A DNA stretch of 64,000 bases from Ulota crispa (taxonomy: Eukaryota > Streptophyta > Bryopsida > Orthotrichales > Orthotrichaceae): NCBI GenBank assembly GCA_963920765.1, contig OY987251.1:7318501-7382500 (forward strand), given 5' to 3'. The notes under the pieces were generated by a model. That model worked only from the letters and a program-made list of their open reading frames with translations, ran no database searches and had not been told where the DNA came from. Positions 1-64,000 of this stretch are shown here, piece by piece (position 1 is the stretch's first letter; each line of letters begins with the position of its first letter). Made by a program: the position numbers and the translations under genes.

Positions 1-2639
1 CTTTCACTGTGCACTCACGCTACTTTGTCCTTTCTTCTTTTCAGCACCAGGAAAGGAAACAAGCAAGAAGGATCCCTCAACATATTCAAGTACTCCCGTG
101 AGCTGTAACGTGAATGCAAAAGATCTAGAGAGTAGCATGAACAAGAGCTTGTAGTGTTGCCCAAGAAATCCGGAAAGGCTTTTGCGTGGGTGCGGTGGAG
201 CTCAGACATTCTCCTTCCTGCAACACTGGCGTTTGCGTCCGTTCTTGCGTTTGCGGTGACGATGCTCTTAGTGTTTGCACTCACCAATAATCACCAATCA
301 ACTCTAAAATAAACAATCCAAAAAATAGTCTCAAATAAATTATGGATTAAAAATAAATAAATTGTACAAGAAGCTTTCTAGTTGAATTTTTTTCATAAAA
401 TCTTTGTATTTAACTAAAAGGTTTTGTTCTTTGTATTGCATGTAGCTAATAGCTTTAGCACTTTTTGAGAGTACAAGTGTTAGAAAACTAGAGCAAGAAC
501 TTAATGAAGCTTATTTAGATGAAAGAATTAATTTTTTTGTAAGCATGTGGCATGATTGCATTCAATTTTTGTTCAAATTTGAACACATGGTCCTTAAAGA
601 CCAAGATAGAGTGTCAAAAATTGATTGTACTCAAAAAATGTCATTTTATACCAAAGAATAATACTTTTGAAACTTTACATATATTGACAATGAACACTTT
701 ATAATGAAAATAATAAATTTTGAGTACTTCCTTCCACCTTCAAAAAATTTGTAAGTAATTTTAAAAAGAGGTGGAACAAAAACAATGTGGACTTGATGTG
801 GCATTTTCATGGATTTGAAAAGGAAATTGGTTGAAACCCACATCAACTTTTTTGAAAGATGTGCTTTGGACATTTACCTTGAATTTTAAGTTCTTCCAAA
901 TTCAAATGATAATCATTGGATGCATTGTGGTGATGTTTTGTCATGAATGTTTCTCTCATTCAAAGTAGTTGTAAGATATTTAAAAATCAACCTTGTTTCA
1001 TGATTGATTGAAAAGTTGAAAAACCAATATACTTATAAATGCGTGATTTGAAATGGGATACCTCCAAAAAAAAAACAAACAAACAAACAAACACTATGAA
1101 GACACAAAGTAACAAACATCAAACTCTTAGTGCAGAACTCAACAAAGCTTTTCGTTAATTTGTTTTATGCATAATTCAAGTAATGAATGTTTTTTCTCTT
1201 TAAAAAAATTGGAATTAAATATCGCGTTCATTATAAGTTTTAGTAAATATGATTAAATGCAATTTCCATGGATGCTAATGCTCAAAAAACATTCAAATAA
1301 ATGATGCGACTTTTTGTATCATTATCTTTCATGACATTGGTATCTTTTAGTTTTTTTATACATTGGTTTGTAATGTTGTAACCAACCTGAACTCCAAATA
1401 CAACAAATATGATTTATGCCTATGATTTCACCACCAAAATTTATAGTGTTTACCCATCAAATTTCCCTTAAAATCCATAGAATTTGGTGCAATTTGGTGT
1501 TAATGCAACTTGGTATTATGTATTGTGAGATATCACATCGTTTTGTTGCCCATTCAAGCATTTTTCATTCGTAGAAGCCCAAGTGGTAATATTGTTTATA
1601 AAGATTTTATTGAAGCGTTTAACTCCGATTATTAGATTGTGACTCATTTTTCCTTTGTTATGTGCTCTAGACTCTTTTAATTTTGTTCACAAATAGATTA
1701 TATTAAATTTAGTTGCATAGGATTTACAAAACTAAAATACATTATTAGTTTATTACGTATATATTGTGCACTACGGTCATTTAAGCCTTGAACGTCTCGA
1801 AAGCCCTTTGCAGCCATATGTACAGACGTATTTGAGCTGCTCTAGGGCTTTCCAAATTCTTTTGTGCACATATCATCATTCAATTCTTTAATATGTATGG
1901 TTGTAACACTTAATTTCCAGCTAACTCAAACTTTTGAATATTGGTTGCGACCGTATTTGATGCCATAGCTCCAAAACCCAAGGACCCTTCAGAGGTTAAG
2001 GGTCACCACTATTTTTACTTTTGCAAAAAAGGTGGAAAGGGGGAAAAACAGATTTTGGCTCACCAATGTACCGAGCCGCTTTGGAACCCTCTGTCATGGC
2101 AATGTACTACAAAAGCAGCCTGAAAGTGGTGAATGAAACCATCCAAAATTCCAGTATCACCATCCATTCCCACCAGCAGCTATTCATTCATCCCAATCAC
2201 GTTGTCCTCTCCCACGACAATAAAGCAGATCCACCAGGAAGCCTTCCAATCTCTGCCCGACAGCTGGTACCACAATCATCACCCCAACGACATCCGCGCA
2301 GAAGCCCCCTGCCAACATTCATCCCAGGTTCATCCGGTACACTCCCCCCGCATCACATTTAAAGTATGTACCCCATTCACGGCCATGTCTTTCGGACCGT
2401 ATCCCATACACCCATACCCATACCCGACCTAGACACGATAAATACGGCCGTACCCGCGGAAACCGACGGATGGCACTGTCAGGGTCTTGTCTGGATGTCA
2501 GAGCCGACGAAGAGACGTGGATGCGAACCGATGAAATCTACGATTAGTGCTTCGGTGGCACTGAAAATGGATGACAATTAGGGATGAATGGAGGATGAAC
2601 TTGTGATGAATGTAGGATGAACGTAGTCTTCGTCTCCCC
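1..2639. other. AT-rich intergenic DNA, no supported gene
   Basis: I see no coding region here. The short ORFs lack recognisable motifs and overlap one another on both strands. The stretch from about 1940 to 2600 is richer in GC and contains CCATCC/CCATAC-like pyrimidine motifs. It could belong to the distal promoter of the Aux/IAA gene downstream, but nothing in the sequence proves that. Confidence 0.6.
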
Positions 2640-3652
2640 CCCTTGATGATAGGGGTTGGTGGCAGCGACGACGGAGAAGAAGAGAGGGTTTGTTGTTCTA
2701 GAGGTGCGCTTCCAGTCCGCCATAGCCAGAAAGCTCGAGTGTGCGCTTGCTCTGAACTTGCTTGGCTGCGTTTAGGAATTGTCAGAGTTGCTTTAGGAGA
2801 GAGAGGAGTGAATGGCTGGGAGAACTGCTGAAGTTGAAGCACAAGCTGTCGTCGGTAGAGGTCACAGCCGCTGACGCGTGAAAGGACAGGGTTGCTGCAG
2901 GAGCTGAAGTTAAAGTATTAGGAGTTAAGAAGAAGGTGTTAGGGTCGTGTAAGAGTAGAAGGAGGCGGAGGTGAGAGTGCAGAGACGGGGGATGTGCGGG
3001 AAGCGTTTAAGGTGAGCCATGGCGGTGTTTGATATGTTTGAAGCTCGGTTGTGTTGTGACGAGAAGGCGTGCTGACTTAGTTACTGTAGTTATTAGAGTG
3101 TGGCAGCTCGTGTCGGTCTTTGGAATGTGGAGTGGTGTGAGATTTGCGTTTCTATTCTGAGCGAGTCGTGAGAAATGCGGGATAGGTTGTTACTTTGCCT
3201 GAAGCTTGGAGAGGGTGAGTGAGAGAGCTTAAGACCGTGGTTAAGCTTGTTTTTTAAGAGTGTGAGGCGGTTTGAGATAGGTTCGAGGTTTTCCCTTCTT
3301 TGTAGAGTGCGTGTTGTGGAGAGTGTAATTGCTTGGGGAAGAAGTAGGGACTGAAGTTAATGTTGATGTAATTAGTCCTGCAGGCGCACCTGGGACTTAG
3401 ATGGCCATTGTCAAGCACGTGTTAGTGTTGCTTAGAGTGTGAGGCGGTGTTCTGCTTTTCTCTTTTGTTGTTGTTTAACGGGGTTGTATGCATACTTGGG
3501 AAGGAGCGAGATGTTGGACTGCTATTAATGTTGTTATCTATCCCGTGTTATTGTAGGAGAAGCGGGGGCATAGATGGCCAATGTCAAGTACGTGCCTTGT
3601 TAGAGCTTGCACGCGGTGTAGATAGTATTATTAGTGGTTACGTTATTGCTCG
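2640..3652 (+). promoter_or_regulatory. Probable 5' leader and proximal promoter of the Aux/IAA gene
   Basis: This GT- and purine-rich stretch ends at the Aux/IAA start codon and differs sharply from the AT-rich DNA upstream. It holds a diverged tandem duplication of about 175 bp: GAGTGTGAGGCGGT recurs near 3258 and 3434, and TAGATGGCC at 3398 and 3571, so the units are roughly 3257-3432 and 3433-3605. Each unit has an acceptor-like site (CTGCAG near 3380, TTGTAG near 3553), so a 5'-UTR intron is possible. A TGTCGG at 3111-3116 matches a known high-affinity ARF-binding hexamer, but a single hexamer is weak evidence. A short upstream ORF starts at 3019. The transcription start cannot be fixed from sequence. 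Confidence 0.45.
3019..3075 (+). CDS. Possible upstream ORF, 18 codons, in the Aux/IAA leader
   Basis: An ATG in strong context (GCCATGG) opens an 18-codon ORF ending in TGA, about 580 bp before the Aux/IAA start. If it is in the mature mRNA it could lower main-ORF translation. However, GGTGAGCC directly before it could be a splice donor, which would make the ORF intronic. The peptide has no recognised motif. Confidence 0.2.
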   Translation: MAVFDMFEARLCCDEKAC

Positions 3653-5883
3653 ATGAACGGAAGCGAAGTTCCTAGCGCGCTGACTGGAGCGCAGCAGCAG
3701 CAGCAGCAGCAGCACTTTGTTGAGAAGGTGACAATGAACTATGAAACCATTTACCCGGATGCGCCTGTGGAGAGTTCTCCACATGAGACTAGCAATAACA
3801 GTGGCACTACTCTGAAGGAGCATGATTACATCGGCCTTTCGGAGGTCTCGTCTGCGAACAGTTCCAATGACAAGCAACAACCGCAGAAGGGCCTCAGGGA
3901 GGCGCTGGACCTTAATGAAAGTGCCACTGCACTCTGTCTTGGTCTTAAGCCAACCGGGAAGTCGGATGATCAGGAGTCTAGGACTTTTGGCAATGTAACC
4001 GACTCTTATCGGACGGCCTTGGAACCAGCTGCGGATGGCAAGTTGAATGGGCCTGTTGCTCAAGACGTGAATGAGAACCCAGCAAAAAGGGCCGCATATC
4101 ATCATCAGCCGCAGCAGCAGGATGGGAGGGACTCGGTCGCGGAACCGGAGTTTCCTAAGAGTCTTATCGGAGGAATACAGCGGAACAACTCCATAGTACA
4201 AGAGTTTCGCAGGGCTCAAGCCATCAAGGCGGCTCAACATGCTCCACATGCTCAGGTGATGAAGTCTGTAAACGCGAACTGGCCCATTCACCATAGACCT
4301 CAAGAGTACGATGCTGGCCAGAAAGTGAAGTACCCTAGTATGCATGCACCTTATGCTTTTTCTGGAGTGAAGAATAACGGTGTTAAGCGGGGCTATACAG
4401 AAGCTGTTGGGATGAACCACAATGGATTATCGGGTCCTGGTGGGGTAGCTCGGGAAGGTCATGGCGACGTTAGTCGTGGCGAGGGCATGTGCGGAACTGT
4501 GCAACAAGATGTGAAAGTCAAGTCTCAGCAAGTGGGGAAGCCATGGATGGGTGCCTCATCGTTTGTCAACAAGAGCTCAGCATGGCAGAACCTGAGTCTC
4601 GACAAATCTAACCCTTTCACCTGCGGACACATACCGAGAAATCTTATGAACAAGAATGTTCAAGATGCTGGTGATTCGTCAAACAAAGCCAGCAACGAAG
4701 CTAGCAAGCAGGGTCTGAATGAAGCTGCGGCATCTCACAACGATCAGCCACCATCTCCTGCGTAAGTCGCTCCTTGGATTTAGTACCATCTTTTATGTGG
4801 CTCCACCAAAGGCTAAGGTGACTGCTGCCATTTATACAATACTATTCTTATGGCCATGCTTGAAGTTCATACTGCTCAAGGGTTTGTCTGGTTGTCATTA
4901 TACGTTTCTGATCCGTTTCTGTGGTTCATGCATGCAGGCAGAATCAAACAGTCGGTTGGCCACCTGTGAAAACCTTTGTAAGGAACAACAACCCCGTAAG
5001 GCCTGCGCCTCCTCCTACAACTCCTTCAACACCTTCTCCTATTGCACAAGGGAAGGGTGCCCCTTCATCTACCACCACGAACTCCTTGTTTGTGAAAATA
5101 TATATGGACGGCGTCCCTTTTGGCCGCAAAGTCGACCTGAAATCAAACAACAGCTACGAAAAGCTGTATCCGGCTTTGGAAGAGATGTTCCAACAGTTCA
5201 TCAGTGGTATGTACCATACTTGCTGTGGTCTTTAGTTTGCAGTAATGTCGATAGTTTGCAGCATGCTATGTATGTGGCTCGTCTTTACTTTTCACACCGT
5301 CAGGAAGCTGCTCTATATTGTATTATGTCATATTGTGTTGACATGGCTACTGTTGCGTATGACGATTTATAGGTCAATTTAGTGGCAGCCGGACTTCAAG
5401 TAGCGCCGAGAGTCACTATGTTTCAACCAGCCGCAAGCTAAACTTTCTGGATGGAGCTGAGTATGTGCTCATTTATGAAGATCATGAAGGAGATTTCATG
5501 CTTGTTGGCGACGTCCCTTGGGAGTAAGTCTTGAACTAACAGATGATATGTGTACACATGCTTCGTTTGCGTTGGTGTTGTTTAGATAGTTGCCTTCTCT
5601 ATCCTTAAGTAACTTGCTTTTTGTTCCAATTCTTTTTGAACTCATAAATCACTTTTGAAATATGTTTTGCAGGCTGTTTATCAACGCTGTTAAAAAGCTT
5701 CGCATCATGAAGGGCTCTGAGGAAGTTAACCTGGGTAAGCAGTGATTTCTGTTACACATGTTTAAGTGGTTTTTATGATATTGCTACGTTGCTATATGGG
5801 TTTCAATGAGTGGAGTTTTTCTGATTTTGCTGTGTTTGGGTGCAGCCCCCATGAAAACGCAAGCTGCAGTGGGGGGCCGATGA
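3653..5883 (+). CDS. Aux/IAA auxin-response repressor (5 exons, 542 aa)
   Basis: Nuclear co-repressor that binds ARF transcription factors and is degraded through TIR1/AFB when auxin is present. Exons: 3653-4761, 4938-5206, 5373-5523, 5673-5734, 5846-5883. Donors are GTAAGT, GTATGT, GTAAGT and GTAAGC, all acceptors are AG, and the joined frame is 543 codons including TGA. Visible parts: polyQ at 14-20; [10 protein letters not shown] at 58-67; domain I with the TOPLESS-recruiting EAR motif LCLGL at 94-98; a KR pair at 145-146 (half of the usual bipartite NLS); domain II degron GWPPV at 376-380; domain III from [13 protein letters not shown] (420-432) with the PB1 lysine K423; domain IV with acidic YEDHEGDF (494-501), GDVPWE (505-510) and the basic [10 protein letters not shown] (517-526). 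The start is the first ATG of this frame and precedes all domains. All key residues are present, so the product should be auxin-degradable. The spacer between domains I and II is much longer than in typical angiosperm members. The family is certain; the subfamily is not assigned. Confidence 0.95.
3692..3712 (+). repeat. CAG trinucleotide run coding polyglutamine
   Basis: Seven CAG codons in a row encode glutamines 14-20 of the Aux/IAA protein. Such runs vary in length between alleles, so this is a likely site of natural length variation. Confidence 0.9.
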
Positions 5884-6450
5884 TTTCACATATTTGTCAT
5901 ATGCAATCGTTCGAGAGGATCTGCACATCTCAGGGTGCCTCTATAGTCCTTGCAGACGAGCCTTTAGCACCTTGCAGAGCATAAAACAACATTATGTTTG
6001 GTGCGCCATTTTTCATCGTCTAGCATACTTGTGGAGGAAGGAAATGCAAAGCAGACGCACTGGTCGTTCTGTAGTGTGGGGCTACTTGATTACTCTGCTG
6101 GGTAACTGACCTTTTTATCTCGCGGGTTTGACCCCTATGGTCGGTATAACAAGGCCATAGTAAATAACAGGCGGAGGATGACTTTTACGTGTATTTTCTC
6201 TGCACAGGTACCCTGCAGTGCGGCACGTACTGTGTTTTTGTTATCTCTCTTCTTGTGGTTATTTATTCCAACCTCACTGCAATGCTACTTCGCATTGCTT
6301 CTTCGGTTTGGTGCCGGCCTTTTCTCTGTTTGGCGGCCCTTCTGATGTAGTGTAGCATTTTTTTGGTGTTGTAACTAGCCTTGCCGCTCTATGGTTATGT
6401 CTGGGAGACGAAAATAGCTGTGGTAGGCTCTGAGAGTCTGTTAGAAACAA
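5884..6450 (+). other. Probable 3' UTR of the Aux/IAA gene
   Basis: The sequence after the TGA keeps the higher GC content and T/G-rich style of the transcribed region up to roughly 6400-6450, then drifts toward AT-rich DNA. No canonical AATAAA can be singled out, so the end is approximate. The overlapping ORFs here have no homology that I recognise. Confidence 0.4.
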
Positions 6451-7761
6451 CCTGAAGAAGCGCGCAGTCGTCCAAGTCTACTAGGAATATCAAACAAGGG
6501 GGGCACAACGCTGAAGGGAAACAGAACTGTGGATCCGTCAAAGGATTGATGAGATATGTATCCAGTAACCCTGAAGAATGACTTTGTGCTGTAGCCAGCA
6601 GTCACCTCTCCACTTTTAAACGAGGACCGTTCCCCCATAGCAACGTTAGTGGTGGGCTACACTTTGTCGAATAGAGTGATTTCTGTGCCTTCAGCCGGAG
6701 ACAAAGTCCATACTGCTTTTTGAGTCATTGGCTTTTACCATGCACATGTCAATGTGAAAGCCCTATTATATATATATATATATATATAGTCCAGACTTGG
6801 ATGAATCTATAAAAGATATCTATATCGATGTATTATTTATCAATGCTTGTACGTTCTCTGTGTGTAAATGTGCTGACCGCTTGTCTCCCTCTATTGGAGT
6901 TTGTTCCACACGCTGCTGAACTCTTGTAGCAATGCTGTTTCCTGGTAACGTGCCTTTCATTCCTGCTTTTGTTTTTCCAATCACTGTCTCCTCTATACTC
7001 TTAGTTTTCTATACTCTTTTGTCCCTTTCTGCTTGTCAGTGACAGAAGGTCATTTCTTTAAACATGGTCTTCTCAATATGTACTTGGCTACACACCCTGG
7101 TGCAGAATTAAATACTGTCCAGCATTTCATTTTCGGAGAATCCCAAAGCATTGCTGTCTGGACTACCACTGAAATCAGGGTTACGAGGAGCTTACAACTT
7201 GCAAAGCAAAGCTAAACACATGTGGAAATCATGGGGGTAAGACCGCATGATGACTACTTCATGCACCCAACTCAATGATTTTTCTATTATTTTTTGATAT
7301 ATTTTGTCTAGGGGGCCCCATTTCCTGGTTGGAAAAGCCTGAAAGGCTGGATAAGAGCAGAGCCCCGATAGGGCGTATAACCTTTCTGGAGGAGTCAGAG
7401 TGGCGAAATGAGGGGCAGCATTACAGGGAAGGGGGGGTGGCACCGTGGCAGGTTTGGTTGTTGTTGGTCAATGGTCAAGCATCAAGATGAGGGGTTAAAG
7501 GCAGACCAAAAGCCCCTACATACACAGGGTGGATGTCTTGGGTATGATGGTCTCTCTCTTTTTTATTCTTTTCTCCTTTTGCTAGAGCAAGAGTTGGCAC
7601 ATGACATTATTTTGCCATTGTCTTTCACAATCATACCCACCCTTTGCAAGAGTAAGGTAGACGTAGCCATACCCATTTTAAGACGTACCCATTTCTATGT
7701 TGTATATGTATACTTTAGTTGTGCAATGTATATACAAGAGTGTTGGTTTTTCAAAAAATAC
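6451..7761. other. Intergenic DNA with a TA microsatellite
   Basis: I recognise no gene. A TA dinucleotide run occupies about 6766-6788. The remainder holds only short unrelated ORFs. Confidence 0.5.
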
Positions 7762-7765
7762 TTAA

Positions 7766-8472
7766 CCCCTGAAGGACCAACAGTGACGTCATGGGACAAA
7801 CGGGCTTTTGGGCATGTACTTACAACTAAATTATTTTGTATGATTTTTTGAAACTTTTATGGAAGATGGGGAATTCAAAGATCTACGTGGACATCTAATT
7901 TTTTTCTTCATTCTGACATTTATTAAAGAAGTTAAAAATAAATTTATGGAAAAAGGTTAAAATTGGGGAGCCCAAAAAATGTTTAAAAATTGCATTTAAA
8001 AAAAATAAAAATATGAAATATGTTCTTATATATAGGTGGGGAGCTTTGAATCATTCAATTTTCATTGATGAGATGAAAGTTATGAGAAGTTTTTGTTTGC
8101 AGGTAGGTATGGTTTCTCTCAAAATCACACCTATCCACAAACAAAAACTTCTCATAACTTTCATCTCATCAATGAAAATTGAATAATTCAAAACTCCCCA
8201 CCTATATAAGTCTAAATAACCTATTTCATACTTTTATTTTTTAAATGCAATTTTTAAATATTTTTTTGGGCTCCCCAATTTCAACCTTTTTCCGTAAATT
8301 CATTTTAAACTTCTTCAATAAATGTCAAATGAAGAAAAAATTAGATGCCCACGTAGATCTTGAATTTCCCATCTTCCATAAAAGTTTCAAAAAATCATAC
8401 GAAGCAGTTTAGTTGTAAGTACATGCCCAGAATCCCATTTGTCTCCCAAGGAGACAATTGGTCCTTTAGGGA
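7766..8472. mobile_element. TTAA-family element A: foldback derivative, 707 bp
   Basis: Flanked by TTAA at 7762-7765 and 8473-8476. The termini CCCCTGAAGGACC and GGTCCTTTAGGGA belong to the window-wide TTAA family. Almost the whole element is an inverted repeat with arms of about 340 bp, centred near 8115, where TTTTTGTTTGCAGGTAGG on one side faces CCTATCCACAAACAAAAA on the other. Both outer ends are of the kind that carries a subterminal palindrome, so it looks like two copies of one end joined head to head. No protein is encoded. A transcript would form a long hairpin. Confidence 0.85.
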
Positions 8473-8668
8473 TTAAAGCATCTCTTGCCACCCTTCAAAT
8501 TTCCCCTCCCATAATTTTTGGATGATAAAGCAACCAATTCTAGAGTGTGTCAACCTCTACCTTTACTTTCCCCTCTCAAATAAGCCATATTCAAAGGGGT
8601 CACTAAACTCTTTACAAGCTATATTTTCTCTTTGGATTAGCAAGTTGTCATTATAAATGATATCTTAA

Positions 8669-9590
8669 CCCCTAAAGTACTAAGCTCAACTTTTCATCAA
8701 AATTGCTCCAAAATTGCTTATCCAATTTAAGTACCAAATTTTAGAAAAAAATACTTTTTTGACAAATGTAGCGTAAAATTTGTACTACATTAGTATCAAA
8801 AGATGTGAAAAAAATTCAAGGGTTTTCACCATGTAGAATGTTAGATATTTGAGTTTGAATTGACAAAAGCCATTTTTGTCCCTACAAAAATCTAGGTAGT
8901 TGCGCTTCACAAGGTCATATTTTTATGAGTTTTTTTCAAAATTGGTTATAATTTTTGGGATTTGTTCTTCAAAGCAAGTTGGGTACACACTCAAAAATTT
9001 TCAAATCATCTGGAATTGTAAAACACTTGGAAAAAAATAGTAAGTAAAAAGAAGTAGAGAACGATTCAAAGCACTAAATTGTTAAGAACTTAATTATGGA
9101 AATGAAAATTCCCAATGCCAATGGTTATAATGTTGTAGTAAACAATCTACATCTCTTGGTTTTGTTTTTTTTTTCTGAAATACTGAAAATTGAGTAAGTT
9201 AATGGACTTCAAAGTTTATTTTAAAGTAGAGAATCCATAACCGGCTGCAAACAAAAAATGCTTGTAACTTTCATCTCATTGATTGAAATGGAATGATTCA
9301 AAGCTACCCATGTATACATAAATCAAAAGAACCAATTTCAAAAAAAAAAAAATAGAAAAATAGAATTTTGAAAGAAGTTTTATGGCTGCCCACCAAGCAA
9401 AGAAAACTACATATCATGCAATAACTTTTGAATCATGAAGTCAAAAGTTATGAAGTATGTTGGGCCTTAAAGCTACTCCTTGGACACATCATGTGTGAAA
9501 ATTTTAAAGAAAAAATAAAATAGAAACCCATTTGCACTGAGCTGCCAAAAATTGCTATGTTGCCAAAAAGGGTGTTCAAGACTTTAGGGG
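8669..9590 (-). mobile_element. TTAA-family element B, 922 bp (subfamily 2)
   Basis: Left flank TTAA (8665-8668), right flank TTAC (9591-9594), read as a decayed TTAA. Termini are CCCCTAAAGTACTAAGC and CAAGACTTTAGGGG. It matches the element at 47624-48542 along its length and in size (922 and 919 bp). The internal block with ACTTTCATCTCATTGATTG is shared with the other subfamily but in the opposite orientation to elements C and D, hence the strand given. No ORF of transposase size. Confidence 0.85.
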
Positions 9591-9819
9591 TTACTATGAA
9601 ATGGAATTCCTACAACTTCACATCTTAAATAGCCAAAATAGATAAAGGTGCTTTTTCTTCAAATTGATAAAAAAAAACAATTAAAATTAAATAAATAAAT
9701 CCTTAACATGCTATGTCATATAAATATGTAATATATGGAAAATAAAATGGATTTTTTTTATAGTACGAGAAGTCTAGCACAACTTTGAATACTTCTACTC
9801 AATTCTAAGTGTCTTTAAC

Positions 9820-10132
9820 TGTACTATATAGTGCAATTAGTTTGCTTTAATAATTAGGTTGCCTTACCTTATAATGCTAGCTCATGACTCATTGCTCGGT
9901 CACTTGGAAGTGCATGCAACTCTCTTGATACTAGGATTTTACATCATTTTAGTCTTGGATGCCACTCGATTGTTTTTGGGCAACATTTTTGTTGTTACTA
10001 GGCCCTTATTGTTGTTAAAAAAAATTCATTTTAATAATCATTGTTGAAAATTATTGTAATATAAGTAAGTATTTGTATGATATAAAATGTAAATAAATTA
10101 GTGTGGGGCAACCTATTGTACTATTTAGTGTA
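9820..10132. mobile_element. MITE, TIR (T)ACTAAATAGTGC-type, empty-site copy
   Basis: About 313 bp. Its ends read GTACTATATAGTGCAATTAG and, at the right, CTATTTAGTGTAG, imperfect inverted copies of a terminus seen at 20553, 20777, 22007, 35983 and 63195. The interior (ATTAGGTTGCCTTACC, CTCATGACTCATTG) matches 21738-21780 and 62925-62965. Near its left end GCTTTAATAATTAGG holds one TTAA, exactly where element E has inserted in the copy at 20777-22007. Superfamily not assigned. Confidence 0.75.
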
Positions 10133-10863
10133 GCTTCAATTCTTTGGTCCAAGACTACTCCAACAATCTTCATTCCTTCTACCTCTTCAAAAGTGCAAGG
10201 AATAAAAACTCCTTTCTTCCAAGTATTCGAAAACGCAAGAAACAAGAACTGTTTGACTATACAAAAATTGTTTGAATATTATTGACTCTAACACTATAAA
10301 AGGTATAGTCTTTCGAATTTGTGGGCAAAAAAATAACAAATTGCACAAATTACAGCACGATCTAGCAATAAGTGAACCATAAACTTAGACTTATATAATT
10401 CATCTCTTGGTAAGGATTGGATGACATTGCTAGAATTAGATGAAATAATATAATTTATGTATGAACAAGTAATATGTTTTTAATCCAAATTATATATAAT
10501 TGTACAAACACTAACATGCTAATTTACCTCATCATTTAATTTCTTCACATGTGGCTTCTCAAAACAACTTAAATTCTCCATATGTGACTTTGCCATCTTA
10601 ACCACAACACTTTATCTCTTCTTTTGTAGCTTTGCAACAACATTTTTCTATTTTTGTATATGGTTTTGCCTTGCTTTGGTTCTCCTTACTTACTTAGGAC
10701 GTTTTTTGTTTGGTCAAGATGAGGACATAGTGGAAGTGGGCCCAAGCGTAATGAGGGAAAATTGTTTCCTATCCAATTTCAAAGCCAAACAAGAAGTTCA
10801 TGGCTTTGGCATAGGAGCATTCCTCCATGCACTCACAAAGGAAACATGTATAGCCAAAAGAGC
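10133..10863. other. AT-rich DNA, nothing recognised
   Basis: No gene or clear repeat boundary seen. The small ORF at 10676-10894 runs into the adjacent inverted-repeat element and resembles nothing I know. Confidence 0.5.
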
Positions 10864-11171
10864 TAGCATTAGAAAAAATCTAGGCCCTCAATAAGGCTTT
10901 GAGTTCCCAAGCATGGGAACCTTGGGTCCATTACACCAAATTCTGCACATGCGCAGTCTGACGTGGCACCATTTGTGCCACATCAGACCGTATTATTTTA
11001 TTAATTAAAAAAATCAAAAAATCAAAAAAGTTTCAAAATTTTTTCTAAGATTTTTTTTTCTATTTATATTTTTTAATTAATTTTTTTCTAGTGACTAGCA
11101 GGGTTGGTTCCTCACATTAGGAACAAAAATTTTAAGGGCCTTATTGAGGGCTCCAATTTTTTCTAATGCTA
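10864..11171. mobile_element. Inverted-repeat MITE, 308 bp
   Basis: The ends form inverted repeats of about 34 bp: TAGCATTAGAAAAAAT then GGCCCTCAATAAGGC on the left, GCCTTATTGAGGGC then ATTTTTTCTAATGCTA on the right. The middle has a hairpin built from GTCTGACGTGGCAC and GTGCCACATCAGAC. I could not identify a target-site duplication or superfamily. Confidence 0.7.
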
Positions 11172-11208
11172 CTATTGGTCTTCTTGGCAAGTGCAATTGA
11201 TTCTTTAA

Positions 11209-12075
11209 CCCCTAAAGGACCATTGTCCTTACATGGACAAATGGAATTTTGGGTAGGTACCTACAGCCTCAATTTTTGTCTTGATTTTTTGAAACTTTTT
11301 TTGAAGATAGAAAGACACATTAGCTTTTGGGGAATATAACTTTTATTCCATTGGATGCCAAGGTGCAAAAGTTGTGCCCAAATAAGCAAAAATTTGGGGA
11401 GTCCAGGTAGCAATTTTTTTAACAAAAACTCAAAATATCTTTTAAATTTTGTTTCCCATAGATTATGTCTTTGTCTACATCTAAAGCTTTGATTCTTTCC
11501 ATTTGGACAAGTTATGAGAAAGTTATGGACAATCTTGGTTTTTGGGCAATTCAAGCATCTCCTTGAAAAAATAACTTAAAAAAATCATTTTTGAATGCAA
11601 GTTTAACATTTTTCCAAATTTGTTTTTTGGAAAGGGTGACGTTTGCTTTCTAGAACAATCTCACTGTTGGGATTATTGCGCTTCAATTCCATTGCATGAT
11701 TATTAACAATTTAAGTTTTTGTTCAATTTCATACCTTCTTCTTCCTAATGTTTTTCTTAAGAATGAAAATTAAGTAATTTTTGTTTTGGTTTTTTTCCCA
11801 AGATTCCCAACTCAACAGTGCAAAAAGTTCAAAGTCAAATAATCTAGCAATGCAAGGTGCAAAAAATCTTGTTTTTTACACTTTGAATGCAATTATCTTC
11901 CAATCTATGGAGTCAAAGTTCTTGAGTTTTGTATGACACATTCTCATACTAGTCTAGTACAAGATCCTATGGTTAAATATGAAAAAGACCAATTTTCAAA
12001 CTTTTTGACTCTTTGCCATAGAAGTGGCAGTTTTGAGTATCTTTTGATAAAATAAAGACCATGGTCCTTTAGGCG
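11209..12075 (+). mobile_element. TTAA-family element C, 867 bp
   Basis: TTAA at 11205-11208 and 12076-12079; termini CCCCTAAAGGACCATTGTCC and CATGGTCCTTTAGGCG. The left subterminal palindrome TTGTCC-TTACAT-GGACAA is intact. The interior has diverged from D, E and I but keeps recognisable blocks such as the 'do not move' TTATGAGAAAGTTATGGA stretch. No coding capacity. Confidence 0.85.
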
Positions 12076-12079
12076 TTAA

Positions 12080-13278
12080 CAGTTCTTTTTACAGTTTTTC
12101 CATCCATCATGCGATCAACCTCCTTGACCAGGCGCTCCCATGTCCCTGGCAGCTCTAGAACCGGTTACACATTGAAGCTCCAAACTTCTAGGAAATCCAT
12201 TACAAGAATTGCACACATAATTAAACCCTCCTTTTCTTGTTTCCAAGGCTCTTACTTGTGCCTCAACTAAAACCTTTAGCCATAACAAATATCAATATCA
12301 TTATAATTATTGTTGTTATTTTTGTCATTTTTATGCACTTTGAAATAAGAAACCAAAAGAAGGGGGTGGGGACTAGACAAGGCGAAGGGTTCACTTTGCA
12401 TTCCAATGATGTGTTCTAGGCGGACCCTCACATGGGCCACAAGGGGATTATTCATGGGTTCCAATAAAAGTATTTGGTGGGTGAAAGGGAATGAATGGCA
12501 GTGGATGTTGGCCTCCTTTTTGTCGTCGAAGTGGTCATGGGTCATGAGTGGGAGCCCACTTTAGAAGGGGAAAAAAGGCCACTTCCTCAGGGGCCCCCAC
12601 TTCCCCTAAATTCTTTTTTATCAGGATTCAGGACATGGCCATGTATGGTGACCCTCTGAATGGTTGTGGGGCTCTGCGCAATAAAAAGACGTACTTTGTA
12701 TCTTTTGCTTTTGAGGGTGGGGGACTGGGGGGTTTGTATTCTAGCGACCTCCGCTATATGATTACATTAAATGCAATTATAGCAGCTTTTGGGTTATTAG
12801 TTGGGTCGTTTTAATGAGAAAGCTAAAAGTTGCTTTGCGGAATTGGATTTATTTGCGGACATGTGAATCAGGCAATTTACTCTTTTTGCTCAGTCTTTCT
12901 ATTCTTGGGAACTCTTAATAGAACTTTTTAATGGAGCTTCGTCCTTTCCAACCCAACTATGGAAATTTTTCTTTTCTTTCATTGGTTGAGCCTAGGAATT
13001 TATTTTTGTTTTCCTATTGGTCGAGAGACAAGTACCCTAACTACCCTTGAACGTTATGCAAGTAAGAGAATGAAAATGGGTGGAAATCATCCATGTGGAC
13101 ACAACCATCAATAGAAGTACCTATTTCTTGGTTGCTTCATCCTACTTATTGGCGGACCTAGTGTTTCCATTAGAGGGACTTGGTAATTTTCATCCATTTT
13201 TCACCCAATTGTTGTATTTTAGGTAAGGTAATCAGAAGCAATCCCAAATTTAGTTAAATTCAAAAAAAATCTTTTACC
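12080..13278. other. Intergenic DNA, no recognised gene
   Basis: Part of this stretch (12340-12830) is less AT-rich and has an 88-codon ORF at 12548-12814 with a hydrophobic C-terminus, but no domain is visible and there is no gene-like context. I treat it as non-coding. Confidence 0.5.
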
Positions 13279-13282
13279 TTAA

Positions 13283-14215
13283 CCCCTAAAGGACTGTTGT
13301 CCCTTCGGGGGACAGGTGCGAGCTCGGGCATGTACCTTTGGATAAGCTACTTTGTGTGATTTTCTGAAACTTTTATTGAAGGTGGGGAATTCAAAGATCT
13401 ACACGGGCATCTAATTTTTTCCTCATTCCGACAATTATTGAAGAAGTTATGCATGAAAATCTGAAAAGCAAGGGAGGATTGCCCGCCCAAGCAGCCCAAA
13501 AACTTCTTTAAATTTAAAAAAAAAAAAATTAAAATTAAAAATCAAAATTGGTTCTTTAGATTTATTTATAGGTGAGAAGCTTTGAATCATTCAATTTCAA
13601 TCAATGACATGAAAGTTATGAGGAGTTTTTGTTTGTGGGCAATTATGGAATCTCTACTCTAAAATAAACTTTGAAGTCCTTTATTTTACTCAATTTTTAT
13701 TATTTTGGAAAATTAAGCAAAACCAAAGGATGTAGATTGTTTATCACAACATTACAACTGTTGGGATTTGCATTTTTCATTTTAATAATTAAATTCTTAA
13801 CAATTTAGTGATTTGACTCATTGTCTACTTCTTTTTACTTATTGATTTTTCCTATGTGTTGAGTAGTTCCAATTGATTTGAAAATTCTCCCACACATAGC
13901 TAACTTGATCTCCTACATGGGAAAAATAAAGCGCAAAGTTGCGTAGAGCAATTATTTTCATGTAAGAATGGTCAAAGGCTTCTGAAATTTTGCGGCAGCA
14001 TGAAAAAAAACCTTTCTTTTCACTTTAGATGTAAATATCTCACTCATGTTTTTCCAAAATGACTTGATTTTTTTTCCACAAGTACCTAATCCAGTCTAGT
14101 GCAAGATCTTACGGTTGGATTTCCCAAATTTTCAAAAAAAATTACCTTCTTACTAACCCCAAAAGTGGCAATTTTGAGTGATTTTCACTGAAAAAATGGC
14201 TCAGTCCTTTAGGGG
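13283..14215 (+). mobile_element. TTAA-family element D, 933 bp (reference copy)
   Basis: TTAA at 13279-13282 and 14216-14219. The TIR is about 14 bp (CCCCTAAAGGACTG on both ends) and the two ends then differ. The left end has the palindrome TTGTCCC-TTCG-GGGGACA; the right end reads, inward, a GTGAAAATCACTCAAAATTG block. Short TIRs with asymmetric subterminal DNA fit piggyBac-type organisation. It aligns with E (inverted) and with I once its nested insertion is removed. No transposase ORF. Confidence 0.88.
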
Positions 14216-14575
14216 TTAATAGCTATAGGAAACGTGAACTCTATTCTTGTTTGACCTTTTGGTGAGAAGGAGGTAAGGCGCTCCTATGTTGTTGTCCTTA
14301 CCATGAAGCCTAAAGCTCTAGAGCAATAATTGTATTTTCAAGATTCATCTCCTGCTTGTACCATCGTTTGGGGAGAAATTTTGGCTTCACTAGCTAAAAT
14401 TTGGCGTTTCCATTTTCACCCGGTTTTGTCAGTGGACTGTATAATTTTTTTTAAATATTTTTATTATAAAATTTGATCAATTCTTAGCAAGTAGATTTAA
14501 ATCCAATCAACTTGTATGCAATTTGAACCAGTTGACAATAAACTAAATGTCAATCTCCCCAAAACATTGATTTTA

Positions 14576-15889
14576 GCCCCTAAAATTCTTTTGTGTTTAG
14601 AGGCCCAAAACTGCTTCAAAATACTAGTCCCCAAACCAAGGTCAAAATTTTCATTGAAACTTACTTTTTAACAAATCCAACTGTAGGATCCTTTGGTTGA
14701 CTTGCACAAGTACATTGTCCCAAAATTTCAAAATGAATATCCCCACCAATTGCAAGATCAATGTGCCTAAATTTCAAAATGTAGGCTTTTCTAGTCCTTC
14801 TAGAAGGTGAAGTTTTGTTTTTCAAACATTTTAAAGAAAAACACGTATGTTGTATTTCTTGTGCAATTTTTGCAATATGTTAGAGAATGGGTTGAAAGCA
14901 TATATATAAGAAAATTGATCAAAAAAAATTTTGGATTCATGTTTACAAAAATTGTAAAGTGAAAGGTATTGATGCATGAAAGATATAACTAATATGCTAA
15001 TAAGTTTTGGACAAATTTGAAAATTGTTAATCCCAATTGTGAGAATGCTCTAACAGACAATTAGTAACTTTTATTTTCATTTTAATTTGAAAATTTTCAA
15101 AATTGAGAGTAAAAGGTAACTTTATATGTTTTTCTATGGGGATTGATATGTCTACCACACCCTTTCAAGTATTGTACCACACCCCAGGGTAAATTTTAGA
15201 TTCCTACCATCAAATATTTGAATTTGAGAATTTGGAATTCAGTTTTGGACTTAGAGACCGTGATTTAGTTTAGAACCATAAAAAAAGTTGTAATTGAACA
15301 ACACCCAATGAAAAAGCTTACTTCAGGGAAAAAATATTACTTTTACTTTTGTTTGCAAAAAAGATAAGCTTTTTCATTGGGTGTTGTTCAGTTAGAACCT
15401 TTTTATGATTCTAGACTAAATCATAGTCTCTAAATCCAAATCTGAATTCCAAATTCTCAAATTCACCTATTTGATGGTAGAAATCTAAAACTTATCCCAG
15501 GGGTGTGGTACAATACTTGAAAGGGTGTGGTAGGCATATCAATCCCCTTTTTCTACCCTCTTCTACCTTCATTGCCCGCAATATAAAACTCCTTTTAACT
15601 CTTACCTCATTATTTGGAATTGAGTGGTTCATTTTTTTTAAGTAGGTATCAATCTATAAAGTTCTATATATATATATATATATATGCTGTCCGGTTTGAA
15701 ATTGAAATTGAAAAAATCTTATAACTTTTGCATTCTTTATCGGAATGACATGAAATAAAGCTTCCCATGTAGATTATGATGAGTAGCAACCATCCTAAAA
15801 AATTCATGAAAAATTTCCTAATTATGAAGTCAATAGAGCCTGCCCAAGTTCTCATAAAGCCCAAAGTGGGCTCCTTGGGCCTTTAGGGG
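14576..15889 (-). mobile_element. TTAA-family element K (diverged), interrupted by a foldback MITE
   Basis: The right end CCTTTAGGGG followed by TTAA (15890-15893) is clear. The left end is a degenerate TTTTAGCCCCTAAAAT near 14573-14588. Removing the MITE at 15138-15547 and its 8-bp duplication leaves about 896 bp, the normal family size. The shared AATCCAACTGTAGGATC block supports membership. The left boundary is uncertain. A TA run sits at about 15665-15685. Confidence 0.6.
15138..15547. mobile_element. Foldback MITE 1, 410 bp, hAT-like 8-bp TSD
   Basis: Near-complete palindrome: GGGGATTGATATG at the left and CATATCAATCCCC at the right, centred near 15340 with arms of about 180 bp. The flanks show TTTTTCTA on both sides, offset by one base at the left, an 8-bp duplication as made by hAT elements. 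It is a relative of the element at 19194-19599. Non-coding. Confidence 0.8.
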
Positions 15890-15893
15890 TTAA

Positions 15894-16560
15894 TCTGTCT
15901 TCAATGGAAAATATAATAACATCCATTACTTCAAGCGAGATTTAGTTGTTGGATAGAACATTTGGAGGCACAAAATGGACAACACATGTTTGTCCATTCT
16001 TACTTTTTAGGGCAATTTTACTATTTTTGACCTAAAAAAAGGAATAGTAAAATTACTATTTTTCATTTTTTACTATATGATATGGTTTTCAATCCCCAAT
16101 TTGACTTCATGTTAGCAACAATGAGTGTCACAAGCATGTACAAAGTAAGTTTTTTTTATAATTTTTTGAAACCAACTATGAATATTGAACAAACATGAGG
16201 TCAATCAAGCACTTTGGGTGGATGGACAAGTGGACGGGCAGTTCAATGTAACAACCATTAACATCTCTCATTGAGGGTGAGATGGCATCTCTAAAGAAGA
16301 AGGTGGGGACAATGAACGGGGAGAGCTGAAAAACAATAGAAAGTCAGCTGAATGAAATGTGAAAAATCCAATTAAAATTCACAGATACCGGCAAAAATCT
16401 GACTAAATTCTTGAAAGTTTTCTAATCATAGTGTGAGTATATAGGCAATACCTTGTGTATGCAATAAATAAACCAGTTGAAAATGAGAAATGTAGGATAT
16501 TTGCCGAAGAAGCTCAAAATCTCCTCGCACACTGGTCGGGGATGTCTATGAAGCACATGC
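15894..16560 (+). repeat. Dispersed repeat of unknown type, copy 1
   Basis: The stretch matches 61990-62345 (shared: GCAACAATGAGTGT, ATATGGTTTT-AATCC, GGATGGACAAGT). Its later parts match 55860-55960 (CAATAGAAAGTCA) and 57065-57120 (TTGCCGAAGAAG, TCAAAATCTCC). The blocks appear in different order elsewhere, so this is a rearranged fragment of a larger unknown repeat. Confidence 0.6.
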
Positions 16561-18085
16561 ACACGCTTGAGTCACGTGTTACCTCTACAAGAATGTAAAT
16601 TTTGAAATATTAGCACAAGTAGCGGTGTTTTTAGGCCACTTGGGCTAATTACGAAAGCTTGCATTTGGTGTAAGACGTAGCCAATGTTTAATTGAGGTAA
16701 AAGTTTGGCAAACAAATTGTCCAAAAAATTGGTTGGGCTGACCAACGTGCATCCTAAAATACGCCACACATTACAAGCTAATTTTCTTATAATAAACGTA
16801 GATTTTGCCTCCATCTTTCTCCAAATCCCTCTTTCCCCTTACGCAAAATTTAAGGTGGGAAAGCTCTGTTTGTTTTAGCAACAACAAGAGAAATAGTAAA
16901 ATAATTATTCCTATTTTGTGTTTTTTAAAATTTTATCCTACTTAATATATGTACATTACATAAGGGTAGCTAAATCCAAAAAAGAAATCAAACTTTCTAG
17001 GTTTGGCCTATTGTGGTCAATTCTTCTTGGATTTCATTATTTTCTCCGAGGAGAAGATTTTGGATTTTTTTCATCCCAAGACCCACTTGAAGGGGAAGGA
17101 GAGATTTGTGAAAGATGTAGGTGGGCCCAGCATTTACTAAGAAACTCACAATTTGATTGCTTCTAATGCAAGGCCTAAAATGCATGCAAGTATGAAAAAA
17201 AAACAAATATAATAATCTTCCATGTGAAGATGTTTATCCATCAAAATTAGCTAGTGTTAATAACTTTTAATGGGAATATTCACAAACCTAATGTTTCTTT
17301 GAGAGGGAGGTTTAAGATTTTGACAAAAAAAAGAGTCCAAATAAATTTAGTTGAACTCAACAATGAAACATCTTTTTTGTGAGGGGATTTCTTTGCTTTA
17401 CAAGAATCTAACCTCATTTTAACAATGGTTCCATTGGTACTCACAAAAAAATTGGTTGAAAAATGAAGGATAAAATTGTTAAATGCCTCAGTCTCAAAGA
17501 AACATCACATTTTTGCCTTTGTTTGGATGAGCATTTCTACTAATGTAGCTGAAACCATGGATGAATGTGCATACATGGATGAGTCCATCCATTCTATTTC
17601 TTTACCTGCATCTAGGGTTAATGTTGCTTGGCCAATGAAAAGGTCCAATTTTTTCTCTTGTAACTTGGCATGTTGGTTGCAGAAGCAATCAACAGTGAAG
17701 ACTTTCTTGCCATAACACTTGTAGAGACGTCCACCTTTGGTTTGCAATAGAGAATTAGTCCACTATAGAGGTTGTATTGAGAACATTCTTTTTAATTGCC
17801 AAAAATAATAATAGGAGGTGTGAGCTTTTTAAGGCTCTATAGGTCAACCTCTACAACTACCAAAGGGTGCAGAAATGATGCTTCTGAAGCAAGAAAAAAG
17901 ACGAAAAATGTAACAACCATCACAAACCAACATCACAAATTCAAAGTAAACATTGAGTGCATTAGTACATGAGTTGGACAAACATAATTCATCTAGAATA
18001 TTAATCTTAAGATTGTTATTAAATAAACAAGAGGTATAATAAGTTACTTGCAATAGACAATCCTACCAACTATTTTAGAAACATG
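16561..18085. other. AT-rich DNA, nothing recognised
   Basis: ORFs of 60-82 codons occur on both strands and overlap. None shows a known motif and I find no splice-compatible gene structure. Confidence 0.5.
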
Positions 18086-18087
18086 TA

Positions 18088-18661
18088 CTCCCTTTGTCTC
18101 AAAAAAACCAGTGTTTTGACTAAATATTCAGTCTACAAGAAAAACCCCGTGTTTGACTTTTAAAGAAACCAATTCTCATCTCTTTTGCTTAATTAAAATA
18201 AAAGTGAATTGCTTGCCATGTTTGATGATATTTTCTGGGCATTTCGAGCCCTTTGATTGTTGTTATTAGCATTGCAGACTTGATTTCCTCATTTTTCTTT
18301 GCAAGTTGTGCTTATCATTAAGCTAGAGCCATCAATAGTATCAACACTAAGATTTGGTTTTTTGATAAATGAGACAACTTGAGCAATTGGATTAACTTGT
18401 TTATTACTTACAATTGCATTGACTCACTCCATATCAATCATTTAAAAAAATTTGGCAATAATAAAAAAAACACTTGAAATTTCAAAACATTTGGTACCAA
18501 TTTCGCATCCTTTTTTAGAGAACCTTAATTCTAAAAAACATGAAAGTTGGGTTTGGAATAATAAAAGCCTAATATCCAATACCTTCCAATTACGATTTGT
18601 TGTTACTATTTCTTAATCCCTCACAAATTCTAAAACATTGGTTTTTTAAGATAAAAGGAAG
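18088..18661. mobile_element. Stowaway-like (Tc1/mariner) MITE, 574 bp
   Basis: The left end CTCCCTTTGTCTCAAAAAA and the right end TTTTTTAAGATAAAAGGAAG are imperfect inverted copies. Their start is the well-known plant Stowaway/mariner terminus CTCCCTCCGT with a few changes. It is flanked by TA at 18086-18087 and 18662-18663, the expected TSD. At 574 bp it is longer than a typical Stowaway, and it has no transposase. Confidence 0.75.
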
Positions 18662-18663
18662 TA

Positions 18664-19185
18664 TATATGTTTATACGTACACTGTAGCGTTCATTTGGAG
18701 AAATTTTGACTTCACCAGCTAAAATCTAACAATTTTTAGTTTCAACTGGTTTTTCATTGAGTTGCATTGGATGATTTCTATATCTATATTGTAGAGTACT
18801 ATAAGTAGCAATTCTTTTGTAACAATTGGCAGGCTTTTTAGCTGATAATCTCAAATTCAATTGGTTGTTTTGCAATTTCAACTAGTTGACAGTACACTAA
18901 ATATTGGTTCTCTCAAACTTGCATACATGCATATGTATGCAAACATATGTATGTATAGTAGTGGACCGGTGCACCCTTTTTGCCCACTTCAACACATAAA
19001 TTAAGGGTGAAGGGTGAAGGCTTTAATCATGATTTGTTTGTTGTTTATTTTAATCATTTATTCTAATCAAGCTTCTTGTTTTGTTTATTTTAATTGTTTT
19101 TTGCTTGCTTAATTACGTCATGTTGTTGCTTATTTAATCATTTTTTTCTTATTTTAATGATTTTTGTGATAGGTGAGGCTAACCG
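18664..19185. other. AT-rich DNA, nothing recognised
   Basis: No gene or repeat boundary recognised. Runs of TTTATTTTAAT dominate toward the right end. Confidence 0.5.
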
Positions 19186-19193
19186 TTTTTTAA

Positions 19194-19599
19194 GGGAATT
19201 GAAATGTGCACACCGGGGGTTGATATTTGCACATCCCTTGGGAGGTAAATTGAAGATTTCTACCATCAAAAAGCTGAATTTGAGAATTTTGAATTCAGAT
19301 TTGGAGTTAGAAACCATGGTTTATTCTAGAACCATAAAAAAAAAATTGCAATTAAACAACTTAATGAAAAAGCTTAGTTAGGGGAAAAAGTATTACTTTT
19401 ACTTTTGTTTGTAAGAAAAAAAAATCATTGGGTGTTGTTCAATTGCAAACTTTTCTATGGTTCTAGAGTTAACCATGGTCTCTAAGTTCAAATTTGAATT
19501 CAAAATTCTCAAATTCAAATTTTTGTTTATAGAAATCTACAATTTACCTCCCAAGCAGGTGTGCAAATATGAACCCCCGGTGTGCACATATCAATTCCC
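19194..19599. mobile_element. Foldback MITE 2, 406 bp, 8-bp TSD
   Basis: Same family as 15138-15547: GGGAATTG at the left, CAATTCCC at the right, long imperfect arms, and the shared centre ATTACTTTTACTTTTGTTTG. The flanks are exactly TTTTTTAA at 19186-19193 and 19600-19607, an 8-bp duplication. This supports a hAT-like origin. The ORF overlapping it is an artefact of the repeat. Confidence 0.85.
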
Positions 19600-19607
19600 T
19601 TTTTTAA

Positions 19608-19910
19608 TCATTTTTTTAATATATGATAGGTGAGGCTTATTTTAATCTTTTTTTTAATGTGTGACAGGTGAGATATTAATCCGAGAACTTTTATGATTAT
19701 TTTTATCAACCCCCCATGGTCCCATGCATGCCCCCCCATGGCCCATGTGCAATTTTATCATGCAACCCCCTCTTAACTAATGCATACAAACACCATGTTC
19801 TATTATAGAAAGACTAGCGTTGGCACCCATTGGTTCAACAGGGACGCAAAATAAGATCAAGCCCACTTACACAAAACATTTTCTCCGCAAGAATATAATA
19901 CTTACTTTTT
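19608..19910. other. AT-rich DNA with homopolymer C tracts
   Basis: No gene seen. Contains CCCCCCATGG-type tracts around 19710-19745. Confidence 0.5.
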
Positions 19911-19927
19911 GTCATCGCACTTCAATT

Positions 19928-20330
19928 TTAAATTTTACCCATGCACTAAACATTTGTCTTTGTTTAGAAAACATTCCCTTGTAATAAAGCATTTTTTGTT
20001 CTATACCCATAGAGTTTTTTACCCATGTAATAAAATGAACGTCAAAATTTTTTGTGCAAAAAATTATTATTTATTTTCTTCCAACACTACCTTTTTACTC
20101 ACATGGTAATTATTCAATCAAATTTTTGTATACTTTTGTTTTTTACCCATGCACTTTTGTTACATTTTTTGTTATTTACTCACTCATTTTTTTACACATA
20201 CAATTTTTTACTCAAAAAAATTCTCATGCAAATTTTACCTACACAGATTTTTACCTATGCAATTTTTTTACACATCCAAGTTTCCAAGTTTGAACCCATG
20301 CAAGTTTATTTATCCACATAGTAAAAAATT
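19928..20330 (+). repeat. Irregular cryptic repeat of TTTTACCCATGCA-like units
   Basis: About a dozen imperfect copies of a motif close to TTTTACCCATGCAATTTT occur at irregular spacing (for example 19933, 20013, 20145, 20210-20250, 20293). It is too degenerate to be a simple satellite, and the overlapping ORFs in all three frames are a by-product. Confidence 0.6.
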
Positions 20331-20552
20331 GTAGTAAAAGGATCACCAAACAGGTAAATCATATTCTGTTATATAGATAGAAGATATGTGTTTCTATTTT
20401 TTGGCTCGGCTCAGTTTGACGCCAGCTACCTCTAAGTCTTACACTAAAAAGAACGAGAAAGAACGAGAAGATAAATGGATGAAATTACCAAAACCTTCTC
20501 AAAGAACATAGCTCTGCTTTATATTTGGATGTGAATTGCTAATAATAGCTGA

Positions 20553-20776
20553 TACACCAAATAGTGCATTTAGGTTGTCTCACACTAATTCTCATATCTT
20601 ATTCTTCTATTGTTATAAAAATGGTTTCCATCACTAATTATTGCAATATTTTTTTAAAGGCCTTGCAACCACTATAAAGCTATCAAAAAATAAATTAACA
20701 ACGTTCAAACTATAAATCATGTGAAATTCAAGCGTGGTCAACATATATGGGGCAACTTAAATACAGTATTTGGTGT
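20553..20776. mobile_element. MITE of the ACTAAATAGTGC family, short copy
   Basis: The left end TACACCAAATAGTGCATTTA and the right end ACAGTATTTGGTGTT are inverted copies. It abuts a second member that begins at 20777. Confidence 0.65.
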
Positions 20777-22007
20777 TCACCAAATAGAGCATTTAGGTTG
20801 TTTTAACCCCTAAAGGATCACGTCTTGTTTTTTTGTGAAAATCACAAAAAACTGCCACTTCTAGGAGGTTTAGTAAAAAGGGATTTTATGTTTGTTTTTG
20901 GGAAATCCAACTGTAGGACCATGCCCTAGACTAGAAGAGGTACTTGTGGGAAAAAAATCAGCTCATTCCACATGGAGAGGAGTGAGATATTTACATCTAA
21001 AGTGAAAAAAAAAAAAAATTCCATGCTGCCCAAAAATTTTAGAAGCCTTTGACCACTCTTATAACAAAAAATCTGCTCTACCCAAAGTTGCACTTTTTTT
21101 TCCATGTAGGAGATCAACTTAGGTATGTGTGGGAGAATTTTCAAATCAATTGGAACTATACAACACATAGGAAAAATCAGTAAGTAAAAAGAAGTAGACA
21201 ATGAGTCAAATCACTAAATTATTAAGAATTTAATTATTGAAATGAAAAATGCAAATCCTAACGGTCAAAATGTTGTGATAAACAATCTACTTCCTTTGGT
21301 TTAATTTTTTTTTCCAAAATAATGAAAATTGAGTAAAATAAAGGACTTCAAAGTTTATTTTAGAGTAGAGATTCCATAACTTCCTGCAAACAAAAACTCC
21401 TCATAACTTTCATGTCATTGATTGAAAGTGAATGCTTCAAAGCTTCTCACCTATAAAAAAGTCTAAAGAACCAATTTAAAATTTTATTTAAAAAAATGTA
21501 ATTTACAAAGAAGTTTTTGGGCTGCCTGGGCGGGCAGTCCTCCCCAAATTTTCATAAATTCATGCAAAACTTCTTCATTAAATGTCAAAATGAAGAAAAA
21601 ATTAGATGCCCACATAAAGCTTTGAATTCCCCACCTTCCACAAAAGTTTCAAAAAATCACACAAAGTAATTTAGTCATAGGTACATGCCTGAAGTCCAAC
21701 TTGTCCCCCGAAGGGACAACGGTCCTTTACGGGTTAACAATTAGGTTGCCTTACCATGAAAAGTTACCTCATGACTCATTAGCCATTTGGAGGTGCCTAA
21801 AATTGTTTAGATACTAAGATTACACATGATTTGCCACATGGACTTAGTTAATTTGTCATCCTCCAACTATGTTGTTATTACCAAAACCATTAAAAATTTC
21901 TTATTACAATAATTATTGCTGAAAATCACTGTAACAGCAGTAAGTATTTAAATAATGTGAAATGTCAAGAAATTAGGATAGGGCAGCCTAAATGCACTAT
22001 TTGGTGT
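20777..22007. mobile_element. MITE of the ACTAAATAGTGC family split by TTAA element E
   Basis: The left end CACCAAATAGAGCATTTAGG and the right end CCTAAATGCACTATTTGGTG bound the element. Its body resumes after element E with ATTAGGTTGCCTTACC, colinear with the uninterrupted copy at 9820-10132. Removing E and one TTAA leaves about 300 bp, the normal size. Confidence 0.75.
20807..21733 (-). mobile_element. TTAA-family element E, 927 bp, with documented empty site
   Basis: TTAA at 20803-20806 and 21734-21737. Termini CCCCTAAAGGATC and GGTCCTTTACGGG. Colinear with D in reverse: the palindromic end (GTCCCCCGAAGGGAC) is at the right. It sits inside another MITE, so the target can be compared with the relative at 9845-9860, where the site has a single TTAA. 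No ORF longer than 91 codons, none recognisable. Confidence 0.9.
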
Positions 22008-22009
22008 AC

Positions 22010-22760
22010 ATTACCGGCTACAGGCTAATGATTCTATCCATTTTTTCATTACCTGCATGGATTTTAGAGTGCGTGTGGCTCACCCAATGGATGAAACAAA
22101 ATGAATTCCCGAAGAATATTTCCTTTGTCAACGGCATTAGAGACACCAGAGAATTCCTGGTTCTTTTATTGGTCAAGCGACTGGCGCTCTAGGAACAGAA
22201 ATAAAATAATAAACAAGTATTGGAAGGATCCATCCGTATGTGCACATTCGTCCACACATGAACACTCACTTTCATCCACTTACTGACAAATGTAATGGTT
22301 TTCATTAAAAAATCATCCCTGCTCTCATCCAAAATTTCAAAAGTTTTAAAGTGACCAGCATCAAAAACGAGGTAAGTTCGCCGAGCAGTAATATCGGGTA
22401 GGCCAATCGGTTGCTCCTTACCTTGCCTGCTTAGTTATGGCAGCCGATTGTATGTTTCAAAAAATAAATGAAAATAAAAAGAAAAATACTATAAGATAAG
22501 CTTTTGGGTGGATTTTGTTTGTGTGGTTTACTTTTTGTAATGAACTTTGCTTCAGTTTGCGTCAATTTTTTTTTAAAACGAGATATGGTTCTTGCAAAAA
22601 TCCATTCCGGAAAAACCAAGTGAGATACTCCACCATGTTGCTCATTTCAGTCAATTTGGAGTTGTGTACCTTAGCATGAAAAGGGGTAAATGCAAAAATC
22701 TTTCCATGTTCTCAAATTGGTCAAGTTAACAAACTTGTGATCTTTAAATTTAAATCATAA
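22010..22760. other. Intergenic DNA, nothing recognised
   Basis: Short ORFs at 21992-22286 overlap in two frames and show no known motif. Confidence 0.5.
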
Positions 22761-22852
22761 CATAATCATAATGATCTCTGTAACATAATCATAATGATCT
22801 CTGTAACATAATCATAATGATCTCTGTAACATAATCATAATGATCTCTGTAA
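22761..22852 (+). repeat. Exact 23-bp tandem repeat, four units
   Basis: Four identical 23-bp units, each containing CATAATCATAATGATCTCTG. The following 130 bp continue as degenerate GTGATATTA/TATCACATCTCC motifs that can pair with each other. The perfect identity implies recent expansion. Confidence 0.9.
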
Positions 22853-24111
22853 TACCACATTTTGATCTTTGCAGTATCACATCTCCAGTCATTGTGATAT
22901 CATATTACTAAAATCACAATAATTTTTGTGATATTACATCCTCATCTATGTAATATCACATCTCCACTCTTTGTGATATTACTAAAAATGAGAAAATAGT
23001 TGTTCTAATGGTGAATGAGTAGCATAGCAAGCACCTTTGAGGATTTATTGAAATTTTTACTTGTGCATGCTATTTAACATATGAAAATCTTGATAAAATT
23101 CTTATGGTGAATGCGTGGCTTAGCAAGCCCCAACTGCTAGTATGTAATCAAAAATCTTAAATGCTATTGATAGTTGGGTTGGATTGATGGTTGCGGGGGA
23201 GGAATGCTATATTGTGAGCGGAGATTCGTGAACCGTGAGTTGTAAGCCTAGATTTTTTTATCAAAATACTCAATTTCACTTGTATTTGTGTACATAGGGC
23301 TCTACAATTGTGCATTTAAAACTTTTATCTCTTGAAAAATTTGCTATTTAAAAGCTTTGTCGTTGATTTTGAGCTCAATATTCATTCTTGTTCACCAAAT
23401 CTTGGCTTCTTGCTCACATGCTCATCATTATATGCTCACAAAATAATGTCATCTAATGATTGGGTTGGATTGATGGTTGGGTTGGGTCCCATAGAAAGGT
23501 TAGGGGTAAGTCATACTATGTTGCATGTCTCAACTATACACGTTATAGTTTACTCTATGACAATAGTACTAAGTAATAGAGGGGTGAAATTAAATTAAAT
23601 ATAATAAATGTTTAATATGAATATTTTATGCAAAGTTATTGTTGAAATGAATTATTTAAATACAAAAAAGATTTTTTTTTTTTTTTTTTTGCTTGAACCT
23701 TAAATGCAAGAAAACATTTTGATTTCAAGGAGGTGGTAATGCCATGATTGAATGAATGATGGACCACTTGAAAAAAATAAAAAATAGCACTAAATTATCA
23801 AATTTCATGCTCACAAGAGGTGTCTCGATAGCAATTCCATATATATATATATATATCATATATATGTACAAGTAATCTATACTTGTCGTACCAACAAGAC
23901 AATGCATGAGTTTAAAAAGATGGACCTCCAAACAAATTGCCCTTCTTTTTCTACCTTTTTTTCTCCCTTATTTTTGAATTCCAAAATTTGAGAAACATAG
24001 AGACATTCAATGCTATAGAGAACATCAAACTCACAATGCTTTGAAATATTCAATTTGAATTTTTTTAATATCTTTTTATAAATTGAGCTACATTTCACAT
24101 CCCATGCTCCG
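22853..24111. other. AT-rich DNA with a partial repeat end
   Basis: A segment at about 23726-23838 (AAGGAGGTGGTAATGCC ... GAGGTGTCTCGATAGCAATT) matches the right end of the element at 36105-37225. A poly-T tract lies at about 23673-23690 and a TA run at 23839-23864. A direct repeat of GGTGAATG-AGCAAGC occurs near 23011 and 23105. No gene seen. Confidence 0.5.
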
Positions 24112-24417
24112 CCATCCTTGTGACTACCCCCATCCTTGTGACTACCCCCATCCTTGTGACTACCCCCATCCTTGTGACTACCCCCATCCTTGTGACTACC
24201 CCCATCCTTGTGACTACCCCCATCCTTGTGACTACCCCCATCCTTGTGACTACCCCCATCCTTGTGACTACCCCCATCTTTGTGACTACCCCCATCCTTG
24301 TGACTACCCCCATCCTTGTGACTACCCCCATCCTTGTGACTACCCCTATCCCTATGACTCCCTCCATTCTTGGGACTCCCCCCATCCTTGTGACTCCCCC
24401 CATCCCCGTGCTCCCCC
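24112..24417 (+). repeat. 18-bp minisatellite, about 17 units
   Basis: Unit CCATCCTTGTGACTACCC. The first 13 or so units are nearly identical and the last few drift. Because 18 is a multiple of three, open frames run through it on both strands (TTPILV and GSHKDG hexapeptides). These are not genes. Degenerate units continue after the hairpin insertion, at 24540-24800 and 25320-25385. Confidence 0.92.
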
Positions 24418-24535
24418 ACTACAAAAAAACATGGTTGAAGCTACAAAAAAATTGACAAAAATTGTGACCTAATCTACAGTATATTGTAGATTAGGTCACA
24501 ATTTTGGTCAATTTTTTTGTAGATTTGACCATGGT
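24418..24535. mobile_element. Hairpin MITE with CACTA-like ends inside the minisatellite
   Basis: Begins CACTACAAAAAAACATGG and ends CCATGGTTTCCTTGTG. The arms (ATTGTGACCTAATCTAC and its inverse) pair around 24483. Minisatellite-like DNA resumes on the far side. A clean target duplication is not visible, so the superfamily is tentative. Confidence 0.6.
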
Positions 24536-24539
24536 TTCC

Positions 24540-24800
24540 TTGTGCGGCCCCCATCTTTGCAACTCCCCCCATCCTTGTGTCTACCCCATTCCCGTGAGTA
24601 CCTCCATTTCTGTGACTACCTCCATCCTTGTGACTCATCCATCCTTGTGTCTATACCCATCCTTGTGACTATCTCATCTTTGTGCCCCCCCATCTCTATG
24701 GCCTCCCATCCCGTGACCTCCATGTCCATGCTCCCTATACTCGTGCCCATTATACCTCTCTCGCCCCCCGTACTCGTGCCTCTTATACCCGTCCCGCCAT
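24540..24800 (+). repeat. Degenerate continuation of the minisatellite
   Basis: Diverged CCATCCTTGTGACT-like units with many substitutions. A further remnant is at 25320-25385. These show that the repeat array was once longer than the homogeneous part. Confidence 0.6.
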
Positions 24801-24858
24801 GTTGTCTTTTTGAATAGATTTTGGGTCTAGTTGTTGTGTTGTCTGTTTGACGTCTGAT

Positions 24859-25012
24859 CACTATAAAAAACCCGTGTTTTTTATAATAGGTTTTTTTGAA
24901 CGTACACTTGTTTTTATGTTACACTTGATGTTAGTTCTAACATCAATTGTAACATAAAAATAAGTGGATGTTCAAAAAAATCCGTTATAAAAAACACGGG
25001 TTTCTTCTAGTG
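24859..25012. mobile_element. CACTA-type MITE, 154 bp, TSD GAT
   Basis: Starts CACTATAAAAAACCCGTG and ends with the inverse (CACGGGTTTCTTCTAGTG). The arms pair almost to the centre. Flanked by GAT at 24856-24858 and 25013-25015. CACTA/TAGTG ends plus a 3-bp duplication are diagnostic of CACTA (CMC) transposons. No coding capacity. Confidence 0.85.
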
Positions 25013-25015
25013 GAT

Positions 25016-26266
25016 GTCGTGCATGACAAATGTCAAGTATGAGTGACATTTGTGTCTAATAAGGCCATATTTAAGAGTTGAAATAATTTGAAAACCTACT
25101 TTAAATATGAGCTAAAATTTAAAATCTAATAAGTGAATATGAAATTGAGATACTTCATCAATAAAATGAAACATTAATATGTCAAGATCAAAAATAAAGA
25201 GTGCTTTATTTAAAAGTCAACTTTAAAATCAACTTTACTAGATGGACGGAGGGGTTCTTGTCCATTTGTGAAGTTGGGTTTGTCAAGTTGTAGCCATGTC
25301 AAGGAAGATAACATGGTGTCCTACCTCCCATACTTGTGCCCCCCATGCCCATGCCCACCTCCCATATCTGTGCCTCCCATGCCAGGGTTTTTATTTTTTT
25401 ATTTTTTTATTTTTGAGGGTAGAGCAACCCGCACCTTGTGGGATTTAACGACAGCCTTTGTAGCAATTAAAATTTTCTCAAAGTACAAATGAGGCAAATT
25501 CTTAAAAAGTGAGTTTTGCAAGTGGCTTACATATAATTTTCTCCCACGCTTGGAATAGCAAATGAGAAATTTTGGAAGTTAGATTTTGGTAACTTTTCCA
25601 ATTCTTGTGAAGTTGCAAATTTGGATATTTTGAAATTTAAGTAGGGGTAGCTCTTAGAACATACCAATAAATCCTAAACATTGCAATGAAAAAAACACAC
25701 AATATCAACATCAATTGCATAGATTTAAGAAAACCTAGAAAATCAAAAATTATTGCAAAGACTTAAGTGTAGGCACCTGACCACGCCTTGAAATCCAATG
25801 GAGTAGGACATTGTGTTCACAAGTAGTAGCTTTTTTCACATCTCCATGGTTTGACAAAGCAAAGTTGCAAATATAGGAAATAGCTAAAGCTAGCATTATT
25901 TTCTTTCAAATCTTGCACTACAGTTGTTCAAAAACCTCAATACACCTTTTATAAATTCAGCTACAAAACCTTACAAAACCTGAGAAAAACAATTTTCCAA
26001 CATAATTAATGCTTTGTACAGATTGAAACAACCTCCTTGATTCTTGTTAAACCATATCTTCACTAGTAATGACTCAACAATTGCAAAATTTCTTGCTGAG
26101 ATTTGCTGATATTACAAAACAAACCAATGTATACAAAATGAGAGGTTCAAAAAAATAGATACTAAGCAACAGTTGTGTGATAATCAGATTTGCTTGGAAC
26201 AAAATTTATCTAAAAAAACAAAACACCAAACAAAACAAAACAACAAGAAAGATGATCATATCTTAC
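25016..26266. other. AT-rich DNA left of the BTAF1 fragment
   Basis: No further BTAF1 exon can be found here by eye. Apart from the minisatellite remnant at 25320-25385 I recognise nothing. Confidence 0.45.
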
Positions 26267-26918
26267 CGAAGCACTGACAAAGATAAGCTTTCTGACGAGT
26301 CAATTGCTGAGCAAGGGTTTTGGAGTTATCAACACCCAAATTGGACTCTTGGCCCCTAGATGATAACAACTGAGCTCCATTCTCAAGCACTCCTTGCATG
26401 TCCAACCTGCAAGCAGCAAGGATTACTAGACGACAATGAGCTACAAAATCTCCAAACAATCTTGATTTGACTTTCAAATGGCAGAGTACTTGGCAGTTGA
26501 ATATTACTACAAGCCTGAATCCTTCTAGTGGCCTAACAATCCTGTGATAAAGTCATTAAATTATTGAACAAAATGTATTCACTTGGAAAAAGTGACATCA
26601 TTTGGTTCTGGCATATCGTTTCAAAAACAGTATTGAATTAACAAGTTTTTCATGTGAGTTTCCACACACGAAGGACTTAATTAACATCATTAAAGATCAA
26701 CGAGTCTTGCTACTTAGAACACATAACAAGTATGCTCACCTTCGGCAAGTGAGAGCACCATCTTCCCTCTCATGGTAAACTACAATCTCTAAAACCCTTT
26801 CAAGGCTTGCAAGAAGGTTCTTTACGGTCAAATGCGGCGCATTTGCTCCAATAGCTCCTATAGCCTGAGCTGCTGCCACTCTAGTATCCCATCTCTTGCT
26901 ACGTAAAAATTGTCAAAC
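26267..26918 (-). pseudogene. BTAF1/MOT1 fragment: two N-terminal exons, damaged
   Basis: Two exons on the - strand, 26740-26918 and 26267-26406, with intact splice signals (GCAG acceptors, GTGAGC and GTAAGA donors) and a compatible phase (AG|G). They encode LRSKRWDTRVAAAQAIGAI, then after the junction VLENGAQLLSSRGQE and DNSKTLAQQLTRQKAYL. This matches the HEAT-repeat N-terminus of plant BTAF1/MOT1, the ATPase that removes TBP from DNA (known motif LRSKKWDTRVAAAHAIGAI). Codon 2 of the upstream exon is TGA. In the family's RRR stretch before LG, three arginines are replaced by C, Q and C, as expected from CpG decay. The rest of this roughly 2000-residue protein was not found in the window. 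Alternatives: a relic of an old gene, or captured genomic DNA. Confidence 0.8.
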
Positions 26919-27296
26919 CTGCAAATATTATGCCATTTAGCATCACGATATGAAGTTGAAAACAATGCTTCAAGATATCACCACTACCACAAGCCTTCCA
27001 TTCAAGAGGTACTCTGAATCCTAGAAACTAGTTAAATAAATCCCCCATGAGAGTTTGAAATCATTTTGGTTGCCTGGCAACAAATTACTTACGTCATTCC
27101 ACAACCCCAACCCATCCAAGTTTACTATCCTTCTTATATAGAAGTCTAGAATTGCCACCAAAGCTCCACACTATCTAAAACAAAATTCCACAAGGAAAAC
27201 CCATTTATTAGCGTTAGAAATATCATACCCTCTAAGAAGCGACCAAAGCTCTCTTTGAAATGCCTTCTTGGCTTGCACCCACTTTTGGTGGTTTAA
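26919..27296 (-). other. Junction between the BTAF1 fragment and the LINE
   Basis: Probably the 3' end of the LINE plus flanking DNA. In the - strand, broken reading frames such as KKAFQRELWSLL continue from the LINE tail to about 27180. No poly(A) or target duplication could be fixed. Confidence 0.35.
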
Positions 27297-30200
27297 TTAA
27301 AAATGAAAGTTTTTGAACACAAAGGGAGGTGAATAGTTGTATACACCTACTCTTGAAGTACAAAACCGGGGCGACCATTCCCCTGTAAAGATCCTCTCTA
27401 TCTCAATCAATTTTTTTGTGTTACTAGTATTTTTGTGGGTAGTTTGCCAAACCGATTTGCTTGCATTGAGGGTAGATACACATGCCACACCTAGAACTTG
27501 TTCACCAGTGTATGCTCCCTGCAAGAATTTCTTGGTGCACCTTGCCAGCCAGATCTGCCAAAAAAGACATACCCTAAGAATGTCCCATGCTTGGAATTTG
27601 TAAATGTACTTAGAAATTGGGCCAGTTGAGCAAACCCTGAATTCTCCCATCAAGGTTGATTCTAGGCTTGTGACTTCTTGTGCCATACTGCCTCTTACTA
27701 CAAAGTTGTATCTTCTCCATACTTCTTGAATGAACGGGCACTCCTAAAGGAGGTGCTGTAATGTCTCCATCGTGCAAGAGCATAAGCCACACCCGGTGTC
27801 GTACTGCGTCTTTGCATGTTGAAGCCTATCACCCGTAAGCAATCCCTTATTTAAGACTACCCAATTAAATGTGGCTTCCTTTCTTGGCTTTGTTCCATGC
27901 CAAAGAAATTTTTGTATGGTGAGGATCTGTTCTTCTGTGTACCCATCCTTCCGAGTTCCGTAACGCAAGTGGGCTTCTCTGCTACATCCTTGAGTCGATA
28001 GGCATATCCTCTCCTGGCCTAATATAGGAAAAAATGCACTTGCTTCAATGTACCTATGGCTTGCCACAACCACTTTGCAAGGTCCCACTTTAAGCTTGTC
28101 ACCATGTTGCTTGCGTATCCCCATACTCGATTCTTGTCTTCTGGCATGGAGGTTGGGTTACATCTTGCAAAAGACCTCTTCTCCACGTCCCATAACACAA
28201 CCCTTGCTAAGTGCGTGTTTCTTGCTGGGAGGGGGCCCAAGGGTGCTTGTTCCTTGAGGACCCCAGTGTCTCATGTCCTGATGAATCTCCTGGATAGTGT
28301 TTCTAGTCTACTCTTGTGCACTATGAAGAAGAATGCATCCTCCTCTTTGCTATACGTCCAATCTCCTTTTGTCCAATTGGTTGCCCGCTCCCTTGGGTCC
28401 CAAGGTATGTGTTGTATGGAGGTTAGTCTTTTTTCAGCTATCTGCCTTGCCACCACGCTCCATATGGGTAATTTGTCCTTGAGTTTGTGTGTAGATAACC
28501 AGTCGTCACCTTCCCGGCTCTAGAGGTCTGCAATCCGTTGGATCCTTGCCTTTGCCCACAAGTGGAATTTTTTTTGCTCCTCAAAGCCCAACGGTCTACC
28601 TGCTGTCTCTAGTATCCAGGGGTGTCCGTACAAGTGTTGCCGAAGGATCTGTTCTTTCCCCCTCAGCTTCGCTCTTACTAGATTTTGTTTCAAATCAATG
28701 AACGCTTTAAAGCAAGCGAGCATGAGCAAGGACAACTCCTTTGTCTTCCTAACTCCCTTACCTATGAAGATCTAGTCATGGGAGCGGTGCCAGCGTGTGT
28801 CTCCAAGTGGTCTAGTCGTGAAGATCTTGTCTCACATTAGGAACTTCCAAGGCTCTTCCCTTGGCACGAGCCCCCGACTAATTTGGTGATCAATGCTTGA
28901 GTTTGGAGGTGGGGGTCCAGTAGTTTTATGCCTCCTTGCAGCAGGGGGAGAATTGCAAAATTTCACTTTACTTTGGCATATGTCTTGCCTTCTTCTCTGC
29001 TAGACCAAACATACGTTTGAAGAAGCGCCCGTACTTTGTTGCATGTCTTCTTCTAGAGGCTACATCACGTTGCTGTGTACCAGCACGTCGCTAATAGGAC
29101 TTGATTACATATCTGAATCCTACATGCTAGTGATTGTTTCTTTCCTGCCCAAGCACAAAGTTTTTTCTGTAGTAGAGTCAGTAAAGGTTCTGTGTTGGCT
29201 CCTTTATCCAACCGGAATCCAACCAACAGTCCTTAGTATCGCACGCCTTGCCCCTCCTTGGCCCATTTCAATCCTATCCAATCCCCCCACTCAAAGGGTT
29301 TTGGCTTGGCTGAGGCCCTTATTGCCAATGATTTGTCCTAGTTAACTTTTGAACCTGAGGCTGCGCAATATCTTTCTAATACCCTGAAGACTCGATTGAG
29401 ATTCTGGGGTGTTCCCTTCAGATACATCGCGATGTCATCAGCGTACAAGGCGTCCTTCAACTTGTGTCCACCTGGCAGCTCAAATCCTTTGATCTGGTAT
29501 TTGGGGTCTCCCAGCATATACCCTAGTGCGTCCATTACCACTATGAAAAGGAATGGTGCCAGTGGGCAACCCTGCCTCACAGAACGCGTTAGTACAAAGG
29601 TTCCCTTTGATCTCCATTCACTAGTAAAGCCAAGGTTGCATTTTTGTAGAGTGCCTGCACACTCCTGGTGAAGCCGCTGTGGAATCCAAGCTTCTCCACT
29701 ACTGCTTCCATGAAGTCCCAACTTATACAATTGTAAGCCTTCTCAAAACCAAGGAGCAGCAGCACAAGGTCCTGTCTAGAATGCTTGGCATAGTGTATTG
29801 ACTCTTGTGCAAGGAAGATGTTATCCACGATGCATCTTCCTTGCACAAATCTAGTCTAATTTGGGCGTGTGATCTCTACAAGAATACCTTGTAGTCTCTT
29901 TGCTATCACTTTTCCTACTACCTTGTAGAATGAGCTGAGGAGTGTTATAGGGCGGTAGTTGTGAATTCTACTTTTATCACCTCCTTTGTGTATAAGTGTG
30001 ATCAAGCCTTTGTTAAATGATTTGCCCAAGTGGCTGTCTTTTAGAACCTCAGTCACAGCCTGTAGTAAATCTTGGTCCATGTTGCCAAGGGTGTTCTCGT
30101 AACCTCAGTGGGCACACCATCTGCCCCGCATGCCTTGCCCGTAGAAAGAGCCTTCATTGCGTCTTTCACCTCACGTGGTGACACCAATTTCACGAGCTAT

Positions 30201-30323
30201 CTGTTGTGTCTCTCCGTGAGTACTCGAGAGACACTCTCAAGGACCTCCCTTCTAGCTTCGATGTTTCCAACGTTGTCTGGCTCCACTTGTCATAGCACAA
30301 GAAAATACTTATCCTCTTATTAG
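27297..30323 (-). pseudogene. L1-type LINE, reverse transcriptase to C-terminus, decayed
   Basis: Reading the - strand from right to left: a pre-RT segment ending GKACGADGVPTE (about 30120), NYRPITLLSS (about 29960), LGFEKAYNCISWDF (about 29740), RQGCPLAPFLF (about 29570), the catalytic YADDIAMYL (codon Y at 29445-29443), the post-RT SLACRIQICNQVLLAT (about 29110), and a zf-RVT-like tail with GLLTGDRLQHA and CGLCSCTMETLQHLL (about 27800). These are the ordered hallmarks of plant L1/LINE ORF2. Stops and frameshifts break it into many pieces, so it is dead. It is separated from its own upstream part at 33862-34077 by an insertion. Confidence 0.9.
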
Positions 30324-30455
30324 CATTCAAAAGTGTTAAAATGTCAATAAGGTGACTTGTTTATTGTTTCCATAGAGATTTAGTTTGTAGACCCTTAAGA
30401 TGACCGGAACAAGATAGGTACTCTGTTTAGAATTCACAACAACACACAAAGACAA

Positions 30456-30531
<76 letters not shown>

Positions 30532-33500
30532 TAACCGGAATATTTGGATGATTACCCGGATCTTTGCTAAGATTCGGCTCCGGCAGGACACTTAACTATG
30601 ACAAGATAAGTTTAGCCTCTATATCAGAGGGTTTTGCTAGTTGATTAAAGAATGCAGCGTTAGTTCCTATCCTTCAACAATTTATAGTGAATGAAGTATC
30701 ACTAAACAAAACAAAAACAAAGAATCCAATAACAACAAGATGCAATTACTTCCTTACAGCCAATTCGGAAGTGATTCCAGATGGATAGGTCACTCAAGAA
30801 ACCCTTACAATCCCAAATTACTACAACAACGGACACTTCTTGACTTAATTCTTGTGCTAAGATGGTAACCAAATAACTAAAGGATCCCTGTTACTATGCT
30901 CACAATCACTTTTGGTAGTAGTAGAATCTCTCAACCGTCAGCTAGCATGTGTTGGGATTGCTATTCGGACGCACCCAATCTAAGACTGGCTATCCTTCAT
31001 AAGAGGATCCACATCATAAACCCAAACAGGAACTGCCCCTTAGAACACGCAGTTTTCTAACCACTTCAATAATGCTTTAGAAACCTGATCAGAGAGGATT
31101 CGGGGACTATCTTTGTTTCCTTCACACTCAACATCTGGCTACCCGCACAAAACAATGGTTCTAGCTGCCGGCATACCATCATTGCACCAAATCATCAATT
31201 CAGGACTCTGAAGTGGAAATGTGGAACTTGTTGTGCACAAAGAAAATCAAAAATATAAAATTACTTGAGGCAACAATGGTATAGTTGCCTCTAATAACTA
31301 ATCTCTAGGAATCATCAAAAATCTTCCTGAAAGTAAAGTTACTGATCAGAGAATGACACATTTCATTCTTTGATCCACAAAAAGGGAGTTTGAACTCCCA
31401 CCGCAAGCTGCTTCTAAGAGTGAATCTTAGACCCTCAAATCAAGGATCTGCAATCTCCAAAAGTAGCTAGATAGGAGGCTATTCCTAACTTCCTGTAATT
31501 GCCTTTCCTTTATTTCAAATTACAAGACTGCCACTTTATACTAGGTGATAGCTAATTATTATTCTTCTTCTTTGTTGCAGGTGCTGCCGGTTTGGCGGCA
31601 CTCTTATGTATCCGGGATTTTTGAACCGGAGCTCAAAAACTCCCTGTTGCTTTCCCCTTCTTCTTTGTGCTCTTTGCCTTTGATAGCCTTTCAACTTCTA
31701 GGTTGGTGTCCCTAGAGGATTCCGTTGAAGTCTTGGTCTCCTCCTCACAACTCGTGCTGGAAGCAAAGGATTTGTCATCCAAGTCGATCGCTGGGACGGG
31801 GGATGTTGACTCTCTAGAGTGTTTTGGGATAATCTTTCTCTTGATAGGACTCGGTACTCGGGCAACACCTCCACTGTCAAGAATTATCTGGATTTGGCTC
31901 CGGGTATGTGATTCGGGCGTAGACCCTTCTCCAGGCCCAAAGTTGACCTTGTTGGGCAACTGCACGGAACGAGGTGTCCTCACTTCCTTGAGTCCCTCCT
32001 TAATAATAGGACAAGGAGACGATGGAGGTGGAGTTTTCTGGGCAAGCGTGGCTCCATTCCTCCCGGATCCTTGCCCTTCTTCCGACATCTTGCTCTGACC
32101 ATACAAGATTGCCCGCATCTCCTGCAACGTTTCCTCCATCTTGCCTGCATATTCCACCAACACCCCCACAAGCTTGGCACTCATTGATGATCCCATCTTC
32201 AACACTTCCTCATCAAACAGCTTAGCCTTTGTCACCACGTCCCCCGAAATGGCGAGGATACTCTAAAGCCGAGTCATATCCTGGTAGGCGCGTGGGCTAA
32301 CTTGTCCTCCTCCAATTGCTATCGTAATTATGAGGTGAAGGCTGTCACTTGTCCGGATAGATTTTGCACCTCCATCCGGCTTTGCTTCTTGGTCTAATAG
32401 ATATCCTTCACCGTATCATAGAGCTTGTTTTGATGGACAATGTCTGTCAATACGAGCAGTTTGTAAAGAACATCTCTATCAGAAAAAAATTCCTTATCTT
32501 GGTAGTCCTTGGGATTTTTCCTGATTGGCTTCGCCAGAGATCCGGAAGCCTTAGCAGGTTCATTGCCCTCCCGTTTGACTTGCTCTTGTCTCTTCGGTTC
32601 GAGGGGCTCTTCTGCCTCTGCTTCTGGTTCTTCTTCCTGGTCCGGTTCAGGTTCCGGAGTGATGTCAAATCTCATCATCACCTCAGCAGCTTCATAGGCT
32701 CTATTCTCTTTGTCTTTCAATAATTCCAGATGTTTATACAAATGGAACAAGAAGGGACTAAGCCTTGATGATTTAGTGTTCCCTATTGAGTTTACTAATT
32801 TCAACACTAAATCTCTGACATCTATCTTTCAATTCATTGTTCTCTCTAAGGATAGTGCACCAAAGATGGTGTTAGCATAGGTACGGGTGAAGGTGGTAGG
32901 TCTATCCGGAAGCAAAGTAGGAACCAGGAATTCTAGAACTTGCCTCTCCCGGTTTTTCTTATAATCGGCGATCATATACTTGTTCTTAGAGTCGGCTATT
33001 GTTGCAAACTTCCCCTCACTGTACTCCTCTCCTTGAGGGCAAAGCCCCCCTCCCTCACTTGCAAAGGAGTATACTCCAGTCTAGACCTTCTCCGACCAAG
33101 TATCCAGATGGGCTTGTTTAGAGTTGTCCCACTGACTTGTCGGATCCCCTAACAATTCCCTGACCATCTCTTTGTCCTTTAAACCCCAGGGAACCTTAAG
33201 GAGTCCCTTGCAACCCATCCAGCTCAAATCCTCCCCTAACATCTTTCTTGTGTCAGGATCTTCAAGTACTCTCGGAACTACCGACCTAAATGCAATTGGC
33301 GCTTTTTCTCCTTTATCCGTCCTACCCATGGCTTTGAAAATGGGTGAAGAAAACCTACAACCAACAACTCACTCTACATGATAGCCTACTGCTCACAGTG
33401 CCTCCATACTCTTCTCGCAAAATTAATGCGCAAAAAGCAAGGCATAGGAAGCGAGATGAATGAGACTTGAGAAATGAACTCGCCTTCTCCTTCACAAGCT

Positions 33501-33855
33501 CATGATCAAGATTTCCCCACTGAATTGTTGCAATCGCTCCTATAATAATAATTACGGGATAAACCGTTGCCATTATTCCTAATTCTTCTGTTAGTGACCA
33601 TTGGTCACCGAGCGGCGCATTTATCGTTTCTGGAATTTGTCCCACCGGCGCGCTGTATAACCTAGTTTATAATTACAGGCAAACATTTTTGGTTGAACAA
33701 GAAACTATTTCCGATTTGGCACAAAATCATTAATCTCTAATTAACCATTTTAACTACTTAAGGAATTGCAAAATTCCTCAATTGACAATTTTGATAAACT
33801 TCTCCTTCTAAGTAAAAACAAAAAAATATTTGAATAGGAAGGTTTTACATATTTT
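30324..33855 (-). mobile_element. Insertion of about 3.5 kb with gag-like ORFs, splitting the LINE
   Basis: The LINE reading frame is interrupted between 33862 and 30323, so this block is a later insertion. On the - strand it holds ORFs at 33355-33645, 33081-33329, 32394-32807 and 31633-32238. They read as one decayed protein: a structured part (SWMGCKGLLKVPWGL, SSRLSPFLFHLYKHLELL), an acidic/proline stretch (PEPEPDQEEEPEAEAEEP) and a basic C-terminus (KSTKKKGKATGSF). This layout resembles a gag-like ORF of a non-autonomous retroelement, but I do not recognise the family. No protease, integrase or RT is seen, and I could not match LTRs at the two ends. Possible short ends are TGTTAAAA near 30331 and TTTTACA near 33844. 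Boundaries are approximate. Confidence 0.55.
30459..30528 (+). repeat. CA microsatellite, 35 units
   Basis: Uninterrupted CA dinucleotides inside the insertion that splits the LINE. The complementary ORF of repeating CV codons is an artefact. Confidence 0.97.
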
Positions 33856-33861
33856 TATTGT

Positions 33862-34077
33862 CTAAAATCTTGAAGTTGACTTTTCAAGTTGGGACACCAC
33901 TGTGTAAAGTTTCCTGTAGAAATTAGTGACTGCTGCAATCTTCTCTCTTTGCGTTGTGAGCATCACACCATCCACTTCTAGCTGCAATATGTAGGTACCG
34001 CGACATTGTTCTTCTATTGTCTTTTTTGTGCAACCGTTACGACCAAAGCTCTCCTCGGTGTTGCTATGCAATGTCAC
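33862..34077 (-). pseudogene. LINE fragment upstream of the reverse transcriptase
   Basis: The - strand frame contains VDGVMLTTQREKIAAVTNFY followed by RKLYT. This is the DG-FYxxLYT segment that lies between endonuclease and RT in plant L1 elements. It continues, after removal of the 3.5-kb insertion, into the pre-RT segment at 30100-30320. Confidence 0.75.
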
Positions 34078-35960
34078 CGATTTGTCAAGCTACTACCCTT
34101 CTTGCATATGATGTGGCTCCCACTGTTCTTTAGTTAAGGTGGCCAATTCCTCAATACAAACAGGAAAAATGTACAAAACTTCACTGAACACTTAAGATTG
34201 GTAAAAAATATGTAAAAGAGTTGGGCAAGAAAATACTTCAATGACATCAATAATCAAGTGGGAAACTCAAGCAAAAGAAGGATGTGGATATTGTCAGGAA
34301 GTGGGAGGAGGTTGTAGTTGGAATATCTCTTGAGCCATTGTGAAAGCAATGTTGCAACATATGAAAGCTTGTCCTCCTAGTTCCCCAACTTATGCTGATG
34401 CTTTGCAAAAAGACCAGAGTCCCACTTGCCAAAAAATGACTACAATTTAGGAGTTGTAAGAAACATGCATACAATTGGCAAGACTGTGCACCCTCTCATG
34501 CTTTAAATTGCCCTAAACCCAAAACAAGAGCGTGGGCACTACGTACCTCAAAGCTATAACTCAAATACACGATCAAATGAGAACGTTTTTTATACTCTAT
34601 GCACACCAATAAATGATGCTTGGCATCCGAATATCTCGAGATATATAAAATCTGGATGAATTGATAAGCGCGTTCTCATTCCAAATGTGCCATGAACTGA
34701 AGGGGCAGTGGACACTCATGGAAAACACTTCGAATAAAACCTAATATGCTTTGCCGTGAGCATTCTCAACACTAGGACTTAGGTTCTTGGGTCGAAGGTG
34801 TTTAGAGAGACAAAACCCTCCAATAGTATGCAATCACGGAGAAAATTGCCATCCGACAACACGAGCATCGGTTGTCCACGGCACTTGGAAACGATACCAA
34901 GTGAAAAAGAGTGGACATAACTAGAGCAGGATCTGAAGATAAGGGATCAATTGCAACTTAATTTTGAAAGCTACATGATTGCTGCAAGTCCAAGACCACA
35001 TAAGTCATCGCCATCTATGTCTAATGAGAGTTTTTCAGGAAAAAAATCGTCATCACACTCGGAAATCTACAAAGAGAAAGCTGCACCGCGGTAACTCTTG
35101 AATGCTACTTGATTGTGCTTCCCAAACACAAATCCAAGGAACTTAAAAAGACTGCAACCTACCACACTCTCTAGCAAGTCAACCTCTCAACATACATCTA
35201 GGGTTTGGCATAATATACAAGTATGCAAGACACCATCAAAAACTCCGCCTAATTGCCGTTCAAACGTCACGGTTTAGGCACACTTTTTTGTATTGGTAAA
35301 GACGGCCCTAATTCAATCAAAGCAGCAACATTCTAGAAAGCGTCCGTAATACAGACTCAAGAAACCATAGTTAATGCTCCCCAAGGTACCTCGTGCACTG
35401 CGCTTATGCAATGATTCAATCACGACTAAGATACATCAACCTCGATGCAAAGCAGTTAGAGCTGTGAGTTGCACCAACGACCTTGACCAAAATCCAGAAC
35501 AAAACCTTGTGCGCCAAGGGGAGGAAGAAGAGCAATGCAAGATTACAATTCCATGAGGGCAAAAAGACACTCAATCCTCACTCAAACCTCCAATGAAATT
35601 AGTGAGTTGCAACAAATGTGCTCTCGAATGCTGCAAGCAAACTCATTGAAGAGCATGCCTTGAAGCTCCAATGCACTGTTCACAAAACCTTTGCAGCAGA
35701 GGTGCCACCAATTGAGACCAAATAACCCAACCAAAAGGAGTAACACTCCATAAACGATTCCGAGAACGGAGTGGGTAGAGAAAAACAAAGCGTAGCATCG
35801 AGAGATTGGAGAAAAACTACTGAGAGAAGGCTACAAAAAGAACAAAATAGAGAGAGCCTCGCAAGCGAGAAGAGCAAGACGAAGAAGAACGCTCTGAAGC
35901 CTTTCTATAGCCTTGCAAGCGAGAAGGAGACGACTAACTCAAACATTGCGCGGTGAACTA
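34078..35960 (-). other. Possible 5' portion of the LINE, no protein recognised
   Basis: Endonuclease and ORF1 should lie here if the LINE were full length, but I find no convincing motif. The right end (35600-35950), read on the - strand, is C/T-rich like a transcript leader and stops at the MITE border near 35980. Assignment to the LINE rests on position alone. Confidence 0.3.
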
Positions 35961-35982
35961 TGTAGAAATTTGAAATTTGAGC

Positions 35983-37430
35983 TTACTACACTGAATATTG
36001 CGTTTAGGTTGCTCCACACTAATTCCTCGACATTCTACACTAAATAAATACTTCCCCTCATTATAGTAAGTTTCATTAGTAATTATTACAATAAAGAAAG
36101 GGCCTTGCTAACGAGACATCCTAAATTGCTAACTAGACACCCTTGTGAGCATGAAATGTGAGAATTTAATGTTGATTCTATAGTTTGGAGTAAAAGATTT
36201 GTTTCACCTTCATCATTCCAAGGCTGTACTTGAAAAAAAATAGGTGTGCTTAAATTTGAAACTAAAATTATATGACTTTTGAGCTCAAGGAGTGCACTAT
36301 ACAAGGTTTTGGTGAGTAACGTGTGTGCAAGGCCCTATAAGTGGGGGGCTATGTAGGTAATTTTTTTATATTTCTATAGGGCTATCTTTACCTAAATTTC
36401 TAAATCAAAGGAATTTCATGTACCCTAACCTTCATTTATAAAAATTTCTTACCATCTTTTTGTATACCCTATTTTCATTATAAATACAAAATGACAAATA
36501 AAAAACAGAAAAACAGAAGTGAGGTTATTACTCTTGCAAGAAGATAATGCACAAGAAAAATTAGCAAAAAAATGAACCCCGCAATAGTCCATCTGATATT
36601 TTCCGTCCAAAATCAATGAACCCATGTTGCACCCTTATACACATAAGTCTTGTAAAAAATGGGTAAACCGCCCTATACCTAGCTTAAATAGCAGACATTG
36701 GATCTGGCTTTGGATACCTTGCATGATCATAAACTTCTAGCGCTATAATAAATCCTAGCCTCATCTACTACCCTAATAAAAGTACTCATTTAAAAAAATA
36801 TATATTAACCACCCTATTGTAGAACTTAAAAAAATGTAATACCCATTATTAAACCTTGCCCTTCATTATTTATAAAGACCCCACGCCTATTAAAGTGACG
36901 CTATTTTATTTCCAAGCCATGTCAAAAATTTAGGACCAAGGCAATTAAAACAACCCTTCATTTGATTGCACGTGTACCTAAAACAAATGGAGAGTGCACT
37001 CCTTGAGCTTTTGAGTTACTTAAAGCAAAAATACACCAAAAAGTAGTATTAGTGCAATAATATTTCAACAAAAATTAAATGTTTTCTGTCAAGGAGGTGG
37101 TGATGCCGTGATTGAATGAATGGTGGACCACTTGGATAAATCAAAAATAACACTAAATTCTCACATTTCATGCTCATAGGGGGTGTTCCTTTAGCAATTT
37201 AGGGTGCCCCATTAGCAATTCCCTAAAGAGTAACCAAAATCTTGGCAACAATAACTAAGCTCCAAATCACTAAATTAGCAACACTTGAATTGTAAACCAT
37301 GTAAAATCTTAGTATCTGATGGTTGCATGGCCTCCAAGTGGCCACACTAGGAGTCATCAGGTAAATTCCCAGGGTAAGGCAACCTAATTGTTGAGGCAAC
37401 TGAAATGCAGTATCCACTGTCCAGTAGATG
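35983..37430. mobile_element. ACTAAATAGTGC-family MITE split by a 1.1-kb element
   Basis: The left part begins CACTGAATATTGCGTTTAGG. The right part resumes near 37227 and ends around ATGCAGTATCCACTG. The two halves are colinear with the intact copy at 9820-10132 read in reverse (AATAAGGGCC and AGTAAC-AAAAT-TTGGC). Confidence 0.6.
36105..37225. mobile_element. TIR element of about 1.1 kb inserted in the MITE
   Basis: The ends are imperfect inverted repeats of at least 65 bp, sharing TGAGCATGAAATGTGAGAAT and the spaced CCTAAATTGCTAA. A second inner pair (GAGCTCAAGGAGTGCACT near 36280 and its inverse near 36990) shows that the inverted repeat extends about 200 bp. A related right end sits at 23726-23838. 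No protein recognised. The exact target duplication is unclear. Confidence 0.6.
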
Positions 37431-37509
37431 GAATTTCTCCATATATAATGGTAGTACTAGAAAATGGACATCATAGGTTTTGCGCTCAAGAATGGACACT
37501 TACCCCTTA

Positions 37510-38275
37510 ACTTGTAAAGACCCATTGTTCTTTGAAAATGCAAACTGAGTTTTGGGCAAGGTCCTTCAATCTCAGATTTTGACATTATTTTTTTGGGTAG
37601 AAGAATACATTAGCTTTCTATGAATATTGTTTGGATTTCAATCAATGCCCAAGAACAAAAGTTATGTCATCCCATGCACAATTTTCACTCCGTTGGGCAA
37701 CAAAATAAATCTTCAAACACTTGAGATAATGAAATTTTGAAATTTTGTCTCTTCATAATTTTGACTAAAATAAGATTATGTTCCTAATTTTGTTTCTTCA
37801 TAAATAATCTATATAATTATGTTATTGTCTACATGGAAAGTTTTGATTCATTCCATCTGGATTAGTAATGTGAATGTTATGGAGCTATCTTGTTTTCTAG
37901 GCAATCATAGCATCTTCTTGAGAAAATAATGTATTAGATTTGTTTTCTCTACTGTCAATTTTTTATGATAAAAAAAATATACACTCAACTTTGTAGAGCA
38001 AAAGAATCAAATTGAAAAGGCTCAAATTCAAATATTAAAGTCATTTAAAGTTCAAAAAAGTTTGTTTTTTTCAAAATGAACACACATATTTTGCAATTTG
38101 CGCATCCAAAGCTTTATGTTGCTTCCATGCATTCTCATACTAGTCTAGTGCAAGATCTTACAATTAGATGTGTCATAAAAAATATTAAATTTTATTCTTT
38201 TTGCAATAGAAATAGCAATTTTGAATATGTACACTTGATAAAAAAAAAGGGCCATTGTCCTTCTAAAGTTGAAGG
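37510..38275 (+). mobile_element. TTAA-family element F, strongly diverged
   Basis: The left end TTAACTTGTAAAGACCCATT and the right end GGGCCATTGTCCTTCTAAAG are decayed forms of the family termini. The interior matches element C (TTTTGGGCAAGGTCC, TCATACTAGTCTAGTGCAAG, AGTTTTGAATATxTxCACTTGATAAA). Boundaries approximate. Confidence 0.6.
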
Positions 38276-39170
38276 TCAAGGAGTAGTCTGAATCTCTATA
38301 GTTGTAAAAATGTACAATAAAATGCAACTTAGAATGATAATTCATCAGAGGCTTTCAAGAAAACATTATAAAATTTAATAAATAGATCATATCCATACAA
38401 TGAGATCTATCACAATACTAATTACTACTTGTCAATAACCAAAATTGGTTCAAATTTCTTCAAAAATGAATTTTAAATAGGTTGCAATTTTTTATATGAA
38501 GTCTTTTTTTTTTTGAGTTCAAAAATTGATACCTTATGAACTATAGAATAGTTACAAAACAAAGTCTTCAAAAATCTACAATGTAAAATTATTAGGAAAC
38601 TAACTCAAGAATCTCCCTCAAGAAAGCAATGGATGAAAAATGGCAATTCAATCTATGTATTTATGATGGGTTGTATTCATCCATAGTTCAAATTTTGAGT
38701 ATTTGGTGCTTAAAGTTAGGAATAAAGCCTACATATCTATGCATTTCTTAGATGGCAAACATGCTTGCTTTTATTTGGAAAATTAAAGTTGACTACAAGG
38801 GCCATTGTCAAATTGGACATTTTTGTAGATTTGGACGTGTTGATTTGGACATATTTTTGTCAATGCAAACATTTTTTTGTCAATTCGGACACATTTAGTC
38901 AATTTGGACACAATTTCTTGTAGTGGTCTTAAATTGGTCTTTTGTGTTTAACTTACAAACAAAGCTTGTAGAATTAAAAAATTTAAGTCAAGTACAATGG
39001 ATTGGATTCAAAGTTCTCATTATGTAAAAATTTAGAATTTTGGATTATTCAACTTTCCAAACTATGCAATAAATAAAACTAAGCAAAATTAATACTAGTT
39101 TGATTGGATGAAACTATGTAATTATCACAATACTATAGTTTGCAACATCTTTCTTATTTCAATCATGTGA
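38276..39170. other. AT-rich DNA with a small TIR segment
   Basis: No gene. A segment at 38792-38932 has GACTACAAGG at the left and TTCTTGTAGTG at the right and is filled with TTTGGACAxATTTTTGTCAA repeats. It may be another CACTA-like MITE, but the duplication is not clean. Confidence 0.45.
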
Positions 39171-39325
39171 TTAAACGCAATATTCATTAAAAAGGGAAAA
39201 AGTGATATTTTGGGACTTTTGGATTTTATGCTTTCTAAAGATTATTCAATGAATACTCTATAGAAAACATAAAATCCAAAAGTCCCAAAATGTCACTTTT
39301 TCCCTTTTTAATGAATATTGTGTTA
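39171..39325. repeat. Perfect-arm hairpin, about 155 bp
   Basis: The left arm 39171-39230 and the right arm 39264-39325 are almost identical inverted copies (core AGTGAYATTTTGGGACTTTT with TTCATTAAAAAGGG outside it), with a loop of about 35 bp. It may be a small MITE or a small-RNA hairpin source. Confidence 0.75.
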
Positions 39326-39699
39326 ATATTTATATTTCTTGCTACATCATCAAAAGTGGGATGGTGTAATAAAACAAGCATAGTAAATGCATGCAACTTT
39401 TGTCATGTCATAAATTTTTATTTTTTAAGCAATCATCAAAAAAAAAGAAGAAAAAAAAAGTTTATTTTCACATTTAATTTTGGTAGATTTGTTAATTCTT
39501 ATTTACTTGTAAGATTTTTTATTTGAAAATCCATATGTAGGACATGTCTAGGTCATGCTTTATAATTTTTTGTCTTCAATCCAAATTTGAAAGATCAAAG
39601 AGTTATCAAACCTACATACACTTGTATATTTAGTATCATTGAAAGCATCCAAGAACTTTATACTTTTATTGGTAAAAAAGCCTAAAATTCAAATTTAGA

Positions 39700-40640
39700 A
39701 TAACATAAGTATATTTTGCTTAATAAAGCATTAATCAACCTTGTAGAGCTTTAATCTTAGCTACAAAAGTCTCAGCTTTAGCTTCACAAGGTTTTTGAAA
39801 GTGTTAAGCTTGAAAAGGGTTGGCGTTTCAAAACCATGACTTTACTCAAATAAAATCTTAACAATCACCTCAAGAATCCTTATGCTAAGCCTTAAATGTC
39901 ATAGCATTAGAGTTTGTAAATCAATCTTATTCTCTTCATAACACTTTAGCCTAACTTGTATAATGCTTTAGACTATGCCAAAAAAAAGTCTTAAAAATCC
40001 ATTGCTTAAGAAAGCATTAATCTTAGCTTCTATAAAGCCTTAGCTTTAGAGTCAAAGTGCCTAAAAGAGATATTGCTCACAAAATATTAAGTTGAAGTTA
40101 AAAGGCTTTGCTTATATAAAAATAATAATTTGAACCATCAAATTCTTAAAATGCATTTATTTAGCTTTGTAAAGGCTCAAACAAGCTCAAAAATACTTAT
40201 CCCTAAAGAGCCCTATATACTTTAAAAATAAATGGCCTTTGGAATCTTTAAACTATGTTTTTAAAAGCCTAAAAGTGCCTTTGAAATAAAATTTCTTTAA
40301 CCTTTGAACCCCATATTAGGCAGATATGAAAAACTCCTTAATATATGGAGAGAATATGGATGTATCTAGACATTGTCTGGTTTGGGTACACTTTATACAT
40401 AAATGACTTTTCTATTTCTACCTAAAATAGGGTTTTTGCTTTAAAAAATCTAATGCTATCCTTAAAAACTACTAAAATTTTTGGCTTTAAAAAGCATAAA
40501 TGATAATAAAGCTTTAACTTTAGCCATAGCTTTAGAAAGCTTTAGAATGCTTTTAGCTATAAAATGCCTTAGATTTAGCCTCTATAAAGCCTATTCCCTA
40601 ATAATCCTTAGCCCTAGCCCTGTAAGTTATCTAATACAAT
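39700..40640. repeat. Cryptic repeat region of AAAGCTTTAGC-like words
   Basis: Words built from AAAGC, CTTTAG and TTAGC recur dozens of times at irregular spacing, increasingly toward 40480-40620 (GCTTTAACTTTAGCC, AGCTTTAGAAAGCTTTAG). No fixed period, no gene. Confidence 0.5.
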
Positions 40641-41340
40641 AAAATGTATTATTTTTGAAATTTTGTTATTGTTTACCTGCTTTCAGAACAAATTTGGTGG
40701 ATTTTTTTGAATGTGCTTGAAGATGACAATATGCAGGGTGTGGCTTGTTTTTATAATCTTAAATACAAAATCAGACATGAACCATATTTACATTTATAGC
40801 CTGATCATAAGTTGCTTAAAATATTGCTAGAATGAAAATTTTGATATGCAAAATCTTCAAGATAACACCATTCTAATGTTCTAAACTTTTGTTTTTGGTT
40901 AATATGTAAATAAATCTAAAAGTGAATTTACTTCAATTTTCACTAAATTACTGCTACATAATCATAAAATTGGTTTGAAAGTTAACTTGCTAGATAAAAT
41001 GTGCACTAACAAAATGAGAAAAATTAGTGGTTGTATTCTACAAAAACCCTAAAGGTAGTACTATAATGAAAACTGTTTTAGGTTCTCCTACCTTATTGCA
41101 AATATTCCAATGTGGGGGCAGGGATGGAAATACTTAGGGTTGTTTTTATACAAACAAGGATAAAAGTATTAAATTGCTCATTATTTTGACATTATTAAGT
41201 TATATCCTCCTCTAGGGTTCCGAGCAAGATAGAGATTTCAAAATTAAGTATAATTTCAAAATTCACAGACTCAATCTCCTCATAGGTAGAAATCTAAACT
41301 CTTAAATTTTCTGAACAGGTGAAAAATGCAGAACTCTTCC
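40641..41340. repeat. Dispersed repeat, partner at 45960-46205
   Basis: The part 41155-41350 matches 46010-46205 (CAATCTCCT-AT-GGTAGA-AT, TTxxCACTxTGGCxCCACA). The palindromic element starting after 41350 has been added at the end of this match. I recognise no gene. Confidence 0.5.
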
Positions 41341-41540
41341 ACTCTGGCCCCACATCGACGTATGTGCAGTACTACGATCCATGGGTAGTATACGGTGCAG
41401 TAAACCATGCAGCATACGGTGCAGTGTACGATGCAGTAAGCCGAGTCAGTTGGAGCTGCAGCTTCAGTAAAGTAGTCCGCAGAATTCCAGGGAAAAGAAG
41501 AGGAACCATGCGGAACAGGAGGCGCCCACTGTTCCTGCGG

Positions 41541-42660
41541 GCTCGGTTTACGTCCATCTGGGCCCCGCCCCTGTCAGGGCTCCGAATAGGGAAGTTCTCT
41601 GGCTGCCCCTCCAGACGAGCTGCCCTGCGTGAGCCTAGAAAAACTCGTCTAACTGCTTGGTTTGCAAATACAATTTTAAGGTAGCAATATTTATAAGTGT
41701 GAAATTAAGAATTTTGTAGTAGGAAAATCACTTGATGAACATTGAAGAAAATATTGTGAAGCTAGCAAGAGGCAACCAAAAATATTGACATCAGTTCCAA
41801 AGTTCCAATTGCCAGCATTTGTTCACAAAGATTTCTCAAAGTCCTAAATGAATGAAAATGTATAGTTGTGTGTACAAGATGTCTTCAATGTGGTCATACG
41901 CTCATAATGCTAACTTGAGGAGTTCTTAAGTAGTGAGATGAGACACTCAAAATTGTCATGCCAATCACCCAAAACCATCACTAATCACCCATAACCAATT
42001 TTTTTGTATTTGTGAGTCACAAACGGCTTGTCACAAAAGTAGGTAACCCCATGGAGACCCTTGTGAGCATGGGTGCTTCTACCTTAAAAACCACACCTAT
42101 TTGCAACTGAAGCAGCACCTATGCTCATGAGGGTCTCCATGGGGTTACCTACTTTTGTGACAAGCCGTCAATGACTCACAAATACAAAAAAATTGGTTAT
42201 GGGTGATTAGTGATGGTTTTGGGTAATTGGCATGACAATTTTTAGTGTCTCATCTCACTACTTAAGAACTCCTCAAGTTAGTATTATGAGCGTATGACCA
42301 CATTGAAGACATCTTGTACACACAACTATACATTTTCATTCATTTAGGACTTTGAGAAATCTTTGTGAACAAATGCTGGCAATTGGAACTTTGGAACTGA
42401 TGTCAATATTTTTGGTTGCCTCTTGCTAGCTTCACAATATTTTCTTCAATGTTCATCAAGTGATTTTCCTACTACAAAATTCTTAATTTCACACTTATGA
42501 ATGTTGCTACCTTAGAGTTGTATTTGCAAACCAAGCAGTTAGACAAGTTTATCTAGGCCCACGCAGGGCAGCTTGTCTAGAGGGGCAGCTGAAGAACTTC
42601 CCTATTTGGAGCCCTAATAGGGGCGGGGCCCAAATTGACGTATGTGCAGTAAACCAAGCC
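41541..42660. mobile_element. 1.1-kb foldback with GC-rich tips
   Basis: The arms 41541-42086 and 42111-42660 are inverted copies with only scattered differences and a 24-bp loop. The tips are GC-rich (GGGCCCCGCCCC) while the interior is AT-rich. The right arm has a 9-bp insert relative to the left (TGTGCAGTA near 42642). A run of GTGCAGTA/ATGCAG words at 41360-41450 flanks the left arm. Long-TIR foldbacks occur in MULE and other families. No duplication is identified, so the class is open. Confidence 0.8.
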
Positions 42661-43103
42661 GTTCCTGCGTAACTGCCCTTTGGAGGAGCCTCCCCTTGGG
42701 CTTTGCCACAGGAGAGGCCGAACCCCATCTTCATAACATTGTTCACCAGGGTTGAATGCTCCCCCAGCCGTGGAGGAATATACTTCCCCTGATACCTGGG
42801 GATCGGCTTAAGTTATAGATTCTAAATGCTCATTGGTCCTCAGTTTAGATTTGATTAGATCTGATTAGATCTGACGAATGGCATTCACTGGGGATCCTCA
42901 TATTTGGGGAGCAAGAGGGACCCCAGTGAAGGTTAACAATGTTATGTTTCTGAAGATTGCTTGGCTTTTGCCCCACGACCCGGAGCCCCCTCCTTGAATT
43001 GTGTCTTTTAGCACCAAATGGCATAATCTCATAATTTTAAAAGCAAAAAATAGACCCAGATCCCTCCAGTGGGCTGCTTTACGGCACGTGGCATTACTTT
43101 CAT
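42661..43103. other. Mixed-composition DNA, nothing recognised
   Basis: Higher GC near the foldback border, then ordinary AT-rich DNA. No gene seen. Confidence 0.5.
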
Positions 43104-43107
43104 TTAA

Positions 43108-43714
43108 CCTCTAAAGGACCAAGGACCCTCTTGGAGGACAAATGGGATTTCAGGCATGTACCTATGGCTAAACTACTTTGCGTGATTTTCTGAAACTTTT
43201 ATTGAAGGTGAGGAATTCAAAGATCTACGTGGGAATGTAATTTGTTCTTCATTTTGATATTTATTGAAGAAGCTAAAAATGAATTTATGGAAAAAAGGGG
43301 ACTCCAGGCAGCCCAAAAACTTCTTTGAAAATTGCAATTTTTTCAAATAAAAATCTGAAAGAGGTTCTTTACCCGTAAACTAAAACTTCTCATAACTTTC
43401 ATCTCATCTATCAAAATTGAATGATTCAAAGCTCCCCATGTCTATATAAGTCTAAAGAACCTCTTTCAGATTTTTATTTGAAAAAATTGCAATTTTCAAA
43501 GAAGTTTTTGGGCTGCCTGGAGTCCCCTTTTTTCCATAAATTCATTTTTAGCTTCTTCAATAAATGTCAGAATGAAGAACAAATTACATTCCCACGTAGA
43601 TCTTTGAATTCCTCACCTTCAATAAAAGTTTTAGAAAATCACGCAAAGTAGTTTAGCCATAGGTACATGCCCAAAATCCTATTTGTCCCCCGAAGGGACA
43701 AGGTCCTTTAGGGG
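43108..43714. mobile_element. TTAA-family element G: foldback derivative, 607 bp
   Basis: TTAA at 43104-43107 and 43715-43718. Termini CCTCTAAAGGACC and GGTCCTTTAGGGG. Nearly a full palindrome centred near 43410, with the palindrome-bearing end at both sides (AGGACAAATGGGATTT at the left, TTTGTCCCCCGAAGGGACAA at the right). Same architecture as element A but different spacer, so an independent or re-formed foldback. Confidence 0.87.
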
Positions 43715-43751
43715 TTAAGACCTGCAGTCCCACTGTAGCTTGACAGTGTCA

Positions 43752-44272
43752 GGGCATCATCAATAGAGCACAGGCATTTGAGCAAGCCCTGGGACGGCAA
43801 AAACACTTCTATTTTTTGACTAGTGTATAATTAGAAAATGAGATTACTATCATTGGAAGCGTATACAAAAACTCGTCAAACAAATAAAATGACATATGGT
43901 ATTGGAAATTGGACTAACAAACTAGAGCCCATTGAAAAAATATCTAAAGGACAAACAACACAACAAACCATGCCTAACAAAGAAAAATTAGATAATGGGA
44001 CTCCAAATTTTCAGAATTTGGAGTGCCATTATCTAATTTTTCTTTGTTAGGCATGGTTTGTTGTGTTGTTTGTCCTTTAGATATTTTTTCAATGGGCTCT
44101 AGTTTGTTAGTCCAATTTCCAATACCATATGTCATTTTATTTGTTTGACAAGTTTTTGTATATGCTTCCAATGATAGTAATCTCATTTTCTAATTATACA
44201 TTAGTAAAAAAATAGCAGTGTTTTTGCCATCCCAAGGCCTGCTCAAATGCCCATGCCCTATTGATGATGCTC
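43752..44272. mobile_element. PIF/Harbinger-like foldback MITE, 521 bp, TSD TCA
   Basis: The left end GGGCATCATCAATAG and the right end CTATTGATGATGCTC, with TCA at 43749-43751 and 44273-44275. The arms pair over nearly the whole length around 44012 with few mismatches. Near-identical 70-codon frames therefore appear on both strands (43838-44050 and 43974-44186), which is a symmetry artefact. The 3-bp duplication and GRGCATC start suggest PIF/Harbinger. Confidence 0.8.
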
Positions 44273-44419
44273 TCAGTGCCTATTTACACTTGGAGTCGAG
44301 GTTGTTTTGGAGCGCACTTAGCATCTAGTAATTTTTTTCTAAATATTTATTTGTGAATTACTTTTCATTTTCCATTCTCAACCAGTGTTTCTGGCCAAGG
44401 TGAAGGCTTGGTTGGCCTA

Positions 44420-45760
44420 GTTCAGACCAAGACGTCCAGCGTCACAGGACAAAAACCTCTCTCTAGTGTTTTATCCGGTGGGTTATGGAGGGAGAATTGC
44501 CATGTCATCATGGCTTTGTCCATCCGATGGATGCATTCACACCGGGCACTAGATGTTCGGTGGAGGATCACTTTTGTTCTTTCTATTCTTAGTTAACTTG
44601 ATTTTGTCTTTACCTCACATGGAGTGAGAGGGAGTGTTTTGTCCAAAGGACAAGATTTGACCCACCTCCTAAGGTGACCTCAAATCTTGGCCACCGCAAG
44701 TGAGCTCCTTTTCAATTTTGGAGGGAAAAGGTGATGACATGGACTCATCCTCTACTGGACGTCCCTCTGGTGTGAATGCCATACTAGACAAAACCTTGGG
44801 ATGGACCAAAGATTTTGCTTACGGTTTTGTCCACAGGTTGTGGATGTCCTAGTCTAAAACGGCCCTGACAGGACGTCTAGAGCTGGTGGACAAAAGCTCT
44901 TGTAGGTGATTCATCATGTTGACTTTGGAGGGAAATTTGTCATGTCATCATGGGTTTGTTTGTCTTGTGAATGCTTTCATACTGGGCACTAGACGTCTTG
45001 TGGAGGAGCTTCTATTTTTAGTTGACTTGATTTTGTCTGTATCTTACATGAAGTGAGAGGGAGTGTTTTGTCCAAAGGACAAGATTTGAGGTCACCTCCC
45101 AAAGTGACCTCAAATCTTATCCACCACAAGTGAGCTCTCCAATTTTGGAGGGAAAAGGTGATGACATGGACTCATCCTCCACTAGACTTCCCATTGGTGT
45201 GAATGCCATACTAGACAAAACCCTAGGATTGACCAATGAGATTACTTACGGCTTTGTCCAGTGGTTGTGGACATCTTGGTCTAAACCAAGCCCAACTCGG
45301 TTTAGACCTAAAGTGGACGTCCTAGTGGACAAATTTTTTTGTCCAATGTCTTGTCCACCTTCATTTGGTGGGAAATTGCCAAGGTTTCACACTAAGAACA
45401 AGACATCTAATGGAGTTATAGTTCTAATCCAACTTGACATGATTTCGTCTTTACCTCACATGAAGTGAGAGGGAGTGTTTTGTCTCGTGGACAAGACTTG
45501 GGGTCACTTCCCAAGGTGACTCCAAATCTTGTCCCCTACAAGTGTACTCCTCTTCAATTTTGGAGGGAGCGTGTGATGACATTGCGTTAACACCTCATGG
45601 CCATCCGCTTCATTGCAAAAGCTCCACTAGACAAAACCCTCCCATTGGCCAACAAGATGCTCCTAAATTTTGTCCACTTCCCAGTTTGAACCTACCCCTC
45701 AAAGTTCGTTTCCATTGTAGGGGTCCAAATGTAGACCTCTAGCCTCTAGCTTTACAAAAG
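44420..45760 (+). repeat. Tandem repeat of about 430 bp, three diverged units
   Basis: AGTGAGAGGGAGTGTTTTGT recurs at 44623, 45052 and 45464, so the spacing is 429 and 412 bp. Units also share GATGACATGGACTCATCC, CATACTAGACAAAACC and an internal GAGGTCACC/GGTGACCTC palindrome. The ORFs inside are not conserved between units. It could be a local duplication or a small satellite patch. Confidence 0.8.
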
Positions 45761-47619
45761 TCAAAAAACATTCATGGACCTTTTGAACCCTAGACTAGAG
45801 CTTGCTTTCAAAGTTGTATATCTCATTAGGATTTCATAGTTTTTTCTTTCTTTTACCCAAGAACAACCTCTAGATGGGCCTCCAATTTTGGTTACCAATG
45901 AAAATTGGCCCTCATTGCCTCTTGTCTAGATGAATGGGGCCTTGGGGCTTTGTTTATTGCATATCAAAGTTTTTGGGACATAGTGGAAAAGCTCTACAAT
46001 TTTACAAACAATGGTGAAAGTACTAATTTACCCCTATTTTGAGGTTGTTTAATTGTATCCTTCTCCATAATTCTAGACTAAATTTGGGTTTTTAAAACCA
46101 AAAGTAAAATCAGAATATGTAAATTCAATCTCCTAATGGTAGATTTCCAAAATCTTGCAATTATTGAAATGTGAAAAATTGGAGCTTTTCACTTTGGCTC
46201 CACAAACTTCGATTTCACTAATTCTATCTCCTTGTTCTAGATTTGAATCTTAATCTTGAAAATTATATTTTTTGAAGTTGAGCATGACTAGTGAAAAGAA
46301 GCTAATCACATCTAATTTCAATGCCAATTTGAAGTTTAGGAAAATCCTCATGTTTTAGATGTTATATTGCAATTGGAACTTAAGGCCTATTGCTAACAGT
46401 GCTAAGGGCTAATGCTTTTCCAATTGTAATACAACATAGAAATATGACTCCACAATGTTTCAAACTAAAATTTATACCTATGGTGAAAGTTTCAAAAATT
46501 CGGTATGAATGTTTTTCTTTACTTTCATTGAAAACTCATAATTATTTCAAGTTTTCACCATTAAATCTGAAAATTTTATGAAGTGTGTGCATCGGCGTCA
46601 AATGATCAGTTGGTGCAATTTCGCATTATTTCGCCCCCTTAAAAATAAAAATAAAAGCTTGGCCCCTTATTGAGCACATGTACATTGGGGTGCATTATTT
46701 GTACAACTGCCTATTTGAACCATTCAGTTTTTTTTGTAAAACATGAAGTATAGTTGGGATTTTTTTGTCAACAAAATTATCATTGCATCCTTACGCAATC
46801 TTAAACAAGCGTATCGAATTTTAGTTCCAAAAAACCAAAATTTCATTTTTGGTGAATTATTTTGTGAGGAATTCATGGTTTTATATGATGATTAATTGAA
46901 AAAGATTGGGGATAAATTTTTAAGATTTAATTCCATGGATATGTAGGAAACATCCATACGCACATTGTCCATGTTAAAAAAAAAAACCCCTTAGGTAACA
47001 AAAATTTGAGCTACAGAAGATTCAATGAAACTTGTGATAGGTCTAAATTTTGTATAATATATGTTTTTATTTTTTAACTAGTTATTCATCAAGTAAACAA
47101 AATATTATGTGTAGAGATGCCCGAAAGGGATAGCATACTTTGAGCCCCCTTAGTTGAATTTTATTTGTTCTACTCATTCAATTGTTTAAAGCATTCATAA
47201 GTACACGATGTTAATTAGGTTCAACAATGCAAAATTTCAGATACAATTGAGATGTCTAACTTATTTCACGTAATGAGCTGGCAATATAAGGTGGTCAAAG
47301 AAACTATACACTATTCAAGCTTTAGAGATTTCTCGCATGTTCAGATTTTTTTCTCACAATTTCAAATAGTGAAATGATGTAACCCCATAATGCCCATATC
47401 TCCTACAAGGAAGATTTTTATTTTAAGAAAATTACAAAACCTTGCAAAAATATATAATTCAAGCTTAGCCCCAATCCACAATCTTGAAGTCTTGTTCATA
47501 AACAAGGCAAGATAGATAGGAAGATTGACTTCCCAAATGCTACAATATTCAACAAAGAAAAATATTGTCCTAACTCCATGTTTTAACAATAAACTATCAA
47601 ATTTGTTTAATTTAGTTAT
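45761..47619. other. AT-rich DNA with one dispersed repeat segment
   Basis: 45960-46205 pairs with 41155-41350. Elsewhere I see neither a gene nor a bounded repeat. Confidence 0.45.
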
Positions 47620-47623
47620 GTAA

Positions 47624-48542
47624 CCCCTAAAGTCCTAAGCAAATTTTTCACCAAAACTGCTCCAAAATTGCCATTTCTGGTACAAGTACCAAATTTGAGA
47701 AAAATGACACTTTTCGACATATGTAGCTGTACGATCTTGTACTACACTATTATCAAAAGATGCAAAAGAAAATTCAGAAATTTTTGCCATGTAGATTGTA
47801 AGATGTTTGGGTTTGAATTAAAAATGCCATTATTTGTCCTTGCAAAAATCCAAGCACTTGCACTTTACAAGGTCATATATGTAAGAATTTTTTTCCAAAA
47901 TGGTTATAACTCTTTAGATTTGTTCTTCAAGGCAAGTTGAATACACACTTGAAAATTTTCAAATCATTTGGAATAGTACAAAACATGGGAAAAAGAGTAA
48001 ATAAAAAAAAGTAGAGAATGATTCAAACCACTAAATTGTGAAGAACTTAATTATGGACATGAAAAATTCCAATCCCAATGGTTATAATGTTGTAATAAAC
48101 AATCTACATCCTCAAGTTTTTTTTTTTTTCCTAATTATTGAAAATTGAGTAAACTAAGGACTTAGAACTTAGAAGTTCTTTTTTAGAATAGAAAATTCAT
48201 AATTGCCTGCAAGCATTATCTCCTCATAACTTTCATCTCATTGATAAAATGGAATAATTCTAAGCTTCCCACTTATATATAAATCTAAAAATCACTTAAA
48301 ATATAATAAGTTAATTTAATTTAAAAAAAGAATTCCATCTCCTTGACAAGTAAAGAAAATTGCATATCATGCAATAACTTTTGAACCATGAAGTCAAAAG
48401 TAATGAAAATTGTTGTATCTTGAAGCTACTCTTTGGACGCATCATGTGTGAAAATTCCAAAGAAAAAAAAAAGAAAAATCCTTTGGTATTGGTTGCTCAA
48501 AATTGCTATGTTGCCAATAAAGCATGTTTAGGGCTTTAGGGG
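47624..48542 (-). mobile_element. TTAA-family element H, 919 bp (subfamily 2)
   Basis: The left flank is GTAA (47620-47623, one change from TTAA) and the right flank TTAA (48543-48546). Termini CCCCTAAAGTCCTAAGC and GGGCTTTAGGGG. Colinear with element B throughout, including ACATTATTAxTATCAAAAGATG-type and ACTTTTGAAxCATGAAGTC blocks. No transposase. Confidence 0.85.
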
Positions 48543-48546
48543 TTAA

Positions 48547-50017
48547 ACAAAGCGTTAGTTGCTAAAAAAATCATTACAAATGGCTAATGTTGGCTTCCAA
48601 AAAATGCTAAACACAAAAACTAAAAATTAAAAGACCATTTACACATTTTTTGCCTTGTGGATGAAGATTATCAAGATTATTTTAAAAACATCCCCTATGG
48701 CTACATATATATTTGCCATTGCAATTCTAGCAAAATTTGTGAGGTTGTGTCTTGCCATCATTGCAAATCACGCAATTTCCTCTCAAGTTAGAGAGTAAGG
48801 GGTAACACTATCCATTGGAGCTTCTTGGTTTCTTACAAGAAATTTCCTCTCCAATCATGTAAAAGAATTTTTCATAATTTTAGGCAAAATTGGAGATGCA
48901 TCATTTCTTTGCGGCTCTTTACCATTCTTACACTCATGAACATACATGATAAACATGTTAAATATTGTCATATCTAGTAGGAAAAAAACCATCTACCAAA
49001 TTTATTGTCAAATCTCTTGCCAAGACCCTCGTCAAGACCTTCACTTAGACCGCCACCAGGATTGCTATTGAAGCTAATTTTGGGCAGTTTTTTTTGTTTG
49101 CTTTGTGTTGCCCAAACAAATTGCATCATTTTAAGCATCATAACTTTTTAATCATGCATCCAATTGAAGGTTTTTTTTCACAAAAAGTTGTTTATTGTAT
49201 GCACATTGTTTCCAAATTTCAAAAACATGTGCCTAAAATTTACTTTCATAGGAACCTACCTAGATTTTCAGTTGTCTGTTCAACAAAAAATTGTCCTTTA
49301 GGAGTTAAATGTATTTTACTTCCTTACATTTCCTCCACGTGGAAAAATAAAATCTAGAAAATAGGACATGTCAAAAGACGTCATGAGTATTTAGTTTTGG
49401 AATACACAATTTTGTGAGGAATACATGAAATCTTAAAAAATTGACTTCGCAAAAAAATTCCACAAACGTCCAAGTAAACTTTTTATTATTACTATGTATT
49501 TACATTTTCAAAGACTTTGACTTAATTAGGTAGTCAGCTATCTTGTTTGGTACTGAGAGTTCCAACAACTAATGCAATATAGGCAATTCCAAATGTATCA
49601 AATGCCATGTCAGATATAGCTGCCCAAAATGTAGCATGTTCAAGAAAACACATGTAAGGTAGTTTGCTTGAATTGGACCCTTGTCAGATAAAGCCTCTCA
49701 TAGGGTGCCAAGAAGGATCGTGTAGTGGTCCTCAAATGGATCTCTTTAAGTCATAAAAGAAAAGGTGTATTTTGATACAAGAGCCAATCAAACTCTATGG
49801 TTTCATCTTATCTTTTCATAAGTTGCAAGTAAACAATTTGTGGGAGACCTAGAGTCACAAGTCTATTGCAAAAACTTTGAAAATTCATCAACAATTCAAT
49901 AATGCTTCAAAAAATATGAAAAGAATTGGGTTACATTTGACATCTATTTCTCCTTATCTTGTAATTAGACAAATTATCTTATTGGCTTGAAAAGCCCATG
50001 AAAAATCAAATAAGCTC
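48547..50017. other. AT-rich DNA with a solo TTAA-family end
   Basis: AATTGTCCTTTAGGAGTTAA at about 49290-49309 looks like one end of a TTAA element, but no partner end could be matched. No gene seen. Confidence 0.45.
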
Positions 50018-50021
50018 TTAA

Positions 50022-51363
50022 CCCCTAAAGGACCAACTGTCCCCTTGGGGGACATATGTACCTTGGGCATGTACCTCTGACTAAACCAATTTTTGTAAAA
50101 TTTTGAAATTTTTGAGGTTGGTGGGGAATTCTAAGATGTAAGTGCACAACTAATTTTTTCTTCAGTTCAACATTTATTGAAGAAGTTATGCATGAATTTC
50201 CAAAAAATGGGGGAGGGCAAGCAATCCGGGTAGCCTCATTTTTTTTTTAAAATTGCATTTTTTAACCCCTAGAAGCCCACTTGTCCCCTCAGGTGACAAA
50301 ATGGATTTTGGGCAACTCACTACAAGTGGACATTTCATCTTTTATCTTTGAAAATTTCACACACGATGTATCCAAGGTATAGCTTTAAGGTCCAACAATT
50401 TTCATAACTTTTTATTGCATGGTTCAAAAGTTATTGCATGATATGTTTTTTTTTTTTTGAACTCCGGGCAGCATGGGCAGCTCAAAAAACTTCTTTATAA
50501 ATTATTATTTTTTGATTTTTTTTTTTTTTTGAAATTGGTTCTTCAAACTTATGTGTACTTGGGAAGCTTTGAACCATTCAATTTTGATTGATGATATGAA
50601 AGTTATGAGACATTTTAGTTTGTGGGTAGGTATGGCTCATTTTGCCAAAAAAACAGTGCTTGGGTCTTTAGGGGTTAAAAATGAAAATCTGAAATTGGTT
50701 CTTGAGATTTTTAGATATGTGGGAATCTTTGAATCATTCAATTTTGATTGATGAGTGAGAAGTTTTAGTTTGCGGGTAGGTATGGGACTCCCAAACTTCC
50801 ATTCCGTTTGCCCCTTGTAAAATTTGGTGCTTAAATTATTTTTTTGATTTTTTTTTTCCAAGTTGTAGTACACTAAGATTCCTTGCTTTTAACCATTTGG
50901 ATCAAAGTAACTCATATTTCTCAAATTTACCTGAATCCTCCAATCTTGCCTAGTATATATACAGAATTCATGGCCTTACGGCATTGCAAGATTTTACATA
51001 GTATGATCCACACCTCCAATTCATTTGAAAATTCTCCCACATTTACCTAACTTGGTTTTTTACATGGGAAAAATAAACCTCAATTTGGCGTAGAGCAATT
51101 TTTTTGATATTGGAGCAATCAAAGGCTTCTGAATTTTTTGGGCAGCAACAAAAAAAAAAAAAAAATTCACTTCAAATGTCCATATCTTACTCCTCTACAT
51201 CTAGAATGAGCTAATTTTTTTTTTCCACAAGTAACTCCCATAGTCTAAGGCAAGATCCTACGATTGAGTTTTCAAAAAAAAAAATTCCTACCTTTGTACT
51301 CATTCCCCAAAAGTGATAATTTTCAATGATTTTCACAGAAAAATGGGCTTGGTCCTTTAGGGG
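50022..51363 (+). mobile_element. TTAA-family element I, with nested element J
   Basis: TTAA at 50018-50021 and 51364-51367. Termini CCCCTAAAGGACCAACTG and TTGGTCCTTTAGGGG. The palindrome CTGTCCCC-TTG-GGGGACA is intact at the left. Total 1342 bp; subtracting J (409 bp) and one TTAA leaves 929 bp, the same as D (933) and E (927), with colinear sequence. Confidence 0.88.
50266..50674 (+). mobile_element. TTAA-family element J, 409 bp, nested in I
   Basis: TTAA at 50262-50265 and 50675-50678. Termini CCCCTAGAAGCCCAC and GGGTCTTTAGGGG. The left end has CTTGTCCCCTCAGGTGACAA, an imperfect form of the family palindrome. A short deletion form of another subfamily. Confidence 0.85.
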
Positions 51364-51367
51364 TTAA

Positions 51368-53215
51368 AGGGACTGATTTAGAGCATACTACCATAATAAC
51401 TGTAAACCTAGTGATTTCTCAAAGGACAGTAAATTTTGTGCTGATATTTTCATTGTGACCAATGAACACAAATGATTTCGAGACCTTACACATATTCTTA
51501 TAAGATTTTTTCAAGTTTTGCCCACATCACCGATTTTAACAAGTGCCCCTTTTTGGATCAATTTCACGTAATGAACACACAAAACCTTCAGGATCCTCAA
51601 CACACACAAAAGAATGTTGCAATTTGAATTCTAGCACATAATATATGAGATGTTCCTCAAGGATTAAGGAAGCAATAAAGATTGACCAAACTCTACCTCA
51701 TTATTTAGTTTCAAGATAGTTCAATTTTTTCACCAATAAGCCTAAAAGGGCTTGCGAAGGATTAAGATGAGTTTGCAATTGGTAATAGGAATGGAGTTGC
51801 TAAAGTAATTTAGTCCAAAGATGAGCCTTTATTCATTCCCAAGACCTATGCTAACAGCACTTTTAACCCCAAGTACGAATGTAAATTTCATGGGCCATTA
51901 GGAATTGGAGTTAAGATTCATCATCTATATTGAGGTTCACATAAGTTATTGATAAAGTGAATGTAATAAAGATGTGCGCTTAAGTTTTTTCCTAAATACA
52001 TTTGCTAACATCATTCCTAACTCCCAAAGCATTTGCACTAGAGAATGCCGAAGCTTGCCAAGTTATGAAATATACTACAATGTTAGGAGCAATTGAACCG
52101 TATTGCAACAAAAGAAAATATACCTTGTGGTTGGATTTCAAGGTGTGGCCAAATTTGTTATCACCCAACCTTTATAACTCAATCATCAAATCACAACTCA
52201 ACTGATAATAGTTGTATAGATCCATTGATTAGGTAATATTGTTGAAGCTATATAGACCAATTGCTTGAGAAGCTCTCATAAGAAGAGCGTCAATATGTAT
52301 TGTGAGTTCATAATAAGCTCAACACGTGGTGAAATACTCATGAAGTTGAGTACAAATCTAGAATATTTTAAGGAAATATACAAACTAAGGGCTCAGAATC
52401 ACAATGCAATTCCAAACCGAGCATAGTTCAGAAGTAATTACATACGAGAACACACTCACAAATATCAACACTTGTGCTTTTGGCTTGCCAATTATTGTAA
52501 AACTCTTGCTCATGGCTATGACTATTTCTTTCTCCTAAAAGTATCTCGACCCTTACATTAGCAAGCCCCCTCCAAAACACCAAAAATGGTCCCAAGCAAG
52601 GTTCGGGAAGAACCGACCGCTTGTTCAATGCTAGCCAATTGCAATGAGAAAAAATTGTTTGCAATTTATAAACTTTGGGTAAAAATCAGTCAAAAATCTT
52701 TAATTTTTTTTACTTATAGTATGATTTATAGAATATAACCGAAAGAGCTCTTGGATAAATCGATTCAATATAGGAATTGAAGGAAATCTACTAAAAAATC
52801 TCAAATATTTTCCGGACCCTAGTCCCAAGGCATGTATTTCTTACAACAAAAAAATCACTAATCCCCTATTTTTGCTCACCCTTGAGTGCAATGCAATCAT
52901 GAAAATTGCACTATTTTGTTATCCCTATTGGACAAAAACTATGGGTACAAATCTACAATAGGACCATAAATTATACTTTACTCTACTTGAATAGATGAGT
53001 GAAGTACTTGGATAGTGAGTAGTGATTACATTTAAACATTTTATGAGTACAATGCCCATTTTTATTGTTTTGGGTTGTGCATGTGGCTTAGGTCTTTCAT
53101 ATGAGGTAGCGATGGGTATGAGTGCCCTTTTCTTGTACTCACGCTAGTCAATTAATAGCTTGGTTTGTCAAAACTTGGGGGGCTCATGGAGGGCTCAAAA
53201 CATAGCATGGCATGC
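51368..53215. other. AT-rich DNA, nothing recognised
   Basis: Small ORFs only (52002-52205 and 52428-52664 among them), none with a familiar motif or splice context. Confidence 0.5.
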
Positions 53216-53218
53216 TAA

Positions 53219-53774
53219 GAGCATCTCTAGCGTTACACTTTAGACTTGGACATTTTAAGAGGCTACATCTATTTTTGAAGAACCCTTAAAATTTTGGTTC
53301 TCCATTCTTGTATTTCAAATGTGCTTCATAAATAATAATTTGACCATTCACCAAGAGAAATATAGGATGAAGCTCATTAAACTTGGGATGAATAGTGTTT
53401 TGAAGGGCTATTGCTTGACATGCTAGGATTGAGAGCCCTGATAGTATTTTGAGGGACTTGGAGCACTTTTCACCCTCAAAGAGCAACGTTGGAGATACTC
53501 CAAGGGTCTAACACTTGCCATACTTAGATGATAAATGCTTTGAGCCTCTCAAAATACTCTCATGGCACCCAATCCTAGTGTGTCAAGGAATGGCCCTTCA
53601 AAATGCTACTCATTATAAGTTTATTGAGCTTTATCCTATATTCCACTTTTTGATTGATTATTTGACTATTTATGAGACACATATGGTGAGCAAGGATGGG
53701 GAATCAGAAATTTGAGGACAAATAGATGGAAACTTTTAGCGCAACAAATTTGACAAGTAAAAGTGGAGTTGCTC
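53219..53774. mobile_element. PIF/Harbinger-like foldback MITE, 556 bp, TSD TAA
   Basis: TAA at 53216-53218 and 53775-53777. Left end GAGCATCTCTAGCGTTAC, right end (inverse) GAGCAACTCCACTTTTAC. The two halves, meeting near 53502, are diverged inverted copies: the - strand frame at 53286-53486 and the + strand frame at 53515-53715 translate to similar peptides. That similarity comes from the inverted repeat, not from coding selection. Confidence 0.78.
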
Positions 53775-53777
53775 TAA

Positions 53778-54580
53778 AATCTAAATACCTCTCATCAACA
53801 TCATTGCTCACATGTGCAAGCATTGTGTCCCTAATTGCTTCACCTTTTACAAATAGAGTTGATACTCCACTATGGTCACAACTCCAAAATGCAAACCTCT
53901 TCAGTCTACATTAGCCAAGTTAACTAGCCAAATAATAAGACAACACTAGCAAGTGTGTGCTCCTGTTTGGTGTCCCTATTTGTAATTACTTTCAAATAAT
54001 GCATGGCAACTACATTTTATTGTGTGAAATTTGCTTCTTTAATTTTGAAATTCCCCAAAAGTTCAGCACAAAGTTTAAAAACAAGCACGTAGGTGTTTTT
54101 TTAGCTTTTTTTTGTTTGTTCTTTTTTGACACAAATGAAAGAAGCGTCATTGCAATGGTAAGTTAACAGTTTCATGACCCCTATTCCCATCAATCATCTC
54201 CACTCTCGATTCACCGTTCAACTGTCTGTCAGCAAACCCACATCTCTACCCATACCATAAACCTGATCACGTGAACCAGATTTATAAAAAAGCAAAAACA
54301 AAAAGAAAAGATGCCCATTCTCAACTACATTACTTCCAAGGCCACAGGATCATCAATTATCAGATTACCCATCTTGGAGACATTCACACTAACCCTTAAA
54401 TAACGGACGGGTCACAGACTCACAGTGGCAAAAAGCTGACTGCTATAAGCTTAAACATGAAAACTGCCTGATACAGGGGTGTGGCAAAGTGCTCACAAAG
54501 TTTAATATTATTGTCAAAAGTTGTATAAGTTAGCATTGCATGTTGCACTCATGAAAATTACAAGAAGGGTAGTATGGAGT
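53778..54580. other. Intergenic DNA, nothing recognised
   Basis: Slightly GC-richer patch at 54170-54420, without a recognisable exon. Confidence 0.45.
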
Positions 54581-54584
54581 TTAA

Positions 54585-54974
54585 CCTTTAAATGTTTGAA
54601 AGGCCTTTTGTAACTAATATAATACAAGGTGTTTTTCATGTATTTGGAATGGATTCACATCTTTACTACATTTGAGATCAACAAAGAAGTTGAAATAAAG
54701 ATCAATACAATTCTAGTGAGATGTTTGAGATCCCAAATTAAAATTTCTTGTTGGTAGCAAATGCTAATTATACAACAACATATCTACTATGCCCATGGGA
54801 CGTTTAAGAATTAACATAGTCTTTGTGAATTCTCTCACAATTTGGGGTACATAAAAATGTGAGTGCATTCAATGAGACTAATTTTTGCCTTCCATGATGG
54901 ACCTTGCCTTCATAATCTTTTCAAAAAGAATTCCATGAAAAATAAATTTTTTACAACCACAAGGCATTTAAGGG
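54585..54974. mobile_element. Second TTAA-flanked element type, 390 bp
   Basis: TTAA at 54581-54584 and 54975-54978. Ends CCTTTAAATGTTTG and GGCATTTAAGGG. The TIR differs from the CCCCTAAAGG family but has the same TTAA context and CC start. One copy only, so the assignment is tentative. Confidence 0.45.
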
Positions 54975-54978
54975 TTAA

Positions 54979-55850
54979 ACATGATTCACACGCATTTCAT
55001 GAGGTTAAAAAACCAAAAGAAATCAAGCTATAAAGTCATAAAGATTAAAAAAATACCTGCAACAACAAAATTTTATCTATGGCATTACTCCAATAAAAGC
55101 AAAATGAAACATTTATAAATAAAAGCAAAATGAAACATTTATAAATAAAAGCACAAAATCACAAAACAATTACAAATAGGGATACACTTCAATACCACTA
55201 TTTCCCTAATCACTCACTAGTTACTAGTTGCAGGTTTGTTTACTAATTGCTAACCTCTTGCCACTTGTTGCTTGGACTTTGGTGCTTCCAAGAAAACCCT
55301 CATATGAATGTGCATTTTGTCTTTTTTGCTAGGCTTTCCATAACACACTTTGGAATGAAAGAGTGCTCCTTTGTTGTTAACTCTCAAGGCAAACTTGTTT
55401 AACCAGCCGGCTAGCTAAATGACATAGCAAAGTACAGACATTGTGAGTGTACTCGGTTTGTAATTATGTTTGTGATTTTGTGTTTTGCATGAATGTTGCT
55501 TGAACATAATCCTTTTTATTTTCGACTTCCTTACACTAGTGCGAACCTTACCTACCTCCCTCAAGCAAGTAAATTATACAATGGAAAGCAATTAGAAATT
55601 GCAAAGTGGTGTCATACGCTGTATAGTATCACTTCTACCACATGTGGCAATATTTTGTTCAAATAACATTTACGCGAACTAAAGCCTCACACATGGGTAA
55701 TCTCACGTTCGCATCACAGTTTACTTAGGCTCTGCCCTTGTACTTAGTGGTGTAAGTGTGGAAATGCACTTGCGGGAGGCCCTTACCACACACTTATTTG
55801 TTTATCTAAAACAAAGTTATGTCCCATAATTAGCTTGCTGTTCCCCAACT
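54979..55850. other. AT-rich DNA with a short 26-bp tandem repeat
   Basis: About 2.3 copies of a 26-bp unit (ATAAAAGCAAAATGAAACAT plus six bases) at about 55093-55153. No gene. Confidence 0.5.
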
Positions 55851-55854
55851 CAAT

Positions 55855-56318
55855 GTGCAGGGAGATCCAAAAAGCAATAGAAAGTCAACAGAGTGAAATG
55901 TCAAATAAATTGTTTATAAACCAACCACGTCAAAATCGACAATTTTTTTGAAAAACTTTAGATTCTATATATAAAATAATATGTATATTTGAGCCACTAA
56001 TTTTGATTGGTTGAAAGAGTGTTGTGGTGCAACTTCCAGTAACTTGTTTGTCCTTTTAGTGGAGGACCAACATGAGAGAAAAGGATTTTTGTATAAAGTA
56101 GTTTACACTCATACTTTCTTTTGAATAAAGTGGACGTTTGTGAGTTAATCAATCACTCATGATTTAAATGTTTAAAGAGGCCACATTTTGAGATAAGATT
56201 GCTATCATAACATTTGCTTGTAGCAAGAATATTCTTATTGCCTCCATTGATACAACAAGTACCTAAACTTATAAATATATAGGTAGTATCTAGTACATGC
56301 ACTAAAAAACTATTAAGG
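55855..56318 (+). repeat. Dispersed repeat of unknown type, copy 2
   Basis: 55860-55965 matches 16330-16420. 56010-56282 matches 61270-61588 (GTGCAACTTC, TGTGAGTTAA, CACATTTTG-GATAAGATTGC, GAATATTCTT, GTACCTAAACT). These blocks belong to the same family as 15894-16560. Confidence 0.6.
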
Positions 56319-57060
56319 TAGGAGGCTCTAATTGAGTTTGGGTTCTAAGAGCATCTCCAACGGTTGGACGGTGGAATGACACGCCATATGGCTCAACCCG
56401 GCCCCTTCATGGAGAATTGGCTTGTTATATAATTCTCATGTCCACCAGATTGAGTTTAAGTGGACACATTACAAGGTTTGGAATAAAAAGCTATGCCAAA
56501 AATAGCTGCAATTTATGAATGCTCCAAGCATCTTTGCCATTGCATCATGGGATGCTCTAGGCATCTTTGCCATGACAGCATGGGTAAGTTAGTAGTTTAG
56601 ACTTTAGAGAACTAATGACAAATAAATTGGGGCCTCACCAACCATCAAGGCAATAAACAAAAGTGTTAGAGCCACAATTCAAGCATGCTACAAATGAAAA
56701 CTACCATGACAGCTGAGAGTGTCGAGAGCCTTCTTTGACGTGCCTGGGCAAAAAATTTCCATCACTGTGTCAATGCCGGACACTCTAAATTAGAAACAAT
56801 CCTAATGCCACGGTAAATGACAAGCCGGAGCCAACCGGTGGAGATGCTTTAATTGCGTTCACATTTTAAGAACTTGTGACATGTTCCTTCAAATATCTAT
56901 AATTGTTATTGATGAGTACGTAGACTTAACAAGTTAACCTAACCCATCAATAACAGCAATAAATATTTGAAGAAATAGATATTTGAAAGAACATGTCAGA
57001 GATTCCTAGGTTCCTAAACTGTGAATGCAATTACAACCAGAATGCAATTAGAGCCTCCTA
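56319..57060. mobile_element. Foldback MITE (TAGGAGGCTCTAATTG ends) carrying a PIF insertion
   Basis: Left end TAGGAGGCTCTAATTG, right end CAATTAGAGCCTCCTA. With the inserted MITE and one TAA removed the element is about 238 bp, and its arms pair through GACATGTTC-TTCAAATATCTAT. No certain target duplication. Confidence 0.75.
56349..56849. mobile_element. PIF/Harbinger-like MITE, 501 bp, TSD TAA, nested
   Basis: TAA at 56346-56348 and 56850-56852. Left end GAGCATCTCCAACGGTTGG, right end CCAACCGGTGGAGATGCTT. It lies in the left arm of the surrounding foldback. The right arm keeps the unoccupied site (TTA at about 57031-57033 on the + strand), so the TAA duplication can be verified internally. 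Confidence 0.85.
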
Positions 57061-57990
57061 TGTTAAAAAATGAGAAATGCAGGATTTTTTTTTGCCGAAG
57101 AAGTTCAAAATCTCCCCGTACCACTGGCCCCGGCTAGACCGGTGCTGCAGTAGGACATATTTAATGCTGGCTCTACTTTTGCACGAGGTGGAGCTACTCA
57201 ATGGCGTCGGCACGGGAAGAAAAAAGATCTTGTCAGCGTCTGCCCTCGGGAATCTGAACGCAAGCTCTTTCTCGATCGAAGGACCATGACCACCCTCCAG
57301 TCCCTCCACAGGTGTGTTCATTGTTCAAGCTTTGTCCAGAACCCCAAGGTCGTTTTGGAAGGGCGCTGTTGGAGCCACCTGCGACATCCCATGCACACGA
57401 GATCCATGCGTGGTCTCATCAGTACCAGAAATCTCGAAAACACACGGTTTTGCACACTGGGCATTAAATTGAACGACCATGGCTTCCATTCAAAGCCCGC
57501 AGCAGCAGCTGTTTAATACGAAGAAACTGAAAAAGGCTCAGTCTGTGTCTTCCCCATAGCAAGCATGATTCGCCCATTTTGTCAGTTTGTGGTTGTCGCG
57601 TATTTCTCACGATGAAATATGGTATGGAAAAAAACACACACAGACGCCATGAAAGGAATTCCACATGCTCGCCATACATGGGCACAATAATTAACCTTGG
57701 GGCTCCATCACGATTCTGCAGTTTTTTCTTGACGACACAGCTCCGGACAGACGCGGTCAGTGACGAGTGTCGACGACGTGCTTGTTGTCTAAGTACGTTG
57801 TTCCCTGTGCCCCTCGCCGTAGACAGAAACTTGTTGGTGTTTGGTGATGGCAGGCGAATACGGTGTATGATACTCACTCCCCACTCGCATCGTCTTTCTT
57901 TCTGGATACCATTCAGCTACAAACCGAAAGTTTACATCGCCTTTGAACTTGGAGGAAAAAAAGATACCAGTTCTCAATTAGGGGTAGTCA
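57061..57990. other. GC-richer island, possible gene relic
   Basis: 57065-57120 matches 16480-16530. The rest (57120-57960) is markedly richer in GC and CpG than its surroundings and has open frames on both strands (+ 57579-58034, 151 codons; - 57464-57877, 137 codons). I recognise neither protein. It may be a promoter or exon relic carried by the dispersed repeat family. Confidence 0.35.
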
Positions 57991-58045
57991 CTAGTCACAG
58001 CTTCTCCGAAAAATCAAACTTTCGTCAAGAATGAGAATGGGTGGA

Positions 58046-58217
58046 GTGAAAAGTAGGAGTCAATGCTAGCAATTCTTCATGGAAAAAAGCTATGTGGTTT
58101 CTCTTTTGTGAGTAGTGGAGAATGGAGAATGGTGAAAAGTAGGAGTCAATACAAGCAATTCTTCATGGAAGAAGCTGTGTGATTTCTCTTTTATGAGTAG
58201 TGGAAAATGGAGAATGG
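58046..58217 (+). repeat. 86-bp tandem duplication
   Basis: Two units starting GTGAAAAGTAGGAGTCAAT at 58046 and 58132, about 90% alike. A single related unit is at 61920-61985, and the following 58330-58490 resembles 62535-62655. Both belong to the dispersed repeat family. Confidence 0.75.
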
Positions 58218-58499
58218 TAAAAACAGCACCTTGATTACTAAAAACAGATAGGGTGAATGCAAGGGTGAACGTGATGAGGGTGAAAACCAGATGGCTGCGA
58301 GGTTAAAATTTTGCGTGCTATAAGGCTTCTCAGCCAGATTCCTCACCCCATAGGCAGAAAGAAAAAACTTCTTTATCTTTGGAGAATTCAAGGCTCCAAC
58401 CAATTGCGGTTGGTTTGCCATGTAATCAATCATTCTTTCAAGATTGAAAATGCGCTGGAGAAAGTGTGGCTACCCCTGATCTTGAAAAGTTTGGGTCTA

Positions 58500-59700
58500 G
58501 ATATGGCAACATCTTAGCGGTCAGATTGCAGGTAACCATGAGAAGAGATTCGGCAACCACAAGCGGTTCTCTCTCAATCAATTAACGTAAGAAATCAGTG
58601 ACCAAGCATGATCAAATAGAAACTTCGAAAAGTATATTCCATTGCACATGCAAATTCCCTGTACGAAAGGTCCACACAAGGACCTAAAATCTCAAACAAA
58701 TGCTGGAAATGAAGCTCTTAAAGCCATCCGCACCCTTGTACACTAATGAAGCTCTCAATAGCATTTGGCGTGGCGCGCGTCACCGCAAACATGCCAACGT
58801 TTGTATGCAACTTGCTCAATTGTATCTCAAACATTGAAATGTTTAGGGTTTGATGAATTGTTAGAGCATGCAGAACCTAAACAATAAAAATCTTCTTGAT
58901 TGGTTGACACAAGAGGTCCATGGTTGGAGCTCAACACCTGTCCTCTGTAACACGCTTTCAATGCTTGCTTGTACCTTAGTTGAGGGCAAGGGTGGGACAT
59001 TAGAGATTTGAGCAAGCCCATGATTGTGAATGCACCATGCACACCCGTTTTTAGTGTTCCAAGCTGTGTACAAAGGTGCAGATCAGTGATCCCAAATATG
59101 ATTTTTTCTTTTAGCTCAAGTGGCTAAAAACACTGCTCAAAAAGCTAATATGTTCAAATTTAACACTGTGAAGTGCAAAAGTTTCTTAGCTGCATAAATT
59201 TTTGTGGTAGCAATACTGCAAAATTTAGCCAGTTTAAAGATCGCTGGTGCGGATGCTCTTAAAGCAGGGAGTGAGATAGCAAAACGACGCAGAAATAATT
59301 ACTGAGCACAAAGGAGCACGTAACAGCACCGATCCAAGCCAAAAAGCGTAATTGCAAACTGGAGTGAGAGAGGCCGGAGTGGTTCGCAAATCCTAAACAG
59401 AGTTTATGGAATCAACCTCAAAAGCTTACAATACTATAAATGAGGCTCAGGGAACTCGTAACTCAAGTAATCAATACAGCAATCATAATTACCCCACTCT
59501 CTATCTAAAAATCTCATGATATTCCCGGTCAATTAATAAACGGACTCCTAATTATGTGTTTGTAAAAATCATGATCAATGCCACAAAATGGCACTTAATT
59601 AGCAAACTTGCCGCCAATTAATCAATGACACCATAATTGAATGAAAGGTCAAAGGGTATGATTAATTGAAAGAAGCTTCAGTAGTAATATCAGTACCTCT
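58500..59700. other. Intergenic DNA, nothing recognised
   Basis: No gene found. The small - strand ORFs at 58827-59073 overlap each other in two frames. Confidence 0.45.
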
Positions 59701-60103
59701 TGCAGAAGCCCACTAAATCCTAGAACCCTAGTTCAAATTCTTCCGTAGGCTCGCTTTTTGCGATTTCAAATTTGGGTTTGGGCGGGGTCTCAGCAGATTG
59801 CGGCGTTTGAGTTTGGCGCCTAAATTGGGGATTATTTGAGGTTTTTTTCTTTTTTTGCGAGTTGCTGCATTTGAGGCGCTACTACAAAAGGTTTCTTAAG
59901 TTTTTCTCAGTGGATTTGTTGTAATTACGGAGGTGCTAGTGTTAGCGGTTGCTTGAGTTCTTTGGGAATGAGCAGTGGATAAAATGGCCAGGTCGTTTGT
60001 GAGAGCGGGTGGGCGGTTGTTGCACTAGGCAATTAAGGTAGACAGACCCATACCCGAGTGTTTAAGGGTTTGGGTTTGGGGTACCGTAAGGTCTTGGAAA
60101 ATT

Positions 60104-60136
<33 letters not shown>

Positions 60137-60140
60137 CTTC
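59701..60140 (+). other. Promoter/leader-like segment with a broken start
   Basis: GC-richer DNA with CCTAGAACCCTAGTTC (telo-box-like) at 59718 and a T-rich leader, then an ATG at 59984 that reads MARSFVRAGGRLLH and hits TAG. The peptide is basic and amphipathic like a mitochondrial presequence. Beyond the stop the frame continues AIKVDRPIPE. A 29-base T tract follows at about 60109-60137. It looks like the 5' end of a gene cut off by repeats, but no downstream exon is recognised. Confidence 0.3.
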
Positions 60141-61265
60141 TGTAGGATTAGCTTTTCAACAAGTTGTTATGGAATGTCATTTTTGTGGAAAAAGGTATAG
60201 TGGAATATTTTATATTAAAGGGCAGAGTTACAGCTCATAGGACCCCAAAAGCAATTGTAGACTAACATTGAAACTGTTTGGATGTGTTCCTTTAACAACA
60301 CTTGGTAGTCCCAACCCCAACCTTCCCAAATTGACTTAGCTTAGCAACTGACTTGTGACAAGACTTGCTTGTGCAAGTAGTTTTCACAACTCCACTTTGG
60401 GTTCAAGATATAGGGTACAAAATTGAGAGTCGCTTGGGAATAGGTATGTCTACCTTAGTGGTGAAGTTGGTGCTATAGTAATAACAACAAAGGTGGAGGT
60501 GTTGCTACAGTACATCTCCAAGTTATAGAAAGTGTACTTTCTATGGACAATGTTTTTAAGATATATTCACACTTGATGTTAGAAGAGATATTAGCAATAG
60601 GAATGCAATCTAAAAGTGTATCCATATGCATCTAAATTTCCTTTGCTACTACCACTCTTAACACCAAGTGTGAACATACCCCTACTCTGATTTTTTTATT
60701 TATCAACTTTTCTTTAAGTCGTGGTGAATACAAGGATAGTCCTGTGATGTGAGAGAAAACAAAATGTGATTCAAGGCAATCGTGACCTAGGTTTTATCAT
60801 TTTGGAAGTGGAGCTTGGAACGTGATTGCAAATTTGGCACGTGGTGTATTAATATCTAGGCGATGCTAAGATGTTATATGTGCAACTTGTTTGTTAAAAT
60901 ATACGATACAGCAAATGTCTGCAAGAATGGTCACGATTGTGAAATATGTAAACATTTGCAAATATTTCTAACGTTTCATGACGTTCTTAACTATTTGTTA
61001 GGCTTGCTCCCTGTCTATTATAGCACTAAACGTCAACTAATATAAACTCACTAACAATATCTTGAGCCGTTAACAAACCTAACTATGCAACTTTTACACC
61101 AGAACGACATATCATTCCCCGACTTTGCCTTCAAAAGTTGAACTCAACATGCAGGTATAAGTGTAATCAAAGAAAATTAACTATGAAAGATCACTAGATC
61201 TTAGATTCAAGGTTTTTTCTATAAAAGAATCCCTCTGGTTTAGGGTTTTGGTGAAGCCGCTCATT
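60141..61265. other. AT-rich DNA, nothing recognised
   Basis: No gene or bounded repeat identified. Confidence 0.5.
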
Positions 61266-62665
61266 CCAAAGGAAAACTGTTGTGATGCAACTTCTAGTGA
61301 GAGAAAGTGTCTTGGCACAATGTTCAGCGACCTATTTGTCCTTTTTGTAAAGAACCAACAAAGAAGAGAGAGATACATGCATAAAGTGGAGAGAGGAATA
61401 CATGCAAAAAGAGACTTACATTGAAGTTTTACTTTGATTTAGGTTGATGATGTTTGTGAGTTAACCTATCACTCATGGTTTATAAATTTAAGTTGACCAC
61501 ATTTTGTGATAAGATTGCTATTGCAAAATTTACATATTATAGGAATATTCTTCTTACCTTTCTCAATACAATGGGTACCTAAACTCGTTCTTCAATAACA
61601 AATGGGTCCAAGGTACGTGGAGCCAAATTGAAAAGTGTTTTGATTGTGTTGCTTCACTTTGCGCTTTGTCATTGGTGTTTGATAGATAGTTCCTAGGGAA
61701 TTGACATGTGTCCAATCTTTGCGGCCTTTGTATAGTGCAACAGCTTCAGCTCAATTGTTGTCACTACTCTGCTCCTCAATTGATGCCCTACTCCAAAGTA
61801 TGTGTATGGACGGCTTTATGGGGGAATAACCCTCAACCTGCATAGCAATTTAGATGAAAATGATAGGGGTAGTCACACCTTCTCTGAATGCAAATTTCTA
61901 ATGAAGAATGAAAAGTTGTAAAATGGAAATAGGAGTCAATGGGAGCATTTTTCCAAGAAGAAGGTGCAACTCCCCTTAAGTGGGTGGTAGAGAACACAAT
62001 TCTTACTTTAGGCAAGATTTGGATGTTGGACAGCACATGTGAACGCACTAAATGGATGGCACATACAAACATGTAGTCCACTTTTGCTCTTTAGGGCATT
62101 TCTAGGGTTTTTGACCTTAGAAAGGAAGAACCAAATTATTATTTTTTTCATTTTTATTACATCATATGGTTTTAAATCCATATTTAGTAACTTCATGTTG
62201 GCAACAATGAGTGTTGCCATCATATATAAAGTAAATTTTTTATCAATTTTTGAGGTCAACTATGAGTTGAATACATCAAATAGACATGAACACAATAAGG
62301 CACTTCAGACAAACGGGTGAGCGGATGGACAAGTAGTCCAGTGTGACAACCATGGTGGACAATGGAGAATGAGTTCACCTAAAAACTAGTAATGCAGTAA
62401 GAAGGCAAGTTGCATTCACACATAATCGAGGTCTTCAACTACAAAGGGGGTGAAAGCAAGAAGAGCAAGATGATAAAAAGACAAGCACTAATAACAACTT
62501 TACATGCTTCAACTTCTTTATGCCCATTCTTCTCCTTTGGAGGTGAAGACAAAGACTTTCAATCTTTAAAGAATTGGACCTTCCAAATCAAGAAGAGAGT
62601 GTCACATCTGTATTCTCTAAAGATTGAGAATGAAGTGAAGAAGGTGTGACTACCTCTTTGAGTCA
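61266..62665 (+). repeat. Dispersed repeat of unknown type, copy 3
   Basis: 61270-61588 matches 56010-56282; 61866-61990 matches 58000-58217; 61990-62345 matches 15905-16270; 62535-62655 matches 58330-58490. Block order differs from the other copies. No RT, integrase or transposase motif is visible. Confidence 0.6.
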
Positions 62666-62885
62666 AGTACATTGGCGGTTCAAACTTCCATTGTTTCTTC
62701 CTACCTAGAAACATATAATAAAAAAGATATAGGTGGGTTTCCAAGGTATGTGTACAAATTTTTATTGATGATATTTTCACACAACCTTGTTGTAGCTACT
62801 CCTTTTACAATATGTTTTGTGTTGGATTTCATGGTGCTACATAATATGAAAATATGTGCACTTCTTATCATGAATTTATTACTTC

Positions 62886-63195
62886 ACTAAATGTTGCATT
62901 TAGTTTGCCTTCAATAATTAAGTTGCATTATCTTGGAAAGTAATCTCATGACTCATTGCTTGGCCACTTCAAGGTGCATGCAACTCTCTAGATGATAGGA
63001 TTTTACATGGTTAATGACCAAGACATTGTTAGTTTTGATTCCTACAACTTTGTTGTTGTTGTTGTTAGGCCCTTAAATTTTTTTTATTGCAATAAGCATT
63101 TATGAAAACTATTGCAATATCATTAAGTTTTTATATGGTATAAAATGTCAAGAAATTAAAGTGGGGCAACCTGGATGCAATATTTAGTGTAGTGA
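62886..63195. mobile_element. MITE of the ACTAAATAGTGC family, intact copy
   Basis: Left end CACTAAATGTTGCATTTAG, right end CAATATTTAGTGTAG. Colinear with 9820-10132 (CTCATGACTCATTGCT, GTGCATGCAACTCTC, TAGGCCCTTA, GTGGGGCAACCT). Confidence 0.75.
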
Positions 63196-64000
63196 CTAGT
63201 CCTAGCCAATTGGGGTGGATTTCCTTGTTGCAACATGACAAAGTTTCCATGACTAGTGGTTAAGTTTCACTCTTTCTTTTAGTGCAAATCTCACCTTGAT
63301 AAAAAAATATTTGAACAAACATGCAATTTCTCCATGTCTAGGGGCGCATTGGAATTGAAGAATTGTGGAATGAACAAATCAATTCCAAAACCATGCATGG
63401 AAGTGTGTTAGAAAAGAAACAAAAAAAATTAACAAAAAAAAATTCAATAATTTTTTTAGAATAAGAGGGAATTTTGGGAGTTTGAAATTTTTGAAGTTGA
63501 AAAATGTTTGATCATCATGGTTGGTTTTGATGCAACATGGAATTAGCCCTCATATTCTTTGTACCCATTTTGGTTCATCATGATTCACAAGTTAAGACTC
63601 AAATTTTCATTTTGCTTATGTTGATATGAATTTTGTAAAGAAAAAGCCATTAAATGATATTTGGACTTGGAGGTTGGAAATTAACCACTTGTTACATATC
63701 ATGCGTATATTAAAGTCTTGAAATACTAGTACTGGCAATATGCATGATGTGTTCTTGAAATTGAACAAGTGGGGCTTAGCATTTCTTGTTGGTGTGGCCT
63801 TCAATTTCATGAATAAGTGGAAGATTGTTAACATACTTGTAGATTTTTATAGCATTGTGTACAAACAATCCTTGAAAAAAGAATAACTAAGGGTTATAAA
63901 TCCTTAATGTTAGGGCGTAGATTATTTCCACTTACACATTAGAAATATTTTTTATCTTTTACGAGTAAGAGGAAAACAAAGATTGGAATCAATGATTGCA
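63196..64000. other. AT-rich DNA to the window end, nothing recognised
   Basis: No gene or bounded repeat identified. Confidence 0.5.

Follow-up and report, generated by a model that had tools for sequence, protein, structure and literature searches.

Abundant plant MITEs with TTAA target sites share their ends with a piggyBac transposase copy

Introduction

The piggyBac transposons are best known from animals. In plants, abundant short elements with inverted ends are exemplified by the Stowaway and Tourist MITEs, which have TA or TWA duplications and are associated with mariner or Harbinger transposases. Elements of the piggyBac superfamily are described as carrying inverted repeats 12-19 bp long, with the terminal motif CC[C/T]T (PMC2872659), and beetle piggyBacs as 2.1-3.5 kb in length (PMC12732532). 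The former source, a coral study, also describes CMITEs, MITEs at TTAA sites whose ends match those of AmiPB1, a piggyBac-like element (PMC2872659). Among land plants, a repeat table for C-fern lists 1,230 'PiggyBac' copies occupying 122 kb (PMC6890710), and the excerpt of another paper speaks only of 'expression piggybacking' (PMC10619864). None of the open-licence PubMed Central matches listed reports piggyBac MITEs in bryophytes.

Here we describe a family of elements found in a 64,000-nucleotide stretch of DNA (the window) and throughout the 275-Mb genome to which it belongs, and we conclude that these elements are almost certainly non-autonomous MITEs of the piggyBac superfamily. They and their relatives share with piggyBac (PDB 6x67; piggyBat, PDB 9c0f) a 4-bp TTAA duplication, CCC(C)T ends, a DDE_Tnp_1_7 transposase with three acidic positions and a putative C-terminal zinc-finger stretch, whose zf-Tnp_2 match here falls below the Pfam cut-off. 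They differ in having a plant host, in carrying upstream coding stretches that match no Pfam family, and in the size of the transposase-bearing copies, which reach 8.0 kb (C7, including nested MITEs) and 5.0 kb (L034). They resemble Stowaway and Tourist in being short, numerous in a plant genome and bounded by inverted ends, but the 4-bp duplication and the piggyBac transposase set them apart. The mechanism is already known; it is the land-plant host and the scale that are unusual.

Results and discussion

A family of elements with shared ends

The consensus of 86 ends is CCCCTAAAGG(A/C)CCAAG, and the inverted ends extend for about 13-16 bp from an initial CCCC. The piggyBac end motif is therefore present in the form CCCCT rather than CCCT, the fourth base being C. 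The sequence TTAACCCCTAAAGG occurs 15,411 times in the genome, and its reversed control occurs once. In the window, CCCCTAAAGG with at most one mismatch is found 21 times, compared to a mean of 3.3 and a maximum of 10 in 100 dinucleotide shuffles. The MITEs make up approximately 11% of the C1 sample, and through them piggyBac accounts for about one-tenth of what was sampled from a single land-plant chromosome.

The initial annotation listed eleven copies, A to K, with common ends and a coverage of about 14% of the window (Table 1). The named copies sum to 9,303 bp, or 14.5%, with F counted in. Ten of the eleven do have ends of the CCCCTAAAGG type, located at TTAA or at a close variant of it. 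The exception is F, which has no recognisable ends (they read ACTTGTAAAG and CCTTCAACTT), is 70% identical to C across 255 bp, and is at best a weak member of the family. The departures from TTAA at B (TTAC) and H (GTAA) had been correctly reported, but the TTAG to the left of K had gone unlisted; the left end of K is CCCCTAAAATTC, and the element starts one base later than had been given (14576). Beyond the 4-mer, left and right bases differ in the flanks inspected, in agreement with the earlier statement that no longer flank is duplicated.

The window also contains a decayed piggyBac transposase. When the full sequence set was searched, its zinc-finger region was recovered at 4e-7 and its catalytic piece at 0.008; in a search of a 6.1-kb stretch the values were 7e-9 and 1.4e-4. 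Facing it is an end that might mark the 5' terminus of the element to which the relic belonged.

Table 1. Element copies and transposase sequences (window positions unless a chromosome position is given).
Feature	Position	Strand	Length (bp)	Flanks (left/right)	Description
A	7766..8472		707	TTAA/TTAA	foldback, both ends left-type
B	8669..9590		922	TTAA/TTAC	B/H subtype; neither end assigned to the left or right type
C	11209..12075	+	867	TTAA/TTAA	one left-type and one right-type end
D	13283..14215	+	933	TTAA/TTAA
K	14577..15889		1313	TTAG/TTAA	palindromic repeat inside at 15138-15547
E	20807..21733	-	927	TTAA/TTAA
F	37510..38275			CTTA/TCAA	diverged; ends unrecognisable
G	43108..43714		607	TTAA/TTAA	foldback, both ends left-type
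H	47624..48542		919	GTAA/TTAA	B/H subtype
Transposase relic	48661..48986	-			end of catalytic region (48986-48909), then co-linear C-terminal zinc-finger region (48804-48661); stops present
End facing relic	49295..49304	-			CTCCTAAAGG + TTAA
I	50022..51363	+	1342	TTAA/TTAA	J inserted inside
J	50266..50674		409	TTAA/TTAA	nested in I
L047	C5:24512591				C7-clade copy; right end read
L048	C3:27055742				C7-clade copy; right end read

A piggyBac transposase between the same ends

The piggyBac transposase domain PF13843 has 120 matches in the genome and none in 14 control genomes. One of these copies, on C7, is 8.0 kb long and encodes a piggyBac transposase (PF13843, 1.8e-44) between CCCCTAAAAGCCC and CCCCTAAAGGCCC ends. 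The earlier proposal of non-autonomous piggyBac-type derivatives is supported both by the TTAA 4-bp duplication and by a PF13843 transposase lying between matching ends. The DDE_Tnp_1_7 transposase that had been sought within such ends is bracketed by both of them in the C7 copy and followed by the right end in L047 and L048, and no transposase of another superfamily was seen between them. The catalytic aspartates of the piggyBac transposase are residues 268/346/447. Three aspartates in the open piece of the C7 copy align with those of the piggyBac transposase structure 6x67, and a zf-Tnp_2 match is present at an E-value of 0.0011 (19.8 bits; the Pfam cut-off is 24). The copy carries two in-frame stops, at least one nested MITE, and upstream coding stretches in which no Pfam match was found.

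Given the density of MITEs noted above in the C1 sample, and the nested MITE within the C7 unit itself, one might suppose that a MITE happens to adjoin a piggyBac transposase gene and supplies its CCCCTAAAGG ends. Four observations make this very improbable. First, the flanks of the entire 8.0-kb unit are contiguous in four paralogues. Second, homology between tail and MITE begins internally in all three tails (C7, L047 and L048). Third, C7 has no left end anywhere between its transposase and its right end, and none occurs in what was read of L047 and L048, where coverage towards the right end starts approximately 440-450 bp from the transposase. Fourth, the C7 right end was absent from the first 1.4 kb of the tail, but homology of the tail to a MITE predicted it about 435 bp further on, and it appeared there when 810 bp more were read.

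Other transposons also use TTAA, and the elements could be assigned instead to Kolobok or Sola3. Sola3 targets TTAA. Kolobok likewise duplicates TTAA, but its termini are of the form RR...YY according to the published description (PMC9587614), as opposed to CCCC...GGGG here. The Kolobok transposase is also a different one, and the protein encoded between the present ends matches PF13843 and aligns with piggyBac structures. We therefore give this assignment very little credence.

MITEs as probable internal-deletion derivatives

We conclude that many of these MITEs are probably internal-deletion derivatives of piggyBac. Such an origin leads one to expect a left and a right end on the same element, together with retained sequence from the piggyBac 3' end, which here spans 350-645 bp. 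When 46 elements were classified by comparison with the C7 ends, 20 were left+right, five left+left and one right+right, and 13 resembled neither C7 end beyond the TIR. A right end of the C7 kind is present in both further copies of the clade that were read (L047 and L048), and the last 350-645 bp of these two copies are 71-88% identical to MITEs that include D, E and I. Relative to the 3' ends of L047 and L048, respectively, the final ~350 bp of D is 77.4% and 75.5% identical and window positions 20803-21154, in E, are 77.7% and 75.6% identical; for the final ~550 bp of I the identity is ~74.5%. At the left end of J, 55 bp (TTAA included) match the corresponding end of the C7 copy with 87% identity. 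An internal region conserved across families is a feature shared with the coral CMITEs, but those show little homology to AmiPB1 beyond the ends in the published account (PMC2872659), whereas many MITE 3' parts here are homologous to piggyBac.

These relationships suggest how the elements could move. A transposase of the C7 clade would bind the CCCCTAAAGG ends together with asymmetric subterminal sequence, excise the element and reinsert it at a new TTAA, and the MITEs would be moved by it in trans. Rearrangement would have produced the foldback forms, in which both ends are of the left type, and these would have retained mobility. The clade copies L047 and L048 are expected to bear TTAA|CCCCTAAA ends. 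The family offers a naturally occurring plant piggyBac whose ends are defined. It is relevant to horizontal transfer and to the question of how small a number of transposase genes can supply tens of thousands of MITEs. It also matters for piggyBac as a genome tool in plants, where the vector ends might, in principle, be acted on by a transposase already present in the host.

The target-site duplication is 4 bp

Pairs of TIRs were collected without regard to their flanks from 20 systematic 10-kb pieces of C1, from L009-L011 and from the window. Of these 77 pairs, 43 are flanked by TTAA at both ends and 11 at a single end, while 23 lack it altogether. In nine of 14 C1 pairs with ends not at TTAA, the same altered 4-mer is present on both sides (0.26 pairs are expected by chance), which indicates that the duplication is 4 bp and not TA; the other five are not direct duplicates. 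Non-canonical duplications include CTAA, TTAG, GTAA and TTAT.

Empty sites show a corresponding pattern. All four C7 paralogues that span the site are empty and have one 4-mer, which reads TCAA in L027, and neither a TA-only site nor a lack of duplication, the outcomes that had been named as fatal to a piggyBac assignment, was seen. An empty paralogue of E (L023:4405-4536, 88% identical) has a single TTAA, as do the empty sites for L011:7826-8752 and the nested L013:5908-6623. At many paralogous sites the single 4-mer differs from TTAA (e.g. CCAA, CAAA, TTGA, TCAA). The empty site for J within I sits in low-complexity sequence and is supportive only.

B and H prompted consideration of a TA-duplication model, in which the elements would be Tc1/mariner (Stowaway-like) MITEs with ends beginning ACCCC. 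As this model predicts, B, H, L017:3686, L011:7530 and window position 54393 deviate from TTAA solely at the outermost base, but K (TTAG) and L031:8572 (TTTA) do not. Furthermore, the outermost base is constrained about equally to the end-adjacent base genome-wide (654 and 595 variants, respectively, against the 15,411 occurrences, in a count of these two of the four positions). These counts and the 4-bp duplication of non-TTAA targets led us to reject the model, and we assign a mariner origin only a negligible probability. PIF/Harbinger (Tourist-like) MITEs are common in plants and make 3-bp TWA duplications, but a TTA or TAA repeat would require asymmetric ends where TTAA stands on both sides, and the 4-bp duplications and the piggyBac transposase between the same ends leave this origin scarcely credible; the initial annotation had likewise excluded a 3-bp duplication.

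Other piggyBac copies and the host

Stops are present in all twelve of the full-length relatives most similar to the C7 protein, whose amino-acid identity to it is 53-59%, and no intact source transposase was identified among them. Two 50% matches, at C2:36765280 and C2:36779667, are without stops. The 5.0-kb copy L034 (466-5484) has the ends TTAA|CCCCTCATCGCC and TTAA|CCCTTCATTGCC and belongs to a different family. L032 has two right-facing TTAACCC ends (6330, TTAACCCTTTAGCGACC; 632, TTAACCCTTTAAAGACC) and no left-facing one, and the L033 copy has no exact TTAACCC. Among eight other 3' tails, two had different CCCT...GCC ends, CCCTTCACCGCC and CCCTATACTGCC, and the remaining six, C7 included, had no TTAACCC end in the 1.4 kb read.

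Two copies retain long open frames. At C2:34594948 a transposase frame stays open for 365 aa and keeps the three aspartates, and the 8 kb that were read contain no exact TTAACCC; this copy is the best candidate for a host gene derived from piggyBac. C4:3591922 is open for 436 aa, but its third aspartate seems to be missing; a right-facing TTAA|CCCTTTAGCGACC lies 1.8 kb downstream, and this copy may simply be a decayed element. We regard it as conceivable, though doubtful, that piggyBac is a dominant, long-resident lineage in this land plant, with several diverged clades that differ in their ends, MITEs numbering in the tens of thousands and one or more host genes derived from it.

The host had been taken for a plant, a reading that rests on an AUX/IAA locus in the window and that we otherwise infer. 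Possession of a single AUX/IAA locus is consistent with a bryophyte, for example a liverwort. The genome has one such locus, the one in this window (two matches; all nine candidates scored), and we regard the host as a land plant, probably a bryophyte.

Shared ends in the window and across the genome

Ten of the eleven elements named in the initial annotation (A to K) were confirmed as elements with shared ends at TTAA or near-TTAA, and CCCCTAAAGG matches the window 21 times at up to one mismatch, against a mean of 3.3 in shuffled sequence. No recognisable ends were found in F, which had been counted as a member, and the start of K had been misplaced. The named copies were estimated to cover about 14% of the window; the measured coverage is 14.5%, F counted in. 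Elements A and G are foldbacks, each with two left ends.

Across the 274.8-Mb assembly, in which the window occupies C10:7318501-7382500, TTAACCCCTAAAGG has 7,719 forward and 7,692 reverse occurrences, compared with 1 and 0 for a reversed-sequence control. Elements with TTAA on both sides total 23,126 bp (one 716-bp nested element counted twice) in 20 systematic 10-kb pieces of contig C1, about 11% of the 200,000 bp sampled. Element lengths cluster near 920-935 bp, and the consensus of 86 ends is CCCCTAAAGG(A/C)CCAAG. Elements ending in CCCCTAAATGCC, CCCCTAAGCGCC and CCCCAAAATGAC are also flanked by TTAA.

Coordinates of the elements, transposase loci and accompanying features (L numbers are stretches read from the genome; C numbers are contigs)
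Feature	Location	Ends or flanks	Remarks
Element D	window 13283-14215
94-bp core of D	window 13562-13655
Element E	window 20807-21733
Element I	window 50022-51363
Element K	window 14577-15889	left flank TTAG	corrected start
C7 copy, left end	C7:11814408	TTAA-CCCCTAAAAGCCCACTTGTCCC
Interruption	L019:1725-2606		~880 bp
Second piggyBac family	L034:466-5484	TTAA-CCCCTCATCGCC, TTAA-CCCTTCATTGCC	5.0-kb copy
Stop-free piggyBac frame	L033:3310-4407
Stop-free piggyBac frame	L032:3347-4657
Right-facing end	L032:6330	TTAA-CCCTTTAGCGACC
Upstream coding stretches	L032:1424-1774; L033:5811-6545; L034:1192-1560
71-bp element	L034:224-294	CCCCTAAATGC...GCATTTAGGGG	TTAA on right
Nested element	L045:1495-2090 (about)	TTCCCTCTGTCCCA / TGGGACAGAGGGAG
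Relic piece	window 48986-48909, minus		E 0.008 (all DNA searched), 1.4e-4 (6.1 kb)
Relic piece	window 48804-48661, minus		E 4e-7 (all DNA searched), 7e-9 (6.1 kb)
End facing relic	window 49304	CTCCTAAAGG + TTAA
Long ORF	window 3653-4765
AUX/IAA matches	window 4936-5530 (C10:7323436-7324030)
Repeat ORF	window 23877-24419, minus		mostly GGSHKD tandem repeat

The target duplication is 4 bp

A comparison of occupied and empty loci, proposed in the initial annotation, yielded single-TTAA empty paralogues for three elements. The joined flanks of E match L023:4405-4536 at 88% with a single TTAA and no junction gap, and further paralogues read TTAA (window 9828-9949 and L010:4087-4159) or TTAC (L021). 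Among the matches listed, empty paralogues of L011:7826-8752 carry one TTAA each (window 54807-54639, L011, L030, L012 and L015), and the nested element L013:5908-6623 has single-TTAA paralogues in L013, L025 and L021, together with many others that have a single TTGA, TCAA or TAGA at the site. Paralogues listed for L009:2023-2969 and L013:2835-3467 read CCAA, CAAA or TAAA.

A duplication of TA, with ends beginning ACCCC, predicts identical empty sites, and elements B and H agree with it. However, when the outer two positions of the 4-mer were counted, the outermost base proved about as constrained as the end-adjacent base (654 and 595 variants versus 15,411 canonical ends). Moreover, on C1, which both variant-end lists cover throughout (92 and 84 ends), there are 14 pairs at distances of 100-1600 bp, where chance gives a mean of 0.26 and a maximum of 3 in 1,000 trials, and nine of these pairs carry an identical non-TTAA 4-mer on each side (TTAG in four pairs, CTAA in three, GTAA and TTAT in one apiece). 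The other five lack a matching 4-mer, and two of the five have an end in common. These two observations decide against the TA duplication, and we therefore conclude that the target duplication is 4 bp.

A piggyBac transposase lies between matching ends

Over 199 bp, the 3' tail of the copy at C7:11819342-11820496 matches internal sequence of a MITE (a short non-autonomous element) in L011 with 72% identity. The match begins inside the MITE, and from this homology a right end was expected some 435 bp past the stretch first read. The following 810 bp do contain TTAA-CCCCTAAAGGCCCAAG, and the MITE homology now spans 601 bp at 74%. The flanks of the resulting 8,025-bp unit (the C7 copy) are contiguous in all four fully spanning paralogues, which are 75-77% identical with small gaps elsewhere; the empty site reads one TTAA in L029, L031 and L011, and TCAA in L027. 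A further stretch, L019, matches the flanks in two separate parts only. The sequence that interrupts it sits at the position corresponding to the C7 insertion and may reflect a separate insertion into that target.

Between the C7 ends lie a nested MITE, a possible zinc-finger stretch (zf-Tnp_2, 19.8 bits versus a cut-off of 24) and two open pieces that match PF13843 (1e-14 and 1.8e-44), whose three aspartates align to the piggyBac structure 6x67. The DDE_Tnp_1_7 transposase that the initial annotation suggested seeking between such ends is found in this copy. Movement of the MITEs in trans, and its chemistry, would follow those of the piggyBac superfamily.

The right-hand part of this arrangement recurs in two close relatives. 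Read from 440-450 bp past the matched protein, the 3' tails of C5:24512591 (L047) and C3:27055742 (L048) have right ends of the family type, TTAA-CCCCTAAAAGACC and TTAA-CCCCTAAAGGACC. Each has 21 end-reaching matches, 17 of at least 350 bp, with identities of 71-79% over 358-553 bp for L047 and 72-88% over 354-645 bp for L048; D, E and I are among them. At 88%, the best of these matches (L048 with L010:5867-6783) approaches the similarity among the sampled MITEs themselves (best 89.9%, nested and overlapping pairs set aside).

Ends were typed by scoring positions 14-65, outside the terminal inverted repeat, against both C7 ends, with the 99th percentile of shuffles as threshold. Among 46 elements (B, H and K, and 43 flanked by TTAA at both ends), 20 have a left and a right end, five two left, one two right, seven a single assigned end and 13 none. 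The 94-bp core of D recurs in 30 of the 46, D included, in differing structures and in some over 26-70 bp only; none of the 17 piggyBac stretches read contains it. It parallels the conserved internal region of coral CMITEs (PMC2872659).

Other piggyBac transposases and minor features

PF13843 (DDE_Tnp_1_7, piggyBac) has 120 matches in the genome, with 116 candidates scored out of 528; some of these matches are fragments of a single copy. Those listed all exceed the curated cut-off, and none of 14 control genomes has any match. Against solved structures, the L032, L033, L034 and C7 proteins match only piggyBac (6x67) and piggyBat (9c0f) at E up to 0.001. The C7 protein has 130 matches (129 of 556 candidates scored), and its twelve closest full-length relatives among those listed share 53-59% amino-acid identity. 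These twelve and C7 itself carry stops, and the search turned up no intact transposase from this clade; two 50% matches, C2:36765280 and C2:36779667, are free of stops. In-frame TAG stops look commoner than TAA in the piggyBac matches; decay through CHG methylation (CAG to TAG) would give such an excess. A fern repeat table in PMC6890710 has a PiggyBac entry, and none of the open-licence PubMed Central matches listed describes piggyBac MITEs from any bryophyte.

Two pieces of the C7 protein match the window, arranged as they would be in the C-terminal part of a transposase. An end, CTCCTAAAGG + TTAA, faces this relic; its partner was not identified.

The L033 frame may be a host gene; exact TTAACCC is absent from its 8 kb. 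In L032 the third aspartate is, by eye, replaced by N. Coding stretches upstream of the L032, L033 and L034 transposases share, also by eye, R(Y/F)L(F/C)(Y/C)(R/K)(H/Q)IAK(L/I)LG(W/F) and have no Pfam match; they may represent an N-terminal domain that piggyBacs of plants carry. L042 (C2:15048720) terminates in CCCTTCACCGCC, and its flank matches other repeats from about the TTAA. The 71-bp element belongs to the CCCCTAAATG family and is very small for it, and the nested element in L045 resembles Stowaway MITEs.

Liverworts have a single Aux/IAA gene, and the only AUX/IAA matches in this genome lie in the window; taken together, this suggests that the host is a bryophyte. Within the window these matches are located downstream of the point where the long ORF begins.
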